Part shown: positions 1 through 64,000 of the stretch, piece by piece
Numbering within the stretch: position 1 is the stretch's first letter
Layout of the letters: each line of letters starts with the position of its first letter
Assembly (NCBI GenBank): GCA_021813405.1
Contig: JAKAKS010000022.1
Coordinates: forward strand, 124,001-188,000
Direction: 5' to 3'
Source: Nitrospirota bacterium
GTDB lineage: Bacteria > Nitrospirota > Thermodesulfovibrionia > Thermodesulfovibrionales > JdFR-88
DNA length: 64,000 nt
Notes under the pieces: generated by a model
The model's database searches: none
Told to the model about the DNA's origin: nothing
What the model saw: only the letters and a program-made list of their open reading frames with translations
Translations under genes and position numbers: made by a program

Positions 1-1070
1 GTTGGGGAAAGCGGGTCCTGGAATTCAAATATCACCTTGCCCTTGCCTTCCTCGCCGCCGCCGTCTGTAAAACTCTCCATGGCCACAAGAGCGTCTATGA
101 GGTACTTGGCATTAAAGCCGATTGTAACGGGTTCTCCGTCATAATCCGCCGGAACTTCGTCCCTGGCCTCGCCCAGGTCCGGGTTGGAGGAACTGAGGGT
201 GAGCATACCCTTTTCAGCGTCCAGCCGCACGGCGTTGCTTCTTTCGCGGCTCATTATGGACACCCTTTTGAGCGCCTTTGCAAACTGTTCCCTGTCTATG
301 GTGGCCTTTTTATCGCTGGAGGCCGGTATCACCTGGGAGTAGTTGGGGTATGCGCCCTCGATAAGCCTGGTTAAAAACTCCATCCCGCCCACGCTGAAAA
401 GTATATGGTTTTTGCCCAGGGAGAGTTTCACCGAGCCTTCGGAGGGCAGGAATTTCCTGAGTTCGGCTGCCGCCTTCCTCTGGACGATAAGCTTTTTTTC
501 CTCTCCCTTCACATCCTCTATGGATTTGGAGATGACGGCCATCCTGTGGCCGTCTGTGCCAACAAGCGTAAGTTTGCCCTCCGCCGGTATTATGTGAAAA
601 AGAATGCCGTTTAACGTATAGCGGGTATCGCTCTCTCCGGCCGCGTAGACTGACTTGTCTATCATCTCGGAGAGTTTGGCCGCCGGCACTTCAATCTGCT
701 CGGCCTCGCCAAGGTCCGGCCAAGCCGGGTAATCCTCGGACGGCAGACAGGCCAGCCTGAAACTGGTCTGCCCGGCTTTCACCCTTATCCATTGGGAATC
801 TTCGGATTCTATTGTAATATCGCCTTCTATTTCGCGGACTATCTCAAAGAGCTTTCTTGCCGGTATGCAGAGTTTACCCTCTGCATCGGCCTCTGCAGCA
901 AGAGGCTCGCGGATGGCCGTCTCCAAATCGGTTGCGGTGATGGATGAGCCATTTTTCCCGGCCACGAGCAGGAAATGCGAGAGTACCGGCATGGTGCTCT
1001 TTTTTTCCACCACAGACTGTATGTCCGCTAGTTTTTGCTGGCATTCCTGCCTGGAAACCGTGATCTTCAT
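1..1070 (-). CDS. dnaN: DNA polymerase III beta sliding clamp, 3'-truncated by window edge
   Basis: The minus-strand frame opens with ATG at 1070-1068 (MKITVSRQECQQKLADIQ) and runs without a stop to base 1, giving 356 codons. The clamp is normally about 366-375 residues, so only the last 10-20 residues are missing. Clamp features seen include SHFLLV near residue 30, GTDGHRMA in the middle domain and FEFQDPLSP at the truncated end. The homodimeric ring tethers the replicative polymerase to DNA. It starts 17 bases after the dnaA stop on the same strand, the usual dnaA-dnaN operon order. Family assignment is firm. Completeness of the C-terminus cannot be judged here. Confidence 0.95.
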   Translation of the reverse strand, partial: MKITVSRQECQQKLADIQSVVEKKSTMPVLSHFLLVAGKNGSSITATDLETAIREPLAAEADAEGKLCIPARKLFEIVREIEGDITIESEDSQWIRVKAGQTSFRLACLPSEDYPAWPDLGEAEQIEVPAAKLSEMIDKSVYAAGESDTRYTLNGILFHIIPAEGKLTLVGTDGHRMAVISKSIEDVKGEEKKLIVQRKAAAELRKFLPSEGSVKLSLGKNHILFSVGGMEFLTRLIEGAYPNYSQVIPASSDKKATIDREQFAKALKRVSIMSRERSNAVRLDAEKGMLTLSSSNPDLGEARDEVPADYDGEPVTIGFNAKYLIDALVAMESFTDGGGEEGKGKVIFEFQDPLSP

Positions 1071-1086
1071 CGTATATGGCCCTCCA

Positions 1087-2415
1087 TTAATGCTTCAGTT
1101 TTCCCATTAAGGACTGGATCATCTGGCTGAAACTTTCGTCCCTGGCCCTTCTATCTGCAATCTGCTTGCAGGCGTAAATAACAGTTGCGTGGTCCTTGCC
1201 TCCGGCTGCCTTGCCTATCTCGCTAAGGGAGCTGCCGGTGAGTTCCCTGGCCACATACATTGCAACCTGCCTAGGTATGGCCACTTCCTTGGTGCGTTTT
1301 TTCGCCTTGAGGTCGGCCAGTTTCATCCCGTAATGCTCCGCAACCCCCTTCATTACGGTTTCCACTGTAAGAGGTTTATCCTCATCCTCGATAAGAATGT
1401 CCTTTAGAACGGTTTTGGCCATCTCCATATCTATGGGCCTGCCTGAAAGAGAGGAGTGGGCCGCTAGCCTTATAAGGCAGCCCTCCAACTCCCTTATATT
1501 GGATTTTATCCTGCGGGCCAGAAATTCTTCTATCTCCTTGGAGAGCGTTATCCGCTCCATATCCAGCTTTTTCCTTATAATGGCAAGCTTGGTCTCATAT
1601 TCAGGCGGCTGTATATCCGCAATCAGCCCCATGTTAAACCTGGAGCGGAGCCTGTCTGTTACGTTCTTTATCTCTTTTGGCGGCCTGTCGCTGGATATTA
1701 CTATCTGTTTTTGCCGTTCATAAAGGGAATTAAATGTATGGAAAAGCTCCTCCTGGGTGGCCACCTTGTTTTCGATGAACTGAATGTCGTCTATCAGAAA
1801 CAGGTCCAGCGTTCGGTATTTGGATTTAAGCTCGTCCGTTTTCCCGTGGCGCACGGCGTGGACCACCTCGTTTGTAAACTGCTCCGCAGACACATAGTGG
1901 ACCTGAAAATCCTTAACCTTTTCGGCCACCACATTTCCAATAGCGCTAAGCAGATGGGTTTTGCCCAGCCCAACACCTCCAAAAACAAAAAGCGGGTTAT
2001 AAGCCCGGCCTGGCGCCCCGGCCACGGCCGAAGCGGCCGCCTTGGCGAACTTGTTGCTGTCACCTTCCACAAAATTATCAAAAGTATAGCGTGGATTTAA
2101 ATATATTCCTCTGGAGGCGAGCTTCATCTTTTTCGACTCCAGCATATTGTCCATCTTCCTGGTGGTGGGGTCCTGCTTCTCGGTAGTTTTAAACCTGATT
2201 TTTAATGGCTCTCCGGCCAGTTCGCCCAGAACTTCAGATAACAGGCCCGGATAATTGTCCTCCACCCAGTCCTTGAAAAATCTGTTTGGGATATCCAGAA
2301 CGGCCTGCCCGTCTTTTACCTGGGCAAGCTCCACAGGCTTAAACCACATCTCATGATGGCGCTCACCCACCCTCTCTTTCAGGATCTTCTGGGCCTTATC
2401 CCACAAATCTTTCAC
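1087..2415 (-). CDS. dnaA: Chromosomal replication initiator DnaA
   Basis: AAA+ initiator that melts the origin. Visible features are an N-terminal domain starting VKDLWDKAQ, a Walker A GGVGLGKTHL near residue 146, Walker B FLIDDIQF, and the C-terminal DNA-binding signature KDHATVIYACKQI. I chose GTG at 2415: an AGGA sequence lies about 9 bases upstream and the protein then begins where the family normally begins. A TTG at 2442 in the same frame would add nine residues (MFIVIGNNS) that look untranslated. Length is about 442 aa, normal for DnaA. It is followed directly by dnaN. Confidence is high for function, moderate for the start. Confidence 0.97.
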   Translation of the reverse strand: MKDLWDKAQKILKERVGERHHEMWFKPVELAQVKDGQAVLDIPNRFFKDWVEDNYPGLLSEVLGELAGEPLKIRFKTTEKQDPTTRKMDNMLESKKMKLASRGIYLNPRYTFDNFVEGDSNKFAKAAASAVAGAPGRAYNPLFVFGGVGLGKTHLLSAIGNVVAEKVKDFQVHYVSAEQFTNEVVHAVRHGKTDELKSKYRTLDLFLIDDIQFIENKVATQEELFHTFNSLYERQKQIVISSDRPPKEIKNVTDRLRSRFNMGLIADIQPPEYETKLAIIRKKLDMERITLSKEIEEFLARRIKSNIRELEGCLIRLAAHSSLSGRPIDMEMAKTVLKDILIEDEDKPLTVETVMKGVAEHYGMKLADLKAKKRTKEVAIPRQVAMYVARELTGSSLSEIGKAAGGKDHATVIYACKQIADRRARDESFSQMIQSLMGKLKH

Positions 2416-2685
2416 AGAGTTATTTCCTATAACTATAAACAAGTTATAAACATAATGTTAGTAAGTGCCCTCCGGCGGGTTACGTATTATATCTTATCTT
2501 CATAACCATGGCAAGAAATGTCGGGAAACAGACAGCCGATTGTGAGTAACATAAAAACCATGTTGAAAGCCGGGCGGTAAATAACACTCAGTGAGTATCC
2601 AGACAGCCTAAATTAACAGGCAAAAGCCTTTATAAATAAAGGTAAATTCTGCTTACTGACAAACTGACAGCCCCTACTGCTACTT
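2416..2685. other. Gap upstream of dnaA; no clear origin
   Basis: The 270 bases between prfB and dnaA are AT-rich and carry no plausible gene. I looked for clusters of DnaA boxes (TTATNCACA). Only one weak one-mismatch copy is visible (TGTGAGTAA at 2541-2549), so this gap is not supported as oriC. A short inverted repeat ACTCA-G-TGAGT lies near 2588-2598. The dnaA promoter should be here, but I cannot place it with confidence. Confidence 0.4.
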
Positions 2686-3802
2686 CTATTTTTTTAAAAT
2701 ATTATTTTTAGAAACAGAGTCCTTCAAAACAGACTCGATGAACGTGTCTATGTCGCCATCCAGCACGGCTTCCACGTTGCCCATTTCAAATCCTGTTCTG
2801 TGGTCTTTAACAAGCCGGTAAGGCTGAAGAACATAGGAACGTATCTGGCTTCCCCAGGCGATCTCCCTTTTTTCGCCAAGTATGTCGTCCATTTTCTTTT
2901 CTCTTTGCCTGAGCTCCATATCGTAAAGCCTGGCCCTCAGAATCTTCATGGCCACATCGCGGTTTCTGTGCTGGGAACGCTCGTTCTGGCAGGACACCAC
3001 TATCCTGGTGGGCAGATGGGTTATCCTTACGGCAGAAGAGGTCTTATTAACATGCTGTCCGCCTGCGCCTGAGGCCCTGAAGGTGTCTATCTTCAGGTCG
3101 TCTTCCCTGATGTCGACGGCCACATCGTCTTCTATCTCCGGGGAGACAAAGATTGCGGTAAAGGATGTATGGCGTCTCTTATTGGCATCGAAGGGCGAAA
3201 TCCGGACAAGCCTGTGCACCCCGGCTTCGTTTTTCAGGTGGCCGTAAGCGAAAGGTCCGTTTACGGAGAATATGGCGCTCTTTATACCGGCCTCTTCTCC
3301 TGGCTGGGAATCCAGCATCTCGGTTTTAAAGCCGCGCCGCTCTGCCCATCTAAGATACATGCGAAGCAGCATCTCCGCCCAGTCCTGGCTTTCAGTGCCG
3401 CCTGCACCCGGATGGATGGTCACTATGGCATTATTTACATCAAGTGGGCCGGACAGAAGATGCCTCAGCTCAAGTTCCCTTATTTCGCCTTTAAGTCTGT
3501 CGATGCCGCTTGTCACTTCCGCAAGGAAAACATCGCCTCCCTCTTCAGAGAGCATCTGGGCGGCTTCGTCCAGTTCGTCTAGCTCGCGGCTGGCCTGCTC
3601 GAATGGCATAACCACAGCCTCCATGACGGACCGCTCTTTGTTAAGTTTTTTCAGCCTTGAAGGCTCCCAAGAAGTCTCCTTGGCCAGTTCCACGTCTATA
3701 CGGGCTATACCGGCCTTCAGCCCAGCTACATCAAAGATAACCTCGTAGTTCTGTTATCTTTCGCCTGAGCCCGGCCAGACCTTCCCTTATATCTTCTGCC
3801 AT
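2686..3802 (-). CDS. prfB: Peptide chain release factor 2 with programmed +1 frameshift
   Basis: RF2 terminates translation at UGA and UAA. The reading starts at ATG 3802-3800 with a strong SD (TAAGGAGGAT at 3811-3820), runs 23 codons to an in-frame TGA (3733-3731), and continues in the +1 frame to 2686. The joined product is about 371 aa, normal for RF2. The anticodon-like tripeptide SPF (in VRISPFDANK) identifies RF2 rather than RF1, and the catalytic GGQ lies in SGAGGQHVNK. A conventional caller would start at the internal GTG 3693 and lose the N-terminus. It sits 27 bases after lnt on the same strand, probably in one operon. The frameshift is autoregulatory in other bacteria. Confidence 0.95.
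3731..3745 (-). promoter_or_regulatory. prfB programmed +1 frameshift signal
   Basis: On the coding strand the site reads CGA GGT TAT CTT TGA followed by T. The slippery CTT plus UGA stop is the classic RF2 recoding site, and GAGG sits where E. coli has its internal Shine-Dalgarno-like AGGGGG. Slippage by one base yields ...LRGYL-DVAGLKAG..., which continues as a normal RF2 N-terminal domain. When RF2 is scarce, the UGA is read slowly and slippage increases. Confidence 0.92.
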
Positions 3803-3829
3803 TTTTTCTGATCCTCCTTAAAACAATGT

Positions 3830-5365
3830 TTAAAAATAATTTTTTTCCTTTTCCCCGGCAAATATGAACAGGGAAATGGCGCTCAATATGCAAAAATATG
3901 AAAACAGGTCCCCAAAGCGGCTGTAGAAGGTGATACGGTTATTTATCTTCAAATCAGCCGTAAGCGTCCTTCTTTCAAGCATGTGAGTCTTCTTTATGAG
4001 TTTGCCCGTGCTTGAAAAAAAGCCGGAAATGCCTGTATTAGCGGCCCTGATAACAGGTTTCCTGTTTTCCACCGCCCTGAATGCCGCCATACTGAAGTTC
4101 TGGTATGGCCCGGTACTTTTTCCGAACCAGGCATCGTTTGTTATTGTCACCAGAAAATTGCCGCCATCCTTGAAAAATTTCCGGACCAGCCCTGGAAAGG
4201 CTATCTCATAGCAGATGGCAACTCCGAAATCGCCTTGCCGGATACTGCCCCTTGTGTATTCGTGCCCGGCCTCCAGGTCCCCGACAGCATCGGAGAGCTT
4301 GTTTACAAAAAACAATACCCTTTTGAGAGGCACATACTCCCCAAAGGGCACAAGGTGTATTTTATCATATACAAACTTAGGCTTTCCCTGGTCCAGCAAA
4401 ATGGCGCTGTTTGCGTACTTGCCGTCCTTTTTCTGCCGCACGGCACCAATCAGCATTGGAACGGAGATGGTATTTTGCATTTTTTCAAGCTGCTGTACCC
4501 CGGGGTCATTTTCGTCAAACGGAAAGGGAAGAGAAGCTTCCGGCCACACTATCAGATTAGGGGACTCAAAAAGTGCGCCTTCCGTGAGTTTTTCGTAAAC
4601 ATCAAGCACATGATCCTGGCGGTTAACATTCCACTTCTCGGCTTCGTCTATGTTGCCCTGCACAACACTTACGCGAAGAGGCAGCCCGGCGCCCTTGTGG
4701 GTAAGCCTGAACTCCCCGTAGCCAAGTGCCAGCATTACAAAGGCGGCAAGCAGGAAATAGCCGGCCATGGTGTAGGAGACCGGGAAAAGGGGCATCTCCC
4801 GCATCTTCTTTTTCATGATGAACAGGTCGGCTATCGCGCCGTTTACGGCTACTATCAGAAACGATACGCCGTAGACCCCGGTTGTGTCTGCCATCTGGAT
4901 GATATAAAGGAATTTCCACTGGCTGTATCCAAGCGTTGCCCAGGGAAACCCGGTCAGCATGTAAGACCGCAGGTATTCAAGAGACACCCATATTACCGGA
5001 GCAACAAACAGCGCCGGGAGCCGGGTATGGTTGATCTTAAGCGAAAAGAGATACCCGAAAAACCCCGTGTACAAGGCCAGGTATGAAGCCAGCAGAACAA
5101 CAAAGAAAAGAGAAGACACAAGCCCCATGCCGCCGTAATCGTGCATAGAATGATAAATCCAGTAAGTTGTGCCGAAGAAATAAAAGAACCCCATGAGGAA
5201 ACCGGCCTTGAAAGCCTTTGTTCCTTTCGGAAGCCCTTTAAGAGCAACCAAAAAGGGTGCAAGCGCAAACCAGGCCAGCGGATAGACGTTGAAAGGCGCA
5301 AAGGTAAAAACCAGGGCGGCCCCGGAGATGGCGGCCCAAAGATAACGTCCGCCGCCGTTTCTCAT
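3830..5365 (-). CDS. lnt: Apolipoprotein N-acyltransferase
   Basis: Inner-membrane enzyme that adds the third acyl chain to lipoproteins. The 511-aa protein has several N-terminal membrane segments, then a periplasmic nitrilase domain. The catalytic triad is recognisable: Glu in WPEASLPFPF, Lys in YDKIHLVPFGEY and Cys in AICYEIAFP. A final hydrophobic segment (LFSYFCILSAISLFIFAG) is present. The start at 5365 has GAGGA about 10 bases upstream and overlaps the stop of a possible 43-codon ORF in an ATGA arrangement. prfB follows 27 bases later. Its presence supports a diderm cell with triacylated lipoproteins. Confidence 0.95.
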   Translation of the reverse strand: MRNGGGRYLWAAISGAALVFTFAPFNVYPLAWFALAPFLVALKGLPKGTKAFKAGFLMGFFYFFGTTYWIYHSMHDYGGMGLVSSLFFVVLLASYLALYTGFFGYLFSLKINHTRLPALFVAPVIWVSLEYLRSYMLTGFPWATLGYSQWKFLYIIQMADTTGVYGVSFLIVAVNGAIADLFIMKKKMREMPLFPVSYTMAGYFLLAAFVMLALGYGEFRLTHKGAGLPLRVSVVQGNIDEAEKWNVNRQDHVLDVYEKLTEGALFESPNLIVWPEASLPFPFDENDPGVQQLEKMQNTISVPMLIGAVRQKKDGKYANSAILLDQGKPKFVYDKIHLVPFGEYVPLKRVLFFVNKLSDAVGDLEAGHEYTRGSIRQGDFGVAICYEIAFPGLVRKFFKDGGNFLVTITNDAWFGKSTGPYQNFSMAAFRAVENRKPVIRAANTGISGFFSSTGKLIKKTHMLERRTLTADLKINNRITFYSRFGDLFSYFCILSAISLFIFAGEKEKNYF

Positions 5366-5493
5366 GAGAGGGATATCCTCATCAGGGGAAAAAGAGCCTT
5401 CCGGCGCGGCCTGGCCGTAAAAGCAGGCCCGCCCTTGGGTTTGCCCGAGGTCTGGCCTTCAGATTGATCTGCCTTGACAATAAAAGCCTTCAT
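5362..5493 (-). CDS. Possible 43-aa leader peptide coupled to lnt
   Basis: A short minus-strand ORF starts at ATG 5493 (MKAFIVKADQ), is rich in Lys, Arg and Pro, and ends in RISLS with its TGA overlapping the lnt ATG by 4 bases. That overlap is typical of translational coupling, the only positive evidence. No SD precedes the ATG, there is no recognisable domain, and the divergent tRNA-Phe promoter overlaps its 5' end. It may be fortuitous. Confidence 0.22.
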   Translation of the reverse strand: MKAFIVKADQSEGQTSGKPKGGPAFTARPRRKALFPLMRISLS

Positions 5494-5502
5494 CGGTAAC
5501 AC
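5474..5502 (+). promoter_or_regulatory. Likely promoter of tRNA-Phe
   Basis: A perfect -35 TTGACA (5474-5479) is followed after 17 bases by TAACAC (5497-5502), a weak -10. The expected start would lie a few bases before the mature tRNA 5' end at 5514. The perfect -35 and the position are the main support. Confidence 0.5.
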
Positions 5503-5513
5503 TTAATAGTACC

Positions 5514-5589
5514 GGCCAGTTAGCTCAGTAGGTAGAGCAGAGGACTGAAAATCCTCGTGTCGGGAGTTCGATTCTCTCACTGGCCACCA
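5514..5589 (+). tRNA. tRNA-Phe (GAA), CCA encoded
   Basis: The cloverleaf can be folded by eye. The acceptor stem is GGCCAGT with ACTGGCC, the D arm is GCTC...GAGC, and the anticodon stem is GAGGA with TCCTC around loop CTGAAAA, giving anticodon GAA (Phe). The T arm is GGGAG/TTCGATT/CTCTC with one G-U pair. Discriminator A and a genomically encoded CCA end at 5589. The gene converges on the membrane protein gene whose stop is at 5610. Confidence 0.96.
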
Positions 5590-5609
5590 TATTATTTTAA
5601 AGTATCCCC

Positions 5610-6980
5610 TCAATTTTTTTCAGGAATCTCACTTTTAACACCCCGGTTTTTGTCTGGAAAAAGCCGCCATATAACCGCTGCGATTAAAAAGGGGACCGGA
5701 AGAAGCGCGATGCTGGCAGCCGGGCCGGTGTGCAGGAAAAAGAATAAAACGTTGCCGCTGCCTATCAACTTCAACTCCCGCAGGATAAACCTGGCGTCCT
5801 CCGGCCAGCCCATGAAATATGGATAGGAAGCGTTCACGGCAAGAAGGTTGATGATAAATGACAAAACTGCAAGCGCGATGAAAACCTGCCAGCTCTTTTT
5901 ATCAGCCAGGGCAAGCGGCAGCATCAGGAAAGGTACCGCGGGCAGCAGATATCTCGGCCCCCAGGACGCTCCCAGATCATTGGTCCCAATCCCGGATAGA
6001 AACACCAGAAAAGCGGCGGCAATCAACAACGCAAAAAATGCAGGCCTGCCTTTTCCTTTCAGGAAGGCCGGAACCAGAAATGCAGGGGCCAGCAGCACCG
6101 GGTTATACAAAAAGAGGCCGTAATCCAGGCCAAACAGGTATTTCCATGCCTCTTTGAGGCTTGGCACCCCAAGACCGAAAAGTCCCGTTTTGTGCACGAA
6201 CCCGAGATATTTAAGGTGCCTCACGGTTATTGCGAAGGGGTTTTGGAAAACGGCATAGTTGTAAGCGGAAAAGGCCGTTGCCGGGCCCAGCCCGCCCAGG
6301 ATGAACAAGAACCAGCCCCACCGCATGCCGGGCTGTTTTGCTTTAAAAATGCAGTATGCAAAAAGGACTATTGCGGCCGTAATGGCATAATAATCGTTCA
6401 TTACTGATAGCCCGGCGGCAAGCCCTGAAAAAAAGGCCCCTTGCGCGCTTTTTACTTGCCGGGTTTCCAAAAAACAAAACGCCAGCAGCACTAGCAATGT
6501 GGTAAGGGCGTGCCCGAACATTATAGTTGCCCAATAAAAGAGATTGGTGGCAAGCCCCGTGGCAATCGCGGCAAAGGCCGCCTTTTTTTCCTCCAGCCCG
6601 TATCCAAGCAACAGCCTGTAAAGAAGCACGCATGTGAGGGCCGCGCAGGCTCCGCTTACAAAAAGAGTTGTAAGATAGATGAGCGTTCGCATGTCAGAGG
6701 TGAAAAGATGCGCCAGCAGGTATACCGGCACGCCTAAAAACCCTGCAAGCGGCGGCTTGTCCGAGAACTCTTTTCCGTTAAAAACAGAAACGTCCGTGGG
6801 CCGGAACGGATATGATACCAGCCGTTCCAGGGTCCCGCCGATATCCAGCCTGCCGTGTTCCGCGATTGCCGCGGTGAGGGCGAACCTGCTGCCGTCGTTG
6901 GTGGTTGCATATGGATGGGTAAAGAAGGCGTAAAAGACGATAAGCACAAGGAAGATGCGAAGGGATGATGTTCTAAACAA
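5610..6980 (-). CDS. Polytopic membrane glycosyltransferase-like protein (GT39/ArnT type)
   Basis: A protein of about 456 aa with roughly ten or more hydrophobic helices. The N-terminal part has a first helix, then a periplasmic-type loop containing TNDGSRFALTAAIAEHGRLD and SDKPPLAGFLG. The Asp early in loop 1 and the DKPP segment resemble the lipid-linked-sugar glycosyltransferase superfamily (dolichyl-phosphate mannosyltransferase/ArnT). Donor and acceptor are unknown. The longest start is TTG at 6980, overlapping the end of hisD by 8 bases; an AAGG lies very close upstream, so the exact start is uncertain. It is probably co-transcribed with hisD, though no functional link is evident. Confidence 0.7.
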   Translation of the reverse strand: MFRTSSLRIFLVLIVFYAFFTHPYATTNDGSRFALTAAIAEHGRLDIGGTLERLVSYPFRPTDVSVFNGKEFSDKPPLAGFLGVPVYLLAHLFTSDMRTLIYLTTLFVSGACAALTCVLLYRLLLGYGLEEKKAAFAAIATGLATNLFYWATIMFGHALTTLLVLLAFCFLETRQVKSAQGAFFSGLAAGLSVMNDYYAITAAIVLFAYCIFKAKQPGMRWGWFLFILGGLGPATAFSAYNYAVFQNPFAITVRHLKYLGFVHKTGLFGLGVPSLKEAWKYLFGLDYGLFLYNPVLLAPAFLVPAFLKGKGRPAFFALLIAAAFLVFLSGIGTNDLGASWGPRYLLPAVPFLMLPLALADKKSWQVFIALAVLSFIINLLAVNASYPYFMGWPEDARFILRELKLIGSGNVLFFFLHTGPAASIALLPVPFLIAAVIWRLFPDKNRGVKSEIPEKN

Positions 6981-8259
6981 GACCTTTTTTTCTTCTTATC
7001 ATAACTGTATTCAGATGTGCCGTCAGCCCCTCAAAAGAGGCCATGGTTTCCACCGTGCCCGATAGCCGTTCAAGCCCGCTGCGGGTGAACTCCAGATAGC
7101 TCATATGCTTCATAAAATCATAAGCCCCTAGGGGCGAAGAAAACCTGGCGGTGCCTCCAGTGGGAAGTACATGGTTTGGGCCGGCTGCGTAATCCCCAAG
7201 CGGCTCGGCGCTCCAGGGCCCAACGAAAACCGCCCCGGCATTTCTGATTTTTTTTACAAACTTTTCGGGGCGGCGCACCATCAGCTCCAGGTGTTCCGGC
7301 GCAATCTGGTTTGCAACTTCCGCCGCATGGTCTAAGTTTCTGACAATTATTACCGCGCCATAATTTTTAAGAGATAGGGAAGCTATATTTCCCCGTGCAA
7401 GGGCATTTAATTGCCCTTTAAGCATGCGCATGGTCTCATTTGCAAAATCCGGCGAGTCGGTTACAAGTATGGAGCTGGCCAGCTCGTCATGTTCTGCCTG
7501 GCTAAGCAGGTCTGCCGCGGCGAAACTAGGGTCGGCTGAACTGTCCGCTATTATCAAAATCTCGCTTGGGCCAGCGATCATGTCTATAGCCACTTCGCCA
7601 AACACCAGCCGTTTTGCCGTTGCAACATAGATATTACCCGGCCCCACTATCTTGTCTACTTTCTTTACGGTCTCTGTGCCGAATGCAAAGGCGGCCACGG
7701 CCTGTGCGCCGCCAATCGAATATGCCTCGGTTATGCCAAGGAGTTTCAGGGCCGCCATCACAGCCGGGTTCAGGTTGCCGCTGGGTGTGGGCACGGCCAC
7801 GGCAATCTCCCGTACACCAGCGGCCTGGGCCGGGATGACGTTCATAAGCACGCTTGAAGGGTAGGACGCCTTGCCACCTGGCACATACACGCCCACCCTT
7901 TCGAGGGGGCGCACTATCTGCCCGGTCTTTATACCGGCCTCTTCCATGAACCAGGTTTTTTTGCCGTGCACCTGCTTTTCATGAAATCGTCTTATTCTGC
8001 CTGCCGCCGTCCGCAGCGCCTTTACCAGTGTTTTGTCCGCCATGGCGGCGGCCTCCTCAAGCTCCCTCTGCCCTATCCTGATTTTAGAATGGCCGTCCAG
8101 ACGTTTGGTGTAGCTGGAAAGTGCGCGGTCGCCTTTGGCGCGCACCGCCTGGACAATCTTGCTGGTGTTCTCAAGCACCTGGTTGTCCGTGCCGGCAGCA
8201 CGCCTTCTTAAGAGCTTGAAGAAACCTTTAAATTCCTTATCGGTTTTGACAACTCTCAT
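6973..8259 (-). CDS. hisD: Histidinol dehydrogenase
   Basis: Catalyses the last two oxidations of histidine synthesis (L-histidinol to L-histidine, NAD-dependent, zinc enzyme). The 428-aa length is typical. Signature segments include VGPGNIYVATAKRLVFG and IDMIAGPSEILI. Zinc and catalytic residues are recognisable: Gln/His in SQAEHDE, Glu-His in IAPEHLELM, Asp in GDYAAGPNH and His in GLTAHLNTVM. No other his genes are adjacent, so hisD is separated from the rest of the pathway. The next gene overlaps its stop. Confidence 0.97.
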   Translation of the reverse strand: MRVVKTDKEFKGFFKLLRRRAAGTDNQVLENTSKIVQAVRAKGDRALSSYTKRLDGHSKIRIGQRELEEAAAMADKTLVKALRTAAGRIRRFHEKQVHGKKTWFMEEAGIKTGQIVRPLERVGVYVPGGKASYPSSVLMNVIPAQAAGVREIAVAVPTPSGNLNPAVMAALKLLGITEAYSIGGAQAVAAFAFGTETVKKVDKIVGPGNIYVATAKRLVFGEVAIDMIAGPSEILIIADSSADPSFAAADLLSQAEHDELASSILVTDSPDFANETMRMLKGQLNALARGNIASLSLKNYGAVIIVRNLDHAAEVANQIAPEHLELMVRRPEKFVKKIRNAGAVFVGPWSAEPLGDYAAGPNHVLPTGGTARFSSPLGAYDFMKHMSYLEFTRSGLERLSGTVETMASFEGLTAHLNTVMIRRKKGLV

Positions 8260-8375
8260 TTTTAGTCATTTCATTTTAGCCATTTAGCTTCCCTGCGGGC
8301 AAGAGGATTATCCGGAACAAACAAAATGGGATGCCGCATTTAATAATTCCTGGTGGCAGGGACAACAAAGCGGCA

Positions 8376-8384
8376 TGTTATAAT
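8376..8384 (+). promoter_or_regulatory. Extended -10 promoter of the DUF4390-ntrYX-like operon
   Basis: TG-T-TATAAT (8376-8384) is a perfect -10 hexamer with the extended TGN motif. No convincing -35 is seen. The predicted start near 8391 leaves a leader of only about 8 bases before the TTG at 8399, which includes a GGGGAAAG-like ribosome site. Confidence 0.55.
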
Positions 8385-8398
8385 TTCCGGGGAAAGTT

Positions 8399-9001
8399 TT
8401 GTCGCAAAACCGTTATAAGCCATTATGTTTTGGCACCGCTTTGGCGGTGTTAACCGCCCTCGTTATCTTCCCGCCGGTTGCGGCCATGGCTGCGGGCATA
8501 AGCGGATTCTCGATCAAAATACCATCCGGGCAAACCAACCCCCCGGATCAGCTGTTAGTCTCTGCAAAGGTGGCCCCCGGCAACCGTTTCTTAAGGGACC
8601 TGCAGGACGGCATGCAGAAAAGGCTAATTTTTTATGTGGATATCTTCAGGAAATGGCATAGCTGGCCCGACGAGTTTGTGCTGGGAGCAAAGATAGAGCG
8701 CCGTCTGGAATGCGACAATGTAAAAGGGGAATATACATTGACAAACAGCGAGGCAGGCAAGACCAGCCAGACAAGATACAAAAACTGCGGCGGTGTAATG
8801 GGGAATGCTTTTATCCTTAAGAATGTAAAGCTTTCCGATTTAAAAGAGCTTACAAGCGGCAAATATATAGTGAGGGTGACCGCAGAGAGCAAGGCTGGCA
8901 ATATGTCTCCCATTTTAGGACAGATATTCTTTTTTATACAGGACTATGAATTCAAGGCCGTAGCTGAGTCGGGCATATTGTACCTGGGGACAAAGCCGTG
9001 A
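8399..9001 (+). CDS. DUF4390 family secreted protein
   Basis: A 200-aa protein with an N-terminal signal-like segment (LAVLTALVIFPPVAAMAAG), followed by a soluble domain whose pattern (RLIFYVDIFRKWHSWPDEFVLGAKIERRL) matches DUF4390 proteins. Those are commonly found next to NtrY/NtrX-type two-component genes, and the same order is seen here. The best start is TTG at 8399, since the next in-frame Met (in AMAAG) would remove the signal peptide. Its stop overlaps the GTG of the next gene by 4 bases, so the two are probably translationally coupled. Role unknown; a periplasmic input or accessory protein for the kinase is an inference. Confidence 0.75.
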   Translation: MSQNRYKPLCFGTALAVLTALVIFPPVAAMAAGISGFSIKIPSGQTNPPDQLLVSAKVAPGNRFLRDLQDGMQKRLIFYVDIFRKWHSWPDEFVLGAKIERRLECDNVKGEYTLTNSEAGKTSQTRYKNCGGVMGNAFILKNVKLSDLKELTSGKYIVRVTAESKAGNMSPILGQIFFFIQDYEFKAVAESGILYLGTKP

Positions 9002-11049
9002 AGATTAAAAAAATGCTTTACTTTGCCATACCCTCTGCCATAGTGCTGGGGCTTTTCCTTCCCGTGGAGATAAGGTTCATAAGGCACGGGGAGTTCCCCG
9101 GCGACCTGCTATACATGCTTCTTTTAAACCTGAACCTGCTTGCCCTGTGCATGCTTGTGTACCTGGTGGTAAAGGGGTTTCTGGAGCTGTTTTTGGGGAT
9201 GAAAAACAGGGTCATAGGCTTCAGGTTCAGGGCCAGGATAATTTTCATCTTCACCCTGCTTACGCTTGTGCCGGTGGTGCTTGTTTATATAGTGGCAAGC
9301 GGGCTTGCCATGAAGTACATGGACAAGATATTCCATGCGCAGTTCAGAAATCCGCTTGAAAACTCGCTGAGGCTGGCCAAATCCGTCTATGACGAGGAAA
9401 AATTGAGGGCCCTGGGCATAGCCGGGGCGGCCGCAAACGGGGCCCATGAATTCGGCCCGTATTACAAGGTTTACAGGCTCAGAAAAAACCAGCTTCCGGC
9501 GCAGCCGCAGCCGGCCATCACGGACGCCTTTTCAGGCAAGCGCTCCGCCGAGGTGCTAACCACCAGCGCCGGAGACATAATAACGGCGGCCGTGCCGGGG
9601 CCGGAAGGCTCTGTGGTTATTGTAAACACTACGCTTCCTGCGGAGTTTTCCTCGGATGTTGAAGGCATCAGAAGTTCCAGGGAGGCCCTTATAAAACTGG
9701 AGAACTGGCGTGTGCCTATGAGGGCCAATTTCTATCTTGTGCTTGGGCTTATAGCCCTTACCATCACATTTACCGCGCTCTTTACGGCCCAGAGACTGGC
9801 AAGGTCCATCACGGAACCTGTTACGGACCTTGCGAAGGCAACCGGGGAGGTGGCAGGCGGCAATCTGGACATCCGGGTGAGCCCAAGGGGCTCCGACGAG
9901 ATGGGGCTTTTAATAGATTCCTTTAATCAGATGGTGGCGGAGCTAAAGGAATCGAAAAGTTCGCTGGCCGGGGCATACGAGGAGTCCGACAGAAGAAGGC
10001 TTTTCATGGAAGGCATATTGGACAATATACAGACAGGCGTCATCTCCCTTGGCCCGGCAAACGACGTGCTTACGATAAACCCGGCCGCCTGCAGGATACT
10101 GGGCCTGGAGGCTGCCCTGATAGCAGGGAAGGGTTACGAGGACCTGCTTGTAAACGTGCGCTCGGACGAGCTTAAATCTCTGATAAAACAGATAAACACA
10201 AGGACCATACAGTTCCTGGAAAAAGAGCTTTGGGTGGACATCGAGCACAAGCTGGTTCTGCTGCGGGTGTTTATCTCCGGGCTGCGGGACTCGAAAGGCA
10301 ACAGCGTTGGCATGCTGGTTGTCTTTGACGACCTTACGGATGTTATACGTGCGCAAAGGGCGCTGGCCTGGCAGGAGGTGGCCAGAAGAATAGCCCATGA
10401 GATCAAAAATCCTCTTACCCCGATAAAATTGGTCACAGAGCGAATGATGAAGAAGAGGGCCGAGGGACATGCGGATTTTGAAGCTGTCTTTGCGCGCTCT
10501 ACAAAGACCATCATCAAGGAAGTGGACAGCCTTAAGAGGCTGGTGGACGCCTTCTCGCGCCTGGGAAAGATGCCCGAGGCCAAAAAGAAACCTTCCGATG
10601 CCGCCGCGCTTATAGATGAAGTGGTTTCGCTTTATCACGACTATGACGGGCTTTCCATAAATGTGGAAAGCCCGACTGCCAGCGGCAAGGATGGAAAAAC
10701 GCTTCCGATTGCGGACCTGGACCCCGAACAGTTTAAGAGGGCGCTCATAAACATAATCGACAATGCCCGCGATGCGATGGACAACAAAGGTGTCATATCG
10801 GTTAAAATATCCGTTGATGAAGCGGCCGGGAAACTCTTTATCGAAGTAGCCGACACCGGTACGGGCATCCCGGAAGAAGACAGGGAAAAGCTCTTCGAGC
10901 CTTACTTCTCCACGAAAAAGGACGGCACGGGGCTTGGGCTTGCCATAGTGCACAAAATAATCTCCGAACATAACGGCCATATTCGGGTAAGCGAAAATAC
11001 TCCTCGCGGCTCCGTGTTTACCATAGAGCTGCCTGTATGTGCAGGTTAA
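8998..11049 (+). CDS. NtrY-like membrane sensor histidine kinase
   Basis: 683 aa. Three hydrophobic segments lie within about residues 8-105, followed by an extracytoplasmic region, another helix near 246-268 and a HAMP domain (ARSITEPVTDLAKATGEVA). A PAS-like region (FMEGILDNIQTGVISLG) comes next, then HisKA with H-box RIAHEIKNPLTPIKL and a HATPase domain with N box NIIDNARDAMDN, DTGTGIPEEDR and GTGLGLAIV. The H-box sequence is characteristic of NtrY kinases. It starts at GTG 8998, overlapping the previous stop (GTGA). The regulator gene follows immediately, so the pair is a cognate two-component system. Signal unknown; NtrY is linked to nitrogen or redox responses in other bacteria. Confidence 0.9.
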   Translation: MKIKKMLYFAIPSAIVLGLFLPVEIRFIRHGEFPGDLLYMLLLNLNLLALCMLVYLVVKGFLELFLGMKNRVIGFRFRARIIFIFTLLTLVPVVLVYIVASGLAMKYMDKIFHAQFRNPLENSLRLAKSVYDEEKLRALGIAGAAANGAHEFGPYYKVYRLRKNQLPAQPQPAITDAFSGKRSAEVLTTSAGDIITAAVPGPEGSVVIVNTTLPAEFSSDVEGIRSSREALIKLENWRVPMRANFYLVLGLIALTITFTALFTAQRLARSITEPVTDLAKATGEVAGGNLDIRVSPRGSDEMGLLIDSFNQMVAELKESKSSLAGAYEESDRRRLFMEGILDNIQTGVISLGPANDVLTINPAACRILGLEAALIAGKGYEDLLVNVRSDELKSLIKQINTRTIQFLEKELWVDIEHKLVLLRVFISGLRDSKGNSVGMLVVFDDLTDVIRAQRALAWQEVARRIAHEIKNPLTPIKLVTERMMKKRAEGHADFEAVFARSTKTIIKEVDSLKRLVDAFSRLGKMPEAKKKPSDAAALIDEVVSLYHDYDGLSINVESPTASGKDGKTLPIADLDPEQFKRALINIIDNARDAMDNKGVISVKISVDEAAGKLFIEVADTGTGIPEEDREKLFEPYFSTKKDGTGLGLAIVHKIISEHNGHIRVSENTPRGSVFTIELPVCAG

Positions 11050-11051
11050 AC

Positions 11052-12428
11052 ATGTCAAACGTCCTGATAATAGACGATGAAGAAAATATAAGGGAGAGCC
11101 TTTCGGACATACTCTCGGATGAAGGCTATCACGTCCTTACCGCGGCCTCAGCCGAGCAGGGGCTGGACCTCATCCGGCGGGATCCGCCCGACCTGGTGCT
11201 TCTGGATATCTGGCTTCCCGGCATGGACGGCGCGCAGGCGCTGAAAGAAATTGCAAAGATGGGCGAGGCGGGCCAGCCCCCGATGCCAGTTATAATGATA
11301 ACCGGCCACGGTACGATAGAGCTTACCGTAAAGACCATCCGCGACGGGGCGTATGATTTTCTGGAAAAGCCGCTCTCCATGGACAGGGTGATACTCACGG
11401 TCAGCCGCGCGCTTGAGAAGTCCTGGCTTGAAAGCGAGAACCTGGCGCTGAAGAGTTCATTAAAGGCCAAAACCCTTCTTGTTGGCAATTCCCCGTTAAT
11501 GGCAGATCTCAAGGCGCGTATTGAGATGGCTGCGGCAAGCGCAAGCAAGGTGCTTATCACAGGTGAGTCCGGCAGCGGCAAGGAGCTTGCGGCAAGGCTT
11601 CTGCATTATCTTTCCCCCAGGGGCAAGATGTCTTTCGTGGAGATCAATTGCGCGGCAATCCCGCAAGAGCTTATAGAAAGCGAGCTTTTCGGCCACGAAA
11701 AGGGCGCGTTCACCGGGGCCGCGGAGGCCCGCAAGGGAAAATTCGAGCTTGCCGACAAGGGGAGCCTGTTCCTTGATGAGGTTGGCGATATGAGCCTTGC
11801 CACGCAGGCCAAGGTTTTGAGGGCCATCGAGACGCAGGAATTTCAGAAAGTGGGCGGGTCCAGATCCATCAAGGTGGATGTGCGGCTTATAGCGGCAACA
11901 AACAAGGACCTGGCTAAGGCGGTCAAAAAAGGCGAATTCAGGGAAGACCTTTATTACAGAATAAACGTGATCCCCATAGAGATGCCGCCCCTGCGTGCGC
12001 GCCGGGAGGACATACCCGCGCTGGCCGAGCATTTCCTTGCAAGCCTTTCGGCGGAGTACGGGCGCGCTCCCAAGAAAATATCCAGGGAGGCCCTGAAGAA
12101 GCTCACTCAATACAACTGGCCCGGAAACGTCCGCGAGCTTAGAAACGTAATCGAACGGCTTCTCATAATGGGCAATTCGGGGTCAATAGATGAGAAGGAT
12201 ATCTCGCTTCCCGGAGAGACATCCGGGGGTGAGGATTATTCAAAGTTTGGCGGGCTCAAGGAGGCCAGGGACGCCTTCGAGAAGGATTTCATATTGAAGA
12301 AGCTGGCCGAAAACAGCTGGAACGTCTCCCGCACGGCCGAGGCTATAGGCGTGGAGCGCTCCAACCTTCACAGGAAGATTAAAAGCTACGGTATAGACGC
12401 CCCGCGCGGCGGGGAGCTTGAAGAGTAG
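11052..12428 (+). CDS. NtrX/NtrC-family sigma-54-dependent response regulator
   Basis: About 458 aa. The receiver domain starts [15 protein letters not shown] with phosphoacceptor Asp in [10 protein letters not shown]. The AAA+ domain has Walker A GESGSGKE and the sigma-54-contact loop GAFTGA. A C-terminal Fis-type helix-turn-helix ([17 protein letters not shown]) completes it. I chose ATG 11052, which has AGGT five bases upstream and places the receiver at the usual position; an ATG at 11037 adds MCRLN with no ribosome site. It is the likely partner of the preceding kinase. Targets are not deducible from position alone. Confidence 0.92.
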
Positions 12429-12531
12429 GCCCGCCCCCGTAATCAATTTGCAGGTTTCAGTTTCAAAGAGCTAAAAAGCAGGGTCCAGGCGCAGCCATTT
12501 TTAAACTGTTATGTGCTATTTGGAGGAAAAT

Positions 12532-12561
12532 TTGACAGAAACCTCCGGTTAAAAGAATAAT
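12532..12561 (+). promoter_or_regulatory. Sigma-70-type promoter of the small CEHGCP protein gene
   Basis: TTGACA (12532-12537), an 18-base spacer and AATAAT (12556-12561) fit a housekeeping promoter with one mismatch in the -10. The start would be near 12568, leaving a leader of about 45 bases that contains GAAGGAGA before the ATG at 12613. A GGAGG...CCTCC inverted repeat brackets the -35. Confidence 0.6.
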
Positions 12562-12612
12562 TATTATTTGGTATTTGTTTAATCTATTTATCTGCGAAGG
12601 AGACAAAGCTCT

Positions 12613-12945
12613 ATGCTTCTTGATATTAGTATAGGAAAGGATTCGTTATCCATACAGATTGATGATCCTTTTCACAGTGATATAAATGCCTTTGCCGGCC
12701 AGATCGGGGAATTCGCTTCACCTAGAGGCATAGACGTTGCCCCGCTTGATTTGCCGGGCCTCATCAAAAAAATGATAAAAGGGATAGCCGGATGTGAGCA
12801 CGGATGCCCCGCCGATGCAAAAGGTTTTGTGGCCAGGGGTTTCCATGGATTCAAGCTGGAGTATGTTGAAGGCGGCATACTCACGGCCACGGCAAAGCTG
12901 GAAGACGGCAAGGCCATTAATTTCAAGATGTTCCCCGATTTTTGA
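12613..12945 (+). CDS. Small conserved-looking protein of unknown function (CEHGCP motif)
   Basis: A 110-aa acidic protein preceded by a good SD (GAAGGAGA) and its own sigma-70-like promoter, and followed by a strong terminator. It is therefore almost certainly a separately expressed gene. No signal peptide or membrane segment is visible. It contains the motif CEHGCPAD, a closely spaced Cys pair with His that could bind metal or be redox-active, followed by a beta-rich C-terminus (FKLEYVEGGILTATAKLEDG). I do not recognise the family. It is not clearly linked to the two-component genes upstream. Confidence 0.7.
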   Translation: MLLDISIGKDSLSIQIDDPFHSDINAFAGQIGEFASPRGIDVAPLDLPGLIKKMIKGIAGCEHGCPADAKGFVARGFHGFKLEYVEGGILTATAKLEDGKAINFKMFPDF

Positions 12946-12985
12946 TCTTCGTGATTATCCGTATCCGTAAACTATATAAGCGGAA

Positions 12986-13017
12986 CAAAAAGGGTGCCAT
13001 GGGCACCCTTCCTTTTT
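12986..13017. terminator. Bidirectional intrinsic terminator
   Basis: A 9-bp perfect stem (AAGGGTGCC at 12990-12998 with GGCACCCTT at 13002-13010) with a 3-base loop. It is followed by TTTTT on the plus strand and preceded by AAAAA, so it works in both directions. It lies between the convergent small-protein gene and eno. Confidence 0.88.
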
Positions 13018-13038
13018 AAAGCGGCAAGCGGGGCTGTT

Positions 13039-14792
<1,754 letters not shown>

Positions 14793-15176
14793 ATGAAGCT
14801 AAAGAAAAAGGAACGGCCGTGCATACGAAGCGCCGCAGGGAATGACTATACCTTAATGGGTAAGCTCTGGATAGAAGGCCGCGAAGGAACCTTCCTTGGC
14901 CATGGGCGCATTGCACTTTTGGAACGTATCAAACAATACGGTTCGATATCGGAAGCTGCAAGGTCTATGGAAATGTCCTATCGTCATGCATGGGCTTTAT
15001 TGGAAAATATGAACCGGCAGGCAAGATTACCGCTTATAGAAACTGCCATCGGCGGTGAAAAAGGCGGCGGTACAAGGTTGACAGAAACTGGAGAAAAAGC
15101 GATCGCTTTTTTCAAAGAATTAGATAAGAAATTCGAGCGCTTTCTTTCCATGGAGGCAAAAAGATTTGATTTCTAG
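14793..15176 (+). CDS. ModE-like winged-helix regulator, HTH domain only
   Basis: 127 aa. The pattern GKLWIEGREGTFLGHGRIALLERIKQYGSISEAARSMEMSYRHAWALL is cut here for length; key parts are LLERIKQYGS, SEAARSMEMSYR and WALLENMN, the N-terminal DNA-binding fold of ModE. GGEKGGGTRLTETG follows, as in ModE/LysR-type proteins. The C-terminal molybdate-binding (MOP/TOBE) domains of full ModE are absent. It converges on a molybdate/tungstate ABC transporter operon, which supports a role in its control. How it would sense oxyanion without MOP domains is unclear. Confidence 0.8.
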   Translation: MKLKKKERPCIRSAAGNDYTLMGKLWIEGREGTFLGHGRIALLERIKQYGSISEAARSMEMSYRHAWALLENMNRQARLPLIETAIGGEKGGGTRLTETGEKAIAFFKELDKKFERFLSMEAKRFDF

Positions 15177-15244
15177 CTTTTTTTGAAGCGCACTATTGCT
15201 TAAAAAGCAGAACTATATTTCCCATCCCCGAACGAAAAATATGC

Positions 15245-16210
15245 TTAACCGGCCAGAACCGGTGGGTTTTGCAGAGTAAAGGACACCTCATGTCCCACCT
15301 GGTCCTCCATAGGGCGATCGGCTATCGTCTCGATAGTTTGCCCTTGCGCAACGCGAAGACTAACTAAAAAACGGCCCTCATGCGGACAACAGCTTTTCAC
15401 GATAGCCCGCCCGGCCGGGCCGGATGCTGGATTGGAACCCAGGTGGATGCGCTCTGGATGCAAGGCCACCAACCCCTCGCCCATGCCAAAGGCAGCGGCA
15501 GGCAAAAAGGCCGTGTAGCCGGCCAAACGGGCAACCTTGACTGAAGCGGGCGCGTCTACCAGTCCGGATGGACCGGCCTCCTGAAGGACCTCCCCATTAT
15601 CCAGCACGCCAATGGTATGGGCCAGGCGCTGGGCTTCCGTCAATTGGTGAGTAACAAGGAGCATGGTTAGCCGGTATTCTTTCTGCAACGCAAGGAGCAG
15701 ATCCTGCATCTCGCGACGGGCAGGCCGGTCCAGAGCTGAAAAGGGTTCATCCAACAGAAGAGCGCGTGGACGCGCTGCTAATGCTCTTGCCAAGGCCACG
15801 CGCTGTCTTTGGCCTCCTGAAAGAGTGTTGATTTTTGCTGATAGAAAATCATGCAGTTCCAGTGTCTTTACCAGACCCTTCGTGTAATCGTCCATCCTTT
15901 TATTTGGCAGAGCATAAGTGATGTTGCGCAAAACATCCAGGTGGGGGAAAAGAAGGGTATTTTGGGCCAGATAGCCCAATTGCCGCCTCCAGGCGGGAAG
16001 GTGCAACTGCATGGCATGGTCGGCAAGAACACTGCCGTTTAAGGAGATGAATCCTTTATGCAGCATTTCAAATCCGGCTGTTATGGACAGAATGGTGCTC
16101 TTGCCCGCCCCGGAAGGCCCAAAAAGGCAGTACATCCGGCCGGCTGGAATTTCTAGATTAACGCGGACGGCAAAAGACCGCCGCAACTGCTCAATTCGTA
16201 TTGACAGCAT
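15245..16210 (-). CDS. modC: Molybdate/tungstate ABC transporter ATP-binding protein
   Basis: 321 aa. Walker A GPSGAGKST, the ABC signature LSGGQRQRVALARALA and Walker B ALLLDEPFSALD are complete. The C-terminal third (VALHPERIHLGSNP onward) looks like a TOBE/MOP regulatory domain, typical of ModC and WtpC. It starts at ATG 16210, inside the 3' end of the permease frame (20-base overlap). The ATPase appears intact although the permease next to it is broken. Confidence 0.88.
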   Translation of the reverse strand: MLSIRIEQLRRSFAVRVNLEIPAGRMYCLFGPSGAGKSTILSITAGFEMLHKGFISLNGSVLADHAMQLHLPAWRRQLGYLAQNTLLFPHLDVLRNITYALPNKRMDDYTKGLVKTLELHDFLSAKINTLSGGQRQRVALARALAARPRALLLDEPFSALDRPARREMQDLLLALQKEYRLTMLLVTHQLTEAQRLAHTIGVLDNGEVLQEAGPSGLVDAPASVKVARLAGYTAFLPAAAFGMGEGLVALHPERIHLGSNPASGPAGRAIVKSCCPHEGRFLVSLRVAQGQTIETIADRPMEDQVGHEVSFTLQNPPVLAG

Positions 16211-16891
16211 GATGTTTCCGCCACAGAACTGTTAAAAGCGGTAACGGCAGGGAAACCAGAACTAAAATCAGGGCAAGCGGTAACGCCCAGCCCAGCCCCT
16301 GTTCCTGTAAGGCTACCCAGATGGCCACTGGCAGCCCCTGGGGATAGTAGGCGACTACTATGACGGCCCCGAAGGCGCCGATGGCCCTGGCCCAAGCCAT
16401 GGAAAAGGCCACGGCAAGGCCAGGCGATGCCAGCGGCAGTGTTACCCGGGAAAACGTGCGCCCAGGCGGAATGCCCAGGCTGTATGAAGTGTGGATTAGT
16501 GCCCGGTCTACCTGGTCGAAGGCTGCCACGGCCGCCAGGATGAAGTAGGGAGCGGCCTCGTAAATTTCGGCCAATACCACGGCAAAGAATGAATTGCTGC
16601 CTGACAGATGAAGCATCGAGAGCAGATGGCCCAAAAAACTATAAGGCCCGTAGAGATAGACCAGAAGAAGGCCGATTACAAGGGGCGGCATCAAGAGTGG
16701 AATCATGAGAAGATACTCGACATTACGGAAAAATCCGCCCGGGGCGCAGTTGTCGAAAGGGACAGGACCAGAGGGGCAACTCCCCAACCCCGCCAGACAT
16801 CGACCAGTTGCGGCCAGCTCGAATGCGCAACCAGCACTATCATGGGAAGCAGCAGAAATCCTGCTGACAGGACGGCCAGAAGGGTGACCAT
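16191..16891 (-). pseudogene. modB: Molybdate/tungstate permease, broken by frameshift and loss of one membrane segment
   Basis: Two frames together make a ModB/WtpB permease. The first (ATG near 16891, MVTLLAVLSAGFLLL) gives helix 1 and runs to VLSLSTTA, then off-frame to a stop at 16703. The second picks up at FFRNVEYLLMIPLLMPP and ends at 16191 with the EAA-type loop (VTLPLASPGLAVAFS) and final helices. Compared with the family, about 18-20 residues between STTA and FFRN are missing, including the second membrane segment, with a net out-of-frame change around 16735-16790. Binding protein and ATPase remain open. It may be a genuine dead gene or an assembly error. Confidence 0.75.
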
Positions 16892-16916
16892 CCTGAATCC
16901 GTGGACAGGTTGACGG

Positions 16917-17933
16917 CTAACGGAGTTCGGCTTTGATCTCTTGCGGAACGGCATTGCTGTCACCCGCTACCACCGGTTTGCTCAATAGTTGATAACCGTG
17001 CTGCTGATAGATCTTTTTTCCGGCAGGCGACAGAAGATATTTTACAAAGGAGACCCCGGCCTTCTGGTGCGGCGTGCCGCTGATGGTGGTCATATACAGG
17101 ACCAGCGCAGTTCCCTTGAATGTTTTGCTCCCGCCATTCTTCATGGCAACTGTGACGCTCTGTGTGTCGTAGGCGTGGGCCATGGCAGGATTGCCCAGGT
17201 TAATAGCGTCTGGCAGCTTGATATACTTAAGGTTGCGCTGAATGGCCTGGGGGAGGAAGGCGGAACACGCATCGAGCTGTCCGGCTTCCAGGCGGGACAC
17301 CAGGGCTGTTTCAGCGAAAATCTGTGCGGGATTATTGATTTGACCTATGATCTTTTCCACGGTCCCATGTGGCAGGCCATATTTTTTGGCCGCCAGCTTC
17401 AGCATTATAATGAAAGCCTGGCCTTGTGGATCAGTTTGTGGATTAGTGCGGCCAAGGTGAAAACCTTTCCGGGCCATCAGGGTGAACAAGGCGGCAAGAG
17501 GTTTTTGCCCGGCCGCGATGGCATTGAGCTGGGAAGCGAATGGACTGCGAGGAGAATAAGCCACTACCAGAGGCTGAGACGCAAAGCCCGCTGACCATGA
17601 TGTAAACTTGGGCTCAAGGGTGGCAATGGGAGCGAGCCCCACGCTTATAAAAACATTAGGTTGGATTTCTCCGGCTTTGATCAGATTGGCCACCCCGAAG
17701 GCACCGCCGGCATGGCTCTGATAGTTAAACCCGGTATCTCTTTTGAAAGCAGGCGCCAGATATCTGTCATTGACAAGCGTCAGAGAGCCGGCGTAAGCCA
17801 CGTAGGCAATCTGTCCGGCGCCGGTGCCAGCCATGGCGCTTCCAATGTCCAATACACTGTCCATCAAACCTGCGATAACGACTATCGCCACCATAAGAGA
17901 TGCCTTATTTCTCCCAAACCGGAATATTGACAT
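16917..17933 (-). CDS. Periplasmic molybdate/tungstate-binding protein (WtpA/ModA type)
   Basis: 338 aa. An N-terminal export signal (LMVAIVVIAGLMDSV...) is followed by a periplasmic-binding fold with family landmarks AYAGSLT near the mature N-terminus, PLVVAYSPRSPF and GRTNPQTDPQGQAF, which resembles the WtpA oxyanion-binding loop. Start ATG 17933 is chosen because GGAGG lies five bases upstream; the longer frame adds only MEAV. It is the first gene of the operon, with a ModE-box-like palindrome immediately upstream. Sulfate cannot be excluded as ligand, but the ModE-like gene nearby favours molybdate or tungstate. Confidence 0.82.
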   Translation of the reverse strand: MSIFRFGRNKASLMVAIVVIAGLMDSVLDIGSAMAGTGAGQIAYVAYAGSLTLVNDRYLAPAFKRDTGFNYQSHAGGAFGVANLIKAGEIQPNVFISVGLAPIATLEPKFTSWSAGFASQPLVVAYSPRSPFASQLNAIAAGQKPLAALFTLMARKGFHLGRTNPQTDPQGQAFIIMLKLAAKKYGLPHGTVEKIIGQINNPAQIFAETALVSRLEAGQLDACSAFLPQAIQRNLKYIKLPDAINLGNPAMAHAYDTQSVTVAMKNGGSKTFKGTALVLYMTTISGTPHQKAGVSFVKYLLSPAGKKIYQQHGYQLLSKPVVAGDSNAVPQEIKAELR

Positions 17934-17962
17934 TACCGCCTCCAATTTGCAATAAACAGTAG

Positions 17963-17986
17963 CGTTATGTTTTTATAAGCATATCG
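17963..17986. promoter_or_regulatory. ModE-box-like operator upstream of the binding-protein gene
   Basis: CGTTATGT (17963-17970), an 8-base AT-rich spacer and GCATATCG (17979-17986) form an imperfect palindrome resembling the E. coli ModE operator (CGNTATAT...ATATNNCG type). It lies 30-54 bases before the ATG at 17933 and overlaps a TTATAA that could be the -10. Repression by the ModE-like protein is the natural reading. Confidence 0.5.
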
Positions 17987-18163
17987 AACTGGAGGGCGGA
18001 AAGGCAAATAAAAAAATATTATTTAGATATAAGGCTCAAGCTTTCTTGACTGCGTAAGGAAGGACCGTGTTTCATAACCTTGACGAACAGACGGGCGGAG
18101 GCTAATTTTAAATAAACAGTTTCTTTCCTTCCAATTTATTTAGCAGAGGCGGAAGGGCCAATA

Positions 18164-18315
18164 TGAACAAAGGGCGGATGGAGGCAGTCAGCAACGGCGT
18201 GATAGCCGTTGTCATCACCGTAATGGCGCTTGATCTGAAAATACCCCACGGTGCAGACTTTACCGCGCTGAGACCGCTAAGCCCGGTGTTTTTTGTTTGC
18301 CTGCTCAGTTTTTAG
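18164..18315 (+). pseudogene. Remnant of a TMEM175/DUF1211 potassium-channel-like gene
   Basis: ATG at 18164 starts MNKGRM and then shifts frame. One base later the frame reads EAVSNGVIAVVITVMALDLKIP and HGADFTALRPLSPVFF, the first helix and loop of DUF1211/TMEM175 proteins, which normally begin MNKGRLEAFSDGV. A single G appears lost (GGATGAGGCA where GGATGGAGGCA would keep frame). The homology stops at TAG 18313-18315, after about 50 of the usual 190-200 residues. Two independent lesions point to a true remnant. Confidence 0.72.
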
Positions 18316-18337
18316 TCCTTGGCATCTAGCGGAGCAA

Positions 18338-18898
<561 letters not shown>

Positions 18899-18936
18899 AA
18901 AAAAACCTGCCCCCGTTATAAATATATGGAAGCAGG
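18899..18936 (-). terminator. Riboswitch-controlled terminator (expression platform)
   Basis: On the minus strand CCTGCTTCC pairs with GGGGGCAGG (9 bp including two G-U pairs, 13-base AT loop), followed by seven T directly before the crcB ATG. The 5' arm CCTGC is also the 3' arm of the aptamer P1 stem, so the two structures are mutually exclusive. Ligand-stabilised P1 should block the terminator and turn crcB on. The GCAGG arm also contains the only SD-like sequence, so translation may be controlled too. Confidence 0.85.
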
Positions 18937-18999
18937 AGTCATAAGCCCCGGCAATACCGGAGACGGCCGAGGCGGTTAAAGGCGAACCCCATCGCCTGC
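18932..18999 (-). promoter_or_regulatory. Fluoride riboswitch (crcB motif) aptamer
   Basis: Minus-strand RNA: P1 GCAGG (18999-18995) with CCTGC (18936-18932). Next is the conserved GGCGATGGGGTTCGCC hairpin, then TTTAACCGCC, a P3 hairpin (CTCCGG-TATTG-CCGGGG) and the conserved TTATGACTCC before the P1 3' arm. Order, conserved bases and location immediately before crcB match the fluoride riboswitch class. It is an ON switch sensing fluoride, with its own promoter upstream. Confidence 0.9.
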
Positions 19000-19002
19000 A
19001 GG

Positions 19003-19031
19003 AGAATATCAGAGCAGTGGCAGGAAGTCAA
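19003..19031 (-). promoter_or_regulatory. Promoter of the fluoride riboswitch-crcB transcript
   Basis: On the minus strand TTGACT (19031-19026), a 17-base spacer ending in TGA, and TATTCT (19008-19003). The expected start falls a few bases before the aptamer P1 stem, exactly where a riboswitch transcript should begin. Confidence 0.72.
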
Positions 19032-19082
19032 TCAAGGCAGATCGCGCCCCGAATTTATCTTTAAAAACCTGCGTTTTGAATT

Positions 19083-19102
19083 ATTGTGCCACGTGGCACA
19101 AT
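19083..19102. promoter_or_regulatory. parS-like centromere site
   Basis: A 20-base perfect palindrome, ATTGTGCCACGTGGCACAAT. Its central 16 bases TGTGCCACGTGGCACA differ from the well-known chromosomal parS form TGTTCCACGTGGAACA only at two symmetric positions. It lies 772 bases before parA, between the fluoride element and the PilZ regulator gene, in an origin-proximal region. As a terminator it would lack a T-run. ParB binding is inferred from motif and position. Confidence 0.75.
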
Positions 19103-19103
19103 T

Positions 19104-19781
19104 TCATGCGGGGCGATTGGATTTGGCCACAAACTTCTCGATGGCCTGTTTAGCCTCCGGCGCTAAATTGAAAAACCTTATGCCGTATTCGTTCATTTTA
19201 TGGTCATGAATGCACCGGGCTACCTCTCCTTCGCAGGTGACCCTTTCGGAATCCGGCAAAAAGAAGGAGCATGAGATAACATCGCCTTTGGCCAGGGTCT
19301 TGTCGGTCTCCAGCAGAAGGCCTGAGCTGCTTACGTTCTGTGTGGAGCCGAAGAACGGGGCCGTGTCGAATTTTCCGCGTACCGTTACCTTCACAAGCAC
19401 GCGGAGGCTTTTCCTCTGGGGGATCTCCAGGAGCGTGCTGATCTTTTCCACAAGCTTTCTGGGTTCCACGGGCCTGGTGATATAGTCGTTTGCCCCGCAG
19501 TCTGCGCAGCGCTGCATATCGGCCTTTTTAAGGCTGGTCACCATCAGGATGGAGACATTTTTAAGCTTGGGGTCGGTCCTGATTACTTTTACCATCTCGT
19601 CCCCATTCATCTCCGGCATGTTCAGGTCCGCAAGGATAAGGTCCACAAGTTCACGGCCATGCACCTCTAGCGCCTCACGCGCGGAACGGGCTGTAAACAC
19701 CTGCAGGTTCGCCCGGTTCAGGATTCCAGCCTCTTCCCTCACGAACGTCTCCAGATCGTCAACTATAAGCACTTTTTTCAT
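19104..19781 (-). CDS. Response regulator with PilZ domain
   Basis: About 225 aa from ATG 19781. Residues 1-120 are a receiver domain (KKVLIVDDLETFVREEAG, phosphoacceptor Asp in LILADLNMPEMNG, Lys in TSLKKADM). Residues 125-220 are a PilZ domain (RKSLRVLVKV start, NVSSSGLLLET, GIRFFNLAPE), usually a c-di-GMP binding module. The open frame extends far upstream to 20111, but that part has no domain character and runs antisense to parA. No SD is obvious. A stand-alone receiver-PilZ protein probably links phosphorelay input to motility or surface behaviour. Confidence 0.85.
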   Translation of the reverse strand: MKKVLIVDDLETFVREEAGILNRANLQVFTARSAREALEVHGRELVDLILADLNMPEMNGDEMVKVIRTDPKLKNVSILMVTSLKKADMQRCADCGANDYITRPVEPRKLVEKISTLLEIPQRKSLRVLVKVTVRGKFDTAPFFGSTQNVSSSGLLLETDKTLAKGDVISCSFFLPDSERVTCEGEVARCIHDHKMNEYGIRFFNLAPEAKQAIEKFVAKSNRPA

Positions 19782-19863
19782 GCGCCATTTTATCAGAAAG
19801 CGCACTACGAAATAAAGCTGGCAGGTCATGCCTGCCGGGCTAAAACAAGGGTATTTGTGATAA

Positions 19864-19869
19864 TATAAT
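19864..19869 (+). promoter_or_regulatory. -10 box of parAB, implying a leaderless mRNA
   Basis: A perfect TATAAT (19864-19869) ends five bases before the GTG start at 19875, so transcription would begin at or next to the start codon. No -35 match and no upstream SD are seen. An inverted repeat GGCAGG-TCATG-CCTGCC (19820-19836) lies upstream. Confidence 0.45.
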
Positions 19870-19874
19870 CCGGC

Positions 19875-20630
19875 GTGGGGAAGGTAGTTGCCATAGTAAA
19901 CCAGAAAGGCGGCGTGGGCAAGACCACCACCGCCATAAACCTTTCGGCATCCCTTGCGCTTGCCGGTGTTGACATCCTGCTGATAGACTCCGACCCGCAG
20001 GGCAATTCCACAAGCGGGGTGGGATTTACCAAGGAGCCGCCGGGGCTTTATGACGTTTACGCCGGGCGGGCCCGGATGGGAGACGTTATCCGGGAAACCC
20101 AGACGGAACACCTGTGGGTATGCTCTTCCACACTGGACCTGCTTGGGGCCGAGATTGAACTGGCCGACAAGGCGGGCCGTGAAAATCTGCTTAAAGATGC
20201 CCTTGCCGGGGTGCGTGAAATGTTCCGGTATGTATTTGTGGACTGTCCCCCTTCGCTTGGAATCCTTACATTAAACGCCCTGACCGCGGCGGATTCCGCG
20301 CTTGTGCCAGTGCAGTGCGAGTATTATTCGCTTGAGGGTGTCGGGATGCTGTCGCAAACGCTGTCCCTTGTGCGGGGCTCTTTCAATCCGGGGCTGGAGC
20401 TTGAGGGTGTGCTGCTAACGATGTATGATCAACGCAATACGTTAACCAGGCAGGTGGAACAGGAGTTGAGGGGCCATTTTGGGCAGAAGGTGTTTTCAAC
20501 TGTTATCCCCCGCAATATTGCCCTGGCCGAGGCCCCAAGCCACGGAAAACCCGCCATGGTTTATGACGCGCGCTCCCGTGGCGCGCAGAGTTATTTCGCG
20601 CTTGCAAAGGAGTTTATGGCAACCAGATGA
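19875..20630 (+). CDS. parA: Chromosome-partitioning ATPase ParA/Soj
   Basis: 251 aa. Starts GTG, MGKVVAIVNQKGGVGKTTT, the deviant Walker A of the ParA/MinD ATPases. DSDPQGNSTSGVGF, VFVDCPPSLGILTLNAL and PVQCEYYSLEG are further family blocks. It binds DNA nonspecifically and drives origin segregation with ParB. The stop overlaps the parB ATG (ATGA). The parS-like palindrome at 19083-19102 completes the system. Confidence 0.96.
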   Translation: MGKVVAIVNQKGGVGKTTTAINLSASLALAGVDILLIDSDPQGNSTSGVGFTKEPPGLYDVYAGRARMGDVIRETQTEHLWVCSSTLDLLGAEIELADKAGRENLLKDALAGVREMFRYVFVDCPPSLGILTLNALTAADSALVPVQCEYYSLEGVGMLSQTLSLVRGSFNPGLELEGVLLTMYDQRNTLTRQVEQELRGHFGQKVFSTVIPRNIALAEAPSHGKPAMVYDARSRGAQSYFALAKEFMATR

Positions 20631-21463
20631 AACCCGCGCTTGGAAAAGGGCTTGAGGCGTTACTGCCAAAGAACACAGGGCCGGAGTCCAACGAAATGGA
20701 CCTGGAGCGGATAACGGCTGCCGCCGACCAGCCAAGGAAACGCTTTGAGGAAAATGGCATAAAAGAGCTGTCCGCCTCCATAAAGGCAAAAGGAATATTA
20801 CAACCCCTGATTGTAACGCCGAACGGGGACGGCTCCTTCAAGTTGATAGCCGGCGAAAGGAGGCTGCGTGCGGCCCGGATGGCCGGGCTTAAAAAAGTGC
20901 CTGTAATTATTAGAAAATCCGCCGACCAGGACAGGCTTGAGACAGCCCTTGTTGAAAACATCCAGCGCGAGGACTTAAACCCCATGGAAATAGCCAGGGG
21001 ACTAGAGCACCTTCAGGGGTTTGGGCTTACACAGGAAGCGCTTGCGGAAAGGCTGTCCATGGACCGCGCCTCGATAGGCCATTACCTGAGAATTTTAAAG
21101 CTGCCGGAAGAGACAAAGGCGCTGGTGGCCGAGGGAAAACTCTCTCTTGGACACGCCAAGGTTCTGCTTTCGGTTGAGCGGCCCGCAGAGATAGACTCCC
21201 TTGCCGCACGCGCCATAAAAGAGGGCCTTTCAGTAAGGGCGCTGGAAAGACTGGTTAAGGAGTCGGCTGCCCAGGGAACTGGCCGGAATAAGGCGAAGGC
21301 GATAAAGGCAGTTGACCCTAACATCAAGGACCTTGAAGACAAGCTTTTAACCAGCCTGGGAACCAGGGTTAGGATAAAGCATGGCGCCGCAGGACGCGGC
21401 AAGATGGAGATAGAATATTACTCGCTGGACCAGCTTCAGGGTATTTTAGACAGGATGCTTTAG
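20627..21463 (+). CDS. parB: Chromosome-partitioning protein ParB/Spo0J
   Basis: 278 aa. The N-terminal CTP-binding domain contains AGERRLRAARMAGL and ENIQREDLNPMEIARG. A central helix-turn-helix (LTQEALAERLSMDRASIGHYLRI, key parts EALAERLSMDR and SIGHYL) reads parS. The C-terminal dimerisation segment ends DQLQGILDRML. It starts at ATG 20627 within the parA stop. Its 3' end overlaps the converging DUF707-like gene by 4 bases. Confidence 0.96.
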   Translation: MKPALGKGLEALLPKNTGPESNEMDLERITAAADQPRKRFEENGIKELSASIKAKGILQPLIVTPNGDGSFKLIAGERRLRAARMAGLKKVPVIIRKSADQDRLETALVENIQREDLNPMEIARGLEHLQGFGLTQEALAERLSMDRASIGHYLRILKLPEETKALVAEGKLSLGHAKVLLSVERPAEIDSLAARAIKEGLSVRALERLVKESAAQGTGRNKAKAIKAVDPNIKDLEDKLLTSLGTRVRIKHGAAGRGKMEIEYYSLDQLQGILDRML

Positions 21464-22341
21464 GAAACAGCATCTGCTTTTGTGAAAAATTTGGCTTTGA
21501 ACATGCCAAAGAAGCCAGCCAGCCCCGCCCTAATCTGTTTTAAAATGAAAAAAAGATAAAGCGCCAGCACAGCTGCATCGCCAGTGCTGATCTTTTCTTT
21601 TGCCAAAAGACCTAAAGTGCGATAGCCCTCTTCATCGGACCTGATGTTATGCCGGCTCTTTATTGCATTCCAGGTCCCAGCCGCCACACAGTCCGGCTGA
21701 AGCCTGGCGCATTCCCGGACCCCTTCTTTTTTTGACACGGTATGAGGATTTATACATACGATCTCGTCCACAATGGCGGTTTTCCCCGGACGCATTTTTT
21801 CCATAATCCACCAATCCACGCCGAACCTGGACAAAGCAGGATCGTATATGCCCATGAATTCATCCAGCTTGCTCTTTAAAATCAGCGGGCAGGTCATCTC
21901 AACGAAATTTGTGTACCTGAGCATTGTAAACGGGCGCGCGCATGTAATCGGGATAGTTATTCTTCCCAGTGGGCTGAAGGCAGGCTGAAGCAGCCAGAGC
22001 CCGAACCGCTCTCTTATTTCAAACAAGCGGCTGATCCCGCGGGCATCGATAATAATGTCGTCGTCCATTATCATCACTGCTTCGTAACTGTCCAATATGT
22101 CTTTCCAATGCCGGTAAGCATAGTGCAGGTTCGGGAATTTCCCTCCTTTGCGGCGATTGTAAAAGTCAGATATCGCCTCAAGGTGGTCGCCCTTATCGCC
22201 GTAATAGGTTGTCCACAGGTCAAAATTCCTGTTGCCAATCAGCCAATTGTGAATATTGGAGCTGTCCCCGGCGGATGTAAAGACCAGGTTTTTGAAACGC
22301 GGCGCCCCATTTTTTGCGGTAAGTCGCCCAAATTCATGCAT
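21460..22341 (-). CDS. DUF707-like protein, possible glycosyltransferase
   Basis: About 293 aa from ATG 22341, which has AAGGG seven bases upstream; the longer frame from 22365 lacks a ribosome site. The middle contains VMIMDDDIIID, a DxD-like acidic motif, then FGLWLLQPAFSP, TNFVEMTCPLILKSKL and FGVDWWIMEKM. This arrangement (acidic motif, QPA, FVEM, GxDxW) resembles the DUF707 family, regarded as glycosyltransferase-like. The C-terminus carries one hydrophobic stretch (AAVLALYLFFIL). Substrate unknown. It converges on parB. Confidence 0.55.
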   Translation of the reverse strand: MHEFGRLTAKNGAPRFKNLVFTSAGDSSNIHNWLIGNRNFDLWTTYYGDKGDHLEAISDFYNRRKGGKFPNLHYAYRHWKDILDSYEAVMIMDDDIIIDARGISRLFEIRERFGLWLLQPAFSPLGRITIPITCARPFTMLRYTNFVEMTCPLILKSKLDEFMGIYDPALSRFGVDWWIMEKMRPGKTAIVDEIVCINPHTVSKKEGVRECARLQPDCVAAGTWNAIKSRHNIRSDEEGYRTLGLLAKEKISTGDAAVLALYLFFILKQIRAGLAGFFGMFKAKFFTKADAVS

Positions 22342-22775
22342 TGCGCAGCCCTTAAAATGCCCCATGGAATTTGCTTGATAAAAAAAACATGCAGCGGGGG
22401 GTTCTACGTTTGATTATCCCAAACGGATAGCCGCGGGTAATTAGTGAAATTGCCTTTTTTCATGCATTGATTGACTGAAAGGGAAACAGGAGTTTTACGG
22501 ATGGGGCCGCTCATTCACTTTCAAAACCGGATTTCAACTAAGCAAAACATCTGTAAGAAGCAACTCGGCATCTGCAGAAGTTGAGATTCGAATATCCATA
22601 GGGCCTATGGCTCTGGCCGCACCTGATAAATGCTTTCGGGCTTGCGCACATAAATACCCTGCTTCACGGTGGCTGTTTTCTGGTTTGACATAATGCCCCT
22701 TTCAGTTCTTACGAATTCCTCATCCAGAGCATATCAAACCGGAACGGATAAACAAGCGCAGCCTCCCCAAGCAGC
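22342..22775. other. Intergenic region without recognised gene
   Basis: About 430 bases between two minus-strand genes. No frame here has convincing composition or a ribosome site. A 7-bp palindrome CCATAGG-G-CCTATGG (22596-22610) is visible. The promoter of the DUF707-like gene is presumably in its left part. Confidence 0.35.
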
Positions 22776-23024
22776 TTATTTAACCAGCCCTTTTTCCTTA
22801 AGATACTCCATAGTGGGCACCTCGATGGATGTTATGGCTGCGGCATCTGAATACATTAGACAGCCGGTATCGATCAGGGCGCGAAGGGATTTCTTCACGT
22901 ACTCCGGGGTTTCGCCGGTTGCAGCCGAGACCCCTTTTATTACGTCTTTTTCCTTCAATACTTTTCTGCCCTTGGCCGCCAGCACGAATTCAAAAATTTT
23001 ATCCTGAAGCTCTGCCTGACCCAT
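22776..23024 (-). CDS. Small winged-helix-like protein, tentative DsrD-like
   Basis: 82 aa with an excellent SD (GGAGG six bases before ATG 23024). The layout, helix (LQDKIFEFVLAAKG), helix (VIKGVSAATG), recognition-like helix (EYVKKSLRALIDTGCLMY) and a short beta wing (ITSIEVPTMEYL), is that of a small winged helix. It resembles DsrD, the 78-aa protein found with dissimilatory sulfite reductase. Given sat-aprBA in the window that is plausible, but dsrAB is not here and identity cannot be proven by eye. It is divergent from the DUF362/ferredoxin gene. Confidence 0.5.
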   Translation of the reverse strand: MGQAELQDKIFEFVLAAKGRKVLKEKDVIKGVSAATGETPEYVKKSLRALIDTGCLMYSDAAAITSIEVPTMEYLKEKGLVK

Positions 23025-23083
23025 TTTGCGCCTCCAATTAAAACCTTATAAAAAATTTTATCTTCCTTGCCCGCCATTTAATA

Positions 23084-23128
23084 TGATTTAAATCAGTCGG
23101 GCGCACAATTGGTGAGAAACACTATAAT
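23084..23128 (+). promoter_or_regulatory. CRP/FNR-like activated promoter of the DUF362-ferredoxin gene
   Basis: A perfect palindrome TGATTTAAATCA (23084-23095) lies upstream of a perfect -10 TATAAT (23123-23128), while no -35 hexamer is present. The palindrome centre is about 43-46 bases before the predicted start, near the class II activator position. This suggests activation by a CRP/FNR-family regulator. Confidence 0.6.
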
Positions 23129-23159
23129 ATTCAGAATAAAATTTCCGGAGTTGATCAAT

Positions 23160-24227
23160 ATGCCCAAGGTAATGATGCAACCGGCCTCTTACGAAGACTT
23201 GCGCCCGGCAATAGACCGGGCCTTCGAACTTTTTCCGGTAAACCTGCGCGGCAAAAAGGTGCTTATAAAGCCCAATGTCCTCAGGGCATCCGAGGCGACG
23301 GAAGGCATAGTCACCAATCCCGCCGTGCTTCAGGCCGTGGTGGAAAAAGTGGAATCCGCAGGGCCGGCCTCGCTGATTGTTGGCGACAACCCGGGGCTCT
23401 TCGATTACGGGGCAAACGAAAACAGTTTCATAAAAACAGGGCTTATGGAAGCGTGTAAAGGTTATTACCGGAATATCGGAAACGACTCCGTAAAACTGCC
23501 TTTTAACCCTGCGTTCATGCCTTCGGTAAGCGTATCACGCGCCGTAACGGAGGCCGATATAGTCATCAGCCTGCCAAAGTTCAAGACGCACGGACTAACC
23601 GTGATCACCGGGGCCATAAAAAACAGCTATGGCATTCTGCCGGGCGCGCAGAAGGCGACGCTGCACAAATTGTCGGGCGGCCCGGAGCGCTTTCAGGAAA
23701 TAGTGGTGGACGTCTTCAGGCTGCGCGTGCCCGATTTATTCATAGTGGACGCGATTGTAGGGATGGAGGGAAACGGCCCCGCGTCGCCTGAGCTGAGGGA
23801 CATCGGGCTTGTGCTTGCATCCGATAACGCCGTGGCAATGGATGCGGTTATAGCAACAATGATGGGGTGCCAGCCAGGCCGTCTGCGCTTTCTGCAAAGG
23901 GCCAAGGAGCTTGGGCTGGGGGATTACGACATGAAGACGATTGAGGTAATCGGCGAACTCAGGCCGCTGCCCGGCTTCAAATTGCCGCCGCTGGGCGGCG
24001 AGGCCCTGCTTGCAAATGAAAATATCCAGGCAATAATCCGTGGCCGGGCGGCACTGCGGCCAAAAGCCGATCCCGCGCTGTGTATCTCCTGCGGAATCTG
24101 CATCGGGCATTGCCCTGTGCAGGCACTGTTTTTAAAAGACAATCTGCCGGAGGTTGCCCGTGAGAAGTGTATTGCCTGCTTCTGCTGCCAGGAGATGTGC
24201 CCCGAGAAGGCGATTACGCTTCAGTAA
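23160..24227 (+). CDS. DUF362 protein fused to a two-cluster ferredoxin domain
   Basis: 355 aa from ATG 23160 (MPKVMMQPASYED), with GGAG upstream; the longer frame from 23109 begins inside the promoter region. Residues 1-290 are DUF362 (KVLIKPNVLRA, GDNPGL, SLPKFKTHGLTVITGAIKN split around PKFKTHG). Residues 305-355 carry two 4Fe-4S motifs, CISCGICIGHCPVQAL and CIACFCCQEMCPEKAI. Such DUF362-ferredoxin proteins are common in anaerobes and presumed to act in electron transfer or metallo-enzyme assembly. It shares its control region with the small winged-helix gene. Confidence 0.85.
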   Translation: MPKVMMQPASYEDLRPAIDRAFELFPVNLRGKKVLIKPNVLRASEATEGIVTNPAVLQAVVEKVESAGPASLIVGDNPGLFDYGANENSFIKTGLMEACKGYYRNIGNDSVKLPFNPAFMPSVSVSRAVTEADIVISLPKFKTHGLTVITGAIKNSYGILPGAQKATLHKLSGGPERFQEIVVDVFRLRVPDLFIVDAIVGMEGNGPASPELRDIGLVLASDNAVAMDAVIATMMGCQPGRLRFLQRAKELGLGDYDMKTIEVIGELRPLPGFKLPPLGGEALLANENIQAIIRGRAALRPKADPALCISCGICIGHCPVQALFLKDNLPEVAREKCIACFCCQEMCPEKAITLQ

Positions 24228-24480
24228 ATAAGGCATAAGAACAACTTGCCATTCAGCTTTTGGTTCTGCTGGTTTTTTTACCTTTACAGCCCTCCTGTTT
24301 TCTGCTAATATCCTGCCCCTCACATAAAAAACCTAAACATTCCACTTTAAAAACAATAAGTTATTGTGTGCCATTTGACGCAGTGATAATTGTGAATTGC
24401 CCCTGCTTCTCTGAAGTTTGATATCAAGAAGAATTCTTTTGACAGTTGCCGGTAAATAGTAACAGAGTGAAAAAAATATA

Positions 24481-24518
24481 AAAATGAATAAATCTTCATT
24501 TTTGGCATAGAAACTGCT
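24481..24518 (+). promoter_or_regulatory. Sigma-54 promoter with flanking inverted repeat
   Basis: TTGGCATAGAAACTGCT (24502-24518) keeps the essential GG and GC at the correct 10-base spacing of -24/-12 promoters (consensus TTGGCACGN4TTGCT). Start predicted near 24529. An 8-bp inverted repeat AAAATGAA/TTCATTTT (24481-24488 and 24495-24502) abuts the -24 box. AAGAATTCTT, about 95 bases before the start, could be an enhancer site. Confidence 0.7.
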
Positions 24519-24556
24519 AGTTGCACTGAAGTTGAATTTTTTTCCTAATCTCAGTA

Positions 24557-24588
24557 GATATGGGCGCGAACTCCGACGCGCCCATATC
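24557..24588 (+). other. Stable hairpin in the cytochrome mRNA leader
   Basis: Perfect 12-bp inverted repeat GATATGGGCGCG / CGCGCCCATATC with an 8-base loop. There is no T-run on either side, so it is not an intrinsic terminator. It lies about 28 bases into the predicted transcript, where it could protect the 5' end or regulate translation. Confidence 0.7.
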
Positions 24589-24732
24589 CAAATTTGCGTG
24601 TTCTGGAGGGGATGGGGCCCGCGTCCGCAATGGCGCGCGCCGGGAGGGGACTTTATTTTGGTAACAAAAGAAGTCATCTGAGCTTCGGGTAAACGGACGT
24701 ATTTGTAATAAATTTCACGGAAGGGGGAAGTA

Positions 24733-25680
24733 ATGAAGAAAGCTTTATCCTTATTGAGTTTTTGCATGGTTTTTCTGCTTGCCCTGTTTTTTTCAGGTAT
24801 ACAGGCACAAGCGGAGAGTAACGGCGGATACGCAGGCCCCAATACCTGCAGGAAATGCCATGAATACGAGTACATGGCTTATTCGCAATCGGTTCACGCC
24901 AAAACAGCCGTACCCAACAGCCCCGCAAATGTGCATGCGTGCGAAACCTGCCACGGGGCGGGCTCTGCACATGCGGCACAGGGCGGCGGGGGCGGCATCT
25001 TTGCGTTCAACAAGGAACACAGCGCAAAGGAAAAAGCGGCAAAATGTCTTGCCTGCCATGCGCAGACCACATGGGCCGCTTTCTGGAGCCAGGGCAAGCA
25101 CGCAAGGGAAGGCCTCGCCTGCACAGACTGCCATTCCATGCACCACGGCGGCTGGAAGTTCCTGAAGGGCGTAACTGGCAAATATGACGTGTACAATCTG
25201 TGCTTCCAGTGCCATAAGGACATAAGGAACATGGTGCACAAGCAGTCGCACCATCCGATACTTGAGGGGAAGGTGTCCTGCGTGGACTGCCACAACCCGC
25301 ACGGAACGTTCAATCGCCGGATGCTCCGGGGCGACAGCGTCAACGAGCTTTGTTTCAAGTGCCACCCGGAAAAGAGGGGCCCGTTCATGAACGAGCACCC
25401 GCCCGTGGAGGAGAACTGCCTTACATGCCATACTCCTCATGGCAGCAACCATAACAAGCTGCAAACGGAAAAGATAATGGTCCTCTGCCAGAGCTGCCAT
25501 GTTATCGACGGCCATCAGACCGGTCCGTTCACCTCGTTCCAGTCGTTTAATCCGCCGACTACGGGCCCCAGCAATCTGTATGCAAGCCCCAGGGTTGTAG
25601 GGCGTATGTGCACTAACTGCCATACAAACATCCACGGATCGAACTACCCGGGCGAGCTCGGCGAATGCTTCATAAGATAG
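24733..25680 (+). CDS. Decaheme c-type cytochrome (MtrA/DmsE/PioA type)
   Basis: 315 aa with signal peptide (LLSFCMVFLLALFFSGIQAQA) and ten CXXCH motifs: CRKCH, CETCH, CLACH, CTDCH, CFQCH, CVDCH, CFKCH, CLTCH, CQSCH and CTNCH. Size, heme number and spacing match the periplasmic decaheme cytochromes that plug an outer-membrane barrel and move electrons across it (MtrA, MtoA, PioA, DmsE). A strong SD precedes ATG 24733. The barrel gene follows 14 bases after the stop, confirming the conduit pair. Direction of flow (metal oxidation or reduction) cannot be read from sequence. Confidence 0.93.
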   Translation: MKKALSLLSFCMVFLLALFFSGIQAQAESNGGYAGPNTCRKCHEYEYMAYSQSVHAKTAVPNSPANVHACETCHGAGSAHAAQGGGGGIFAFNKEHSAKEKAAKCLACHAQTTWAAFWSQGKHAREGLACTDCHSMHHGGWKFLKGVTGKYDVYNLCFQCHKDIRNMVHKQSHHPILEGKVSCVDCHNPHGTFNRRMLRGDSVNELCFKCHPEKRGPFMNEHPPVEENCLTCHTPHGSNHNKLQTEKIMVLCQSCHVIDGHQTGPFTSFQSFNPPTTGPSNLYASPRVVGRMCTNCHTNIHGSNYPGELGECFIR

Positions 25681-25694
25681 GAGGGGGGACACTA

Positions 25695-28019
25695 ATGAAA
25701 TTTAAAACAGCAATAGCAAGCGCGGCCCTGGCACTGCTGCTGATGGTGACCAGCGCGTTCGCCGCCGATTTCAGTTATTTCTCATCCGGGGTCCAATTAA
25801 ACGGCTCAGCAGCGGTCGCCAATGCGCCGGAGGGCCAGGTGCACGGGAATGTAAACCTGACACCAGCGCTGATTGACATTACTGGCAATAAGGCCCAGTT
25901 CAGCCCGTACAGGGACATTACCGGCAATGGCGGGTTCTATACGGACATCCATCTTGGCTACGACAGCAACAATTACTGGTGGAAGCTGGACACAACGGAC
26001 CTGGGCTACAAGGATCAGTTCGATCAGCTAAGCGGCGGCCTTTACGGAAGGCTCCAGGGCAAGTTGTACTTCGACCAGATACTGCACAATATCACATTTG
26101 GCGCCATAACCCCGTTTGCCAGCCCCGGCAGCACTAATCTTGTCTCCGGCGATGGGCTGTGGAACGGTTCCAATCCTGTTGGTGAGCCATATCTTAATAC
26201 TTCCACCTGGCACCCGTTTGACTATTCAACCCGCAGGGACCGGATTGGCGGCAGCCTGAAGGTAAACCTGGCGGATGACATTTACGCTGAAGTCAGCGTG
26301 ATGAACGAGCATAAAAGCGGCTTATATCCGATGGGCGGCTATTATATAGAGGTGCCGGCCCCCATAGACTGGTGGACGCAGGACTATGATACAGCAGTGG
26401 TCTACCAGGCCAGGCCCCTGTTCCTAAAAGCCAGCTTCAATTTCAGCGACTTTACCGACAGCCTGCAATCCATTCAATTCCAGGTGCCGCACCAGAGTAC
26501 TGGGTCCAGCTCATTGCTTGCCAGTGGTTTTCTGCAGGACACGCTGACCATGCCCGGGGACAACAAGGATTATAAGGTAGGCCTGGAGGGCTCACTGGAG
26601 CTGCCTTATTACTCACATTTCAACTTTAACGTCAACACCTCCCATGAAACGTCAAGCGCGAATCTGATTTCGCCGGCCCTGGCCAACATCTTCCAGGGCT
26701 CGAACGTTAACCCTGCCAACGACCACTATGTTGTAAGCGAAAGCTCATCTACCTTTGACGGCACGCGCAATGTCACCGACCTGGACTTTGCGCTTACCAG
26801 CAATCCCATGAACTGGTTGTACGGCAGGGTATTTTACAAGTATTACGACTCCAAGAACGACTCGCAGGACGTGGTTGTATTAAACGGCGCCGGCCAGTAC
26901 CTGGACCCGTTTGTTTTCAACTACAATACGAACACCGCCGGCGCAAACCTGGCCTTTACACTGCCGGCGCATTTCCATCTGGACACGGAATACGAGTTCG
27001 TCAAAACGGCCAGGCCGGATACCATATGGAACCTCCCCAACACCAACGACAACGTATATTATGCGGAACTCAGGTGGACCGGGATGGACATGATTACGCC
27101 CAAGGTCTCCTTCCGGGATTTCAACAGGACCGGCGCGGGGATAGGCGTACCATCGCAGAACAGGGCTGACGTTGACTTTACCTCGGCGGATAGTTACGCC
27201 ACTGAAATGGAGTGGTTCAACATAGCGCGCCGGCACACCAAAACCTATAAGGCTGGTGTCGATATAACCCCGAATGATGCGCTGGATGTGGAGCTGGATG
27301 GCCTGTACACCACGGATTACTACCCCAGCACCATCATCGGCGCGCTGTCTTCCAAGACTGCCGAGGCCGATGTGGATGCCAGCTACAAGGTGGCAACTAT
27401 CGGTAAGCTTAACGGTTATTTCGATCTCCAGAACATAAGGAAGGACATATTCTTCAACAACAGCAACCACGGCAATTTTGCGGCAACTTCTCCGGAGACC
27501 ACGTCGAATTACAACACGGACGAGTACGTAAAGGACAACGAGTATGAGTTTGGAGCCGGGGCCGAGATATACCTGATTCCTGACAAGCTCACGTTCAACC
27601 TCCGGTACGACTATATGAACTCCGACGGATTGAATGACGAGACCATTCTCCTCAACGGGGCCCTGGATACACTTGGCGGTGCAAGGCCGCCCTTCCCGGC
27701 GGGAGCCGACAACAACAACATAGACATGCCGTATGATCAGTACAAGCAGTCCTCGGTGAACGGAAAGCTCACGTATAATGTAACGAAAAACCTCGCGATC
27801 ACCGGCGGTGTTGAGTTTGACCATTATACGTACAACGACTCTGCTTTCAACAACTATCAGAACGTGTACTACAACAACAATTACAATCCCGTGGGGCAGG
27901 TCAACAACGGCAACACCACATCCAGCACCTCAGCGGGCCCGTATCTGCTTGGCGGGGCATATGCGTCACCGGGCTTCAACGCGCATGTTGAGTTTGTGAC
28001 GGTGGCTTACAGTTTCTAA
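25695..28019 (+). CDS. MtrB/PioB-family outer-membrane beta-barrel
   Basis: About 774 aa from ATG 25695, which has GAGGGGGG upstream; the longer frame overlaps the cytochrome end. A signal peptide (AIASAALALLLMVTSAFAA) is followed by alternating beta strands rich in Tyr, Asn and Asp throughout. It ends VEFVTVAYSF with the terminal Phe expected of a BAM substrate. Length and coupling to a decaheme cytochrome match the MtrB/PioB sheath. No extracellular MtrC/OmcA-type cytochrome is adjacent, the arrangement of iron oxidisers such as PioAB and MtoAB. An intrinsic terminator follows. Confidence 0.88.
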   Translation: MKFKTAIASAALALLLMVTSAFAADFSYFSSGVQLNGSAAVANAPEGQVHGNVNLTPALIDITGNKAQFSPYRDITGNGGFYTDIHLGYDSNNYWWKLDTTDLGYKDQFDQLSGGLYGRLQGKLYFDQILHNITFGAITPFASPGSTNLVSGDGLWNGSNPVGEPYLNTSTWHPFDYSTRRDRIGGSLKVNLADDIYAEVSVMNEHKSGLYPMGGYYIEVPAPIDWWTQDYDTAVVYQARPLFLKASFNFSDFTDSLQSIQFQVPHQSTGSSSLLASGFLQDTLTMPGDNKDYKVGLEGSLELPYYSHFNFNVNTSHETSSANLISPALANIFQGSNVNPANDHYVVSESSSTFDGTRNVTDLDFALTSNPMNWLYGRVFYKYYDSKNDSQDVVVLNGAGQYLDPFVFNYNTNTAGANLAFTLPAHFHLDTEYEFVKTARPDTIWNLPNTNDNVYYAELRWTGMDMITPKVSFRDFNRTGAGIGVPSQNRADVDFTSADSYATEMEWFNIARRHTKTYKAGVDITPNDALDVELDGLYTTDYYPSTIIGALSSKTAEADVDASYKVATIGKLNGYFDLQNIRKDIFFNNSNHGNFAATSPETTSNYNTDEYVKDNEYEFGAGAEIYLIPDKLTFNLRYDYMNSDGLNDETILLNGALDTLGGARPPFPAGADNNNIDMPYDQYKQSSVNGKLTYNVTKNLAITGGVEFDHYTYNDSAFNNYQNVYYNNNYNPVGQVNNGNTTSSTSAGPYLLGGAYASPGFNAHVEFVTVAYSF

Positions 28020-28045
28020 AAGCGAACGTTTTCTGACTGATTAAG

Positions 28046-28077
28046 GGGGAGGGTGTAAAAACACCCTCCCCTTTTTT
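28046..28077 (+). terminator. Intrinsic terminator of the porin-cytochrome operon
   Basis: An 11-bp perfect stem (GGGGAGGGTGT with ACACCCTCCCC), AAAA loop and six T. It is 27 bases after the barrel stop. Confidence 0.95.
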
Positions 28078-28097
28078 AATGTGTTTGCGGTTGCCCC

Positions 28098-28841
28098 TTA
28101 GGGGCCAGGCTTAAAAAGCGAATCGGGGATAGGCGGGTTGACTTGATAGGACTTAAAAACGGTTTGGGCTATTTTCATGCCGCCAGCATAATATGTTACC
28201 TTGAAGGGAAATACCGCGCCATCAACCTTCCTGAAGTCCGAAAATTCAGAAGACAGGGTGGCAGCCATGCCGGGGCCAAGGACAAAATGACCCGTAACCT
28301 TTACTATCAGGAACCTGCCGGCGTCAACATACGCGTCCATAGGCGGCCCTTCCTTATCGGCTAAATGCAGCACCAGTACCGGCCTTCCGTTCAGGGCCTC
28401 TTTGCCTTTAAAAGTTACCTTGTATGCGTTTTGCAGCAGGCCATATGGGAGGTCAAAATGCTTGTATTGGTAAACCATCGAAAGAAGCCGGTAACCATTC
28501 ACCTTTGAAAGCGGGGCGTTATTCATTGTCCTGTACCCGGTGTCTCCGTTTAATATCCGCGTTTCGGAGGAACGCTGATATCTTGTTTCCACGAAAAGCT
28601 TGCGGGGTCTTTTAAAGAAAAGCCCGTAGCTGCCCCGGTCCTGCCGCATGAATGCGTCTATATGTCCAATGGCATGAACGGCCACGGTCCGCTCAAGTAT
28701 TTTTTTGCCGCCATATGCCTTGATAATCTGCGCCCGGATATACGAAATGCTTTCGCCCTGATTGGCAGCACAAACGGGCTGAATAAAAACCGTGGCCAAG
28801 AGTATGGGCCAAAATATGAGGGCCGGCGTAGCAATCCTCAT
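28098..28841 (-). CDS. Secreted LolA-like/outer-membrane lipoprotein-sorting-fold protein
   Basis: About 247 aa from ATG 28841 (MRIATPALIFWPILLATVF), chosen because a signal peptide then begins at the N-terminus; the longer frame to 28937 adds a basic region without SD. The mature part starts ISYIRAQIIKAYGGKKILE and shows a beta-strand-rich pattern (YRTMNNAPLSKV, VLVLHLADKEGPPMDAYVD, FRKVDGAVFPFKVTYY). This resembles the LolA/LolB/DUF4292-type fold (periplasmic or outer-membrane proteins). Function unknown. It stands alone, convergent to the barrel gene and divergent from the hybrid kinase gene. Confidence 0.62.
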   Translation of the reverse strand: MRIATPALIFWPILLATVFIQPVCAANQGESISYIRAQIIKAYGGKKILERTVAVHAIGHIDAFMRQDRGSYGLFFKRPRKLFVETRYQRSSETRILNGDTGYRTMNNAPLSKVNGYRLLSMVYQYKHFDLPYGLLQNAYKVTFKGKEALNGRPVLVLHLADKEGPPMDAYVDAGRFLIVKVTGHFVLGPGMAATLSSEFSDFRKVDGAVFPFKVTYYAGGMKIAQTVFKSYQVNPPIPDSLFKPGP

Positions 28842-29006
28842 TCTGTTCAATATGCCGCGGCTTGCGGCGGTTTGATTTCCGTGCGTATTAATTTTGGGCC
28901 TCCTGCTGATGGTTTTGAATGGTTCTCCGGTTTCCATTTAATCCGGCTATCGATAGTGTACCAGAATTGTCCTGATTCTTTTACAGTACAAGGCAGGTTG
29001 CAACTA

Positions 29007-29030
29007 TTGCAAAAACCGTTGCAAAAACCG
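29007..29030. repeat. Tandem 12-bp repeat TTGCAAAAACCG x2 in a divergent control region
   Basis: Two exact adjacent copies (29007-29018, 29019-29030). Related GTTGCAA words occur at about 28998 and 29077. The array is bracketed by GGCAGG/CCTGCC arms, so the block could fold or bind a regulator in tandem. It sits between the LolA-like gene and the hybrid kinase gene. Confidence 0.6.
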
Positions 29031-29040
29031 CCCTGCCCGG

Positions 29041-29070
29041 TTGAAATACCACTTGCAGACAGGGTACAAT
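29041..29070 (+). promoter_or_regulatory. Sigma-70-type promoter of the hybrid kinase operon
   Basis: TTGAAA (29041-29046), 18 bases, TACAAT (29065-29070), each one mismatch from consensus. Start near 29077, about 80 bases before the chosen ATG at 29158. The tandem repeats end about 10 bases upstream of the -35. Confidence 0.55.
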
Positions 29071-29157
29071 TAATGCGTTGCAAACAGGAAAAGAAATCAT
29101 GTTTTGCAGTAATGCCCCCCGTATAAGATGTCTTTTTGCCGGCCGGGAAATTCCATC

Positions 29158-31398
29158 ATGAACAGCGCAAGAAAACCCTGCAATACGGAATTGCTGGTGG
29201 AATTCAGGGATGAGATTGCCAGGGAGCAGGTGCGCATCGCGTTTGCGGACCTCCCAACGATGCAGACGGCCTCTTTCATTGTGGCCCTTGTTCTTTCCGG
29301 CCTGGTCCGCAATATTGTTGCCCACGCAAACATTCTGGCCTGGAATTCAATGATTCTGTCGGTTGTAATTGGCAGGGTTGCGCTTTTTTACCGGTTTAAA
29401 CGGGTGCGGGAAGGCGCGTTTGACGGGCAGTACTGGGGCAGGGCATATCTGGGCCTGGCGCTTTTATCGGGCGTGGTCTGGGGGCTTTCCGCATTCATAA
29501 TCTTTCCGGCTGGCAATCCGGCGCTGATATCACTTTTTCTGCTGACGATGTTAAGCCTTTCGGCCTCTACCGTAATATCCCATTCATCGATAAAGCCGGG
29601 CCCCGCCGCATGGGTGGCGCCAACCTTAACTCTGTACGCAATCCGGTGCGCTATGGAGAAGGGCGCTTTTGGGTATCCCGTAAGCTTTTTAATAATTCTT
29701 TACATGATTACCGTGTTGCGCTACGCGGTTGTCAACAACAGGGCCGTTGCCTCCGTTGTCTCGCTGAAGTTTGAAAATCTTGGGCTCCTTAAAGAGCTGA
29801 GGCAGAAAAACGAAACGCTCCAGCGCGCAAACGAGGCCGCCCTGGATGCCAACATGGCGAAGTCACGCTTTCTGGCGATGGTAAGCCACGAACTGCGGAC
29901 ACCGCTGAATGCTATCATAGGTTTCGGGGAGCTGGCCCAGGAGCAGGGCGCCTCCGGCCAGACTGCCCAATACCTCGACATCATAGAAAAATCCGCCATG
30001 CACCTGCTGGAACTGGTAAACGATCTTCTGGACCTGTCACGCATAGAGGCCGGGAAGATGGAGATTGCCGCCGAGGTATTTGACGTGCGGGACCAGATCC
30101 GCTGCCTGGAGGCGGTCTTTGCGCACCAGGCCGCCAGAAAGGGCGTTGCCTTTTCAATTACGGTTGGCGGCGGCACCCCCCCGCAGGTTACAGGCGACCC
30201 TTTGCGCTTGAGACAGGTCTTGTCCAATATAATAGGGAATGCGCTGAAGTTTACGGAAAAGGGCGCGGTGGAAGTAAATGTAACAGCCCATCCGGATGCC
30301 GGGAAGGCCTCAATCTGTTTTGCCGTCCGGGACACGGGGATCGGGATACGGGATGACAAAAAGGCAAGCGTTTTCGAAAGGTTTGCCCAGGCCGACCCGG
30401 ATATAACCAGGCTTTACGGCGGCAGCGGCCTGGGTGCGCCGGTTGCCAGGCAGCTGGCGCGGCTTATGGGCGGAGACATCACCTTTGAAAGCCGGAAGGG
30501 CGAAGGGAGCGTTTTTTACATTACAATTCCCTTTGCGCAGGCAGCCAGCAATGAAGCGCCGGTTTCTACAGACTGCCCGCCGGCCAGCGCAAGGGGAGAT
30601 GCGCGCAAAAACCAGCTGCCGCTTAAAATTCTTGTGGCGGAGGACAACCAGTTCAACCAGCGCTTTATGGTAGATGCCCTTGTTTTAAGAGGCCATGCCG
30701 TTACGCTTGCGGGTGATGGCAAAGAGGCGTTTGAAAGTTATATTCAGGCGGATGGAAGTTTCGATCTGGTATTGATGGATATAATGATGCCGGTGATGGA
30801 CGGCTATGAAGCGGCCCGGAAAATCCGCGAGGCCGGGATGCGCCGCGCCGCACCTTGCCGCACCCCGATGTTCGCGGTAACCGCAAGCAGCGGCAGCGCT
30901 GTCCAAAAACAGTGCCTTGAAGCCGGCTTTGACGGCGTAATCGAAAAGCCGGTTACTTCTGCCAGGCTGGATTATCTTCTTAAAGGCTTTTCCGGGCCTG
31001 AAGACGCCGGGGGTGGATGCTCAGTTGACAGCATTTGCACAAAGACGGCAGCCTGGTATGATGATATTTTTGATTCTGAAATGCTAAAGCCGGTCTCTGA
31101 CAGCCCCGAACGCATGGCCCGCTTTGCCGGCCTTCTGCTTAAGGACCTGGATCGGGGGATGGAACTTCTGCATCAGGCATTGGCCTCTTCAGACCACTTG
31201 GGCATAGCACGGGCGGCCCATGGCCTGAAAGGGGCAACACTGGCCGTTAAGGTTTCACAGGTGAGCGCGCTTGCCGGGGAGCTTGAAACCTATGCAAAAG
31301 AAGGAAATAATGTCAGAATAGAAAATGCCTTTGCAAGGGTGAGGGACGCCTGCGGGCAACTGCAGAGCCGGTTAAGGAAAATGGGGGCGCCGGAATGA
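29158..31398 (+). CDS. Hybrid sensor histidine kinase with receiver and HPt domains
   Basis: About 746 aa from ATG 29158 (an ATG at 29128 in the same frame is possible). Residues 1-200 contain about six hydrophobic helices. HisKA has FLAMVSHELRTPLNAIIGF, and HATPase has an N box (NIIGNALKFTEKG) and DTGIGIRDD. The usual GLGLAI is replaced by GGSGLGAPVARQL. The receiver domain (ILVAEDNQFNQR, Asp in LVLMDIMMPVMDG) precedes a C-terminal HPt domain with His in AAHGLKGATLA. A full phosphorelay in one protein. It overlaps the sigma-54 regulator by 4 bases, so that is its probable final target. Confidence 0.92.
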   Translation: MNSARKPCNTELLVEFRDEIAREQVRIAFADLPTMQTASFIVALVLSGLVRNIVAHANILAWNSMILSVVIGRVALFYRFKRVREGAFDGQYWGRAYLGLALLSGVVWGLSAFIIFPAGNPALISLFLLTMLSLSASTVISHSSIKPGPAAWVAPTLTLYAIRCAMEKGAFGYPVSFLIILYMITVLRYAVVNNRAVASVVSLKFENLGLLKELRQKNETLQRANEAALDANMAKSRFLAMVSHELRTPLNAIIGFGELAQEQGASGQTAQYLDIIEKSAMHLLELVNDLLDLSRIEAGKMEIAAEVFDVRDQIRCLEAVFAHQAARKGVAFSITVGGGTPPQVTGDPLRLRQVLSNIIGNALKFTEKGAVEVNVTAHPDAGKASICFAVRDTGIGIRDDKKASVFERFAQADPDITRLYGGSGLGAPVARQLARLMGGDITFESRKGEGSVFYITIPFAQAASNEAPVSTDCPPASARGDARKNQLPLKILVAEDNQFNQRFMVDALVLRGHAVTLAGDGKEAFESYIQADGSFDLVLMDIMMPVMDGYEAARKIREAGMRRAAPCRTPMFAVTASSGSAVQKQCLEAGFDGVIEKPVTSARLDYLLKGFSGPEDAGGGCSVDSICTKTAAWYDDIFDSEMLKPVSDSPERMARFAGLLLKDLDRGMELLHQALASSDHLGIARAAHGLKGATLAVKVSQVSALAGELETYAKEGNNVRIENAFARVRDACGQLQSRLRKMGAPE

Positions 31399-32783
31399 CG
31401 GCACGGATATTGATAGTTGAAGATAATGCCAGTTCGGCCTTCGCGCTGGAAAGCCGTCTTCATGACCTGGGATACGTGGTAAATACGGCACATTCCGCCG
31501 ATGAAGCCATGGCCACGCTGGCCCAAAAAGAAATCGACCTTGTCATCTCGGACCTTATCATGCCGGGCATGGGCGGGGTGGAGCTGCTTGAGGCGGTACG
31601 TCAAAAAGGCTTTGATATGCCGTTTGTTATCCTTACGGCCCATGGCAGCGTGGAGTCCGCTGTAAAGGCGATTAAAAGCGGCGCGTTTGATTATCTGCAA
31701 AAGGACTGCTCCGAAGATGAGCTGGCCATCATTGTAAGCCGCGCGCTGGAATTTGGCCAGCTTGCCAGGGACAGCCAATTCCGGGAGCATGTGGTCAAGC
31801 GGCATGCCTTCCAGATGATAAGGACAAACTCGCCCGCAATGGCAGAGGCCCTGAGGGCCGCTGAAAAAGTGTCGGCTTCTTCCCGCACTACGGTTTACAT
31901 ATTCGGAGAAAGCGGTGTAGGAAAAGAGGTGCTGGCCAGGTCCATCCACTTTTCGGGCGGCGGCCTGCCATCAAATTTTGTGGCGGTCAACTGCGCGTCG
32001 ATACCGGAGACACTCCTTGAAAGCGAACTCTTCGGCCATGTGAAAGGTGCATTTACCGGGGCCGAAAAGGACCGGCAGGGGAAATTTGCAATGGCCAAAA
32101 AAGGCACTATGCTGCTGGATGAGATCGGGGATATGCCGCTTGCCCTTCAGGCAAAGCTGCTGAGGGTCTGCGAGGAGCGCACATATTGCAGGATAGGTTC
32201 CAACCAGCAGATATCGGCCGACTTCCGCATTATAGCCGCCACCAACCGGGCCCTGGAGGTCCTTGTGCGGCAGGGCAAGTTCAGGGAGGACCTGTATCAT
32301 CGCCTTAATGTGTATCCAATAATAATCCCGCCTCTTCGCGAGCGCAAGGAAGACATCCCCCTGCTTGTGGAGACATTTTTCCCGATCTTCCGTCAGCACC
32401 TGGGCAAACCGATTCCGGGGATTTCCAGCAAGGCCATGAAGGTGCTGATGGCTTACGACTGGCCGGGAAACGTCCGCGAGCTACGAAATTGCCTGGAGCG
32501 AGCCGCCATCCTTGTAAACGATGAGCTGATACGGCCGGAGCACCTGGTGATACATGGGGCTGGGGGCCCAAAGGAGCAGCCTGCCGGCTATAAGGCGTCA
32601 TCAAAAGATACGGAACTGCGTCTTAAGCTTAGCGACGGCGATTTTTCGCTGGAAGCCATCGTTAACAAGGTATTAAAGGAAACACTGAAAAATTGCGGGG
32701 GCAATAAATCCCTGGCAGCCAGCCGGCTTAAAATCAACCGCAAGATGTTCAACAGGAAAGGCATAGAAGAGAGCCGGGGTTGA
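31395..32783 (+). CDS. Sigma-54-dependent response regulator (enhancer-binding protein)
   Basis: 462 aa. Receiver (ARILIVEDNASSAFALE, Asp in LVISDLIMPGMGG), AAA+ domain with Walker A GESGVGKE, sigma-54 loop GAFTGA and the RLNVYPIIIPPLRERKED block. A C-terminal Fis-like HTH (NCGGNKSLAASRLKINRKMF) ends the protein. It starts in an ATGA overlap with the hybrid kinase. A near-consensus sigma-54 promoter lies 320 bases downstream, the most likely target, leading into the DUF11 surface-protein genes. Confidence 0.93.
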   Translation: MTARILIVEDNASSAFALESRLHDLGYVVNTAHSADEAMATLAQKEIDLVISDLIMPGMGGVELLEAVRQKGFDMPFVILTAHGSVESAVKAIKSGAFDYLQKDCSEDELAIIVSRALEFGQLARDSQFREHVVKRHAFQMIRTNSPAMAEALRAAEKVSASSRTTVYIFGESGVGKEVLARSIHFSGGGLPSNFVAVNCASIPETLLESELFGHVKGAFTGAEKDRQGKFAMAKKGTMLLDEIGDMPLALQAKLLRVCEERTYCRIGSNQQISADFRIIAATNRALEVLVRQGKFREDLYHRLNVYPIIIPPLRERKEDIPLLVETFFPIFRQHLGKPIPGISSKAMKVLMAYDWPGNVRELRNCLERAAILVNDELIRPEHLVIHGAGGPKEQPAGYKASSKDTELRLKLSDGDFSLEAIVNKVLKETLKNCGGNKSLAASRLKINRKMFNRKGIEESRG

Positions 32784-33106
32784 TCCGGCGCGTGTGCAGG
32801 CGCGGCGGTCCTGCAAGCCACCCCCTTCTGCCAGCCAGAGTCAGCGCCTATTCCACCGTATCCGTTTTGCCTTCGTAATTTCTGGCCTGGCTGAACAGGC
32901 AACGGCGCGGTGATATTTCGCCGTTTCTTACCGGCATAGCCAGACCTCTGCCGCAACCCCATCCGCTTATTTCCAAACATATAACGCAAGCTTTCCAGTG
33001 ACGGGCATCACATTTTTATGGCCCAAACGGGGCCGCATGGCCGTAAATGGGCCTGAATCGCAGTGCGCCAATTTTACTAACCCTTTGTTTTTACATCATT
33101 TTTCCT
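32784..33106. other. Intergenic region upstream of the sigma-54 promoter
   Basis: About 320 bases with no supported gene. Near its right end, 33020-33053 holds nested inverted repeats (GGCCCA...TGGGCC around GGCC-GCAT-GGCC). These lie about 80-115 bases before the predicted sigma-54 start, the usual place for enhancer sites of NtrC-type activators. Confidence 0.45.
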
Positions 33107-33123
33107 TTGGCATGGCAGTTGCT
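33107..33123 (+). promoter_or_regulatory. Near-consensus sigma-54 promoter
   Basis: TTGGCATGGCAGTTGCT matches TTGGCACG-N4-TTGCT with one change (T for C), GG and GC exactly 10 bases apart. Start predicted near 33134, 40 bases before the ATG at 33174. It lies directly downstream of a sigma-54 activator gene. Confidence 0.85.
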
Positions 33124-33136
33124 TTATTAAAAGCCA

Positions 33137-33150
33137 GTGATTTAAATCAC
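33137..33150. promoter_or_regulatory. CRP/FNR-like palindrome just downstream of the sigma-54 start
   Basis: GTGATTTAAATCAC, a 14-base perfect palindrome that fits TGTGA-N6-TCACA closely when flanks are included. It is centred about 10 bases after the predicted start, a position suited to repression. Its core is identical to the palindrome at 23084-23095. Confidence 0.55.
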
Positions 33151-33173
33151 AAATAAAAACAGTGGAGAGTTCT

Positions 33174-33407
33174 ATGTCACAAAGGGCGGTTGAACAATTC
33201 ATAGGCAGGTTGATTACGGATTCCGACTTTCGCCGCAGAGCGGCCAAGAACATCGCTTTGGTTTGCGAGGAGGAGGGATACAAGCTTTCCAATGCCGAAA
33301 TCCGCATATTGGCCTCGCTTGACTACGAACGCCTTGCGCGGACCGAGGAGTTCTGGCTTGATGACGGCATCAAGAGGTTTACCGTTGGAAGTGGAAAAGT
33401 GCTTTAA
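33174..33407 (+). CDS. Small Os1348/NHLP-leader-like protein
   Basis: 77 aa from ATG 33174 with GGAGAG four bases upstream; a GTG at 33162 would lie inside that ribosome site. The sequence is helical and charged: SQRAVEQFIGRLITDSDFRR, then EEEGYKLSNAEIRILASLDY and a short tail FTVGSGKVL. The N-terminal pattern (xxVExxxGRLxTDxxFR...) resembles Os1348/NHLP-clan small proteins, related to RiPP leader peptides, though no modification enzyme is nearby. It is the first gene after the sigma-54 promoter. It may be a regulator or chaperone-like factor rather than a RiPP precursor. Confidence 0.65.
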   Translation: MSQRAVEQFIGRLITDSDFRRRAAKNIALVCEEEGYKLSNAEIRILASLDYERLARTEEFWLDDGIKRFTVGSGKVL

Positions 33408-33468
33408 AAACAAGGATTAGCACGCATGAATAGCTATTTATTAGATGTATGTACTTTTAATTGAGGGG

Positions 33469-33484
33469 TGTGATATAAATTACA
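33469..33484. promoter_or_regulatory. Second CRP-like site before the first DUF11 gene
   Basis: TGTGATATAAATTACA fits TGTGA-N6-TCACA with one mismatch. It is about 90 bases before the start codon at 33557. No convincing -10 follows, so activation is only a possibility. Confidence 0.4.
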
Positions 33485-33556
33485 GGCTTGAATTTTAAAA
33501 AGAAAACGTTGGGAAAAGGAAAAAAACATTGCATGGAGGGGGAAAGGAGACAAGCT

Positions 33557-34087
33557 TTGGAGAAAAAGCCTTTTTTATCAAACAGAAGTCTGAATTTGCT
33601 TAGAGCCGCTCTGTTTTTAATTGCCGCTGTTATGGTGAGTCCGGCCGCTTCCGGCTGGGCGGCCGTTAAGGGCCCCGTAGCTGTCAAGCTTACGCAGAGG
33701 AAGGTCGTGAAAGGGCCTGGAGGCAAAGAGACCTATACCTCGGCCGCAAAGGCCAGCCCCGGAGATGTTATCGAATATACGGCCGCATATACCAACAACG
33801 GAAAAACCGCGGTCACAAACCTTATGGGCAAGCTGCCGGTGCCGGCTGGCACGCAATACGTCCCCGGCACGGCCAGGCCCGCGAAAGTAATGGCGAGCAT
33901 CGATGGCGAAAAGTTTTTGCCGGTGCCGCTGAAAAGAAAAGTTAGACTACCAAACGGGAAGGAGGCTATACGCGACGTCCCTTACAGCAAATACAAGTTT
34001 TTGGGCTGGAAACTGGGCGAATTGCCGGCGGGGAAGACTGTTACGGTCAGTGCCCGGGTCCGGCTGGTCAGTGCTCCGGGCAAATAG
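33557..34087 (+). CDS. Small secreted DUF11-type protein
   Basis: About 176 aa. I place the start at TTG 33557 (MEKKPFLSNRSLNLL): AAGGAGA lies six bases upstream and a clean signal peptide follows (AALFLIAAVMVSPAASGWA). In-frame ATG 33533 and TTG 33488 are alternatives with poorer context. The mature part is one DUF11-like unit (ASPGDVIEYTAAYTNNGKTA, LPVPAGTQYVPGTA) ending in LPAGKTVTVSARVRLV. DUF11 units are beta-sandwiches of surface or envelope proteins. It is first of four DUF11 genes in a row and may be an accessory or periplasmic partner of the large ones. Confidence 0.78.
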   Translation: MEKKPFLSNRSLNLLRAALFLIAAVMVSPAASGWAAVKGPVAVKLTQRKVVKGPGGKETYTSAAKASPGDVIEYTAAYTNNGKTAVTNLMGKLPVPAGTQYVPGTARPAKVMASIDGEKFLPVPLKRKVRLPNGKEAIRDVPYSKYKFLGWKLGELPAGKTVTVSARVRLVSAPGK

Positions 34088-34144
34088 CCTTCGGCTAATC
34101 CGGAAGCCTGTTTTATATTCATCATTTCAAGTGGAGGATTTATT

Positions 34145-36898
34145 ATGAAGAGATATCGAAAGCCACCGGTAAAGACCATACTGGCGGCCCTGTCATTAGT
34201 GTTTTTGATTGCCCTGGCGGGCAGCGCATTTGCAACGCCACCGGCGGGCACGACAATCGGGAACCAGGCGTCGGCCACTTATACGGACGGCTCCGGTATA
34301 TCCAGGACGGCAACTTCCAATACTGTGCAAACAGTGGTCCAGCAAGTTGCGGCATTTACTCTTACCACCACGCCGCAAAGCAAGAACGGCGCGCCTGGCA
34401 ATACCGTGTATTTCCCCCATACCCTTACCAATACCGGAAACGGCACGGACACGTTTACCCTTGCCAACTCCATTAACGGCGGCAATTCAATGACTCCTAT
34501 AATCGCCATCTATCCGTCCACGGCCTGTAACGGCGTGCCGGATACCGGCGCACCCGCGATAACCAGCACACCTTCGCTGGCATCAGGGGCGGCCTTTTGC
34601 TTTGTGGAGGCCGTAACGGTCCCGGGCAGCGCGGTGGCGGGCAATACCGCAACGGTTGCGGTTACGGGCACAAGTCAGTTTAACAACACTGTGACCGCCA
34701 ACAACCAGGACACTACAACCGTAACCGGCAATGCGGTCATAAGCGTAACCAAATCGCTTTCATTAAACTCCGGAGCACCCGGCACCGGGCCTGTAACGGT
34801 CACCCTTACTTATACAAACACCGGCATTAACACAGCTACTAACGTAAACATTACGGACCTGATCGGTTCTGGCGCCACTGCCGGCATGACGTATGTGGCC
34901 AGCAGCGCCAAGTGGAATGGCACAGCCCTTAACGACAGCAACAGCGGCGAACCGGCCGGGATCAGCTATTACGGTTACAACCAGCCCGGCAACTCCAATA
35001 TCGCCAACGCTGTAATAGCATCCGTCGGCCCCAACGTTACGGGCACCATTACGTTCCAGGTGAATATCAATTCCGGGCTGGCGCCAGGCACGTCCCAGAC
35101 GTCCAACACCGCCTGCTATGCGTATTACGACGGCGCCGCGCAGCAGCCGGCCTCAGGTTGCACCGGCACCAACACCGCCGCATTCACGGTCACCCAGACA
35201 GCGGGCGTGGTTGCCAACGGCTCCAATTCAGTCAGCACCAACGGCACCGGCGAGCCTGTTACGGCCCCCTCCGCCAGCCAGGGCGCAACCGTGTCGTTTA
35301 ACGATTACGTCTGGAATACAGGAAACGGCTCGGACTCCTTCAATATTACTCTGGGGTCCTCCTCGTTCCCGGCAGGCACTACGTTTGCACTGTTTAAGTC
35401 CGATGGCGTGACACCGCTTACCGACACAAACGGCGACGGCATACCGGATACCGGGCCTGAAGCTGCGGGCACCAACTACAAGGTGGTTGTAAAGGCCACT
35501 CTTCCTACTGGCGTGTCCGGCGGCGGGCCTTATTCCGTTACGCTGACGGCCACTTCAGTATTCAACAACACGGTCTCGGACACAGTCATCGACACTCTTA
35601 CAACGATAACCGCTGACACCGTGGACCTCTCGACAAATACATTTGCCGGCGCAGACTCCACAAGCAACGCGCAGGGGGGGCCGGTTGCCACGCAGAGCGG
35701 CAATCCCGGCGCAGCCCTGGTGTTCCCGATGATAGTCAACGACACCAGCCCCACCGGCACCAACGATGCCTATAACATCCTGGTTAGCCAGAGTGACCCT
35801 GGCAACGGCACGCAGATATCGTCCAACAACCTGCCTGCCGGGTGGTCCGTGACGTTCAAGCCGGACACCTCCGTGGCGCACGACTGCTCCTCCGTCGGCG
35901 CAACCGAGACCAACACGGGCACTATCAGCGGCAACGGCGGCATTTTTGTCGCGGGTGCGGCCAACGAATATATTTGCGCAATCGTTACCACCAGCGCGTC
36001 CTCGAGCGCGGGCAACACGCAGCTTTATTTCCAGGTTGCATCTCCCACTACCGGGGCATATGACAAATTGCACGAGCAGGCCACCATAAACGTGGTGCGC
36101 TCCCTTACGATTACGCCCAACTCATCAAACCAGATTTATCCGGGCGGCACGGTGACGTATACGTTTACTCTCACAAACAACGGCGACGTTACGGAAGGCG
36201 ACGGGATAGGCAGCACCATCGCCCTTACCAACGCGGACTCGCTGTCCGGCTGGACTTCCACGATGTACTACGGCGCTACCGTAGTTACGTCGGGAGAGGC
36301 GCTCAATGCGGTCCCCGGCCTTTCCGGCGGGCTGGTTAACGGCGCAAGCATAACACTTACGTTGAAGGTGTTCGCGCCTGCAAGCGCCAACGTAAACGAC
36401 CAGAACATATCCACGATTACCGCCACAACGGCCAACAATGGCTATTCAACCCCGGTGCCAGCGGCAGCAAGCGCAACCGGCACCACCACGGTTATAGCCG
36501 GGCAGGTGAGGTTGCAGAAGTATCAGGCGCTTGACGCCACATGCAGCGCAACCTGCAGTTCCGGCGGCGGCTGCGCGCTTACCTGGACCCAGAGCCAGAT
36601 AACAACTGGCGCTGTTCCGGGTGCGTGCATCAGGTATGAAATAGTGGCCACAAACGAAGGTACTGCCGCGGCCACCAACCTGGTAATATCGGACAGCACG
36701 CCGGCCAACACCGCGCTTAACTGCGGAAGCGGCAACAGCGCGCCGGTGTGGTCCACCACAAACGGGACCCTGCCGCCCAATACGGCCAATTTCACGGCGC
36801 CGGCATGCGGCGGGACGGGGACTATTTCGGACACCATAAGCTCCCTTGCTCCGGGCGCGTCGGAGACGTTCTACTTTGGCGTCCAGATAAACCCGTAG
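34145..36898 (+). CDS. Secreted DUF11-repeat surface protein, 917 aa
   Basis: Strong SD (GGAGGA) before ATG 34145 and a signal peptide ending at SAFA. The mature N-terminus (PAGTTIGNQASATYTDGSG, then SNTVQTVVQ) is a module shared with the next protein. The rest is Thr/Asn/Gly/Ser-rich beta-sandwich repeats (TLTNTGNGTDTFTL, VTLTYTNTGINTATNVNITD, FTLTNNGDVTEGDG). Near the C-terminus is a Cys-rich patch (ATCSATCSSGGGCAL). It ends GASETFYFGVQINP with no LPxTG-like or other sorting signal. Very low Lys/Arg and repetitive design fit an extracellular structural or adhesive role. Confidence 0.8.
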   Translation: MKRYRKPPVKTILAALSLVFLIALAGSAFATPPAGTTIGNQASATYTDGSGISRTATSNTVQTVVQQVAAFTLTTTPQSKNGAPGNTVYFPHTLTNTGNGTDTFTLANSINGGNSMTPIIAIYPSTACNGVPDTGAPAITSTPSLASGAAFCFVEAVTVPGSAVAGNTATVAVTGTSQFNNTVTANNQDTTTVTGNAVISVTKSLSLNSGAPGTGPVTVTLTYTNTGINTATNVNITDLIGSGATAGMTYVASSAKWNGTALNDSNSGEPAGISYYGYNQPGNSNIANAVIASVGPNVTGTITFQVNINSGLAPGTSQTSNTACYAYYDGAAQQPASGCTGTNTAAFTVTQTAGVVANGSNSVSTNGTGEPVTAPSASQGATVSFNDYVWNTGNGSDSFNITLGSSSFPAGTTFALFKSDGVTPLTDTNGDGIPDTGPEAAGTNYKVVVKATLPTGVSGGGPYSVTLTATSVFNNTVSDTVIDTLTTITADTVDLSTNTFAGADSTSNAQGGPVATQSGNPGAALVFPMIVNDTSPTGTNDAYNILVSQSDPGNGTQISSNNLPAGWSVTFKPDTSVAHDCSSVGATETNTGTISGNGGIFVAGAANEYICAIVTTSASSSAGNTQLYFQVASPTTGAYDKLHEQATINVVRSLTITPNSSNQIYPGGTVTYTFTLTNNGDVTEGDGIGSTIALTNADSLSGWTSTMYYGATVVTSGEALNAVPGLSGGLVNGASITLTLKVFAPASANVNDQNISTITATTANNGYSTPVPAAASATGTTTVIAGQVRLQKYQALDATCSATCSSGGGCALTWTQSQITTGAVPGACIRYEIVATNEGTAAATNLVISDSTPANTALNCGSGNSAPVWSTTNGTLPPNTANFTAPACGGTGTISDTISSLAPGASETFYFGVQINP

Positions 36899-36914
36899 CG
36901 GGGCTGGAACACTC

Positions 36915-36950
36915 GGGGGAGGCTGTTTTAACGGCCTCCCCCAGCTACTT
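36915..36950 (+). terminator. Intra-operon hairpin, possible attenuator
   Basis: A 9-bp perfect stem GGGGGAGGC / GCCTCCCCC (36915-36923, 36934-36942) with a 10-base loop, followed by AGCTACTTTT, a poor T-run. It lies between two DUF11 genes and could partially terminate or stabilise mRNA ends to set different levels. Confidence 0.5.
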
Positions 36951-36959
36951 TTGAAGAAG

Positions 36960-39900
36960 ATGAAAAAAGTCCCGTTTATAAAACTGCCGGCAAGAGAAGC
37001 AGAATATCCCAGGATACTGCTGGCGGGACTTCTTTTTTTATTTTCATTCCTTATTGCCTCTGCCGGGCATGCCCAAACCGCTCCGGGAACTGTAATAGAC
37101 AACCAGGCATTTGTGACGTACACGGACGCCGGCGGAAACAATCAAATCATATATTCAAACAAAGTTGAAGCAATAGTACAGCCGGTGGTCATCGGCGCGC
37201 TTGTAAAGAGCGCATCCAACTATAACCCGCTGCCAGGCGGCGCGGAAACATTCACTCTTTCCGAAGACAATCCCGGCGCCGTGCCCATCACAGGCGCGGA
37301 CGTTACAATTGACGGCACTCCGCAACAGCTTGTTATCATCAGGGACCAGATCCCCGCAAATTCAACTTTTTCTTCATTCGTAAGTTCGGGCGGCGGAACG
37401 CCGCTCTATCACGCCCTTGGGGCCCCGGCGCAAACGTATACCACTTCCGCACCTGCTGGCACCATAGACGCGGTGGCCTTCGGTTTTTCAAGCATCGCCC
37501 CCGGCGTTACGGTAAATGTTTCCTTCAGCGTGCAAATAAGTAATGTAGCCTCCGGCACCATAATCAACACAGGCCAGATTTATTATTCCGGCGGCCCGGC
37601 ATCCGGCAGCAATTCCAACACAATCACGCTTAGCGTGGCCGGCACCGCCACAATCCAGTTTTACTCAAGCAGTTCTTTTACAAATTCAATTGGCGCCGTG
37701 CCCCTGGGCGGCCCCTTATTCATTCAGGCCAAGGCGGCGGCGTGCAATACAAATCCCGCCCAGCTGGCAACAGCCCAGATTACGCTGGCCGACAACCAAA
37801 CGGGCGACGTGGAGACGTACACGGCAACGGAAACCGGGCTCAACACGGGCGTGTTCAGGATTTTTAACTATTCATCTTCGGGCCTGGCGCAGTATGTGGC
37901 CACTGCCAATGCCGCAACTACCCCGGTGGTAAAGGGAGACGGGATTATAGAAGCGCTCCCTGATAACACGCTGACCGCCACCATTACGGGATGCGGATAC
38001 AGCCCCACCTCCGCCCAAAGCATAGTGCTGGTGGACCCTTTTGGAGTGGCCTTCGATTCCGGCACCAACGCGCCAATCGCAAACGCTGTTGTTACGCTTG
38101 TTGACGTTACCGGGCAGGGCAATGGCGGCAACCCCGGCGGCCCCGCCAAGGTATTCCAGTACGATGGGTCCACGCCGGCGCCTGCCACCATAACGACAGA
38201 CCTCACCGGCACATTCCAGTTTCCCCTGGTGCCGCCCAGCACTTACAAGATTTCCGTTCTTGCCCCCAACGGCCATTCGTTCCCGTCAAAGTTACAGCCT
38301 GGCCAGCTGCCGGCCGGAAGGACGGTACTTGTGCCCGGCTCCTACGGGGGCAATTTCCAGGTTGGCCCGTCCATGGAACCGGTGAAAGTAGATATCCCTC
38401 TGGATCCTGGACCGGCAAGCGGGCTTTTCATTAACAAGACGGGTTCTACCCAGACGGCCGAGTTAGGCGATTTTGTGGACTATACAGTAACAATCAAAAA
38501 CAGTTCCGGCCTTCAGATGACAAATATCATACTGTCAGACAATCTGCCCGCGGGATTTGTATATGCTAACGGCACCGCCAGGCTGGACGGCGCGCAAATT
38601 CCGGACCCGGCGGGAACGCCCGGCCCCAATCTGATATTCCAGGTTGGCACCATGGCCAGCGGCGCCAGCCACACGCTTACTTACCGTGTAAGAATTGGTC
38701 CAGGCGCTTCAAACGGCAACGGGACAAACACGGCCGTGGCCACGGCCTCCGGCGGGACCGTATCAAACGAATCCCAATGGACGGTAACGCTTACAGGCGG
38801 GGTGTTTTCCGATAAAGGGATAATCTTTGGCAAGGTGTTTGCCGACTGTAATGGCAACAAGACGCAGGACAAGGGCGAGCCGGGCATTCCCGGGGTTGCG
38901 CTCTATCTGGAAGACGGCACCTATGCCATTACGGATTCCGAAGGCAAATACAGCATTTACGGCATAGACCCGGCCACACATGTATTGAAAGTGGATAATA
39001 CCACCCTGCCGGAGGGGGCGCGGCTTGAGGTGCTCACCAACAGGAACGCGGAAGACCCAAACAGCCTTTTTGTGGACCTGAAGGCCGGGGACATGCACAG
39101 GGCGGATTTTGCAGTAAAAGGCTGTCAGGGCCCGTTACTGAACGTAATAAAATCGCGCATTGCGCAGAGCGGCGGCGTGCTTACGGAAGCGGACAGGCGC
39201 ACCGGCCAGCAGTTGCAGCCGGAACCGGCCCAGACGGACAGCGCATCGCTTCCGGCCAGCGGGCTTGCCGACAGCGGGATAAAAATGCCGGATTACAAGA
39301 ATAAGCCGGCCGTTACAAAGGCCGCCGTTGATGACGGAATTTTGCCTGATGACGATGAGCAGGACAATTTTGATCCGGCCAGGCTCAAGGACATGGATAA
39401 TACGCTTGGCTTTATTGATATGAATGACGGGGACGTTCTGCCTTACAGCCAGATGAATATAACCGTGAAGGGCGGCATAGGCAGGTTCCAATTAAGCGTA
39501 AATGGTGCTGTGGTTCCGGAAAGCAAGGTGGGCCTGAAATCGGTGCTTCAGGCTAAGCAGGTGCAGGCATGGGAATATATCGGGATAGACCTGAAACCGG
39601 GAGTAAACGAGCTGAAGCTGACGCAGTATGACCAGTTTGGAAATAAACGCGGAGAGAAACTGATTAAAGTGACCGCCCCCGGCCCCCTGGCCAGAATACG
39701 CCTGACCCTGCCCAAGGGGGATTTGAAAGCGGACGGGAAGTCCATATTGCCGGTAAAGATAGAGCTGCTGGACAGCCAGGGGCTGCCGGTGCTTATAAAA
39801 ACGGCGCTTACCCTGAAGGCAAATGGGGGCGCTGTCTGGCAGGTTGATAAAAAATCCGCTGACGGCAACCAGGCGGGCGCAAGCCCCGTAAATGGTGCGG

Positions 39901-42509
39901 CCAGCGAGGTGCATGTATCTATTGATGGCGGGAAAGGCACATATATGCTTCTGGCCCCAAACGGCCCGGGCAATACGGTCCTGACTGCCGGGGCTGGTGA
40001 CGTCAAGTCGGAGCAGAAGGTCTTTTTCGGCCCCAACCTAAGGCCCTTTATGGCAGTTGGCGTTGTGGAAGGCAGTTTGGATTTGAGCAAACTGGACCCA
40101 AGCCATATAGTGCCGGCCCGCCAGTCCGACGGCTTTGACCAGGAGTTAAGGAACATCGCGTTCAACTCGGACGGCGGCAAGCTGCACGGGGCGGCACGGG
40201 GGGCGCTCTATTTAAAAGGTAAGGTGCTGGGCAAATATCTTCTTACGCTGGCTTACGATTCCAACAAGCAGGCTGGCGAGCGTCTTTTCAGGGACATCCA
40301 GCCGGACGAATTCTACCCCGTGTACGGAGATTCCTCCATCAGGGGGTATGACGCCCAGTCCACAGGGAAATTATACGTGCGCGTGGACGAGGGCAGGTCT
40401 TATATGCTTTATGGGGACTATGCCACCGGCGCACAGGACGACACTGTAAAACTGGGGGCTTACAGCAGGAGCTTGAACGGGGTGCAAAGCCATTACGAAA
40501 ACAAAAAGGTTACGGCCACCGCCTTTACAAGCCAGAACACCTCCAGGCAGGTTATTGAGGAGATACCGGCCAACGGCACATCCGGCCCGTACCAACTCTC
40601 AAATACTGACATCACGGAAAACAGCGAACAGGTGGAACTTGTTACCAGGGACCGCAACCAGCCCTCGCTTATATTGGCAACGGTGGCAGAGGCCCGGTTT
40701 ACCGACTACGAACTGGAGCCCTTCACCGGGCGGCTGCTCTTTAAAGCACCCATACCCAGCGTTGACGAAAACCTGAATCCTGTTTTCATACGAGTGACCT
40801 ACGAGGTGGACCAGGGAGGCCAGAAGTTCTGGACCGCCGGTGCGCAGGCGCAGGCGAAAATCACTAATGCGGTGCAGGTGGGCGGGGCGTTTACAAAGGA
40901 TTTTAACCCGCAGGGCAGCACTGAAATAGAGAGCGCCGACAGCAAGGTAAATCTTGGTAAGGGCACGTATGTTACAGGCGAGGTGGCACGCACGGTTACA
41001 ACCACCGGTATTGGCGGGGCAGAAAGGGTGGAGTTCTTTCACGAAGGCGGCGGGCTTACTGTAAGGGCAAACGTCGTGCGGACCGGGCTTGGTTTTAATA
41101 ATCCCTCCTCCGGCTTCTCGCCGGGGCGGCTTGATGCCATGGGCAAGCTGGATTACGTTCTGTCCAAAAGGGACCTGCTGAAGATGGACCTTCTGCACAG
41201 CCAGGATTTGACCACCGGGGGCAGGCAGGAAGGCCTCTACGCCGGTTATGTGCGCACATTTAAATACCTTGCGGCCGAGTTCGGGATGAGATACGCCAGG
41301 GAAACAGCGGCTACGGCGCAGGCCACAACAATTGGCGCAACTCCGTTTGAGTACGAAAGCGCCAGGCTGAAGCTTTCCGGGCAGGTGCCACAAATACCCA
41401 AACTGGGGATTTCGGCGGAATACGAGCAGGCGCTTACGGATTTTGGGAAAAAAGAGGCCTCCCTGGGGGGCGACTACCAGCTTCCGGCCGGAAGGGTTTA
41501 TGTGCGGCACGAGTTTCTGTCCAGCCTGGAAGGCCCTTACTCATTAAATGGAGTACAGCAGCAGAACACTACCGTTATCGGCATAGACAGCGGATACATG
41601 AAGGGCGGCAGCGTATTCAGCGAGTACAGGATGCAGGACGCGATGGGCGGAAGGGATGCCCAGGCGGCCATCGGGCTTAGAAACGCCTGGGCGCTTTCCA
41701 AGGGGCTTACGCTGAATACAAGCCTGGAGCGCGTTCAGCAACTGGGCGGCCCGGCTGCCCAGGGGACCTCTACCGCTGTTACAGGCGCGGTGGAGTACAC
41801 GGCGGACCCCAGATGGAAGGGAACGGCCCGGCTGGAGACCCATATCTCCAGTACGGATTTCAGCGTGCTCAATACCCTGGGGCTGGCTTACAAGATCAAT
41901 AATAATTTCACGTTCCTGGGCAGGAACCTTATAAACCTGGACAACGGAAGAAATGGCACTGGCGATAACAAGACACAGGAGTGGCTGCAGCTTGGCATGG
42001 CTTACCGCCCGGAGGCCCCGGATGTCTGGAACGCGCTTGCCAAATACGAGCTTAAATACAACAAGGACGAGGCGGCCGGGGAAAACACGCTTACGCATAT
42101 CGTTTCGGCCAATGTTAATTACAGGCCGTTTGCGCCTTTTGTGCTAAGCGGCAAGTACGCCGGGAAATTGCTTCTGGACAATTCAAACGGACTTCAGAGC
42201 GTTTCCAATACACACATGCTGGGGCTCTGGAGCACTTACGATATTAACAGCCACTGGGACGCCGGTGTCATGACATCCGCGCTTTTCACAAATTTCCTTA
42301 AGGAGCTACAATACGGTGCCGGGCTGGAAGTAGGATACCTGGTGGCCAAAGATGTCTGGCTTTCGGCCGGGTACAACGTGTTCGGGTTTAAGGACACGGA
42401 TTTGGCCGCGGAGGACTATACCAACCCTGGCGTATATATGAGACTGCGGATGAAGTTTGACGAGGGCATATTCGGAATGTTCTCCGGCAAGGACAAAAAC
42501 AATGGCTAA
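36960..42509 (+). CDS. Giant DUF11/SdrD-B protein with C-terminal outer-membrane beta-barrel
   Basis: About 1849 aa from ATG 36960 (TTG 36951 possible). Signal peptide (LLAGLLFLFSFLIASAGHA), then the shared module PGTVIDNQAFVTYTDAGG. DUF11-type and Ig-like units follow, an SdrD-B-like unit (GKVFADCNGNKTQDKGEPGI), a linker, and an invasin-like Ig region (LTLPKGDLKADGKSILPVKI). From about residue 1030 onward (nt 40.1 kb) Tyr/Gly/Asn-rich amphipathic strands (KGKVLGKYLLTLAYDS, YPVYGDSS, VRVDEGRSYMLYGDY) run to the end, typical of an outer-membrane barrel. A last strand (GVYMRLRMKF) is followed by a short tail. It probably anchors the locus in the outer membrane. Confidence 0.78.
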   Translation: MKKVPFIKLPAREAEYPRILLAGLLFLFSFLIASAGHAQTAPGTVIDNQAFVTYTDAGGNNQIIYSNKVEAIVQPVVIGALVKSASNYNPLPGGAETFTLSEDNPGAVPITGADVTIDGTPQQLVIIRDQIPANSTFSSFVSSGGGTPLYHALGAPAQTYTTSAPAGTIDAVAFGFSSIAPGVTVNVSFSVQISNVASGTIINTGQIYYSGGPASGSNSNTITLSVAGTATIQFYSSSSFTNSIGAVPLGGPLFIQAKAAACNTNPAQLATAQITLADNQTGDVETYTATETGLNTGVFRIFNYSSSGLAQYVATANAATTPVVKGDGIIEALPDNTLTATITGCGYSPTSAQSIVLVDPFGVAFDSGTNAPIANAVVTLVDVTGQGNGGNPGGPAKVFQYDGSTPAPATITTDLTGTFQFPLVPPSTYKISVLAPNGHSFPSKLQPGQLPAGRTVLVPGSYGGNFQVGPSMEPVKVDIPLDPGPASGLFINKTGSTQTAELGDFVDYTVTIKNSSGLQMTNIILSDNLPAGFVYANGTARLDGAQIPDPAGTPGPNLIFQVGTMASGASHTLTYRVRIGPGASNGNGTNTAVATASGGTVSNESQWTVTLTGGVFSDKGIIFGKVFADCNGNKTQDKGEPGIPGVALYLEDGTYAITDSEGKYSIYGIDPATHVLKVDNTTLPEGARLEVLTNRNAEDPNSLFVDLKAGDMHRADFAVKGCQGPLLNVIKSRIAQSGGVLTEADRRTGQQLQPEPAQTDSASLPASGLADSGIKMPDYKNKPAVTKAAVDDGILPDDDEQDNFDPARLKDMDNTLGFIDMNDGDVLPYSQMNITVKGGIGRFQLSVNGAVVPESKVGLKSVLQAKQVQAWEYIGIDLKPGVNELKLTQYDQFGNKRGEKLIKVTAPGPLARIRLTLPKGDLKADGKSILPVKIELLDSQGLPVLIKTALTLKANGGAVWQVDKKSADGNQAGASPVNGAASEVHVSIDGGKGTYMLLAPNGPGNTVLTAGAGDVKSEQKVFFGPNLRPFMAVGVVEGSLDLSKLDPSHIVPARQSDGFDQELRNIAFNSDGGKLHGAARGALYLKGKVLGKYLLTLAYDSNKQAGERLFRDIQPDEFYPVYGDSSIRGYDAQSTGKLYVRVDEGRSYMLYGDYATGAQDDTVKLGAYSRSLNGVQSHYENKKVTATAFTSQNTSRQVIEEIPANGTSGPYQLSNTDITENSEQVELVTRDRNQPSLILATVAEARFTDYELEPFTGRLLFKAPIPSVDENLNPVFIRVTYEVDQGGQKFWTAGAQAQAKITNAVQVGGAFTKDFNPQGSTEIESADSKVNLGKGTYVTGEVARTVTTTGIGGAERVEFFHEGGGLTVRANVVRTGLGFNNPSSGFSPGRLDAMGKLDYVLSKRDLLKMDLLHSQDLTTGGRQEGLYAGYVRTFKYLAAEFGMRYARETAATAQATTIGATPFEYESARLKLSGQVPQIPKLGISAEYEQALTDFGKKEASLGGDYQLPAGRVYVRHEFLSSLEGPYSLNGVQQQNTTVIGIDSGYMKGGSVFSEYRMQDAMGGRDAQAAIGLRNAWALSKGLTLNTSLERVQQLGGPAAQGTSTAVTGAVEYTADPRWKGTARLETHISSTDFSVLNTLGLAYKINNNFTFLGRNLINLDNGRNGTGDNKTQEWLQLGMAYRPEAPDVWNALAKYELKYNKDEAAGENTLTHIVSANVNYRPFAPFVLSGKYAGKLLLDNSNGLQSVSNTHMLGLWSTYDINSHWDAGVMTSALFTNFLKELQYGAGLEVGYLVAKDVWLSAGYNVFGFKDTDLAAEDYTNPGVYMRLRMKFDEGIFGMFSGKDKNNG

Positions 42510-45500
42510 GGGGAGAAATAGCGAGAGGCCCTGCTTGAGGCCGCGGAAGAAATCCGCGGCCCTGGCGCTGTGCGCCGCCCTGGCGTATGTCATTTTATTC
42601 CTTAACGCGCAGGCCGCATGGGCCGCCCAGGTGTGTTCCACCCCCGGCTCGGACGGCCCCGGCAGCATTTCGGGTGTCATCAATACGTATTTTCCCGGGG
42701 CCGCCTCCGCGCCTTCCGGCGCCACAACCATTACGGTGGGGGCAGCTGCTGCAGGCGGCGCGCAAACGCCGATTGCCGCTGGCGACCTGCTGCTGATAAT
42801 CCAGATGCAGGACGCGGACATCGATTCATCAAACACCTCCAGTTACGGCTCCGGGGGGCTTTATCCCGGTGCGGGATACACCAGCCTCAACAGCGCCGGG
42901 CTTTACGAATACGCCGTTGCAGCCGGGCCGGTCCCGTTGACTGGCGGCACGCTCACGCTTACGGCCCCGCTTATAAATTCATATCACTCGGCCGCATATG
43001 GTGCGGCAGGACAGAGGACTTTCCAGGTTATAAGGGTCCCGCAGTATTCATCGGCCACGCTAGCTGGCGGATTAACGGCCTACCCCTGGGATGGCTCAAC
43101 CGGAGGCGTGCTGGCCTTCGACGTTGCCGGGCAGCTCAACTGGAATGGGCAGATGATAAACCTTACCGGTTACGGCTTCAGGGGAGGCGCCGGAAAGGAG
43201 ATGTTTGGTGTGGGCACAGGCACCGGCTTACAGCCTACCGATTACCTGACATCTTCGAGCTTGCAGGTTAACTCCGCCAAGGGCGAAGGTATCGCGGGCA
43301 CGCCCGAGTTTGTCTTTGTCCCCACTACTCCGGGAGGCAACCAGAATCCGGCAGGCTCCCTGTTGGACACCGGCGTTGAAGGATATCCTAACGGCAGCAT
43401 GGGCCGCGGCGCGCCCGGCAATGCAGGCGGCGGCGGCACTGATGGTGACCCGCCCGCCAACGACCAGAACACGGGCGGCGGTGGCGGATCCGGATATGGC
43501 ACAGGCGGAAGCGGAGGTTACGCATGGGACCCCACCCAGCCTCCACCAGCACTTGGGCAACCTAATGCACCCTGGACAACGGGCGGTTTCGGCGGCATAG
43601 GCATCCCGATGACGCCCGGCCTTATTGCCATGGGCGGAGGCGGCGGCGCGGGGACCAGCAATAACAATACATCCTGGCCGGGCGCAAATGGCCTGGGCAG
43701 CAGCGGTGCGGCAGGCGGCGGCATAGTTATGATACGCGCCGGTTCCATTACCGGGACGGGGACGATAAACGACAACGGCGCCACGGGATATTATGATGAC
43801 ATAAACTCCAACCCCTCCAACACCCCCTCAAACGACGCCGCCGGCGGCGGAGGCGGCGGCGGTTCTGTGCTGGTTTATTCCGCAGCCGGTCCGGTGGGCT
43901 CCCTTACCGTAAACGCGCAGGGCGGCGGAGGCGGCAGCGCTACTGGATGCACCAGCACTACATACTGCGTGCAACATGGACCGGGCGGCGGAGGCGGTGG
44001 CGGTTATGTTGCCCTTTCGGGCAGCGCCAGCGTAAATGTCAGCGGCGGCGTCCACGGGACAACGGTATCCAGCACAAATTACGGTACCGATTACGGATCA
44101 ACATCCGGCGCTAACGGCTACTGGACGTCTGGCCTTGCCGCAAACCAGATACCCGGGGCAGGCCCTACCGCTGCCTGCATGCCCGTATTGACGGCAACCA
44201 AGGCGGCGGTAACGCCAAACGCCGTGCAGGGCGGCAGCGCCACGTACACCATAACTGTTTCAAACCGGGCGGGCGCTGGCGGGGCCACGGGCGTTTCCGT
44301 CTCCGACGTCCTGCCCGGCTCTCCCTCGCCGTTCATGTACGCATCCACAGGTAATGTTGCATTGATTAACGGCACAACCCGCCCAACAACAAACAATCCG
44401 GCGGCTGGAAGCGCAACGCCTGCCTGGAGCAGCTTCAATATACCAGGCGGCAGCTCGGTGGCGATAACCTTCATAGCCAATGTGCCGGCCGCAACCACTC
44501 CTGGAACATACCGTAACCCTGCCAATATCACATTTGCAGACCCCACAAGAACATCGGCTGGGCAGACGGTCTTCCCGGGCGGCACTTACGCTGGCGGCGG
44601 GACGGTCGGCGGCAGCAATTATGTGCCTCAACCCTCGCCCACGCCAGATGCGTGTACGATATGGAAGCCTGTATCCATATCGAAGAGTTTCAATCCCGGC
44701 GGCATACCAGCGGGCGGCACGTCTGCATTGTCGATAATTCTTGCCAACCCCAACCCGGTGGCAATTACCAATGCCGTACTTACGGACACGTATCCGGCCC
44801 AGTTGGTAAACAGCGGCAACCCCAGCGCGGCCATAAGCGGCGTGGGGTGCAGCGGAACGGTTGCTGCCTCCGCTGGCGGCGGCGGCGTGGGCATTACCAA
44901 TACTACAATCCCGGCAAATGGCAGTTGTACGGTAACGGTAAATGTGACCACCCAGGCGGATGCCACCTATACAAACACAATACCGTCCGGAGCGTTTTCA
45001 AGCGACCAGAACATGTCCAATATCGCGGCAGCCAGCGCCACGCTTCTGGGCAGCCCGCAGATAGCGTTGTCTTTCACTCCCTCTGCTATTGCCGTGAACG
45101 GAACAAGTATGCTGAGCTTTAATATTACAAACCCCAACGCGGGGCAGGCGCTGACATTAAGCAATTCCGCATTCACGGATAGCCTGCCGTCAGGGGTGGT
45201 TGCAGAGGGCGGGGCCGTCACAGTAACCGGAACGGGCTGCACCGGGTTTACGCCTGCTTCGATCGGGGCGGGCGCTGCGTCCTTCACTCTTGCGGGCGGA
45301 ACACTGCCTGCCGGAGGCTCCTGCACGGTATCTTTCGCGGTCACAAGCGGCACTGCCGGAATGTACACGAACTCCGCCAGCGGCGTCAGCACCGCGCAAA
45401 CGGCAACCGGCGCGCCTTCGAATTCCGCAATCCTGGCGGTGGGCCAGTCGTTTACCCCGCCGTCAATCGCGGCGGGATTCAGCCCGGCAACGATCGGGGC

Positions 45501-48500
45501 CGGCAGCACCAGCACCCTTACGTTTACCTTGACCAACCCCAACCCTATAACCGTTACTGGCGCGGCATATTCGGACAACCTGGTAAACATTCAAACGGGG
45601 GCATCCGGCGCAGCCGGCGGGACTTGCGCAGGCGCAAGCGGCAATACATTTAATTACGGGGTTTCCGGGCCGCTCTCCTTCAGCGGGATATCCGTTCCCG
45701 CAAACGGCAGCTGTACGGTTACGATAGCTGTAACCAGCTCAAATACCGGAGTGAATCCAAACTCCGCCGGAGGCGTTACAACAGACCAGACGCCAACGGC
45801 GGGCGCGGGTTCCGCCGTTGCGGACCTGACGGTAATCAATCCGCCTCAGGTAAGCGTTGCTTTTTCGCCTGGCACGATAATGGTCAACGGCGCCAGCACG
45901 CTTACAATTACGCTTACAAATGCTAATGCTGGAACCAATCTGGCCAATGTGTCTTTTGCCGATAATCTTACTAACATGCAGACAGTGGGAGGGGCCGCGG
46001 GGGGGACTTGCTCCGGCGCCTCGGGCAACAGCTTCAGCGCGGGCCAGACGGCGCTTTTATTTTCGGGCATAACGGTAAACCAGAACAGCAGTTGCACAGT
46101 AATCGTGAACGTTACCAGCAGCGGCATAAGCCCGGCTTCCGGTTTCCCGGATTCCACAAGCGGAGCAACAAGCAGCCAAACTCCCGTTGCCGGACCAGTT
46201 TCAAACACCGCATATTTAAATGTGCTTGCGCTGCCCACCATCACCAAATCCTTTTCGCCAGGGGCCATCCGGACCGGCAACACCTCCACAATCACATTTA
46301 CCCTTACTAACCCGGATTCACAGGCGCTGACCAACGCTGGCTTTACGGACACATATCCGAACAATTTACAGAATACTAACCCCCCAAACGCAATAACAAA
46401 CTGTACCGGAGGCACAGTGACTGCGGCTGCTGGCGGCGGCTCGGTTTCATTAAGCGGCGGGACAATACCGGCCAATGGAAGCTGTACGGTCACGGTGGAC
46501 GTGACAAGCGGGCAGACCGGCAATTACACCAATACCTCAGGCGGAATCACAAGCGGCGAGACACAAGGGACCGGCCCCGCCTCCAATGCGGCAACGCTTG
46601 CCGTAGGCAGGATAGGAATATCCAAGACCTTCTCACCGTCCATTATCGGGCTGGGGGGGACCAGCACCATCACATTCACCCTGAACAACCAGAGCGGCGG
46701 GAACAGGACCAATGTCCGCTTCACCGACAACTTCCCCTCCGGGATGACCATATCCTCGCCCGTTACTACAACAAACACCTGCGGCGGCACACTGCAAAAC
46801 AGCGGGGGCGGGACGCTGCAAAGCGGCAACACGGACGTAAGGCTTTATCGGGGTTACATGCCAAACGGCGGCACGTGCACCATCACTTTACAGGTGACTA
46901 CGAATGCGACGGGCACTTACGCCAATACATCCACAGGCGTTACGGCCCAGAACGTCAATACAGGCCCGCCCAGCAACACTGCGGTGCTTACTGTAGTCAA
47001 TATGCCAACCATCTCGGAGGCGTTCAGCCCGGCTGAAACAGGGGTGAACGGCGTTTCCACGCTGGCATTCACGCTAACGAACCCCAACGGCACGGCCCTC
47101 ACCAACGCAAATTTCACGGATACGCTTTCGGGGATGAATATTGCCAGTGCGGTAATTGGCGGCACGTGCCCGAACGCTTCGAATTCGCCTGCGCTTGCGG
47201 TGGGCGCAACCAGCCTTAACCTGACCGTGCCCAACCTGCTGCCCGGCAGTTGTACGGTTACCGTGCAGGTGGCCAGTTCTGCCGCCGGAAACTATACAAA
47301 CGGCGCAAGCGGCGTGACAACGGACCAGACGCCTGCCCCCGGAACAGCGTCAAATGCGGCAGCTCTTTCGGTGGTGGGGACAAGCCTCATCAAGACGTTT
47401 AGCCCTGCCTCGATACAGGCGGGCGGCAGTTCCGTCATGACGTTTACTGTGGCAAACGGCAGCGGCAATCCCGCGCAGAACGGGCTGGCGTTCACCGAAA
47501 CCTTGCCCGCTAATGTCACGATTGTATCGCCTGTGGCGGCATCGCAATGCGGCGGGACTGTAACCAGTCCCGGGGCCAATACGCTGACGTTCTCCGGCGG
47601 CAGCATCTCTGCCGGAATTGCCAATTGCACCATCACCGACAATGTGACAAGCTCCCTCAGCGGGACATATCATAACGCAAGCTCCAATATTTCGGGGGCA
47701 TCGGCCGGGATGGACACCAGCCAGGTTAACGCCACCCTGACGGTGACAGCTCTTTATCCACCAGAGGTTTCCAAATCGTTTGCTCCGGCGCAGATAAGTG
47801 TAAACGGCACATCCGTACTTACAATCACGCTTACAAACCCAAACGCTTTTAATATTGCCGGCGCGGCCTTTACGGACACATACCCGGCCAACATGATAAA
47901 TACCAACACGCCAAATGGAATAACAAACTGCACCGGCGGCACAATCACCGCTGCCGCAAACGGCAGTTCACTTTCTTTAAGCGGCGGCACTATTCCGGCA
48001 AACTCAAGCTGCACAGTCACAGTGAATGTGACAAGCGGGACGGCGGGCAATTATACGAATAATACTGGTCCGGTTACAGCCACTAACGCCGGGACCGGCA
48101 TTTCGGCCAGCGCAACCCTTACGGTTACATCAGCCGGAATAAATATTCACGGTACCGTTTACAACGACGCCAACCACAATTTCATGCAGGACTCTGGCGA
48201 AAGCGGCACGGGGCAGACGGTGTATATCAAACTGGCCGCCAGTTCCGGAGGCGTATGCGCCAGCACTGCCATCTCGGCCACCCCGGCGGACCCGTCCACC
48301 GGGCAATATACCATAAGCGGAGTTTCGTCCGGCAATTACTGCCTTGTAATAAGCGCCAACTCCACTTTGTCCATTACGTCCCCGTTATATCCGGCGGGCT
48401 GGACAGGCACCGAGGCGTCAAGCGGCGTACGTACCGTTGCAGCCGGCGGCCCGGATATTAACCAGCAGGATTTCGGCCTGTATTACGGCACAAGCATCTC

Positions 48501-49554
48501 GGGGGAGGTCTTTGTCGATACCGGAAACGGCGGCGGGACACCAAATGACGGGAGATTAAACGGGCAGGAGGCCGGGCTGGCCGGTGCTGTAATGAAAATG
48601 ACCAGCGATTCAGGCGGAACAGTCTATGACAGCATGTCTACCGGTGCAAGCGGCATTTATAAGCTGTATATCCCCGGCACGGTAGCACCGGGCACGTATA
48701 TTAAGATTATTGAGGCTAATCCCGCAGGGTACATATCCACAGGGGCGGACCCCGGCAATTCCGGGGGCGTTTACGACAGGCCTTCAGATACCATCAGGTT
48801 TGCAGTTGCCTCCGGCACGGTTTATAACGGGGTGAATTTCGGGGATGTTCCCGCAAACCAGTTTATTACCGACGGAGCGCAGACCGGCTCACCGGGCACT
48901 ACGCTTACTTATTCCCACACATATACGGCTGGCTCTGCGGGAACGCTGAATTTCAGCACCACGGCTTACGCAAGCCCATCGATGTCCGGCTGGGGAGAGG
49001 TTTTATATCAGGACACCGGCTGCACCGGCCATTTTGCCGCGGGGGACCCGCAGATAACGGCCCCAATAAGCGTGTCCGCCGGGCAGAAGATCTGCATACT
49101 GATGAAGGAGTTCATTCCTGCGCAGGCGCCGCTGAATGCCCAGGACAAGGTGACGGTTACAGCGCAGCTAAGCTATTTGAATGCTAACCCGGCCCTTACG
49201 GACACGCAAACCCGCACGGACCTGACAACGGTTGGCACCGGGGTGGCAAACGGGCTTAACCTGTCAAAAACCGTTGACAAGACCTCCGTGCTGCCCGGCA
49301 GCACGATTACCTATACCATAACTTACTCAAACCAGAGCGCATCCGTGCTGACCAGCATTGTAATAAATGATGCCACACCCGCATACACCACATTCCAGAG
49401 TGCATCCTGCGGCGTGCTTGGCGCAGGGCTGACCGGCTGCCTGGCTTCCGGGCCGTCCGTTGGGGCCCAGGGCTCCATATCCTGGACGCTTTCGGGCGGG
49501 CTGGCCGCCGGAGCATCCGGGACGGTTTCCTTTACCGTGCAGGTCCAGCCCTAA
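42502..49554 (+). CDS. Giant secreted Gly-rich and DUF11-repeat protein, about 2350 aa
   Basis: ATG 42502 overlaps the previous stop by 8 bases, with AAGGA eight bases upstream. A basic N-terminus and signal peptide (ALAYVILFLNAQAAWA) come first. An N-terminal region to about residue 560 contains poly-Gly blocks and PAGDLLLIIQMQ-like strands, possibly a beta-helix. Then come nine repeats of about 125-133 residues (each starting like SFSPxxIxxNGTSTLTITLTNPN and containing GSCTVTV), two SdrD-B-like units (HGTVYNDANHNFMQD; SGEVFVDTGNG), and a final DUF11 unit ending GTVSFTVQVQP. No membrane anchor. Likely a long extracellular fibre or coat protein. Confidence 0.8.
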   Translation: MAKGRNSERPCLRPRKKSAALALCAALAYVILFLNAQAAWAAQVCSTPGSDGPGSISGVINTYFPGAASAPSGATTITVGAAAAGGAQTPIAAGDLLLIIQMQDADIDSSNTSSYGSGGLYPGAGYTSLNSAGLYEYAVAAGPVPLTGGTLTLTAPLINSYHSAAYGAAGQRTFQVIRVPQYSSATLAGGLTAYPWDGSTGGVLAFDVAGQLNWNGQMINLTGYGFRGGAGKEMFGVGTGTGLQPTDYLTSSSLQVNSAKGEGIAGTPEFVFVPTTPGGNQNPAGSLLDTGVEGYPNGSMGRGAPGNAGGGGTDGDPPANDQNTGGGGGSGYGTGGSGGYAWDPTQPPPALGQPNAPWTTGGFGGIGIPMTPGLIAMGGGGGAGTSNNNTSWPGANGLGSSGAAGGGIVMIRAGSITGTGTINDNGATGYYDDINSNPSNTPSNDAAGGGGGGGSVLVYSAAGPVGSLTVNAQGGGGGSATGCTSTTYCVQHGPGGGGGGGYVALSGSASVNVSGGVHGTTVSSTNYGTDYGSTSGANGYWTSGLAANQIPGAGPTAACMPVLTATKAAVTPNAVQGGSATYTITVSNRAGAGGATGVSVSDVLPGSPSPFMYASTGNVALINGTTRPTTNNPAAGSATPAWSSFNIPGGSSVAITFIANVPAATTPGTYRNPANITFADPTRTSAGQTVFPGGTYAGGGTVGGSNYVPQPSPTPDACTIWKPVSISKSFNPGGIPAGGTSALSIILANPNPVAITNAVLTDTYPAQLVNSGNPSAAISGVGCSGTVAASAGGGGVGITNTTIPANGSCTVTVNVTTQADATYTNTIPSGAFSSDQNMSNIAAASATLLGSPQIALSFTPSAIAVNGTSMLSFNITNPNAGQALTLSNSAFTDSLPSGVVAEGGAVTVTGTGCTGFTPASIGAGAASFTLAGGTLPAGGSCTVSFAVTSGTAGMYTNSASGVSTAQTATGAPSNSAILAVGQSFTPPSIAAGFSPATIGAGSTSTLTFTLTNPNPITVTGAAYSDNLVNIQTGASGAAGGTCAGASGNTFNYGVSGPLSFSGISVPANGSCTVTIAVTSSNTGVNPNSAGGVTTDQTPTAGAGSAVADLTVINPPQVSVAFSPGTIMVNGASTLTITLTNANAGTNLANVSFADNLTNMQTVGGAAGGTCSGASGNSFSAGQTALLFSGITVNQNSSCTVIVNVTSSGISPASGFPDSTSGATSSQTPVAGPVSNTAYLNVLALPTITKSFSPGAIRTGNTSTITFTLTNPDSQALTNAGFTDTYPNNLQNTNPPNAITNCTGGTVTAAAGGGSVSLSGGTIPANGSCTVTVDVTSGQTGNYTNTSGGITSGETQGTGPASNAATLAVGRIGISKTFSPSIIGLGGTSTITFTLNNQSGGNRTNVRFTDNFPSGMTISSPVTTTNTCGGTLQNSGGGTLQSGNTDVRLYRGYMPNGGTCTITLQVTTNATGTYANTSTGVTAQNVNTGPPSNTAVLTVVNMPTISEAFSPAETGVNGVSTLAFTLTNPNGTALTNANFTDTLSGMNIASAVIGGTCPNASNSPALAVGATSLNLTVPNLLPGSCTVTVQVASSAAGNYTNGASGVTTDQTPAPGTASNAAALSVVGTSLIKTFSPASIQAGGSSVMTFTVANGSGNPAQNGLAFTETLPANVTIVSPVAASQCGGTVTSPGANTLTFSGGSISAGIANCTITDNVTSSLSGTYHNASSNISGASAGMDTSQVNATLTVTALYPPEVSKSFAPAQISVNGTSVLTITLTNPNAFNIAGAAFTDTYPANMINTNTPNGITNCTGGTITAAANGSSLSLSGGTIPANSSCTVTVNVTSGTAGNYTNNTGPVTATNAGTGISASATLTVTSAGINIHGTVYNDANHNFMQDSGESGTGQTVYIKLAASSGGVCASTAISATPADPSTGQYTISGVSSGNYCLVISANSTLSITSPLYPAGWTGTEASSGVRTVAAGGPDINQQDFGLYYGTSISGEVFVDTGNGGGTPNDGRLNGQEAGLAGAVMKMTSDSGGTVYDSMSTGASGIYKLYIPGTVAPGTYIKIIEANPAGYISTGADPGNSGGVYDRPSDTIRFAVASGTVYNGVNFGDVPANQFITDGAQTGSPGTTLTYSHTYTAGSAGTLNFSTTAYASPSMSGWGEVLYQDTGCTGHFAAGDPQITAPISVSAGQKICILMKEFIPAQAPLNAQDKVTVTAQLSYLNANPALTDTQTRTDLTTVGTGVANGLNLSKTVDKTSVLPGSTITYTITYSNQSASVLTSIVINDATPAYTTFQSASCGVLGAGLTGCLASGPSVGAQGSISWTLSGGLAAGASGTVSFTVQVQP
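44680..48140 (+). repeat. Nine in-frame protein repeats, period 372-403 bp
   Basis: Repeat heads read KSFNPGG (about 44682), LSFTPSA (45070), AGFSPAT (45473), VAFSPGT (45860), KSFSPGA (46248), KTFSPSI (46624), EAFSPAE (47020), KTFSPAS (47392) and KSFAPAQ (47770). Every unit contains two Cys, one in a CxGxx-type turn and one in a (G/N)SCTVTV-like strand, suggesting one disulfide per unit. DNA identity between units is moderate, so the array is old rather than a fresh amplification. Confidence 0.85.
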
Positions 49555-49600
49555 CGGTTTTCTTTTCCCCGTACTTTTAAAATAAAAAATTCCAAAGCGG

Positions 49601-49629
49601 TTGTGTTATACAACTTAAAGTGGTATTAT
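49601..49629 (+). promoter_or_regulatory. Possible promoter of the second hybrid kinase gene
   Basis: TTGTGT (49601-49606), 17 bases, TATTAT (49624-49629). The -10 is good and the -35 weak. It would start near 49636 with a short leader containing GGAAGGGG before ATG 49653. Confidence 0.4.
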
Positions 49630-49652
49630 CTGGGCTGAACGGAAGGGGCGCC

Positions 49653-52220
49653 ATGAGGGGTGTTCTAAAAAAACCGGCCAGCTACGACATAGGAAAGTTC
49701 ACGCTCCGGGAGATGACCGAGTGCGGAAGCGCGCTCCGCCGGATAAGCGAAGGGGCCCAAAGCATGGAAGAAGCTGCGGGCAGGATTTCGTCTTATCTTT
49801 ATGAGAGTCTTATTGATGGCTGCACCGGCAAACCGGCCCCGGCGCTGGTGCGGTTCTTCAAAACCCATCCTTTTAGCGGCCTTCCGCAGGACCTTCAGGT
49901 GTTTGCCCAGGACATGCTGAAGGACAAGCCGGCCTTGCCTGAAATGAAATGCATGGTGCTTCTTGGCACAGATGGAGATGAACCGGCATGGCGTACCAGG
50001 CAGGCATCGAGGGGGCACAAGGCCATTCCCCTGCCAAGCGAAGAAGCAATTACGCAAATACCAATGTTCCTGCTGCTTTTAAAGCAGTTCTGCATGAATG
50101 CGGAAATAGTTGTTGCGCCCAAGCCGGAACTTCTGCTGCTTCACGAGAGCCGCCCATATAACGTTTTCTATGTGCCGGACCCGGAAAGCAACCCTTTTAT
50201 AACCTCGCAAAAGGAATTCATTATTCCTTACGGCATAAAAACAATTCTGGGTTTTGGCGGCCTTCTCCCTTCAGGAGACATGTTTGCGGTTTCCATATTC
50301 TTCAAGGTGCGCGTGCCAAAGGAAACCGCCAGCCTTTTCAGAAACCTGGCGCTGAACGTGAAACTGGCCGTGCTGCCGCTGGAGAGTTCGGTTTTCACAG
50401 CCGCAGATGGATTGGGGGCTTGCCATTCAGAAGCTTGGGGACAGATATGCGGCGAAACCGAGCTCAACATACTTAAATCGAGAGTGGCTACGCTTGAATT
50501 ACTGCTTGGAACATATGAGGCCACCGCGGTCACACAAACAAATAAACAGGCGCGCGCCGAACAGGCGCTTCAGACGGCCAAGGAGGCCGCAGAGGCCGCC
50601 GCAAATGCCAAATCGGACTTCCTGGCCAATATGAGCCACGAAATACGCACCCCGTTGAACGCTATCCTTGGCATGGCGGACCTGCTTGGAGAAACACCAC
50701 TTACAAAGGAGCAGGCTGAATACATAGCCATATTCAGGGATGCGGGTGAAAACCTTCTGAATCTCGTAAACGGCATACTCGATTTTTCCAAGATAGAGGC
50801 CGGCAAGCTGGAACTGGAGGAGGTTGAGTTCGATCTGCCGCGGCTGGTGGAAAGCGTCTGCGAGACTCTTGCCGTGAAGGCCCATAAAAAGGCGCTGGAG
50901 TTCGCCTTTGAGATCGATCCCGGCGTGCCCGCCAAACTTCTGGGCGACCCCACGCGCCTCAGGCAGATACTTTTTAATTTATTGGGCAACGCAATCAAAT
51001 TCACTGAGCACGGGGATATTGTGCTGGAGATTAAAAGATATGCCAGGTCGGAAACCGGGATAACCACGCTTTTATTTATGGTTTCCGATACCGGCATAGG
51101 GCTTTCCCCGGATAACCTGAAGACGGTGCTGGGAAGCAGGCAGGGTTTTGTGCAGGCGGATTCCTCCGTCACAAGGAAATACGGGGGAACGGGGCTGGGG
51201 CTTGCAATCTCAAAAAGACTGGCCGGGATGATGGGCGGCGGGCTTTGGGCGGAAAGCGAAGAGGGGCGTGGCAGCAGGTTTTATTTCACCCTGGTATTCA
51301 GGGATGCGCGGAAAGAGGCGGAACCGGACATCCAGATCTGCCTTAAAGGCATAAAGACCCTGATAATCGACGACAACACCACTAACATCCTCATCCTCAA
51401 GAAACTACTGGACTGCTGGGGTATGCCGTCTTTTGAGGCATCAGGCGGAGAAGAGGGCATTACGATGCTGGAGGGGGCGGGAAAGACGGCGGAGCCGTTC
51501 AGGCTAATCCTGCTTGACAACAGAATGCCAGGGATGTGCGGCTTTGAAGTGGCCGCATACATAAAATCACATCTGAATATTAACGCGATAATTATCATGC
51601 TTACCTCCGACACACGGAAAGGAGACGTGGAGAAAGCCAGAAGGCTTGGCATCAGCAGTTATCTTATAAAGCCAGTCAGCAGGAAGCGCCTGTTTGAAGT
51701 GATAGTGGAGGCCTTAGGCATTAATTATGGCAACCATCAGATGCCGGCCACTCCGGAACCTGTCTCCGGCTCAAAGGCTCCCCAGCTTGCGGCCATCTCT
51801 TCAAGGCACATGCATATCCTTTTGGCGGAGGACTCCGAAGACAATGCGCGCCTGGTGCAGTTTTATTTGAAAAATTCCAACTGCACTCTGGACATTGCTG
51901 AAAACGGGCTTGAGGCAATCGAAAAATTTACTGCCAGCCATTACGACCTTGTCCTTATGGACGTGCAGATGCCCGGAATGGACGGCTACACTGCTACAAG
52001 ACGGATAAGGGAGATGGAGCGCCAAAAAGGGCTGGTGCATACGCCAATAATCGCGCTTACAGCCCATGCAATCAAGGGCGACGATCTTAAGAGTTTCCAG
52101 GCCGGCTGCGACGGCCACATCACAAAACCCGTCAAAAAAGAAACCCTGCTGGAAGCTCTTGCGGCACTGGAAAGGAGGACAGATGAAAAAGGAAAGCATT
52201 ATCGTAACGATGGAGCCTGA
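49653..52220 (+). CDS. Cytoplasmic hybrid histidine kinase with two receiver domains
   Basis: About 855 aa from ATG 49653 (SD GGAAGGGG; the frame is open from 49620). Residues 1-270 form a soluble sensor region of unknown type ([20 protein letters not shown]). A coiled-coil leads into HisKA ([19 protein letters not shown]) and a HATPase with [23 protein letters not shown] and [14 protein letters not shown]. Receiver 1 ([15 protein letters not shown], Asp in [11 protein letters not shown]) and receiver 2 ([13 protein letters not shown], Asp in [13 protein letters not shown]) follow. No membrane helix. The HPt gene overlaps its 3' end by 38 bases and should complete the relay. Confidence 0.92.
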
Positions 52221-52482
52221 TCTGAAAGAGCTTTTGCCGGGATATCTTGAAAACAGGCGTAAAGACACGGCCCGGATATGGCGCGCCCTTGACGAAAAAA
52301 ATTATGAGGAAATCCGGATAATCGGACACAATATGAAGGGAAGCGGGGGCGGGTACGGCCTTGATGCCCTAAGCAAATTCGGCCAGCAGCTGGAGAGCGC
52401 GGCGGCCATGCAGGAACCCGCCAACATAATAAAGACATTGGCCGAAGTTTCGGATTTTCTTGAACGGCTTATAGTGCTTTAA
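52183..52482 (+). CDS. Stand-alone HPt phosphotransfer protein
   Basis: 99 aa from ATG 52183, with AAAGGAGGA upstream, inside the 3' end of the kinase gene. A four-helix HPt pattern is seen ([20 protein letters not shown]; phosphoacceptor His in [26 protein letters not shown]). The longer open frame from 52066 is antisense-like overlap with receiver 2. It likely shuttles phosphate between the hybrid kinase and a regulator, possibly the receiver of the RsbU-like phosphatase next door, which is an inference from position. Confidence 0.88.
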
Positions 52483-52563
52483 GGCCCTACGTATGCGGGG
52501 CCGCAATCCGCCGGCGGGCAAGGCGCTTCCATGGTGGCTGCCGGATCTGGCCGTAATGCAACG

Positions 52564-52986
52564 CTATGTTTCTTTCAGATAGCGTGCCATGGTCATGACA
52601 TTGCGCCCGTCAATGGAACAGTAAGAAACCTCGTCCATGGTCTGCCTTACTATATAAAGGCCCATGCCGGATTCAGGCAAGCTGCCGGTCTTCATTGGAT
52701 CGAAATCCGTCCAGGACTTGCCGTTGCTTTTCATCGGGGCCCCCGAATCCTCTACCCGGAATTCAATCTTGCCCTGGTCCACCGTCAATATTACATCAAC
52801 CTGGTTGCCTGCCTTGTTTCCGTATGCGTACTTTATCGCGTTTGTGGCGCTCTCGATTACAGCCAGTTCCGACTGATAGCTGTCTGTTTCATCCATGCCG
52901 GCCTGCGAACACACAGCCCTTATCGCCACACCCAGGATGGCCAGGTTTTCCAGCCGGCTTTCTATTGAAAACCGGATAGCCTTCAT
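52564..52986 (-). CDS. RsbW-type anti-sigma/serine kinase ATPase
   Basis: 140 aa HATPase_c_2 domain: N box region ESATNAIKYAYGN, G1-like FRVEDSGAPM, and GMGLYIVRQTMDEVSY. Such proteins phosphorylate an STAS anti-anti-sigma factor and bind a sigma factor or other partner. The start at 52986 overlaps the STAS gene stop by 4 bases. It converges on the HPt gene. No sigma factor gene is adjacent, so the output could be something other than sigma, as in many diderms. Confidence 0.85.
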   Translation of the reverse strand: MKAIRFSIESRLENLAILGVAIRAVCSQAGMDETDSYQSELAVIESATNAIKYAYGNKAGNQVDVILTVDQGKIEFRVEDSGAPMKSNGKSWTDFDPMKTGSLPESGMGLYIVRQTMDEVSYCSIDGRNVMTMARYLKET

Positions 52987-53330
52987 TCCCTGCCTCCCCG
53001 GATGGCGCCAAGCGCCTCTTCGTTATAATCGTAAATGCGGAAAACCCTGTTCATGCGGGTAAGGCAAAGAAGGCTCATCACTCCCGTTTTCACCCCGGAA
53101 AGCACAAGGTCGCCCTTGCCTTCCATGGCCTTCAGCGTTGAAATGATAACGCCCAGGCCGCTGGAGTCCACGAATTCAACATTCTGAAGGTCCAGCACTA
53201 TGCGCTTGCACCCTTTGTTAATCCATTCTCCAAGGGCGTTTTTAAAGAAAATAGACGAGGCTGCGTCAATCCTGGCATCCAATGGACGCGCAATCAGAAC
53301 ATCACCTTTAAGATTGCATTCCAGCCGCAT
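52983..53330 (-). CDS. STAS-domain anti-anti-sigma factor (RsbV/SpoIIAA type)
   Basis: 115 aa. MRLECNLKGDVLIARPLDAR start, and the phosphorylation site Ser in VEFVDSSGLGVIIST followed by LKAMEGKGDLVLSG, the standard STAS layout. It lies between the phosphatase and kinase genes in one operon (1-base gap upstream, 4-base overlap downstream). That is the classic partner-switching trio. Confidence 0.92.
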   Translation of the reverse strand: MRLECNLKGDVLIARPLDARIDAASSIFFKNALGEWINKGCKRIVLDLQNVEFVDSSGLGVIISTLKAMEGKGDLVLSGVKTGVMSLLCLTRMNRVFRIYDYNEEALGAIRGGRE

Positions 53331-53331
53331 G

Positions 53332-54579
53332 TTACACCCCTTTCTCCGAATACCGGAGCCCCAAAAGACTTACGTCGTCCTGTATCTCCGTTCCGGACGT
53401 GAATTTTTTCAGCTCCTCCATTACCGTGTCCAGCAGGCCAGATACGCTTTTATTCTTGTTTGCCTGCAGCAGCCCGTAAAAACGGTGCTCGCCGAAAGCT
53501 TCGCCTTCAGAGTTGCACTGTTCTATCAGCCCATCCGTATAAAGCACCAGAGTGTCCTTGTCCTGAAGCGGCAGCTCTTCTTCTTCAAAATCAGACGCGG
53601 CGCCTACACCTATTGGCGGACCTCCTTTCTCCAGCAATTTAAATGAGTTTTTTCTGGACAAAAGCACGGGCGGCCAATGGCCCGCATTGGAATACCGGAT
53701 AACGCCTTTTTCCGTATCCATGATCAGATACACCATTGTGAAATACCTGTCGAAACGGGATATGGGATAAGCCCCGTCCAGAAGGGCAAGTACATCGCGC
53801 GGAAGCTGCACTGTTTCACCCCTGCTAGACGCAGGCATTTCCTTTTTAACAGAAAAACCGCTGTGAGGGTCCAGCGCCTGGGCAACAGAAAGCGTCAAAA
53901 GAGCGGCTGGCATGCCGTGGCCGCTGACGTCCAGCATGTAAACGCCGATATGGTCTTTGCATAACCCCAGCACGTTAAAGATGTCGCCTCCAACATACTG
54001 CGAAGGCAAAAACCCCCAGGCCATCTCCAGGTTTTCCGCGTATGTTCCAACCCCTGCAATAGGAAGAAGCGATTTCTGTATGCCGGAAGCCGATTTTAAT
54101 TCTGCCTCTATATTGCGCTGCTTCTCAGCAAGGTCCAGGTTCATCCGCACCAGTTCCGCAGTCAGGCTGCGTATTTTCAGCTGGTTTCTTACGCGCGCTA
54201 TTACCTCGGCCTTATCGAACGGCTTTACGATGTAGTCGGCACCTCCGATTTCAAGCCCCTTCACCTTGTCCCGGCTTTCAGAGCATGCAGTAAGAAACAC
54301 TACCGGAATATCGGCCAGCTGGCGATGAGACTTCATTACCCTGCACACCTCGTAGCCATTCAAATCCGGCATTGTTACATCCAGAAGCACAAGATCCGGC
54401 TTTACAAGGGAAACTGCCGACAGGCCTTTCGTCCCGTCGGCAGCAAAAAAAACATCATATCCAGCCCTATGCAAAATGGAGCCCAGGAGCGCCCGCACGT
54501 CTTCACTGTCATCAACTACCAGTATTTTCCCGGCGCTTGAGACAGAAGCGGTTTCCAGGCTGGTTTTTCCCGCCTGCAT
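53332..54579 (-). CDS. Receiver-PP2C phosphatase (RsbU/SpoIIE type)
   Basis: About 415 aa from ATG 54579 (GGGGAGGGG upstream; the frame is open to 54708). Receiver at residues 18-140 (KILVVDDSEDVRALL, Asp in LVLLDVTMPDLNG, Lys in IVKPFDKAEV), a short coiled-coil (NLDLAEKQRNIEAEL), and a SpoIIE phosphatase domain with metal-binding Asp in YVGGDIFNV, DVSGHGMPAA and DTLVLYTDGLIE. Phosphorylation of the receiver should switch dephosphorylation of the STAS partner. First gene of the trio. Confidence 0.92.
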   Translation of the reverse strand: MQAGKTSLETASVSSAGKILVVDDSEDVRALLGSILHRAGYDVFFAADGTKGLSAVSLVKPDLVLLDVTMPDLNGYEVCRVMKSHRQLADIPVVFLTACSESRDKVKGLEIGGADYIVKPFDKAEVIARVRNQLKIRSLTAELVRMNLDLAEKQRNIEAELKSASGIQKSLLPIAGVGTYAENLEMAWGFLPSQYVGGDIFNVLGLCKDHIGVYMLDVSGHGMPAALLTLSVAQALDPHSGFSVKKEMPASSRGETVQLPRDVLALLDGAYPISRFDRYFTMVYLIMDTEKGVIRYSNAGHWPPVLLSRKNSFKLLEKGGPPIGVGAASDFEEEELPLQDKDTLVLYTDGLIEQCNSEGEAFGEHRFYGLLQANKNKSVSGLLDTVMEELKKFTSGTEIQDDVSLLGLRYSEKGV

Positions 54580-54740
54580 CGTACCCCTCCCCGGCAAGTA
54601 TTTTCCCCCTAACCTGATCTTAGCAGATAAAAAGCCTCTTTGCACGTAAAGGTTGTGGAAGGCGCGAAGCCGGTTTTTACTGGCGGCATTAAGAACATGA
54701 TAAAACAAGGGGCTGCATCAGAGGACAAAAATGCGAAAAT

Positions 54741-55790
54741 TTATTCTCTTATCGTTTTGAACAAGGCTAGCGATACGGCAGCAAACAGCGCGGGGACACT
54801 CCAGGCTGCAACCAGAGGAGGCAATACCCCGGCGTAGCCAAATGACAGGCACATTGTATATCCAAACCAGTAAACAAGGCTTACTGCTATCCCCAGCGAG
54901 GCGGCCGCAAGCCCGCCCATTCCGCGGCGCGTTGCAAGGGCAACGGCAAACAGCACCATGAAAAAATTCACAAGCGGATAGGAGAGTTTGGAGTTCATAT
55001 CCACAGTCAGTTTGAGGTTCCTTATCCCTGCTTCCCTGAGCCTTTTGGTGTAATCATAAAGCTCCGTAATGCTCATCTCCTCCGGAGCCCTTACCTGTTT
55101 ATCCAGGATACCCGGTATTATCAGGTGCTCTATTGTCATTTGCGGCGCGTCAGCAACAGTGCCCGCCAGCAAATCGTATGTCCTGGTCTTTTTCAGCACC
55201 CAGCCGCTTCCGTTATAAACAGCGCCGCCGTCCGCATCGATTCTGGAGGCCAGTTCCTGCTTGCGGTTAAACTTGAATATCTCCACCTGCCTTGCGGACC
55301 TGGTGTCTTTCTGATACAGGTAAAAACGCACCAGCGAACCGTCATCGGCCCTAAGCCAGATTGCCCCTTCCCTTTCTATGGAAGGCCCGGCCTCACCTGT
55401 CATTATCTTTATCTGTTGCATCGCCGGGGGCGCAACGAATTCGGCCATCAGAAAACTGGCCGCCGTCAGGGCCAGCCCCATGGCCACAAGGGGCAGAAAC
55501 AGCGTCCGTGTCCTGCCGCCGGCAGACATCACGGCTATGGTCTCTCTGTTTCTTACGGCCTGTCCGATTACGAAAAGCCCAGCAAACAGCCCGGCCACCG
55601 GCATTGTATAAACAATGTACTGGGGCAGGGCGAATATCAGATACTTAATGTACGTTCCTGCGCCCCCGCCGTGTATCTTGTTCATGGCTTCTATCAGGTC
55701 CGCGGAGCCTAGCATCAGGGAAAGCCCGGCCAGCACCACCGCTATCGCGTTTGCAAATTCTTTAACGTAAAGCCGCTTAAGCAGATTCAT
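54741..55790 (-). CDS. lptG: LPS export ABC permease LptG
   Basis: About 349 aa from ATG 55790, which overlaps the lptF stop (ATGA). YjgP/YjgQ fold: N-terminal membrane helices (FANAIAVVLAGLSLML), a periplasmic beta-jellyroll (VRFYLYQKDTRSARQVEIFKF) and C-terminal helices. LKRLYVKEF at the start and DYTKRLREAG in the jellyroll-proximal region fit LptG. It works with LptF and LptB to pull lipopolysaccharide from the inner membrane. Second gene of the pair, so assigned LptG by position; F/G identity is less sure than the family. Confidence 0.88.
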   Translation of the reverse strand: MNLLKRLYVKEFANAIAVVLAGLSLMLGSADLIEAMNKIHGGGAGTYIKYLIFALPQYIVYTMPVAGLFAGLFVIGQAVRNRETIAVMSAGGRTRTLFLPLVAMGLALTAASFLMAEFVAPPAMQQIKIMTGEAGPSIEREGAIWLRADDGSLVRFYLYQKDTRSARQVEIFKFNRKQELASRIDADGGAVYNGSGWVLKKTRTYDLLAGTVADAPQMTIEHLIIPGILDKQVRAPEEMSITELYDYTKRLREAGIRNLKLTVDMNSKLSYPLVNFFMVLFAVALATRRGMGGLAAASLGIAVSLVYWFGYTMCLSFGYAGVLPPLVAAWSVPALFAAVSLALFKTIRE

Positions 55791-56854
55791 CTCTTGTCCG
55801 CCCGTAAGAAAAGAAGCCACGAGATTATCAGAAAAAGCACAAGCGGGCTCCAGCCGCCAACTGCGGGCGGAACCTTGCCCGAATCGGCCAGCCGTTCAGA
55901 ATAGCTAAGCGCTATGTAATAAGCGGAAAATACCATGGTCCCCATCGCAAGCCCGCCCAGCCGGGCCCTTTTGCCGGAATAAAGCGCCAGGACGGGTGCC
56001 AGCAGCATCACCGCCAGATTGAAAAGCGGAAAAGTGATACGCCTGTATAATTCCAGCCACCTGCTTATGCCGGGTTCGCCGGGCATTGTGCGGGCCTGGG
56101 CCAGAAGTTCTCCAGGGGTAAGCTCGCCCAGAAACATGGCGGGCTCTTCCAGCGACAGGGGCAGCACCAGATTATAATCTCCAAAAAAAATCTCTATGAG
56201 CCTGCTGCCCCTGGCTATATGCACAAGGCCGTTTTTCAACCTGAATAGCAGGCCTCCAAGTTGAGGCGCGCCGGTCACCTGGCCGCTCCCGGCGTAGATG
56301 ACAACCGGCCTGTCTGGTTTGCGCTGATCATAGATAAAAAGGCCGTCCAGCCGGTCATCCGTTTTTTCACGGGCGTAAACAACAACGTCTTTTATTATCA
56401 GATTGAATACTCCAGGCTCTATGGCGCCAGGCGCCCTCTTTTCAAGCGTTGCAGATACGGAAGTGCGCACGGCCCTTTTCCCGGCAGGCTCCAGGCGGAA
56501 ACTCACGAAAAGGCCGATTATTATGCAGAGCATGCCCAGCACAAAGGCTGGTATGGCCGCCTGCCTGAAGGGCATTCCGCTTGCCTTGACTATCATAAGC
56601 TCGTTATCGGCATTCATCTTGCCGTACGTATAAAGGACAGACAGAAGAAAGGCCATTGGTATGGTAACCAGCAGCAGTTCCGGCTGAGTATAAAGGATTA
56701 TGGAGAACATCTCGCGGGGGCTGGCCCCCACACTGGAAAGTATCCTGCTCAATTTCATGATCTTCTCCATCATCAGCACAAAATTGAGCACGGGGATGCT
56801 TACGGCCATGGATACCAGCAGTTCCCGCAGAATGTAACGGTGTACGAGCTTCAT
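55787..56854 (-). CDS. lptF: LPS export ABC permease LptF
   Basis: About 355 aa from ATG 56854 (KLVHRYILRELLVSMAV); ATG 56869 in frame adds MLKFQ. Neither has a clear SD. Typical LptF/G layout: two N-terminal helices with MEKIMKLSRILSSVGAS between, a jellyroll (FNLIIKDVVVYAREKTDDRLDG in parts) and four C-terminal helices ending SPLVLFLIISWLLFL. It overlaps lptG by 4 bases and supports a lipopolysaccharide-bearing outer membrane. Confidence 0.88.
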   Translation of the reverse strand: MKLVHRYILRELLVSMAVSIPVLNFVLMMEKIMKLSRILSSVGASPREMFSIILYTQPELLLVTIPMAFLLSVLYTYGKMNADNELMIVKASGMPFRQAAIPAFVLGMLCIIIGLFVSFRLEPAGKRAVRTSVSATLEKRAPGAIEPGVFNLIIKDVVVYAREKTDDRLDGLFIYDQRKPDRPVVIYAGSGQVTGAPQLGGLLFRLKNGLVHIARGSRLIEIFFGDYNLVLPLSLEEPAMFLGELTPGELLAQARTMPGEPGISRWLELYRRITFPLFNLAVMLLAPVLALYSGKRARLGGLAMGTMVFSAYYIALSYSERLADSGKVPPAVGGWSPLVLFLIISWLLFLRADKR

Positions 56855-56952
56855 CTGAAATTTTAACATGACGTCTGTTTACGAATTCTGAAGAAGGTAA
56901 AAACGGCCGGTGATATAATGGGCATTAATACAGGAAAGGAGCAGATTAAATT

Positions 56953-57489
56953 ATGCCAAGGTGGATTATAGACTCCGATCATTCAGTTGCGGAATTTTCC
57001 ATAAGATATCTCACCATTGCCCATGTGAGGGGCATATTCGGTGCGGTCACCGGCACGATAGATTTAGACCCTTCTGACCTAACCATGCTTTCAGTGGAAG
57101 CCCGTATAGACGTAACCAGTGTACGCACGGGCAACAGTAAAAGAGACGCGCACCTTGCTACGGCGGACTTCTTCGACGCCGCCAGATACCCCGATATTCT
57201 ATTCAGAAGCACTGGCGTGGAGCTTGTAGGCGGTTCGCGTTTCAGGCTTTCCGGTGAGCTTGCCATGCACGGCATTACACGCCCGGTGAAACTGCACTGC
57301 GAATTTGCCGGCCCAGTAAAAATCCCTGAAGCAATTGGCGGGGAGACAAGCATCGGCTTTATGTGCGCCACCCGGTTAAACCGTGAGGAGTTCGGCATCA
57401 CCTGGGGAATAACCCCCATGCAGGGCGGCATCATGGCGGCCGGGGAGGTGCAGATTATGCTGGATGTCGAAGCGGATCTTCAGGGGTGA
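56953..57489 (+). CDS. YceI-family lipid-binding-fold protein
   Basis: 178 aa: WIIDSDHSVAEFSIRYLTIA, VRGIFGAVTGTIDLD, TADFFDAARYPDILF, and GELAMHGITRPVKL with FNREEFGI-like LNREEFGITWG near the end. This is the YceI lipocalin-like barrel that binds isoprenoid-type lipids. No signal peptide is visible, so it is probably cytoplasmic, unlike E. coli YceI. AAAGGAG lies 12 bases upstream. Biological role not known from context. Confidence 0.92.
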   Translation: MPRWIIDSDHSVAEFSIRYLTIAHVRGIFGAVTGTIDLDPSDLTMLSVEARIDVTSVRTGNSKRDAHLATADFFDAARYPDILFRSTGVELVGGSRFRLSGELAMHGITRPVKLHCEFAGPVKIPEAIGGETSIGFMCATRLNREEFGITWGITPMQGGIMAAGEVQIMLDVEADLQG

Positions 57490-57808
57490 AAGGGGATTCC
57501 GGACAGCCGAAGAAACATAACATGCAGCTTTAATAAAGAAAAGAACCAGGGGATATCAAACTCCCCTGGCCCAAACCCTTAAGCCCTTAATATTATTCGC
57601 CTCGTTACCCGGGCTTAAGCATCCCATTACCTTCCCAAGCAGGTACATACTAAGATGCAATTATGATGCCATTTCAAAAACCCTTGTTTTTTAATGAAAG
57701 TGCTAATACTCACCTCAATTCTGGTTCGGGCGATATGCCCGAAGGGGAAGGAAAAAAGCCCGATTAGCTCTTTGACTCTCATATGAGGCACCTGTTAAAC
57801 TTTCCCCT
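57490..57808. other. Structured intergenic region
   Basis: 319 bases with no supported gene but three inverted repeats: CCAGGGGA/TCCCCTGG (57546-57569, followed on the minus strand by a T-rich run), TTAAGCCC/GGGCTTAA (57579-57618) and TTCGGGC-GATAT-GCCCGAA (57725-57743). It ends with the rdgB promoter. The repeats could belong to a small RNA or to terminators; neither can be decided here. Confidence 0.5.
57772..57801 (+). promoter_or_regulatory. Promoter of rdgB giving a probable leaderless mRNA
   Basis: TTGACT (57772-57777), 18 bases, TAAACT (57796-57801). The predicted start coincides with the ATG at 57809, and no SD precedes that ATG. Confidence 0.5.
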
Positions 57809-58399
57809 ATGGAGATAGTGGTAGCTACTAGAAACAGAAAGAAGCTTAACGAGCTGAACCGTATGCTGGGCGGATTAGGCGTAACCCTTCTGGGGCTGGA
57901 TTCCTTTCCGGAATTTCCAGAGGTTGAGGAAACCGGCTCTACTTTTGAAGAGAACGCGAAACTGAAGGCCGGGCAAGCGGCGCTTTTCTCAGGCCGATAT
58001 GCCCTGGCAGACGATTCGGGACTTGAAGTGGACGCCCTTGGCGGGGCGCCGGGGGTCTATTCTGCCAGGTATGCGGGGCCGGAGGCCAACGACAAAAAAA
58101 ATCTTCAGCTGCTGCTGCAAGAACTGGCCGTTGTACCCGAAGGGCGCAGGGGCGCAAGGTTCAGGGCGGTCCTTGTGCTTGCCGATGCATCGGGGCGGCC
58201 CGCCGCCGTCTTTGACGGCAAGGTGGAGGGCCGCATAGGGTTTGAACCCAGGGGAGACAACGGGTTTGGCTACGACCCGGTCTTTTTCCCCGAAGGCCAT
58301 GACCGTACTTTTGCGCAGATGGCCGCATCGGAAAAGGACTCCATGAGCCATCGCGGGCGCGCGCTTGAGAAGCTGAAAGAATATCTGGCCGCAAAGTAG
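57809..58399 (+). CDS. rdgB: RdgB/HAM1 non-canonical purine NTP pyrophosphatase
   Basis: 196 aa. MEIVVATRNRKKLNELNRML, the acidic cluster EETGSTFEENAKLKA, ADDSGLEVDALGGAPGVYSA (parts DDSGLEVDAL and GVYSARYAG), FGYDPVFFPE and SHRGRALEKL are the full set of family motifs. It hydrolyses ITP, XTP and their deoxy forms to keep them out of nucleic acids. Its start lies right after a promoter -10, and its 3' end converges on the SIMPL gene. Confidence 0.96.
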   Translation: MEIVVATRNRKKLNELNRMLGGLGVTLLGLDSFPEFPEVEETGSTFEENAKLKAGQAALFSGRYALADDSGLEVDALGGAPGVYSARYAGPEANDKKNLQLLLQELAVVPEGRRGARFRAVLVLADASGRPAAVFDGKVEGRIGFEPRGDNGFGYDPVFFPEGHDRTFAQMAASEKDSMSHRGRALEKLKEYLAAK

Positions 58400-58426
58400 C
58401 CTGGCGGCAATCAACCCCGGCAGCTC

Positions 58427-59134
58427 TCACCTTATATGGAAAGTAATATCCACAGAGGCATTTAGCCTGGTCTGTCCCGCTTCTATCGGGGTTTGCTCCT
58501 TCTGGGCCTTTGCCGCCAGCATCATTTCGCCCCTGAAAGCTGGCTGGTAGGCCCCGCAAGAGGTAGAGGCGCTCTTCACCCGGCCCAGTTTTACCCCAAG
58601 CGATAAGGCAAGCGCCTGGGCCTCCGCACGGGCTTTTGCCCCGGCTTCGGTAATTACCTGCCCGCAGTCTTTGGTTTCATTCGCTATTGAGAAGTTAATG
58701 GATTCCACCCTGTTGGCCCCGGCGGCAATTGCCTCGTCTATCAAGCGGCCAATCTGGTCCAGCTTATGTATTTTTACCATTATCCCGTTTGTTGCCATAT
58801 AGCCCGTAAGGATACTTTTTTTCTGAGTATCGTCCCATTTGTAAACGGGCTGAAGGGAATATCCCGATGTGTTTAGCGAATCTCCGGCTTTCTCATTTAT
58901 CAAGGATTTTAATGTGCCAAGCAGTTTCTGGCTTATCCGTGCATTCTCTACCGCTGCCTTATCCGCGCTTTTTTGGGTGGTCTCCACAGTCAGCCCCACT
59001 TCGGCGGTGTCTGGCTGGTAAAAACCGGACTGCGATGCCGAAATTGAAAGCGTGCCACCGGCTGGGCCAGCGGCAAATACCCCCGCAGGCACAAAAAGGA
59101 AACATACGAATATAAGTATGGTTATGCGGTTCAT
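58427..59134 (-). CDS. Secreted SIMPL-domain (DUF541) protein
   Basis: 235 aa with signal peptide (ITILIFVCFLFVPAGVFAAG). SIMPL/DUF541 features: QPDTAEVGLTVETTQKSADK (parts), ISQKLLGTLKSL, TSGYSLQPVY, VESINFSIAN and the C-terminal ARAEAQALALSLGVKLGRV. These are periplasmic or outer-membrane oligomeric proteins of uncertain role. A strong SD (AAGGAGGG) precedes ATG 59134, but upstream bases can pair with it (see the hairpin entry). Monocistronic. Confidence 0.9.
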   Translation of the reverse strand: MNRITILIFVCFLFVPAGVFAAGPAGGTLSISASQSGFYQPDTAEVGLTVETTQKSADKAAVENARISQKLLGTLKSLINEKAGDSLNTSGYSLQPVYKWDDTQKKSILTGYMATNGIMVKIHKLDQIGRLIDEAIAAGANRVESINFSIANETKDCGQVITEAGAKARAEAQALALSLGVKLGRVKSASTSCGAYQPAFRGEMMLAAKAQKEQTPIEAGQTRLNASVDITFHIR

Positions 59135-59137
59135 CTA

Positions 59138-59181
59138 AACCCTCCTTCATTTTGCATATGATAGTACATAAATGGAGGGTT
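59138..59181 (-). promoter_or_regulatory. Possible SD-sequestering hairpin of the SIMPL gene
   Basis: In the minus-strand leader AACCCTCC (59181-59174) is perfectly complementary to GGAGGGTT (59145-59138), which contains the whole Shine-Dalgarno. The loop is 28 bases. Pairing would hide the ribosome site, suggesting thermal, trans-RNA or ligand control. Confidence 0.45.
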
Positions 59182-59326
59182 CCAAAATCGACGAGCGCCT
59201 CCTTATAAGTAAAAATTAACTAACGATTATAATTTTTGTATTGCAAAATCTACCGTCTGGCGATATATTACCTTTCGTTCTGGTTTTTCCGTAGAGAAAT
59301 TATTTTTATTTCCAGGAGGGCTTTAA

Positions 59327-59983
59327 ATGAGGATAGTCATGCTCGGCGCCCCGGGTGCCGGCAAAGGCACGCAGGCAAAGAAACTTATTGAGAAATATAA
59401 GATTCCGCAGATTTCCACCGGTGATATACTCCGCCAGTCGGTAGCTGAAGGCACCCCGCTTGGCAAAGAGGCCAAGGGCTTTATGGACCGTGGCGAGCTG
59501 GTGCCCGATAAAGTAGTGCTGGGGCTGGTTGAGGAAAGGCTGGGCCAGCCGGACTGCAAGGCCGGGTTCATTCTGGACGGCTTCCCCAGAAACACCGCCC
59601 AGGCTGCCGCCCTGGATGGCATGCTTTCCAAGATCGGAAAGCCGTTGCAGCTTGCCATCAGCGTGGATGTCCCGTTTGAGGACCTGATGAAGAGGCTTAC
59701 CGGCAGGCGCACCTGCCGTACGTGCGGCCAGATGTACAACGTCTATTTCAATGCGCCTGCCAAGGAAGGCAAATGCGACAAGGATGGCGGTGAGCTTTAT
59801 CAGCGCGATGACGATAAAGAAGAGACGATCCGCAAAAGGCTTCAGGTATACGAATCCCAGACTGCCCCGCTCATAGAGTATTATGGCGGAAAGGGGATAG
59901 TCCGCAGGATAAAGGGAACCGGGAGCATATCGGATATTTTTAACGCGATAACAGCTGAAATAGACAAGGCAGGCGGCAAATAA
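59327..59983 (+). CDS. adk: Adenylate kinase with Cys-type lid
   Basis: 218 aa. P-loop GAPGAGKGTQ, STGDILRQSV, ILDGFPRNTAQA, and the LID with CRTCGQMYNVYF and KCDKDGGELYQRDDD. The three Cys plus Asp arrangement suggests a zinc-binding or zinc-derived lid, common in thermophiles, Gram-positives and several anaerobic diderms. Interconverts ATP+AMP and 2 ADP. CAGGAGGG precedes ATG 59327. It lies just before sat; ATP sulfurylase-based sulfate activation consumes ATP to AMP, so adjacency makes metabolic sense. Confidence 0.97.
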   Translation: MRIVMLGAPGAGKGTQAKKLIEKYKIPQISTGDILRQSVAEGTPLGKEAKGFMDRGELVPDKVVLGLVEERLGQPDCKAGFILDGFPRNTAQAAALDGMLSKIGKPLQLAISVDVPFEDLMKRLTGRRTCRTCGQMYNVYFNAPAKEGKCDKDGGELYQRDDDKEETIRKRLQVYESQTAPLIEYYGGKGIVRRIKGTGSISDIFNAITAEIDKAGGK

Positions 59984-60221
59984 GCCTGCCTCCAAGGCTA
60001 AGATTTTAATCTATAAGCGTTTTTTATCGCTGGATTTTATAAATTAACTTGCTAAATAGGCCTTAAGGCACATATCATTGTCCTTTAGGCCTGCCGTTTT
60101 GCAAGAGCGCGGGGATAAATAAGGGAAAGAACGCCCTGCCGCGCCCGGCATGCATTATGGCCCCGGCGCAAGCATGTAAAGATTTACGCAATTTGAAACA
60201 AAGCAAAGGAGGACTTTATAA

Positions 60222-61445
60222 GTGGCACTTGTAAATCCGCACGGAAAAGAAAAAAAGCTAAAACCGCTTCTTCTTACGGGCGCGGCCCTGGAAGAGGAGA
60301 AAAAGAAGGCAAAAAGCCTTAACCAAGTCCGGATCAGCTCCCGCGAGACGGGCGACCTTATAATGATGGGTATCGGCGGGTTTACGCCGCTTACCGGGTT
60401 CATGACCAGGGCGGACTGGGAAGGCGTTTGCAAAAAGTTCACCATGGCCGACGGCACATTCTGGCCCATTCCGATAACCGTCTCCACCACAAAGGGGCAG
60501 GCGGACACCCTGAAAGTTGGCGAGGAAGTGGCGCTTGTCTCCGAGGAAAATGGCGAGCTTATGGCCACCATGAAGATAACGGAGAAATACGAACTTTCCG
60601 CCAAGGACAAGGAATTCGAGTGCCAGAGCATATATAAGACCACCGATATGGAGCACCCTGGCGTAGCCATGGTTATGAAGCAGGCTGAAGTGAACCTGGC
60701 CGGCCCCGTTAAAGTGCTTTCCCAGGGCGCATTCCCCAAGGAATATCCCGGAATCTATCTGACACCTGCGGAGTCCAGGAAGCTCTTTGAGGAGAAGGGC
60801 TGGTCCACAGTGGCCGCTTTCCAGACCAGAAACCCAATGCACCGCTCCCATGAGTACCTCACCAAGATAGCCATTGAAACCTGCGACGGCGTGTTCATCC
60901 ACATGCTGCTGGGCAAGCTTAAACCCGGCGATATACCGTCGGACACCAGGCAGAAGGCAATCGACACGCTTATAGAAAAATACTTCGTGAAGGACACCGT
61001 TCTGGTTGGCGGCTATCCGCTGGACATGAGATATGCCGGCCCCAGGGAGGCCCTTCTGCACGCACTCTTCAGGCAGAACTACGGCTGCAGCCACCTTATC
61101 ATCGGCAGGGACCATGCTGGCGTGGGTGACTACTACGGCCCGTTCGATGCGCAAAAGATATTCGACGAGATACCGGCCGGGGCGCTCGAGACGAAGCCCC
61201 TCAAGATAGACTGGACCTTCTACTGCACGAAGTGTGACGGCATGGCATCCATGAAGACCTGTCCGCACGGCAAGGAAGACAGGCTCATCCTCTCCGGTAC
61301 CAAGCTCCGGAAGATGCTTTCCGAGGGAACCGAGGTTCCGGACCACTTCAGCAGGCCCGAGGTGCTTGAGATCCTGCGGGCTTATTATGCCGGGCTTACC
61401 GAGAAAGTTGAAATAAAAACGCATAAGTATTCTGAAGGTGCGTAG
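60222..61445 (+). CDS. sat: Sulfate adenylyltransferase (ATP sulfurylase)
   Basis: 407 aa from GTG 60222 with AAAGGAGGA upstream. Catalytic motifs [14 protein letters not shown] (QxRNPxHxxH) and [17 protein letters not shown] are present, plus a Cys pair region [18 protein letters not shown] seen in dissimilatory-type enzymes. In sulfate reducers it makes APS from sulfate and ATP; in sulfur oxidisers it works in reverse. It is followed by aprB and aprA, so the dissimilatory role is clear, though its direction cannot be decided here. Confidence 0.97.
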
Positions 61446-61561
61446 GAGCCCTGAAAAAGGGGGAAGTAGCAGTAGAAGCATGGGGGCCGGTTCGGCTTCC
61501 GGGAAGTAAAACAGGGAAATCTCCTGCCTTGGGCAGGGATATATTAACAAGGAGGTCCAAG

Positions 61562-62002
61562 ATGCCTAGTTTCGTAATAACCGAAAAGTGCGATGGCTGC
61601 AAGGCGCAGGACAAGACCGCCTGCCAGTACATCTGCCCCAACGACCTGATGAAGCTTGACAGGGACAAGATGAAGGCTTTCAACCAGGAGCCGGACCAGT
61701 GCTGGGAGTGCTACAACTGCGTTAAGATTTGTCCCCAGCAGGCCATTGAAGTCAGGGGTTACGCCGACTTCGTTCCGCTCGGCGGCAGCGTTATCCCGAT
61801 GAGGGGTTCCGATTCCATAATGTGGACTGTAAAGTTCAGGAACGGGAAGCTCAAGAGGTTCAAATTCCCGATCAGGACCACCCCGGAAGGGTCTATTAAT
61901 CCGTATGCCGGCAAGCCCGAGGCTGATATCAACAATTTAAAGAAGCCGGGCTACTTCACACATCACGGCGCGGGCAAGTCTGTGCCCACGCTGAAGAAGT
62001 AG
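61562..62002 (+). CDS. aprB: Adenylylsulfate reductase beta subunit
   Basis: 146 aa from ATG 61562 with a perfect AAGGAGG; the longer frame from 61529 includes that ribosome site. Two 4Fe-4S binding segments, CDGCKAQDKTACQYICPNDL and CWECYNCVKICPQQAIEV, are followed by the AprB-specific tail (YADFVPLGGSVIPMRG). It carries electrons to the FAD of AprA. The tail wraps the alpha subunit in known structures. Confidence 0.97.
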   Translation: MPSFVITEKCDGCKAQDKTACQYICPNDLMKLDRDKMKAFNQEPDQCWECYNCVKICPQQAIEVRGYADFVPLGGSVIPMRGSDSIMWTVKFRNGKLKRFKFPIRTTPEGSINPYAGKPEADINNLKKPGYFTHHGAGKSVPTLKK

Positions 62003-62020
62003 GAAAGGAGGCCAAATAAC

Positions 62021-63997
62021 ATGGAAAAAGAAACCTGTACGTTTTCATACTGCGCAAGGCCGGAAGTAGTTACCGTTGAGTCCGACATTCTCATCGTCGG
62101 CGGCGGCATGTCCGCCTGCGGCGCGGCCTTTGAGGCCGTAAGATGGGCCGAGGCAGTCGAGAAGGCTGGCAAAGGCAAGCTCAAAATAACACTGGTGGAC
62201 AAGGCTGCAATGGACCGCTCCGGCGCCGTTGCGATGGGTCTTTCCGCCATCAATACCTACATGGGCGAGAACGATCCCGCTGACTATGTCCGTTATGTCA
62301 GGGGCGACCTGATGGGCATCATCAGGGAAGACATCGTTTATGACCTGGGCAGGCACGTTGACGATTCCGTTGAGACCTTTGAGGAATGGGGCCTCCCCAT
62401 CTGGAAAAAAGACGCAGACGGCCATACCCTGGACGGTGCCGGCGGCGGCGCCAAACTGAAGGACGGCGGCAAGCCGGTCCGCTCCGGCAAGTGGCAGATC
62501 ATGATCAATGGCGAGTCCTACAAGGTGCTGGTGGCCGAGGCCGCCAAGAAGGCCCTCGGGCTCGAAAACATCTATGAAAGGGTGTTCATAACCAAGTACA
62601 TCCTCGACGAGAAAGAGGACAACAGGATTGCCGGCGCCATCGGCTTCTCTGTCAGGGAGAACAAGGTTTATCTCTTCAAGGCCAACGCCATCCTCTCTGG
62701 CTGCGGCGGTGCGGTTAACGTATTCAGGCCGCGTTCGGTTGCCGAGGGCCAGGGCAGGGCTTGGTACCCCGTATGGAACTCCGGCAGCGGCTACGCCACC
62801 GGCGCAATGGTCGGGGCCGAGATGACCATGATGGAAAACAGGTTTGTTCCGGCCAGGTTCAAGGACGGTTACGGCCCGGTTGGCGCATGGTTCCTGTTCT
62901 TCAAGGCGAAAGCCACCAACGCTTTCGGCGAAGATTATTGCGCGGGCGAGAACTTCGAGGAGACCAAGAAGCTCTACAGCCCCTATGCCGAAAAACTTGG
63001 CACCTGCATTCGTAACCACATGATGATGATGGACATGAAGAGGGGCAAAGGCCCGATCCTCATGAACACTCACAACGCCATGGCCGAACTCGCAAAGACG
63101 ATGGACGCCAAGCAGATAAAGCACCTCGAGGCTGAGGCCTGGGAAGACTTCCTTGACATGTGCATCGGCCAGGCTGGCCTGTGGGCCGGTATGGATATCG
63201 AGCCGGACAAGGTACCTTCCGAGATCATGCCCACCGAGCCCTACCTCCTCGGCTCTCATGCCGGCTGCGCGGGCTTCTGGGTAAGCGGTCCGGACGACCT
63301 GGGCGCTCCTGCCGACTGGAGCTGGGGCTACAACAGGATGTCCACCGTCAAGGGTCTGTTCATGATGGGCGACATCTGCGGCGCCTCCGGCCACAAGTTC
63401 TCCTCCGGTTCCCATGCTGAAGGCCGTATTGCCGGTAAATCGGCCATCGCCTTCGTGCTGGACCACAAGGACTTCAAGCCGACCATAACCAAGCCGGCCG
63501 ACGAGATCACGGCCGAAATGTACCTGCCGTTCGAGGTGTACGAGAAGTACAAGAACCACTCGACGGCTCCTGAGATCAACCCCCACTACATTAAGCCGAA
63601 TATGGTCCAGAAGAGGCTCCAGAAGATCGCCGACGAGTACTTTGGCGGCGTTTCCACCTGGTATATGACCAGCAAGACCATGCTGGAAGAGGGCCTGAGG
63701 CAGCTCATGATGCTGAAGGAAGACGCTGCAAGGACCGCCGCTAAGGACCTGCACGAACTCCTCAGGGCTTGGGAGAACTACCACAGGATATGGGCCATCG
63801 AGACCCATGCCAGGCACATCCTCTTCAGGGAGGAGTCCAGGTACCCCGGCTACTACTACAGGGGCGACTATCTGGCCATCGATGACAAGAACTGGAAGTG
63901 CTTCGTCAACTCGAAGTACGACCCGAAGACCGGCCAGTGGTCTGTCTTCAAGAGGGACTACGTCCAGCTTGTGCCCGACGGAGGATCCGCTCACTAA
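62021..63997 (+). CDS. aprA: Adenylylsulfate reductase alpha subunit
   Basis: 658 aa, complete, with GGAAAGGAGG before ATG 62021. FAD-binding start DILIVGGGMSACGAAFEAV, MDRSGAVAMGLSAINTYMG segment (parts), SGCGGAVNVFRPRS, LLGSHAGCAGFWVSGP and GDICGASGHKFSSGSH are the expected AprA blocks. It interconverts APS and sulfite+AMP in the cytoplasm. The window ends three bases after its TAA, so whether qmoABC or hdr genes follow is unknown; that would indicate the partner and direction. Confidence 0.97.
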   Translation: MEKETCTFSYCARPEVVTVESDILIVGGGMSACGAAFEAVRWAEAVEKAGKGKLKITLVDKAAMDRSGAVAMGLSAINTYMGENDPADYVRYVRGDLMGIIREDIVYDLGRHVDDSVETFEEWGLPIWKKDADGHTLDGAGGGAKLKDGGKPVRSGKWQIMINGESYKVLVAEAAKKALGLENIYERVFITKYILDEKEDNRIAGAIGFSVRENKVYLFKANAILSGCGGAVNVFRPRSVAEGQGRAWYPVWNSGSGYATGAMVGAEMTMMENRFVPARFKDGYGPVGAWFLFFKAKATNAFGEDYCAGENFEETKKLYSPYAEKLGTCIRNHMMMMDMKRGKGPILMNTHNAMAELAKTMDAKQIKHLEAEAWEDFLDMCIGQAGLWAGMDIEPDKVPSEIMPTEPYLLGSHAGCAGFWVSGPDDLGAPADWSWGYNRMSTVKGLFMMGDICGASGHKFSSGSHAEGRIAGKSAIAFVLDHKDFKPTITKPADEITAEMYLPFEVYEKYKNHSTAPEINPHYIKPNMVQKRLQKIADEYFGGVSTWYMTSKTMLEEGLRQLMMLKEDAARTAAKDLHELLRAWENYHRIWAIETHARHILFREESRYPGYYYRGDYLAIDDKNWKCFVNSKYDPKTGQWSVFKRDYVQLVPDGGSAH

Positions 63998-64000
63998 TCC

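Follow-up and report, generated by a model that had tools for sequence, protein, structure and literature searches.

Does a riboswitch module that looks complete still have a gene to control? This question is raised by a locus in the 64-kb stretch of DNA analyzed here (the window), in which crcB had been predicted to be directly preceded by a fluoride riboswitch complete with promoter and terminator. Every one of these regulatory elements was present; on the other hand, crcB was frameshifted and the following DUF190 gene was truncated, both of which had been overlooked when the module was described as complete. Therefore, the module appears to stand without an intact product to control. As judged from sequence comparison, the locus very probably represents a standard transcriptional ON switch for fluoride, with its own promoter, located at the head of a crcB-DUF190 operon undergoing decay in this genome. 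The live switch is argued for by the Rfam match, the rare and conserved terminator, the upstream TTGAC boxes, and the published mechanism, and the decay by the intact operon behind the same switch in a congener, as against three separate lesions here. The features of the locus are summarized in Table 1.

Table 1. Features of the fluoride riboswitch locus in the window.
Feature	Position	Strand	Basis or remark
Sigma-70-type promoter TTGACT-17-TATTCT, TGATATTCT	19003..19031	-	Pattern scan
Fluoride riboswitch aptamer GGCGATGGGGTTCGCC	18926..19005	-	RF01734 match; transcribed core from ~18996
Position 39 = U	18943	-	Other 79 aptamers: G (64) or A (15)
Pseudoknot 3' strand GACTCC	18935..18940	-	Sequence mapped to the numbering of PMC11077080 and PMC8004769
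Terminator hairpin CCTGCTTCC / 13-nt loop / GGGGGCAGG	18906..18936	-	Conserved in congener
Terminator T7 tract	18899..18905	-	Directly before ATG 18898
crcB (fluoride exporter), broken; stop after 101 codons	18593..18898	-	PF02537, profile positions 2-74 of 103
DUF190 remnant (PF02641), start codon lost	18336..18470	-	Approximately profile positions 3-38 of 97 left

Identification of the fluoride riboswitch

When the window was searched with cmscan against all Rfam families, a single riboswitch was detected: a match to RF01734 (the Rfam fluoride riboswitch) at 19005-18926 on the minus strand, with a score of 47.7 bits (E 4e-10; gathering score, 34 bits), spanning the full model (positions 1-64). 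This was the covariance check that had been proposed together with the original prediction, in which the elements were given without a strand; their positions held, and the strand is the minus strand. The element is a genuine fluoride riboswitch of a known family with the standard mechanism, and adds one further member to a family already numbering thousands. The closest known systems are the crcB leaders of Bacillus cereus and Thermotoga petrophila (the transcriptional RF01734 type), with which the window switch shared an aptamer above the curated cut-off, the pseudoknot and linchpin residues, an intrinsic terminator on the pseudoknot/linchpin strand, and a downstream crcB; it differed from them in U39, a shorter terminator overlap, and broken crcB and DUF190 genes.

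The pseudoknot, as read from the sequence, consisted of six pairs between 18990-18985 (GGGGTT) and 18940-18935 (GACTCC), two of which were G-U wobbles. The linchpin residues A40 (18942) and U48 (18934) and the adjacent U41 (18941) were all present (numbering mapped from PMC11077080). The linchpin A40-U48 and the adjoining U41 are required for the fluoride response, and U41 is the site of a published dead mutant (PMC11077080); this residue, two bases past U39, was intact in the window aptamer. Among 80 distinct aptamers, U39 itself was seen in the window only, and the orthologue in the congener G001 had G. This tally was made with a text pattern fixing C37-U38, A40, and U41, and, therefore, sampled canonical aptamers only and is uninformative on those positions. 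A purine at position 39 is conserved in practice, and is no formal membership criterion of RF01734. The aptamer score was ~9 bits lower in the window than in the congener (47.7 and 56.4 bits, respectively); U39 is one recognizable part of this loss, and might weaken the window switch.

Promoter and intrinsic terminator

The predicted TTGACT-17-TATTCT promoter was located as a -35 hexamer at 19031-19026 and a -10 hexamer at 19008-19003, with an extended TG. The match (9/12) is weak when taken alone, since the pattern scan yielded three sites of this quality versus 1.6 expected. Both hexamers and their spacing were kept in G001. When the 60 bases preceding each of 80 distinct aptamers of this class were scanned, 47 contained TTGAC, at a distance of 31-51 nt before the aptamer core, versus 4.7 expected from shuffles; these sequences are related and not fully independent. 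This conservation in the congener and among related aptamers makes the promoter credible. From the spacing to the end of the -10 hexamer (19003), +1 would be located at ~18996, the first G of the aptamer GGCG.

The 9-bp terminator with a T7 tract right before the ATG of crcB was also found where it had been predicted: the arms CCTGCTTCC (18936-18928) and GGGGGCAGG (18914-18906) formed a stem in which two of the nine pairs were G-U, and the hairpin alone had a folding energy of -13.0 kcal/mol. A generic terminator scan (loops of up to 8 nt) returned no terminator because the loop is 13 nt, and a direct count with shuffles was used instead: 18870-18960 was dinucleotide-shuffled 20,000 times, and a comparable hairpin with a T-run appeared in only 29 of the shuffled sequences.

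In fluoride riboswitches, the aptamer and terminator are mutually exclusive, and the two have in common the 3' pseudoknot strand, which is protected by the linchpin A40-U48 (PMC11077080, PMC13273304). The 5' arm of the window terminator covered C46 (18936), C47, and the linchpin U48. Thus, the proposal of mutual exclusion was borne out as far as the terminator shares bases with the aptamer, but through the pseudoknot/linchpin strand (C46, C47, and U48) and not through P1. The CCTGC (19002-18998) that had been assigned as the P1-closing strand was rejected, since the predicted +1 lies downstream of it and the congener has TTACA at this place. In 62 of 80 related aptamers, the terminator made use of the pseudoknot strand, and in 59 of the 80 it took the whole of it. 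A terminator starting at C46 was found only in the window and the congener among these 80, while one other relative started one base earlier. The window terminator thus overlaps only two pseudoknot pairs and the linchpin, which is shorter than usual. This is a point against the live switch, as the leverage of the terminator on the aptamer is putative.

Probable degeneration of the crcB-DUF190 operon

In the whole-genome search, a stop was found inside the crcB match, and the full-length CrcB domain that marks a functional crcB (Fluc) operon was absent downstream of the switch. Relative to the congener, in which the crcB frame has ~142 codons, the window crcB carried a one-base deletion, and ~60% of the length of DUF190 was lost. 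The crcB-DUF190 locus of G001 (L203/L024) showed ~96% DNA identity to the window and had the promoter, aptamer, terminator, and leader in common with it; it differed in an intact crcB followed by an intact DUF190 (PF02641, E 1.4e-37), G39, and the lack of the upstream CCTGC. These loci form a matched pair, in which the promoter, aptamer, and terminator are almost letter-identical and one operon is intact while the other is broken, and in which a riboswitch appears to have been caught outliving its genes. Two features of the window locus also lend themselves to testing: U39, as a naturally occurring point variant, and the short overlap of the terminator.

The genome is a draft, and an assembly error behind part of the damage is unlikely because the three lesions are located at different places. 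The region 17950-18345, a gap following the DUF190 remnant, was searched for a mobile element or duplicated sequence that might fill it, and a second copy was absent from the genome; a search for the leader in plasmids returned zero matches. A search of abstracts for pseudogenes associated with fluoride riboswitches yielded no relevant paper. Shortly after the DUF190 remnant begins an ABC transporter operon (14793-17945; SBP_bac_11 binding protein, permease, and ATPase) beside a ModE-like HTH_1 gene; this operon is probably for molybdate/tungstate uptake.

Alternative explanations

crcB might be functional after all, if its breakage were a sequencing or assembly error or were bypassed by frameshifting, and the complete module would then stand. 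Only one base is affected in the crcB lesion, and the remaining C-terminal coding sequence, which could be read in a different frame, was almost the same as that of the congener; however, the adjoining DUF190 independently lost its start codon and over half its length, the site contained no recognizable slippery heptamer, and five of the 11 codon differences before the lesion changed the residue (small numbers). Frameshifting is not known for CrcB either, and we regard a functional crcB as very improbable. The opposite case, in which the switch itself is already dead because U39 and relaxed selection cost it the fluoride response, would leave a constitutive terminator before a pseudogene. The uniqueness of U39 among the 80 aptamers, the G in the orthologue, the lower aptamer score, and the broken downstream genes are all consistent with this, whereas the pseudoknot strands, A40, U48, U41, promoter, and terminator were all intact, and position 39, being G or A elsewhere, is not strictly required. 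We therefore consider a dead switch to be rather unlikely, and prefer the live switch before a decaying operon.

The start codon of crcB was uncertain among ATG 18898, an in-frame TTG, and an in-frame ATG ~50 nt further on. The original prediction placed the Shine-Dalgarno sequence inside the terminator arm; termination would then be combined with sequestration of the ribosome-binding site in the 3' arm, with ATG 18898 as the start. CAGG was indeed located 7 nt before this ATG, which was in frame with crcB in both the window genome and congener, and in two relatives (L012 and L017) crcB started right after the T-run with a Shine-Dalgarno sequence inside the arm. A start at ATG 18898 would add ~14-16 residues before the CrcB domain in the window and congener, and the domain began at residue 18 in the window frame versus residue 4 in the intact CrcB of contig C42. 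Of 65 relatives with a T-run, 32 carried an ATG no more than a few bases away from it; this ATG opened a long frame in eight, but only a short frame in 24, in which the gene started further on and had a separate Shine-Dalgarno sequence, frequently within a common ATGCCYGGAAAGGAG stretch. Furthermore, a working intrinsic terminator leaves no full transcript to sequester. Because the ATG after the T-run mostly opens a short frame, translational control through the terminator arm is a possibility, and such double control appears rather unlikely.

ATGCCYGGAAAGGAG-like stretches were also observed after the terminator and before unrelated genes (L011, L013, L015, L032, L036, L128, L129, and others), and their ATG often opened a frame, ~9-11 codons long, that ended where the real gene begins. 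This stretch may encode a leader peptide or may simply be a common ribosome-binding site.

Proposed mechanism

In the live switch that we prefer, transcription would start at approximately the first aptamer base, and the aptamer would fold while emerging. Without fluoride, the linchpin A40-U48 would be loose, and the growing terminator hairpin would pull C46, C47, and U48 from the aptamer, resulting in a stop at T7. In the presence of fluoride and Mg2+, the linchpin would lock and RNA polymerase would continue into crcB; given the frameshift in crcB and the truncation of DUF190, this read-through would yield no intact exporter. The job of the exporter is probably done by two other sets of genes in the genome (see below). 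We suggest, only tentatively, that the switch persists in a fluoride-regulated form as a leader whose own gene is no longer intact, the fluoride regulon having moved to five other switches. If true, the short-overlap terminator (two pseudoknot pairs and the linchpin) would represent a natural minimal expression platform.

Other fluoride riboswitches in the genome

Six RF01734 matches above the cut-off were detected in the 2.9-Mb, 56-contig genome (G000), on contigs C17, C37, C42, and C48 (L001-L006). This number was the highest among 231 genomes of the class (the next had five and four), and the congener G001 has one; the six-switch genome is, therefore, a richer case than the flagged locus. 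Two intact crcB genes were found elsewhere, on C42 and C48, both with a double-DUF190 gene behind them; their operons are headed by, or lie beside, other fluoride riboswitches.

Fluoride riboswitches are known with exporters, Na+/H+ antiporters, formate hydrogenlyase, and DNA-repair genes (PMC11139923, PMC8004769). On C48 (L144, 13103 down to 3582), a fluoride riboswitch headed a complex-I/group-4-hydrogenase-like operon with NuoH-, HyfE-, and antiporter-like subunits, a 49+30 kDa fusion, and a 20 kDa subunit, which ended with crcB and double-DUF190. The second switch on C48 headed MutS-domain genes, and further switches on C42 and C37 headed Dynamin_N GTPase genes. Among the papers searched, none dealt with fluoride riboswitches and dynamin together. 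Genes for dynamin-like GTPases were located directly behind fluoride riboswitches at L009 (2705-4483) and L008 (4106-2301), and the same arrangement was observed in the relatives L028, L031, L131, L133, L159, L169, L183, L187, and L196; Dynamin_N was assigned by Pfam for L009, and the other dynamin-like loci were judged on their similar N-termini.

Follow-up and report, generated by a model that had tools for sequence, protein, structure and literature searches.

A probable sigma-54 promoter and a conserved leader hairpin upstream of an MtrAB-type electron conduit operon in Nitrospirota

Sigma-54 in electron export and the conduit operon

Control of electron-export genes by sigma-54 is already known in Geobacter, and RpoN is reported to be essential in Geobacter sulfurreducens. 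According to passages of one study of the Geobacter sulfurreducens RpoN regulon (PMC2725144), its promoters follow the consensus TTGGCACGGTTTTTGCT, cytochromes that pass electrons to Fe(III) belong to the regulon, and omcB is upregulated in an RpoN-overexpressing strain. The same passages describe a demonstrated RpoN promoter for the type IV pilin and activator genes that adjoin their promoters (pilR-pilA, dcuB and fdnG), and do not name an MtrAB promoter. In part of a second study, OrfR is given as a transcription factor regulating the omcB conduit of G. sulfurreducens (PMC4245776). The locus described here differs from these systems in belonging to another phylum and in encoding another type of conduit, composed of a decaheme MtrA and an MtrB barrel. 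We did not meet sigma-54 control of MtrAB-type conduits in literature titles and abstract openings, and do not claim its absence in print. What is new is the conserved hairpin in the leader, together with the persistence of the promoter through changes of the flanking DNA and of the neighbouring regulator.

We analysed a stretch of 64,000 nucleotides (the window) from a Nitrospirota genome, containing the following conduit features.

24733..25680, plus strand: mtrA, decaheme periplasmic cytochrome of the MtrA/DmsE type (10 CXXCH motifs, 315 aa)
25665..28019, plus strand: mtrB, outer-membrane barrel of the MtrB/PioB type (PF11854, 180.9 bits, cut-off 23)
28043..28074, plus strand: terminator-like hairpin closing the mtrAB unit

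A decaheme cytochrome adjoining an MtrB/PioB barrel identifies this unit as an MtrAB-type conduit. It resembles the MtrAB, PioAB and DmsEF conduits (TIGR03508, PF11854) in both genes, with mtrA scoring 242 bits in TIGR03508 (cut-off 192) and mtrB 181 bits in PF11854, and differs from them in that mtrB falls under the TIGR03509 cut-off (134 versus 240) and no MtrC-like gene is found among the annotated neighbours. No gene for an extracellular cytochrome of the MtrC/OmcA type was identified among the ORFs scanned between 24733 and 36898, and we do not class the unit as MtrCAB. PioAB and DmsEF likewise are not known to include an MtrC.

The promoter element and its conservation

The region upstream of mtrA contains the following features.

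24429..24438, plus strand: palindrome AAGAATTCTT, not above chance, centred some 95 bp upstream of the predicted start
24480..24503, plus strand: inverted repeat, rich in A/T and reaching the -24 box, not supported as functional
24502..24518, plus strand: sigma-54 (-24/-12) promoter element TTGGCATAGAAACTGCT, predicted start near 24529
24541..24556, plus strand: single-stranded segment of the leader, TTTCCTAAYCTCNGTAG, conserved in the alignment; identity with the sister species begins here
24557..24588, plus strand: leader hairpin, or 32-bp palindrome (12-bp perfect arms, 8-nt loop), starting 38 bp after the promoter element

The element at 24502-24518 has a GG-N10-GC core with the correct spacing, matches 10 of the 12 sigma-54 consensus positions (TGGCAY-N5-YTGCW context), and lies 215 nt before the start of the decaheme cytochrome gene at 24733. 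The loose sigma-54 pattern is no more frequent across the whole window than expected (43 matches versus 40.5), so a consensus match alone says little. The -24/-12 match might therefore be fortuitous, with the operon read from an upstream sigma-70-type promoter, for which a weak site with an extended -10 is present at 24283-24311, or by transcription that continues from the DUF362 gene, which ends at 24227. We consider this improbable, as sigma-70-like sites do not exceed chance either (5 versus an expected 4.4), and as it leaves unexplained why four species conserve the element and keep its distance from the leader hairpin almost constant.

Tests confined to the upstream region and to the genome gave the following results. 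Of 1000 dinucleotide-shuffled versions of the 400 nt preceding mtrA, 20 contained a site as good as TTGGCATAGAAACTGCT. A narrower pattern, TTGGCAYNNNNNYTGCW, which was chosen to cover the site at 24502-24518, occurs 11 times in the 2.9 Mb genome and its reversed form not at all; with one mismatch allowed, the counts are 122 and 55. Two of the 11 sites (L025 and L029) fall within long open frames of about 500 aa, indicating that not every match is a promoter, and another lies 64 bp 5' of a type IV pilin-like gene, the class for which an RpoN promoter has been demonstrated in Geobacter.

Four of 12 genomes of the family, including that of the window, encode a close mtrA (81-100% identity), and rpoN is present in all four. 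Each of the four loci has a site at a comparable place that matches 9 or 10 of the 12 consensus positions (TTGGCATAGAAACTGCT, TGGGCATATTGTTTGCA, CTGGCACAAAAACTGCT and CTGGCATGGATGCTGCT), which in one relative (G011) is just upstream of a receiver gene. From the end of the GG-N10-GC site to the leader hairpin, the distance is 38 bp in the window and 39, 43 and 44 bp in the other loci. When the 76 nt before the leader motif were shuffled, even a 9/12 site was reached in only 35 of 5000 cases for the window, with 85, 93 and 258 of 5000 for the other three loci.

The sister species G001 is 96% identical to the window from 24541 onward. Similarity breaks off sharply at this position: the 76 nt before it are 41% identical (shuffled mean 33%, maximum 46%), and the -24 and -12 boxes are kept despite this near-random similarity. 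Window DNA from 23700 to 24560 found no match in G001, whose sequence lies at the end of a short, low-coverage contig and starts 38 nt 5' of its site. Six orthologous pairs from elsewhere in the two genomes are as similar (mostly 95-98%, with 91% as the minimum) as the conduit block (96%), and on this ground we rejected the possibility that the block had recently passed between the species by horizontal transfer; L129/L128, compared as a seventh pair, proved not to be orthologous.

Taken with its recurrence in two more distant loci (below), these data support the proposal of the initial annotation that a sigma-54 promoter precedes the decaheme-barrel operon. From sequence evidence, 24502-24518 is probably an RpoN promoter of the MtrAB-type conduit, with a start near 24529, that would be opened by an NtrC-type activator.

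The initial annotation had also pointed to an 8-bp inverted repeat at the -24 box and to the palindrome about 95 bp upstream. Both exist, the repeat with arms of 9 bp (24480-24488 and 24495-24503), and we rejected both as activator sites. Shuffles of this A/T-rich region contained a repeat with 9-bp arms in 36 of 1000 cases and with 8-bp arms in 114 of 1000, and the repeat was not found by eye in the family-level relatives G002 and G011. A palindrome as long as AAGAATTCTT was present in 408 of 1000 shuffles.

The leader element

The initial annotation overlooked a conserved element at 24541-24588, between the predicted start and mtrA, that comprises the single-stranded motif and the hairpin. 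Arms of 12 bp were not obtained in any of 1000 shuffles of the leader. We modelled the four copies by covariance and searched 176 genomes of the order with the result. Each copy was recovered strongly, with E values of at most 2.4e-15; apart from the copies, only their reverse-strand echoes fell below E 0.003, and weak matches occurred in five further genomes (E 0.0037 to 0.09). Strong matches are thus limited to the four conduit loci (four of 176 genomes). We rejected a known riboswitch, as no Rfam 15 family reached its gathering score in the leader, the one chance-level match being STnc320 (19 bits, gathering score 50). The whole leader considered as a single fold was likewise unexceptional (z -1.31), and only the 12-bp hairpin stands out.

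The arms are separated by 8 nt in all four loci, and 11 of the 12 pairs are invariant. The remaining pair changes on both sides, from A-T to G-C, a result that 129 of 500 shuffles also reach and that is not significant by itself; given that 11 pairs never vary, an RNA hairpin and a DNA operator are both possible. The palindrome at 24557-24588 could accordingly be bound as DNA by a repressor or second regulator, an alternative to which we assign an appreciable probability, well short of even: the fixed spacing and invariant pairs are those expected of a protein-binding site, whereas the palindrome sits inside the predicted transcript, has a conserved flank on its 5' side only, and contains the two-sided pair change, a weak argument given its frequency in shuffles. 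The transcript from about 24529 would carry a leader of about 200 nt, the 5' part of which (24541-24588) would present the conserved motif and the 12-bp hairpin. The role of this hairpin would probably be to shield the message at its 5' end or to serve as a binding site for a protein. The hairpin is a defined element that lends itself to testing.

The gene that follows the element is not the same in all four loci. G011 has, one after another, a kinase, an NtrC-type activator, the sigma-54 site, the leader hairpin, a receiver-only regulator, mtrA and mtrB. What lies between the leader element and mtrA in G002 looks, by eye, like a decayed copy of the receiver gene (L032:9411-9789), and no receiver frame is left in this interval in the window or in G001. 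We infer that the promoter and leader element stayed in place when the first gene, encoding the receiver regulator, was lost; the opposite direction, in which G011 and G002 gained this gene, may also apply. We tentatively suggest, as a rather unlikely reading, that the element is an undescribed regulatory leader coupled to the sigma-54 promoter, and that the two persist as a unit while the first gene, the upstream DNA and the activator are exchanged, adding a second, post-initiation control to electron export. With the same reserve, this would amount to the swapping of regulators around a fixed promoter.

Regulators and distant mtrA loci

Downstream of the conduit, the window encodes a two-component pair, followed by a second sigma-54 site.

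29128..31398, plus strand: hybrid histidine kinase (HisKA, HATPase, receiver and Hpt domains)
31395..32783, plus strand: NtrC-type response regulator and sigma-54 activator (sigma-54 interaction domain, GAFTGA read in the translation)
33107..33123, plus strand: second sigma-54 site, TTGGCATGGCAGTTGCT, 3' of the activator gene (G000:C17:157107-157123)

A short gene on the opposite strand separates the terminator-like hairpin of mtrAB from the kinase gene. As the second site is 3' of the activator gene, the kinase/activator pair lies between two sigma-54 sites. The initial annotation had counted three regulator-type genes or their partners in the window; we identified two NtrC-type activators, each with an adjacent kinase, namely the regulator at 31395-32783 with the kinase at 29128-31398, and an NtrX-like protein at 11037-12428 with a kinase at 8998-11049.

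The genome itself encodes RpoN. By its position, the regulator at 31395-32783 is the likeliest activator of the conduit promoter. Under this model, RNA polymerase with RpoN would wait at 24502-24518 as a closed complex, and the phosphorylated regulator, most likely 31395-32783 driven by the kinase 29128-31398 on a presumed signal, would open the complex by ATP hydrolysis.

We scored 13 mtrA loci for coding-strand sites, and found a site of at least 9/12 in six of them: the four loci described above, L079 (Trichlorobacter sp. MAG11; 11/12, reached by 1 of 1000 shuffles) and L076 (a 'Deltaproteobacteria' MAG; 10/12, reached by 40 of 1000). The remaining seven have coding-strand sites of only 6 or 7 of 12, and one of these loci, L077, has a 9/12 match on the other strand, which illustrates that such matches also arise by chance. 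The order-level homologues G013, G025, G045 and G044 were scored and have no sigma-54 site, indicating that sigma-54 control is not general for MtrAB.

A tblastn search of 11 loci with the window activator identified an NtrC-type activator gene in L031 (G011), L076 and L079, and none in the other eight; detection is limited by the short stretches of L078 and L030, and by the G002 contig, which ends shortly after mtrB and has a site and no activator gene in the 13.4 kb covered. An activator gene is therefore found near four of the six loci with a site (the window, L031, L076 and L079) and near none of the seven without. In L076 and L079, the sigma-54-like site is combined with a neighbouring kinase/activator pair. 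This recurrence, of a sigma-54-type activator gene adjoining the conduit in the window and in three other loci, supports the earlier suggestion that the conduit is under an enhancer-binding protein.

The activators beside the other conduits are about 40-41% identical to that of the window and are not its best matches. We thus rejected the idea that one activator orthologue stands beside all conduits, and linkage does not mean a single conserved regulator. It is conceivable, with a probability that we place clearly below one half, that the sigma-54 promoter is real and driven by another NtrC-type protein, such as the NtrX-like 11037-12428. A Pfam search of the genome gave 20 NtrC-type activator matches, 16 of them full-length or nearly so; the activator neighbouring the G011 conduit is no closer to that of the window than other paralogues are; and no upstream site in common was found, the regions before 24502, 33107 and the kinase gene sharing no striking motif (best 16-mer 12-13/16, on inspection and with no shuffle control). 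Against this alternative stands the recurrence of an activator gene beside the conduit in three other loci.

The Trichlorobacter locus L079 resembles the window, with, in this order, a kinase, a receiver-only regulator, an NtrC-type activator, a sigma-54 site, a decaheme mtrA and an mtrB barrel, but lacks a match to the leader model and its activator is only about 40% identical. The architecture of kinase, activator, sigma-54 site, decaheme cytochrome and barrel, found in both Nitrospirota and Trichlorobacter, suggests that the recruitment of sigma-54 control to MtrAB was repeated or shared. If the promoter assignment and activator model hold, this uncultured Nitrospirota group would switch on extracellular electron transfer by a two-component, ATP-driven activator, and not constitutively, resembling in this respect parts of extracellular electron transfer in Geobacter.

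Some further observations concern other sites. The second sigma-54 site, TTGGCATGGCAGTTGCT, lies about 50 bp before a gene for a 77-aa Os1348-family protein of the NHLP clan, resembling a RiPP precursor (NF038399, 55.6 bits, cut-off 40; region 33107-33407), which is followed by several large genes in a row, of which the first carry DUF11-type repeats. Elsewhere in the genome, a sigma-54 site precedes by about 40 bp a possible cytochrome gene with a signal-like segment and CXXCH (L024:1501-1640), and another precedes an 89-aa frame (L019:1501-1700) that we take to be PqqD-like; in both cases, the same 17-mer is present in G001. Finally, Rfam identified a fluoride riboswitch on the minus strand of the window at 18926-19005.

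Follow-up and report, generated by a model that had tools for sequence, protein, structure and literature searches.

A conserved operon of DUF11-type proteins and a predicted outer-membrane barrel, joined to a sigma-54 control region in a Nitrospirota genome

The window analysed here, a stretch of 64,000 nucleotides from a Nitrospirota contig, combines two units: a core operon, made up of a small DUF11 gene, the gene of an approximately 900-residue protein termed P917, a barrel gene and a giant gene, and a regulatory unit (Table 1). The linkage of these genes, the barrel-type domain and the control region are real and lie well above chance. The reading preferred for the whole, held with slightly more confidence than doubt, is that of an outer-membrane platform that can be switched on and that anchors Ig-like surface proteins or exports them, governed in this lineage by a sigma-54 phosphorelay. 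The preliminary description regarded the system as undescribed, and no account of the operon was found in the literature searched, which did not cover most subscription journals.

Table 1. Features of the locus, with positions counted from the first nucleotide of the window.
Feature	Position	Strand	Description or basis
Hybrid sensor kinase	29128..31398	+	Hydrophobic N-terminus, HisKA-HATPase-receiver-HPt; Pfam
NtrC-family response regulator (activator)	31395..32783	+	Receiver, sigma-54 AAA+, Fis-type HTH; Pfam
Activator-site candidate 1, GGCCCAAACGGGGCC	33020..33034	+	Only exact GGCCC-N5-GGGCC in the window
Activator-site candidate 2, GGCCGTAAATGGGCC	33039..33053	+	1 mismatch, 69 nt before promoter
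Sigma-54 (-24/-12) promoter, TGGCATGGCAGTTGC	33108..33122	+	TGGCATG-GCAG-TTGC
Os1348-family NHLP-clan small protein, 77 aa	33174..33407	+	NCBIfam NF038399
Small exported DUF11-type protein	33557..34087	+	NCBIfam B_ant_repeat; alignment
P917, exported DUF11-type (~900 aa)	34145..36898	+	Beta-strand ending at stop codon
12-bp intercistronic hairpin	36915..36942	+	Between P917 and barrel gene
Barrel protein	36960..42509	+	Pfam, AlphaFold2, Foldseek
Giant exported protein, 2350 aa	42502..49554	+	Nine DUF7933, DUF11, C-terminal DUF11 strand
Second hybrid kinase	49620..52220	+	Directly 3′ of operon; Pfam

With one genome scanned per species, 330 stretches encoding the barrel family were found; the best 80 of the 330 were kept and their open reading frames labelled with the window's proteins. 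A search for the same gene order in homologues had been proposed at the outset, with lack of conserved linkage as a refuting outcome; that outcome did not arise, and the order is kept: among the 57 of these best 80 of 330 loci whose sequence extends 4.5 kb or more beyond the 5′ side of the barrel gene, P917 lies directly upstream of the barrel gene in 54 and the small DUF11 gene directly upstream of P917 in 55. Linkage in remoter members of the family may be lower than in these best 80. A giant DUF11 protein of 500–3300 aa is usually encoded 3′ of the barrel gene, often with a 4-nt overlap, and an OmpA-type gene follows the barrel gene directly in 12 of 72 loci. In a few genomes (L014, L044) the barrel occurs without P917, hence it may act alone. 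Distances among the small, P917 and barrel proteins are strongly correlated (Mantel r 0.80–0.86), none of 999 permutations being as high. The distribution of the barrel is patchy: any match to the protein was found in only 8 of 61 related genomes, and the barrel profile in 23 of the 296 genomes of the phylum. In the barrel tree the window groups with a Thermodesulfovibrionales (Nitrospirota) row, and the tree as a whole spans at least seven phyla by record title, with the proviso that metagenome bins may be mistitled; records with the operon include, by title, named strains of Variovorax, Polaromonas, Rivibacter, Ramlibacter and Roseateles.

DUF11 and SdrD-B units are surface beta-sandwiches. 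The four large proteins of the operon were initially described as exported and DUF11-type, and both attributes hold: each has a single hydrophobic, signal-like segment, located at the N-terminus, and the TIGR01451 DUF11-type repeat exceeds the NCBIfam cut-off in all four. In the small protein and P917 the DUF11 domain itself falls slightly under the Pfam cut-off, and it is the NCBIfam repeat that both pass. The small gene has a TTG start with a Shine-Dalgarno sequence, an in-frame ATG at 33533 being also possible, and the start of the giant gene, at 42502, falls 8 nt inside the barrel gene. Over 42502–43980 the giant resembles at its N-terminus the gliding-motility protein AgmC, though with 96 bits it stays below the NF047640 threshold of 275. 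P917, whose length is near-constant in relatives, shares an N-terminal module with the barrel protein, as had been noted earlier (36% over 102 aa, 8e-9). The C-termini of these proteins are also patterned: right at the stop codon, nearly all P917 sequences finish with TFGVxINP or a close variant and giants that are complete with FxVxVQ, and the small proteins carry variable charged tails. The terminal strand of P917 and the giant is a possible recognition signal; such a strand would equally be seen in any protein whose last domain is DUF11.

The opening account held that no strong terminator separates the genes, and here it requires amendment because a 12-bp hairpin, 9 pairs of which are GC, stands between P917 and the barrel gene, where the gap has an energy of about −28 kcal/mol. 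In this gap, 42 of 52 loci have a stem of 8 bp or more (mean −31 kcal/mol, z about −4.2), against 11 of 40 for the small–P917 gap used as control (mean −17 kcal/mol, z −0.8); since the z-scores derive from few mononucleotide shuffles, comparison with the sister gap carries more weight as a control. Within the family the hairpin was rejected as a plain terminator, a strong U-tract following it in only 2 of the 52 loci. Being conserved in relatives and mostly devoid of a U-tract, it is likelier to be a processing or stability element of the mRNA, one that would favour P917 over the barrel.

The barrel protein itself is composite. Its N-terminal part consists, in order, of a signal peptide, the P917-type module, a carboxypeptidase-regulatory-like domain, DUF11, SdrD_B and a Big_1/Invasin-D3-like Ig domain; its C-terminal part, residues ~1075–1849, is predicted by AlphaFold2 to form an outer-membrane barrel of ~38 strands. 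Models built with 40 and 64 relatives reached pLDDT values of 75.5 and 78.1 and pTM values of 0.60 and 0.68, respectively, and display 38–39 strands with a small insert after the first 6–7. The best solved structures retrieved by Foldseek include LptD, SlpA/SDBC, SprA, TonB receptors and MtrB. At whole-chain TM-scores that do not exceed about 0.3 for the closest matches, the model shows no closed pore of known geometry; such scores would be expected for barrels of different radius or for an imperfect model. The original claim of a C-terminal outer-membrane barrel is well supported by the models as to type, with 38–39 predicted strands and barrel folds as nearest neighbours, but a closed geometry goes beyond what these models show. 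Sequence profiles retrieved no convincing PDB relative, no Pfam or NCBIfam model exists for the family, and the barrels of relatives give only weak porin-like Pfam matches.

The orientation of the protein can be gauged from its relatives. An OmpA domain sits directly before the barrel in L013 (residues 683–783) and directly after it in L077 (residues 1980–2074). OmpA domains bind peptidoglycan, which makes a periplasmic position most likely for the two flanks of the barrel, an arrangement consistent with an even number of strands. This topology argues against the idea that the barrel protein is a displayed adhesin, whose own barrel would carry the DUF11/SdrD_B half outwards in the manner of an autotransporter, the other genes encoding further adhesins. 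Domains of the DUF11, SdrD_B and Invasin-D3-like kinds do typify surface beta-sandwiches, and intimin/invasin (type Ve) and the autotransporters likewise unite Ig-like domains, among them an Invasin_D3/Big_1-like one, with a barrel in a single protein. However, inverse autotransporters such as intimin carry an N-terminal barrel of 12 strands followed by the Ig passenger, whereas the barrel considered here is C-terminal with ~38 strands and has both flanks assigned to the periplasm; the adhesin is accordingly improbable. The classical C-terminal 12-strand autotransporter domain PF03797 was absent from the window protein and gave one weak match among 40 relatives.

A more serious competitor, albeit an unlikely one, would reduce the barrel protein to an anchor or tether, similar to SlpA or OmpM, for the DUF11 proteins and peptidoglycan, with no export through the barrel. 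The OmpA domains beside the barrel and the OmpA-type genes of some relatives fit this proposal, and SlpA/SDBC of Deinococcus, a large outer-membrane barrel tied to peptidoglycan that embodies the idea of an envelope connector, is among the top Foldseek matches. Yet the window's own protein has no SLH or OmpA domain by Pfam, its N-terminal domains are different from those of SlpA/SDBC, and it is linked to a DUF11 operon; moreover, a tether would have no need of a giant variable partner and a fixed-length partner of ~900 aa in the same operon. It is very improbable that the barrel serves as a porin for uptake or electron conduction. Just upstream on the same strand (24733–28019), the gene of a multihaem CXXCH cytochrome is followed by that of an MtrB/PioB-type porin, the two making a candidate electron conduit, and MtrB is one of the Foldseek matches; the cytochrome/MtrB pair is, however, a separate gene set, and the barrel has DUF11 proteins, and no cytochromes, as its conserved partners.

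One of the known systems nearest to the locus is SprA/Sov, the 36-strand translocon of type 9 secretion, in which a single chain likewise forms a very large barrel containing a plug-like insert and which was matched by Foldseek (6h3i, 8gl6). The 38–39 strands predicted here compare with a closed 36-strand barrel, at low TM-scores. Homology to SprA was rejected, as the barrel and SprA profiles share only a weak local match over 130 columns (hhalign probability 33–36%, below significance). SprA_N (PF14349) is absent from 40 barrel sequences and from the own genome (positive control 31/31), no NCBIfam model of the type 9 C-terminal sorting domain matches P917 or the giant, and the own genome carries the barrel but lacks SprA, whereas Gracilimonas has both. 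Chaperone-usher pili offer a parallel in composition: a small exported Ig-like protein, an abundant subunit and one large barrel. The intercistronic hairpin is also reminiscent of pilin operons. No usher or PapD-type chaperone family was matched by Pfam, and there is no sequence relation. The PEP-CTERM/exosortase system with PrsR resembles the locus in placing surface proteins under a sigma-54 response regulator; here the regulator scores 344 bits against the TIGR02915 cut-off of 502.6, and no PEP-CTERM signal was matched.

Turning to the control region, the circuit is best regarded as a lineage-specific addition to a general operon, because sigma-54-like sites with at most one mismatch precede the small gene in only 4 of 55 loci of the best-80-of-330 set, and neither an Os1348-like gene nor an activator–Os1348 pair was detected in those 80 loci. 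Sigma-54 control was on the same count rejected as a general trait of the operon. The designation of the system as sigma-54-controlled thus applies to the window and to two more genomes of the phylum, but not to the core elsewhere, which is mostly without such sites and without the hybrid kinase. In these two genomes (G063 and G072, loci L134 and L150) the order runs: activator, sigma-54 promoter, Os1348-like gene, DUF11 protein, small protein, P917-like protein, barrel, receiver-kinase.

The kinase and activator genes of the window overlap, as the preliminary description stated, and do so by 4 nt; their domain content agrees with the designations given there: HisKA, HATPase_c, receiver and HPt each exceed the Pfam cut-offs in the kinase, which also has five hydrophobic segments, and the activator shows the receiver, the AAA+ domain with sigma-54 interaction and the Fis-type HTH of the NtrC family. 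The kinase is probably the input to the activator. Its membership of the system could not be upheld: it falls outside the conserved unit and is unlinked to the operon in L134 and L150, where homologues of the activator (620–627 bits to that of the window) are located upstream of the same operon. The second hybrid kinase is a possible accessory of the operon, and in both relatives the receiver-kinase is also found 3′ of the barrel gene. A further pair in the window, a HAMP sensor kinase with an NtrC-type sigma-54 activator, occupies 8998–12428.

The near-consensus promoter reported behind the activator gene was confirmed with no mismatch, and it is the sole such match in the 64-kb window. Genome-wide (2.9 Mb) the strict pattern finds 8 matches, one of them upstream of nifH, compared with 1 for the reversed control, which indicates that it is meaningful in this genome; rpoN is present in one copy. 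Exact sites occur at the equivalent position in L134 and L150. Elsewhere in the genome, at L103, a strict site stands 42 nt upstream of the gene of a CxxCH-type haem-binding-like exported protein. The candidate activator sites of Table 1 have counterparts in the two relatives, each with two exact GGCCC-N5-GGGCC copies located only between the activator and the Os1348-like gene; the copy nearer to the promoter is 69 nt away in the window and 71 nt in both L134 and L150. When loosened and applied to the whole genome, the pair gave fewer matches than the control and defined no regulon. The window's only two GTGA-N6-TCAC palindromes (CRP/FNR-like, 32998–33011 and 33137–33150) lie on either side of the promoter. 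They were discarded as activator sites because no Os1348-like gene of the relatives has them upstream, and the GGCCC-N5-GGGCC pair is preferred for this reason.

The platform reading can be set out as a sequence of putative steps. The kinase would relay phosphate to the activator, which would bind the GGCCC-N5-GGGCC pair and fire the promoter at 33108. The first product would be the Os1348-like protein, which might feed back on the circuit as a partner, and the four Sec-exported proteins would come next, with the hairpin before the barrel gene leaving P917 in excess over the barrel. The barrel would reside in the outer membrane with both ends, and the DUF11/SdrD_B half, facing the periplasm, and would serve as a platform anchoring or passing out P917 as main subunit and the giant as variable fibre or adhesin, much as the initial proposal had the barrel anchor or export the other two giants. 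Recognition may involve the C-terminal DUF11 strand of P917 and the giant together with the shared N-terminal module, and the small DUF11 protein could be a periplasmic helper or minor subunit. A more specific version is distinctly tentative and on balance doubtful: an unnamed export and assembly system of many phyla, in which an outer-membrane translocon of ~38 strands would export and assemble Ig-like subunits recognized by a C-terminal DUF11 strand and which in one phylum would be turned on by a sigma-54 circuit whose Os1348-type protein is a regulatory partner, not a peptide precursor. If true, this would mean a translocon that equals or exceeds SprA in size, as well as a regulatory role for an Os1348-type protein. 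The barrel family has neither a Pfam or NCBIfam model nor a PDB sequence relative, yet keeps fixed partners in at least seven phyla; naming the operon gives many DUF11 surface proteins a testable function and bears on whether type 9 secretion is the only setting of single-chain barrels as big as SprA.

The 77-aa protein had been recognized as NHLP/Os1348-like, and it passes NF038399 (Os1348 NHLP clan) with 55.6 bits over a cut-off of 40; a PDB search with it found nothing. Proteins of this family occur in 19 of 177 genomes of the order, commonly adjoining sigma-54 regulators. Of 13 such genes, 6 have a sigma-54-like element within 90 nt when one mismatch is allowed (shuffle mean 0.05, largest 2), and 10 when two are allowed (shuffle mean 0.5, largest 4). 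Os1348 of Pseudomonas sp. Os17, a member of the same family, influences antibiotic activity and is adjoined by genes with a putative modifying function (PMC7726476), a precedent that, with the family name, would make the window's protein a RiPP precursor and the locus partly a natural-product cluster. Such an assignment is quite improbable: the analysed neighbours of the Os1348-like gene, here and in L134 and L150, are regulators and surface proteins with no RiPP-modifying gene among them, so that a sigma-54 activator and a surface operon take the place of the modifying genes of Os17, and in the order the family adjoins sigma-54 regulators behind sigma-54-like promoters. The conserved layout of activator, twin site, promoter and Os1348-like gene suggests that this family, catalogued as peptide precursors, takes part in signalling. 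A separate locus, L146 (4373–17436), contains two Os1348-like genes, nearly identical, that flank a cluster encoding a P2365-like protein of 1483 aa, other large open reading frames and tail-collar (PF07484)-type proteins; a sigma-54 regulator lies alongside.
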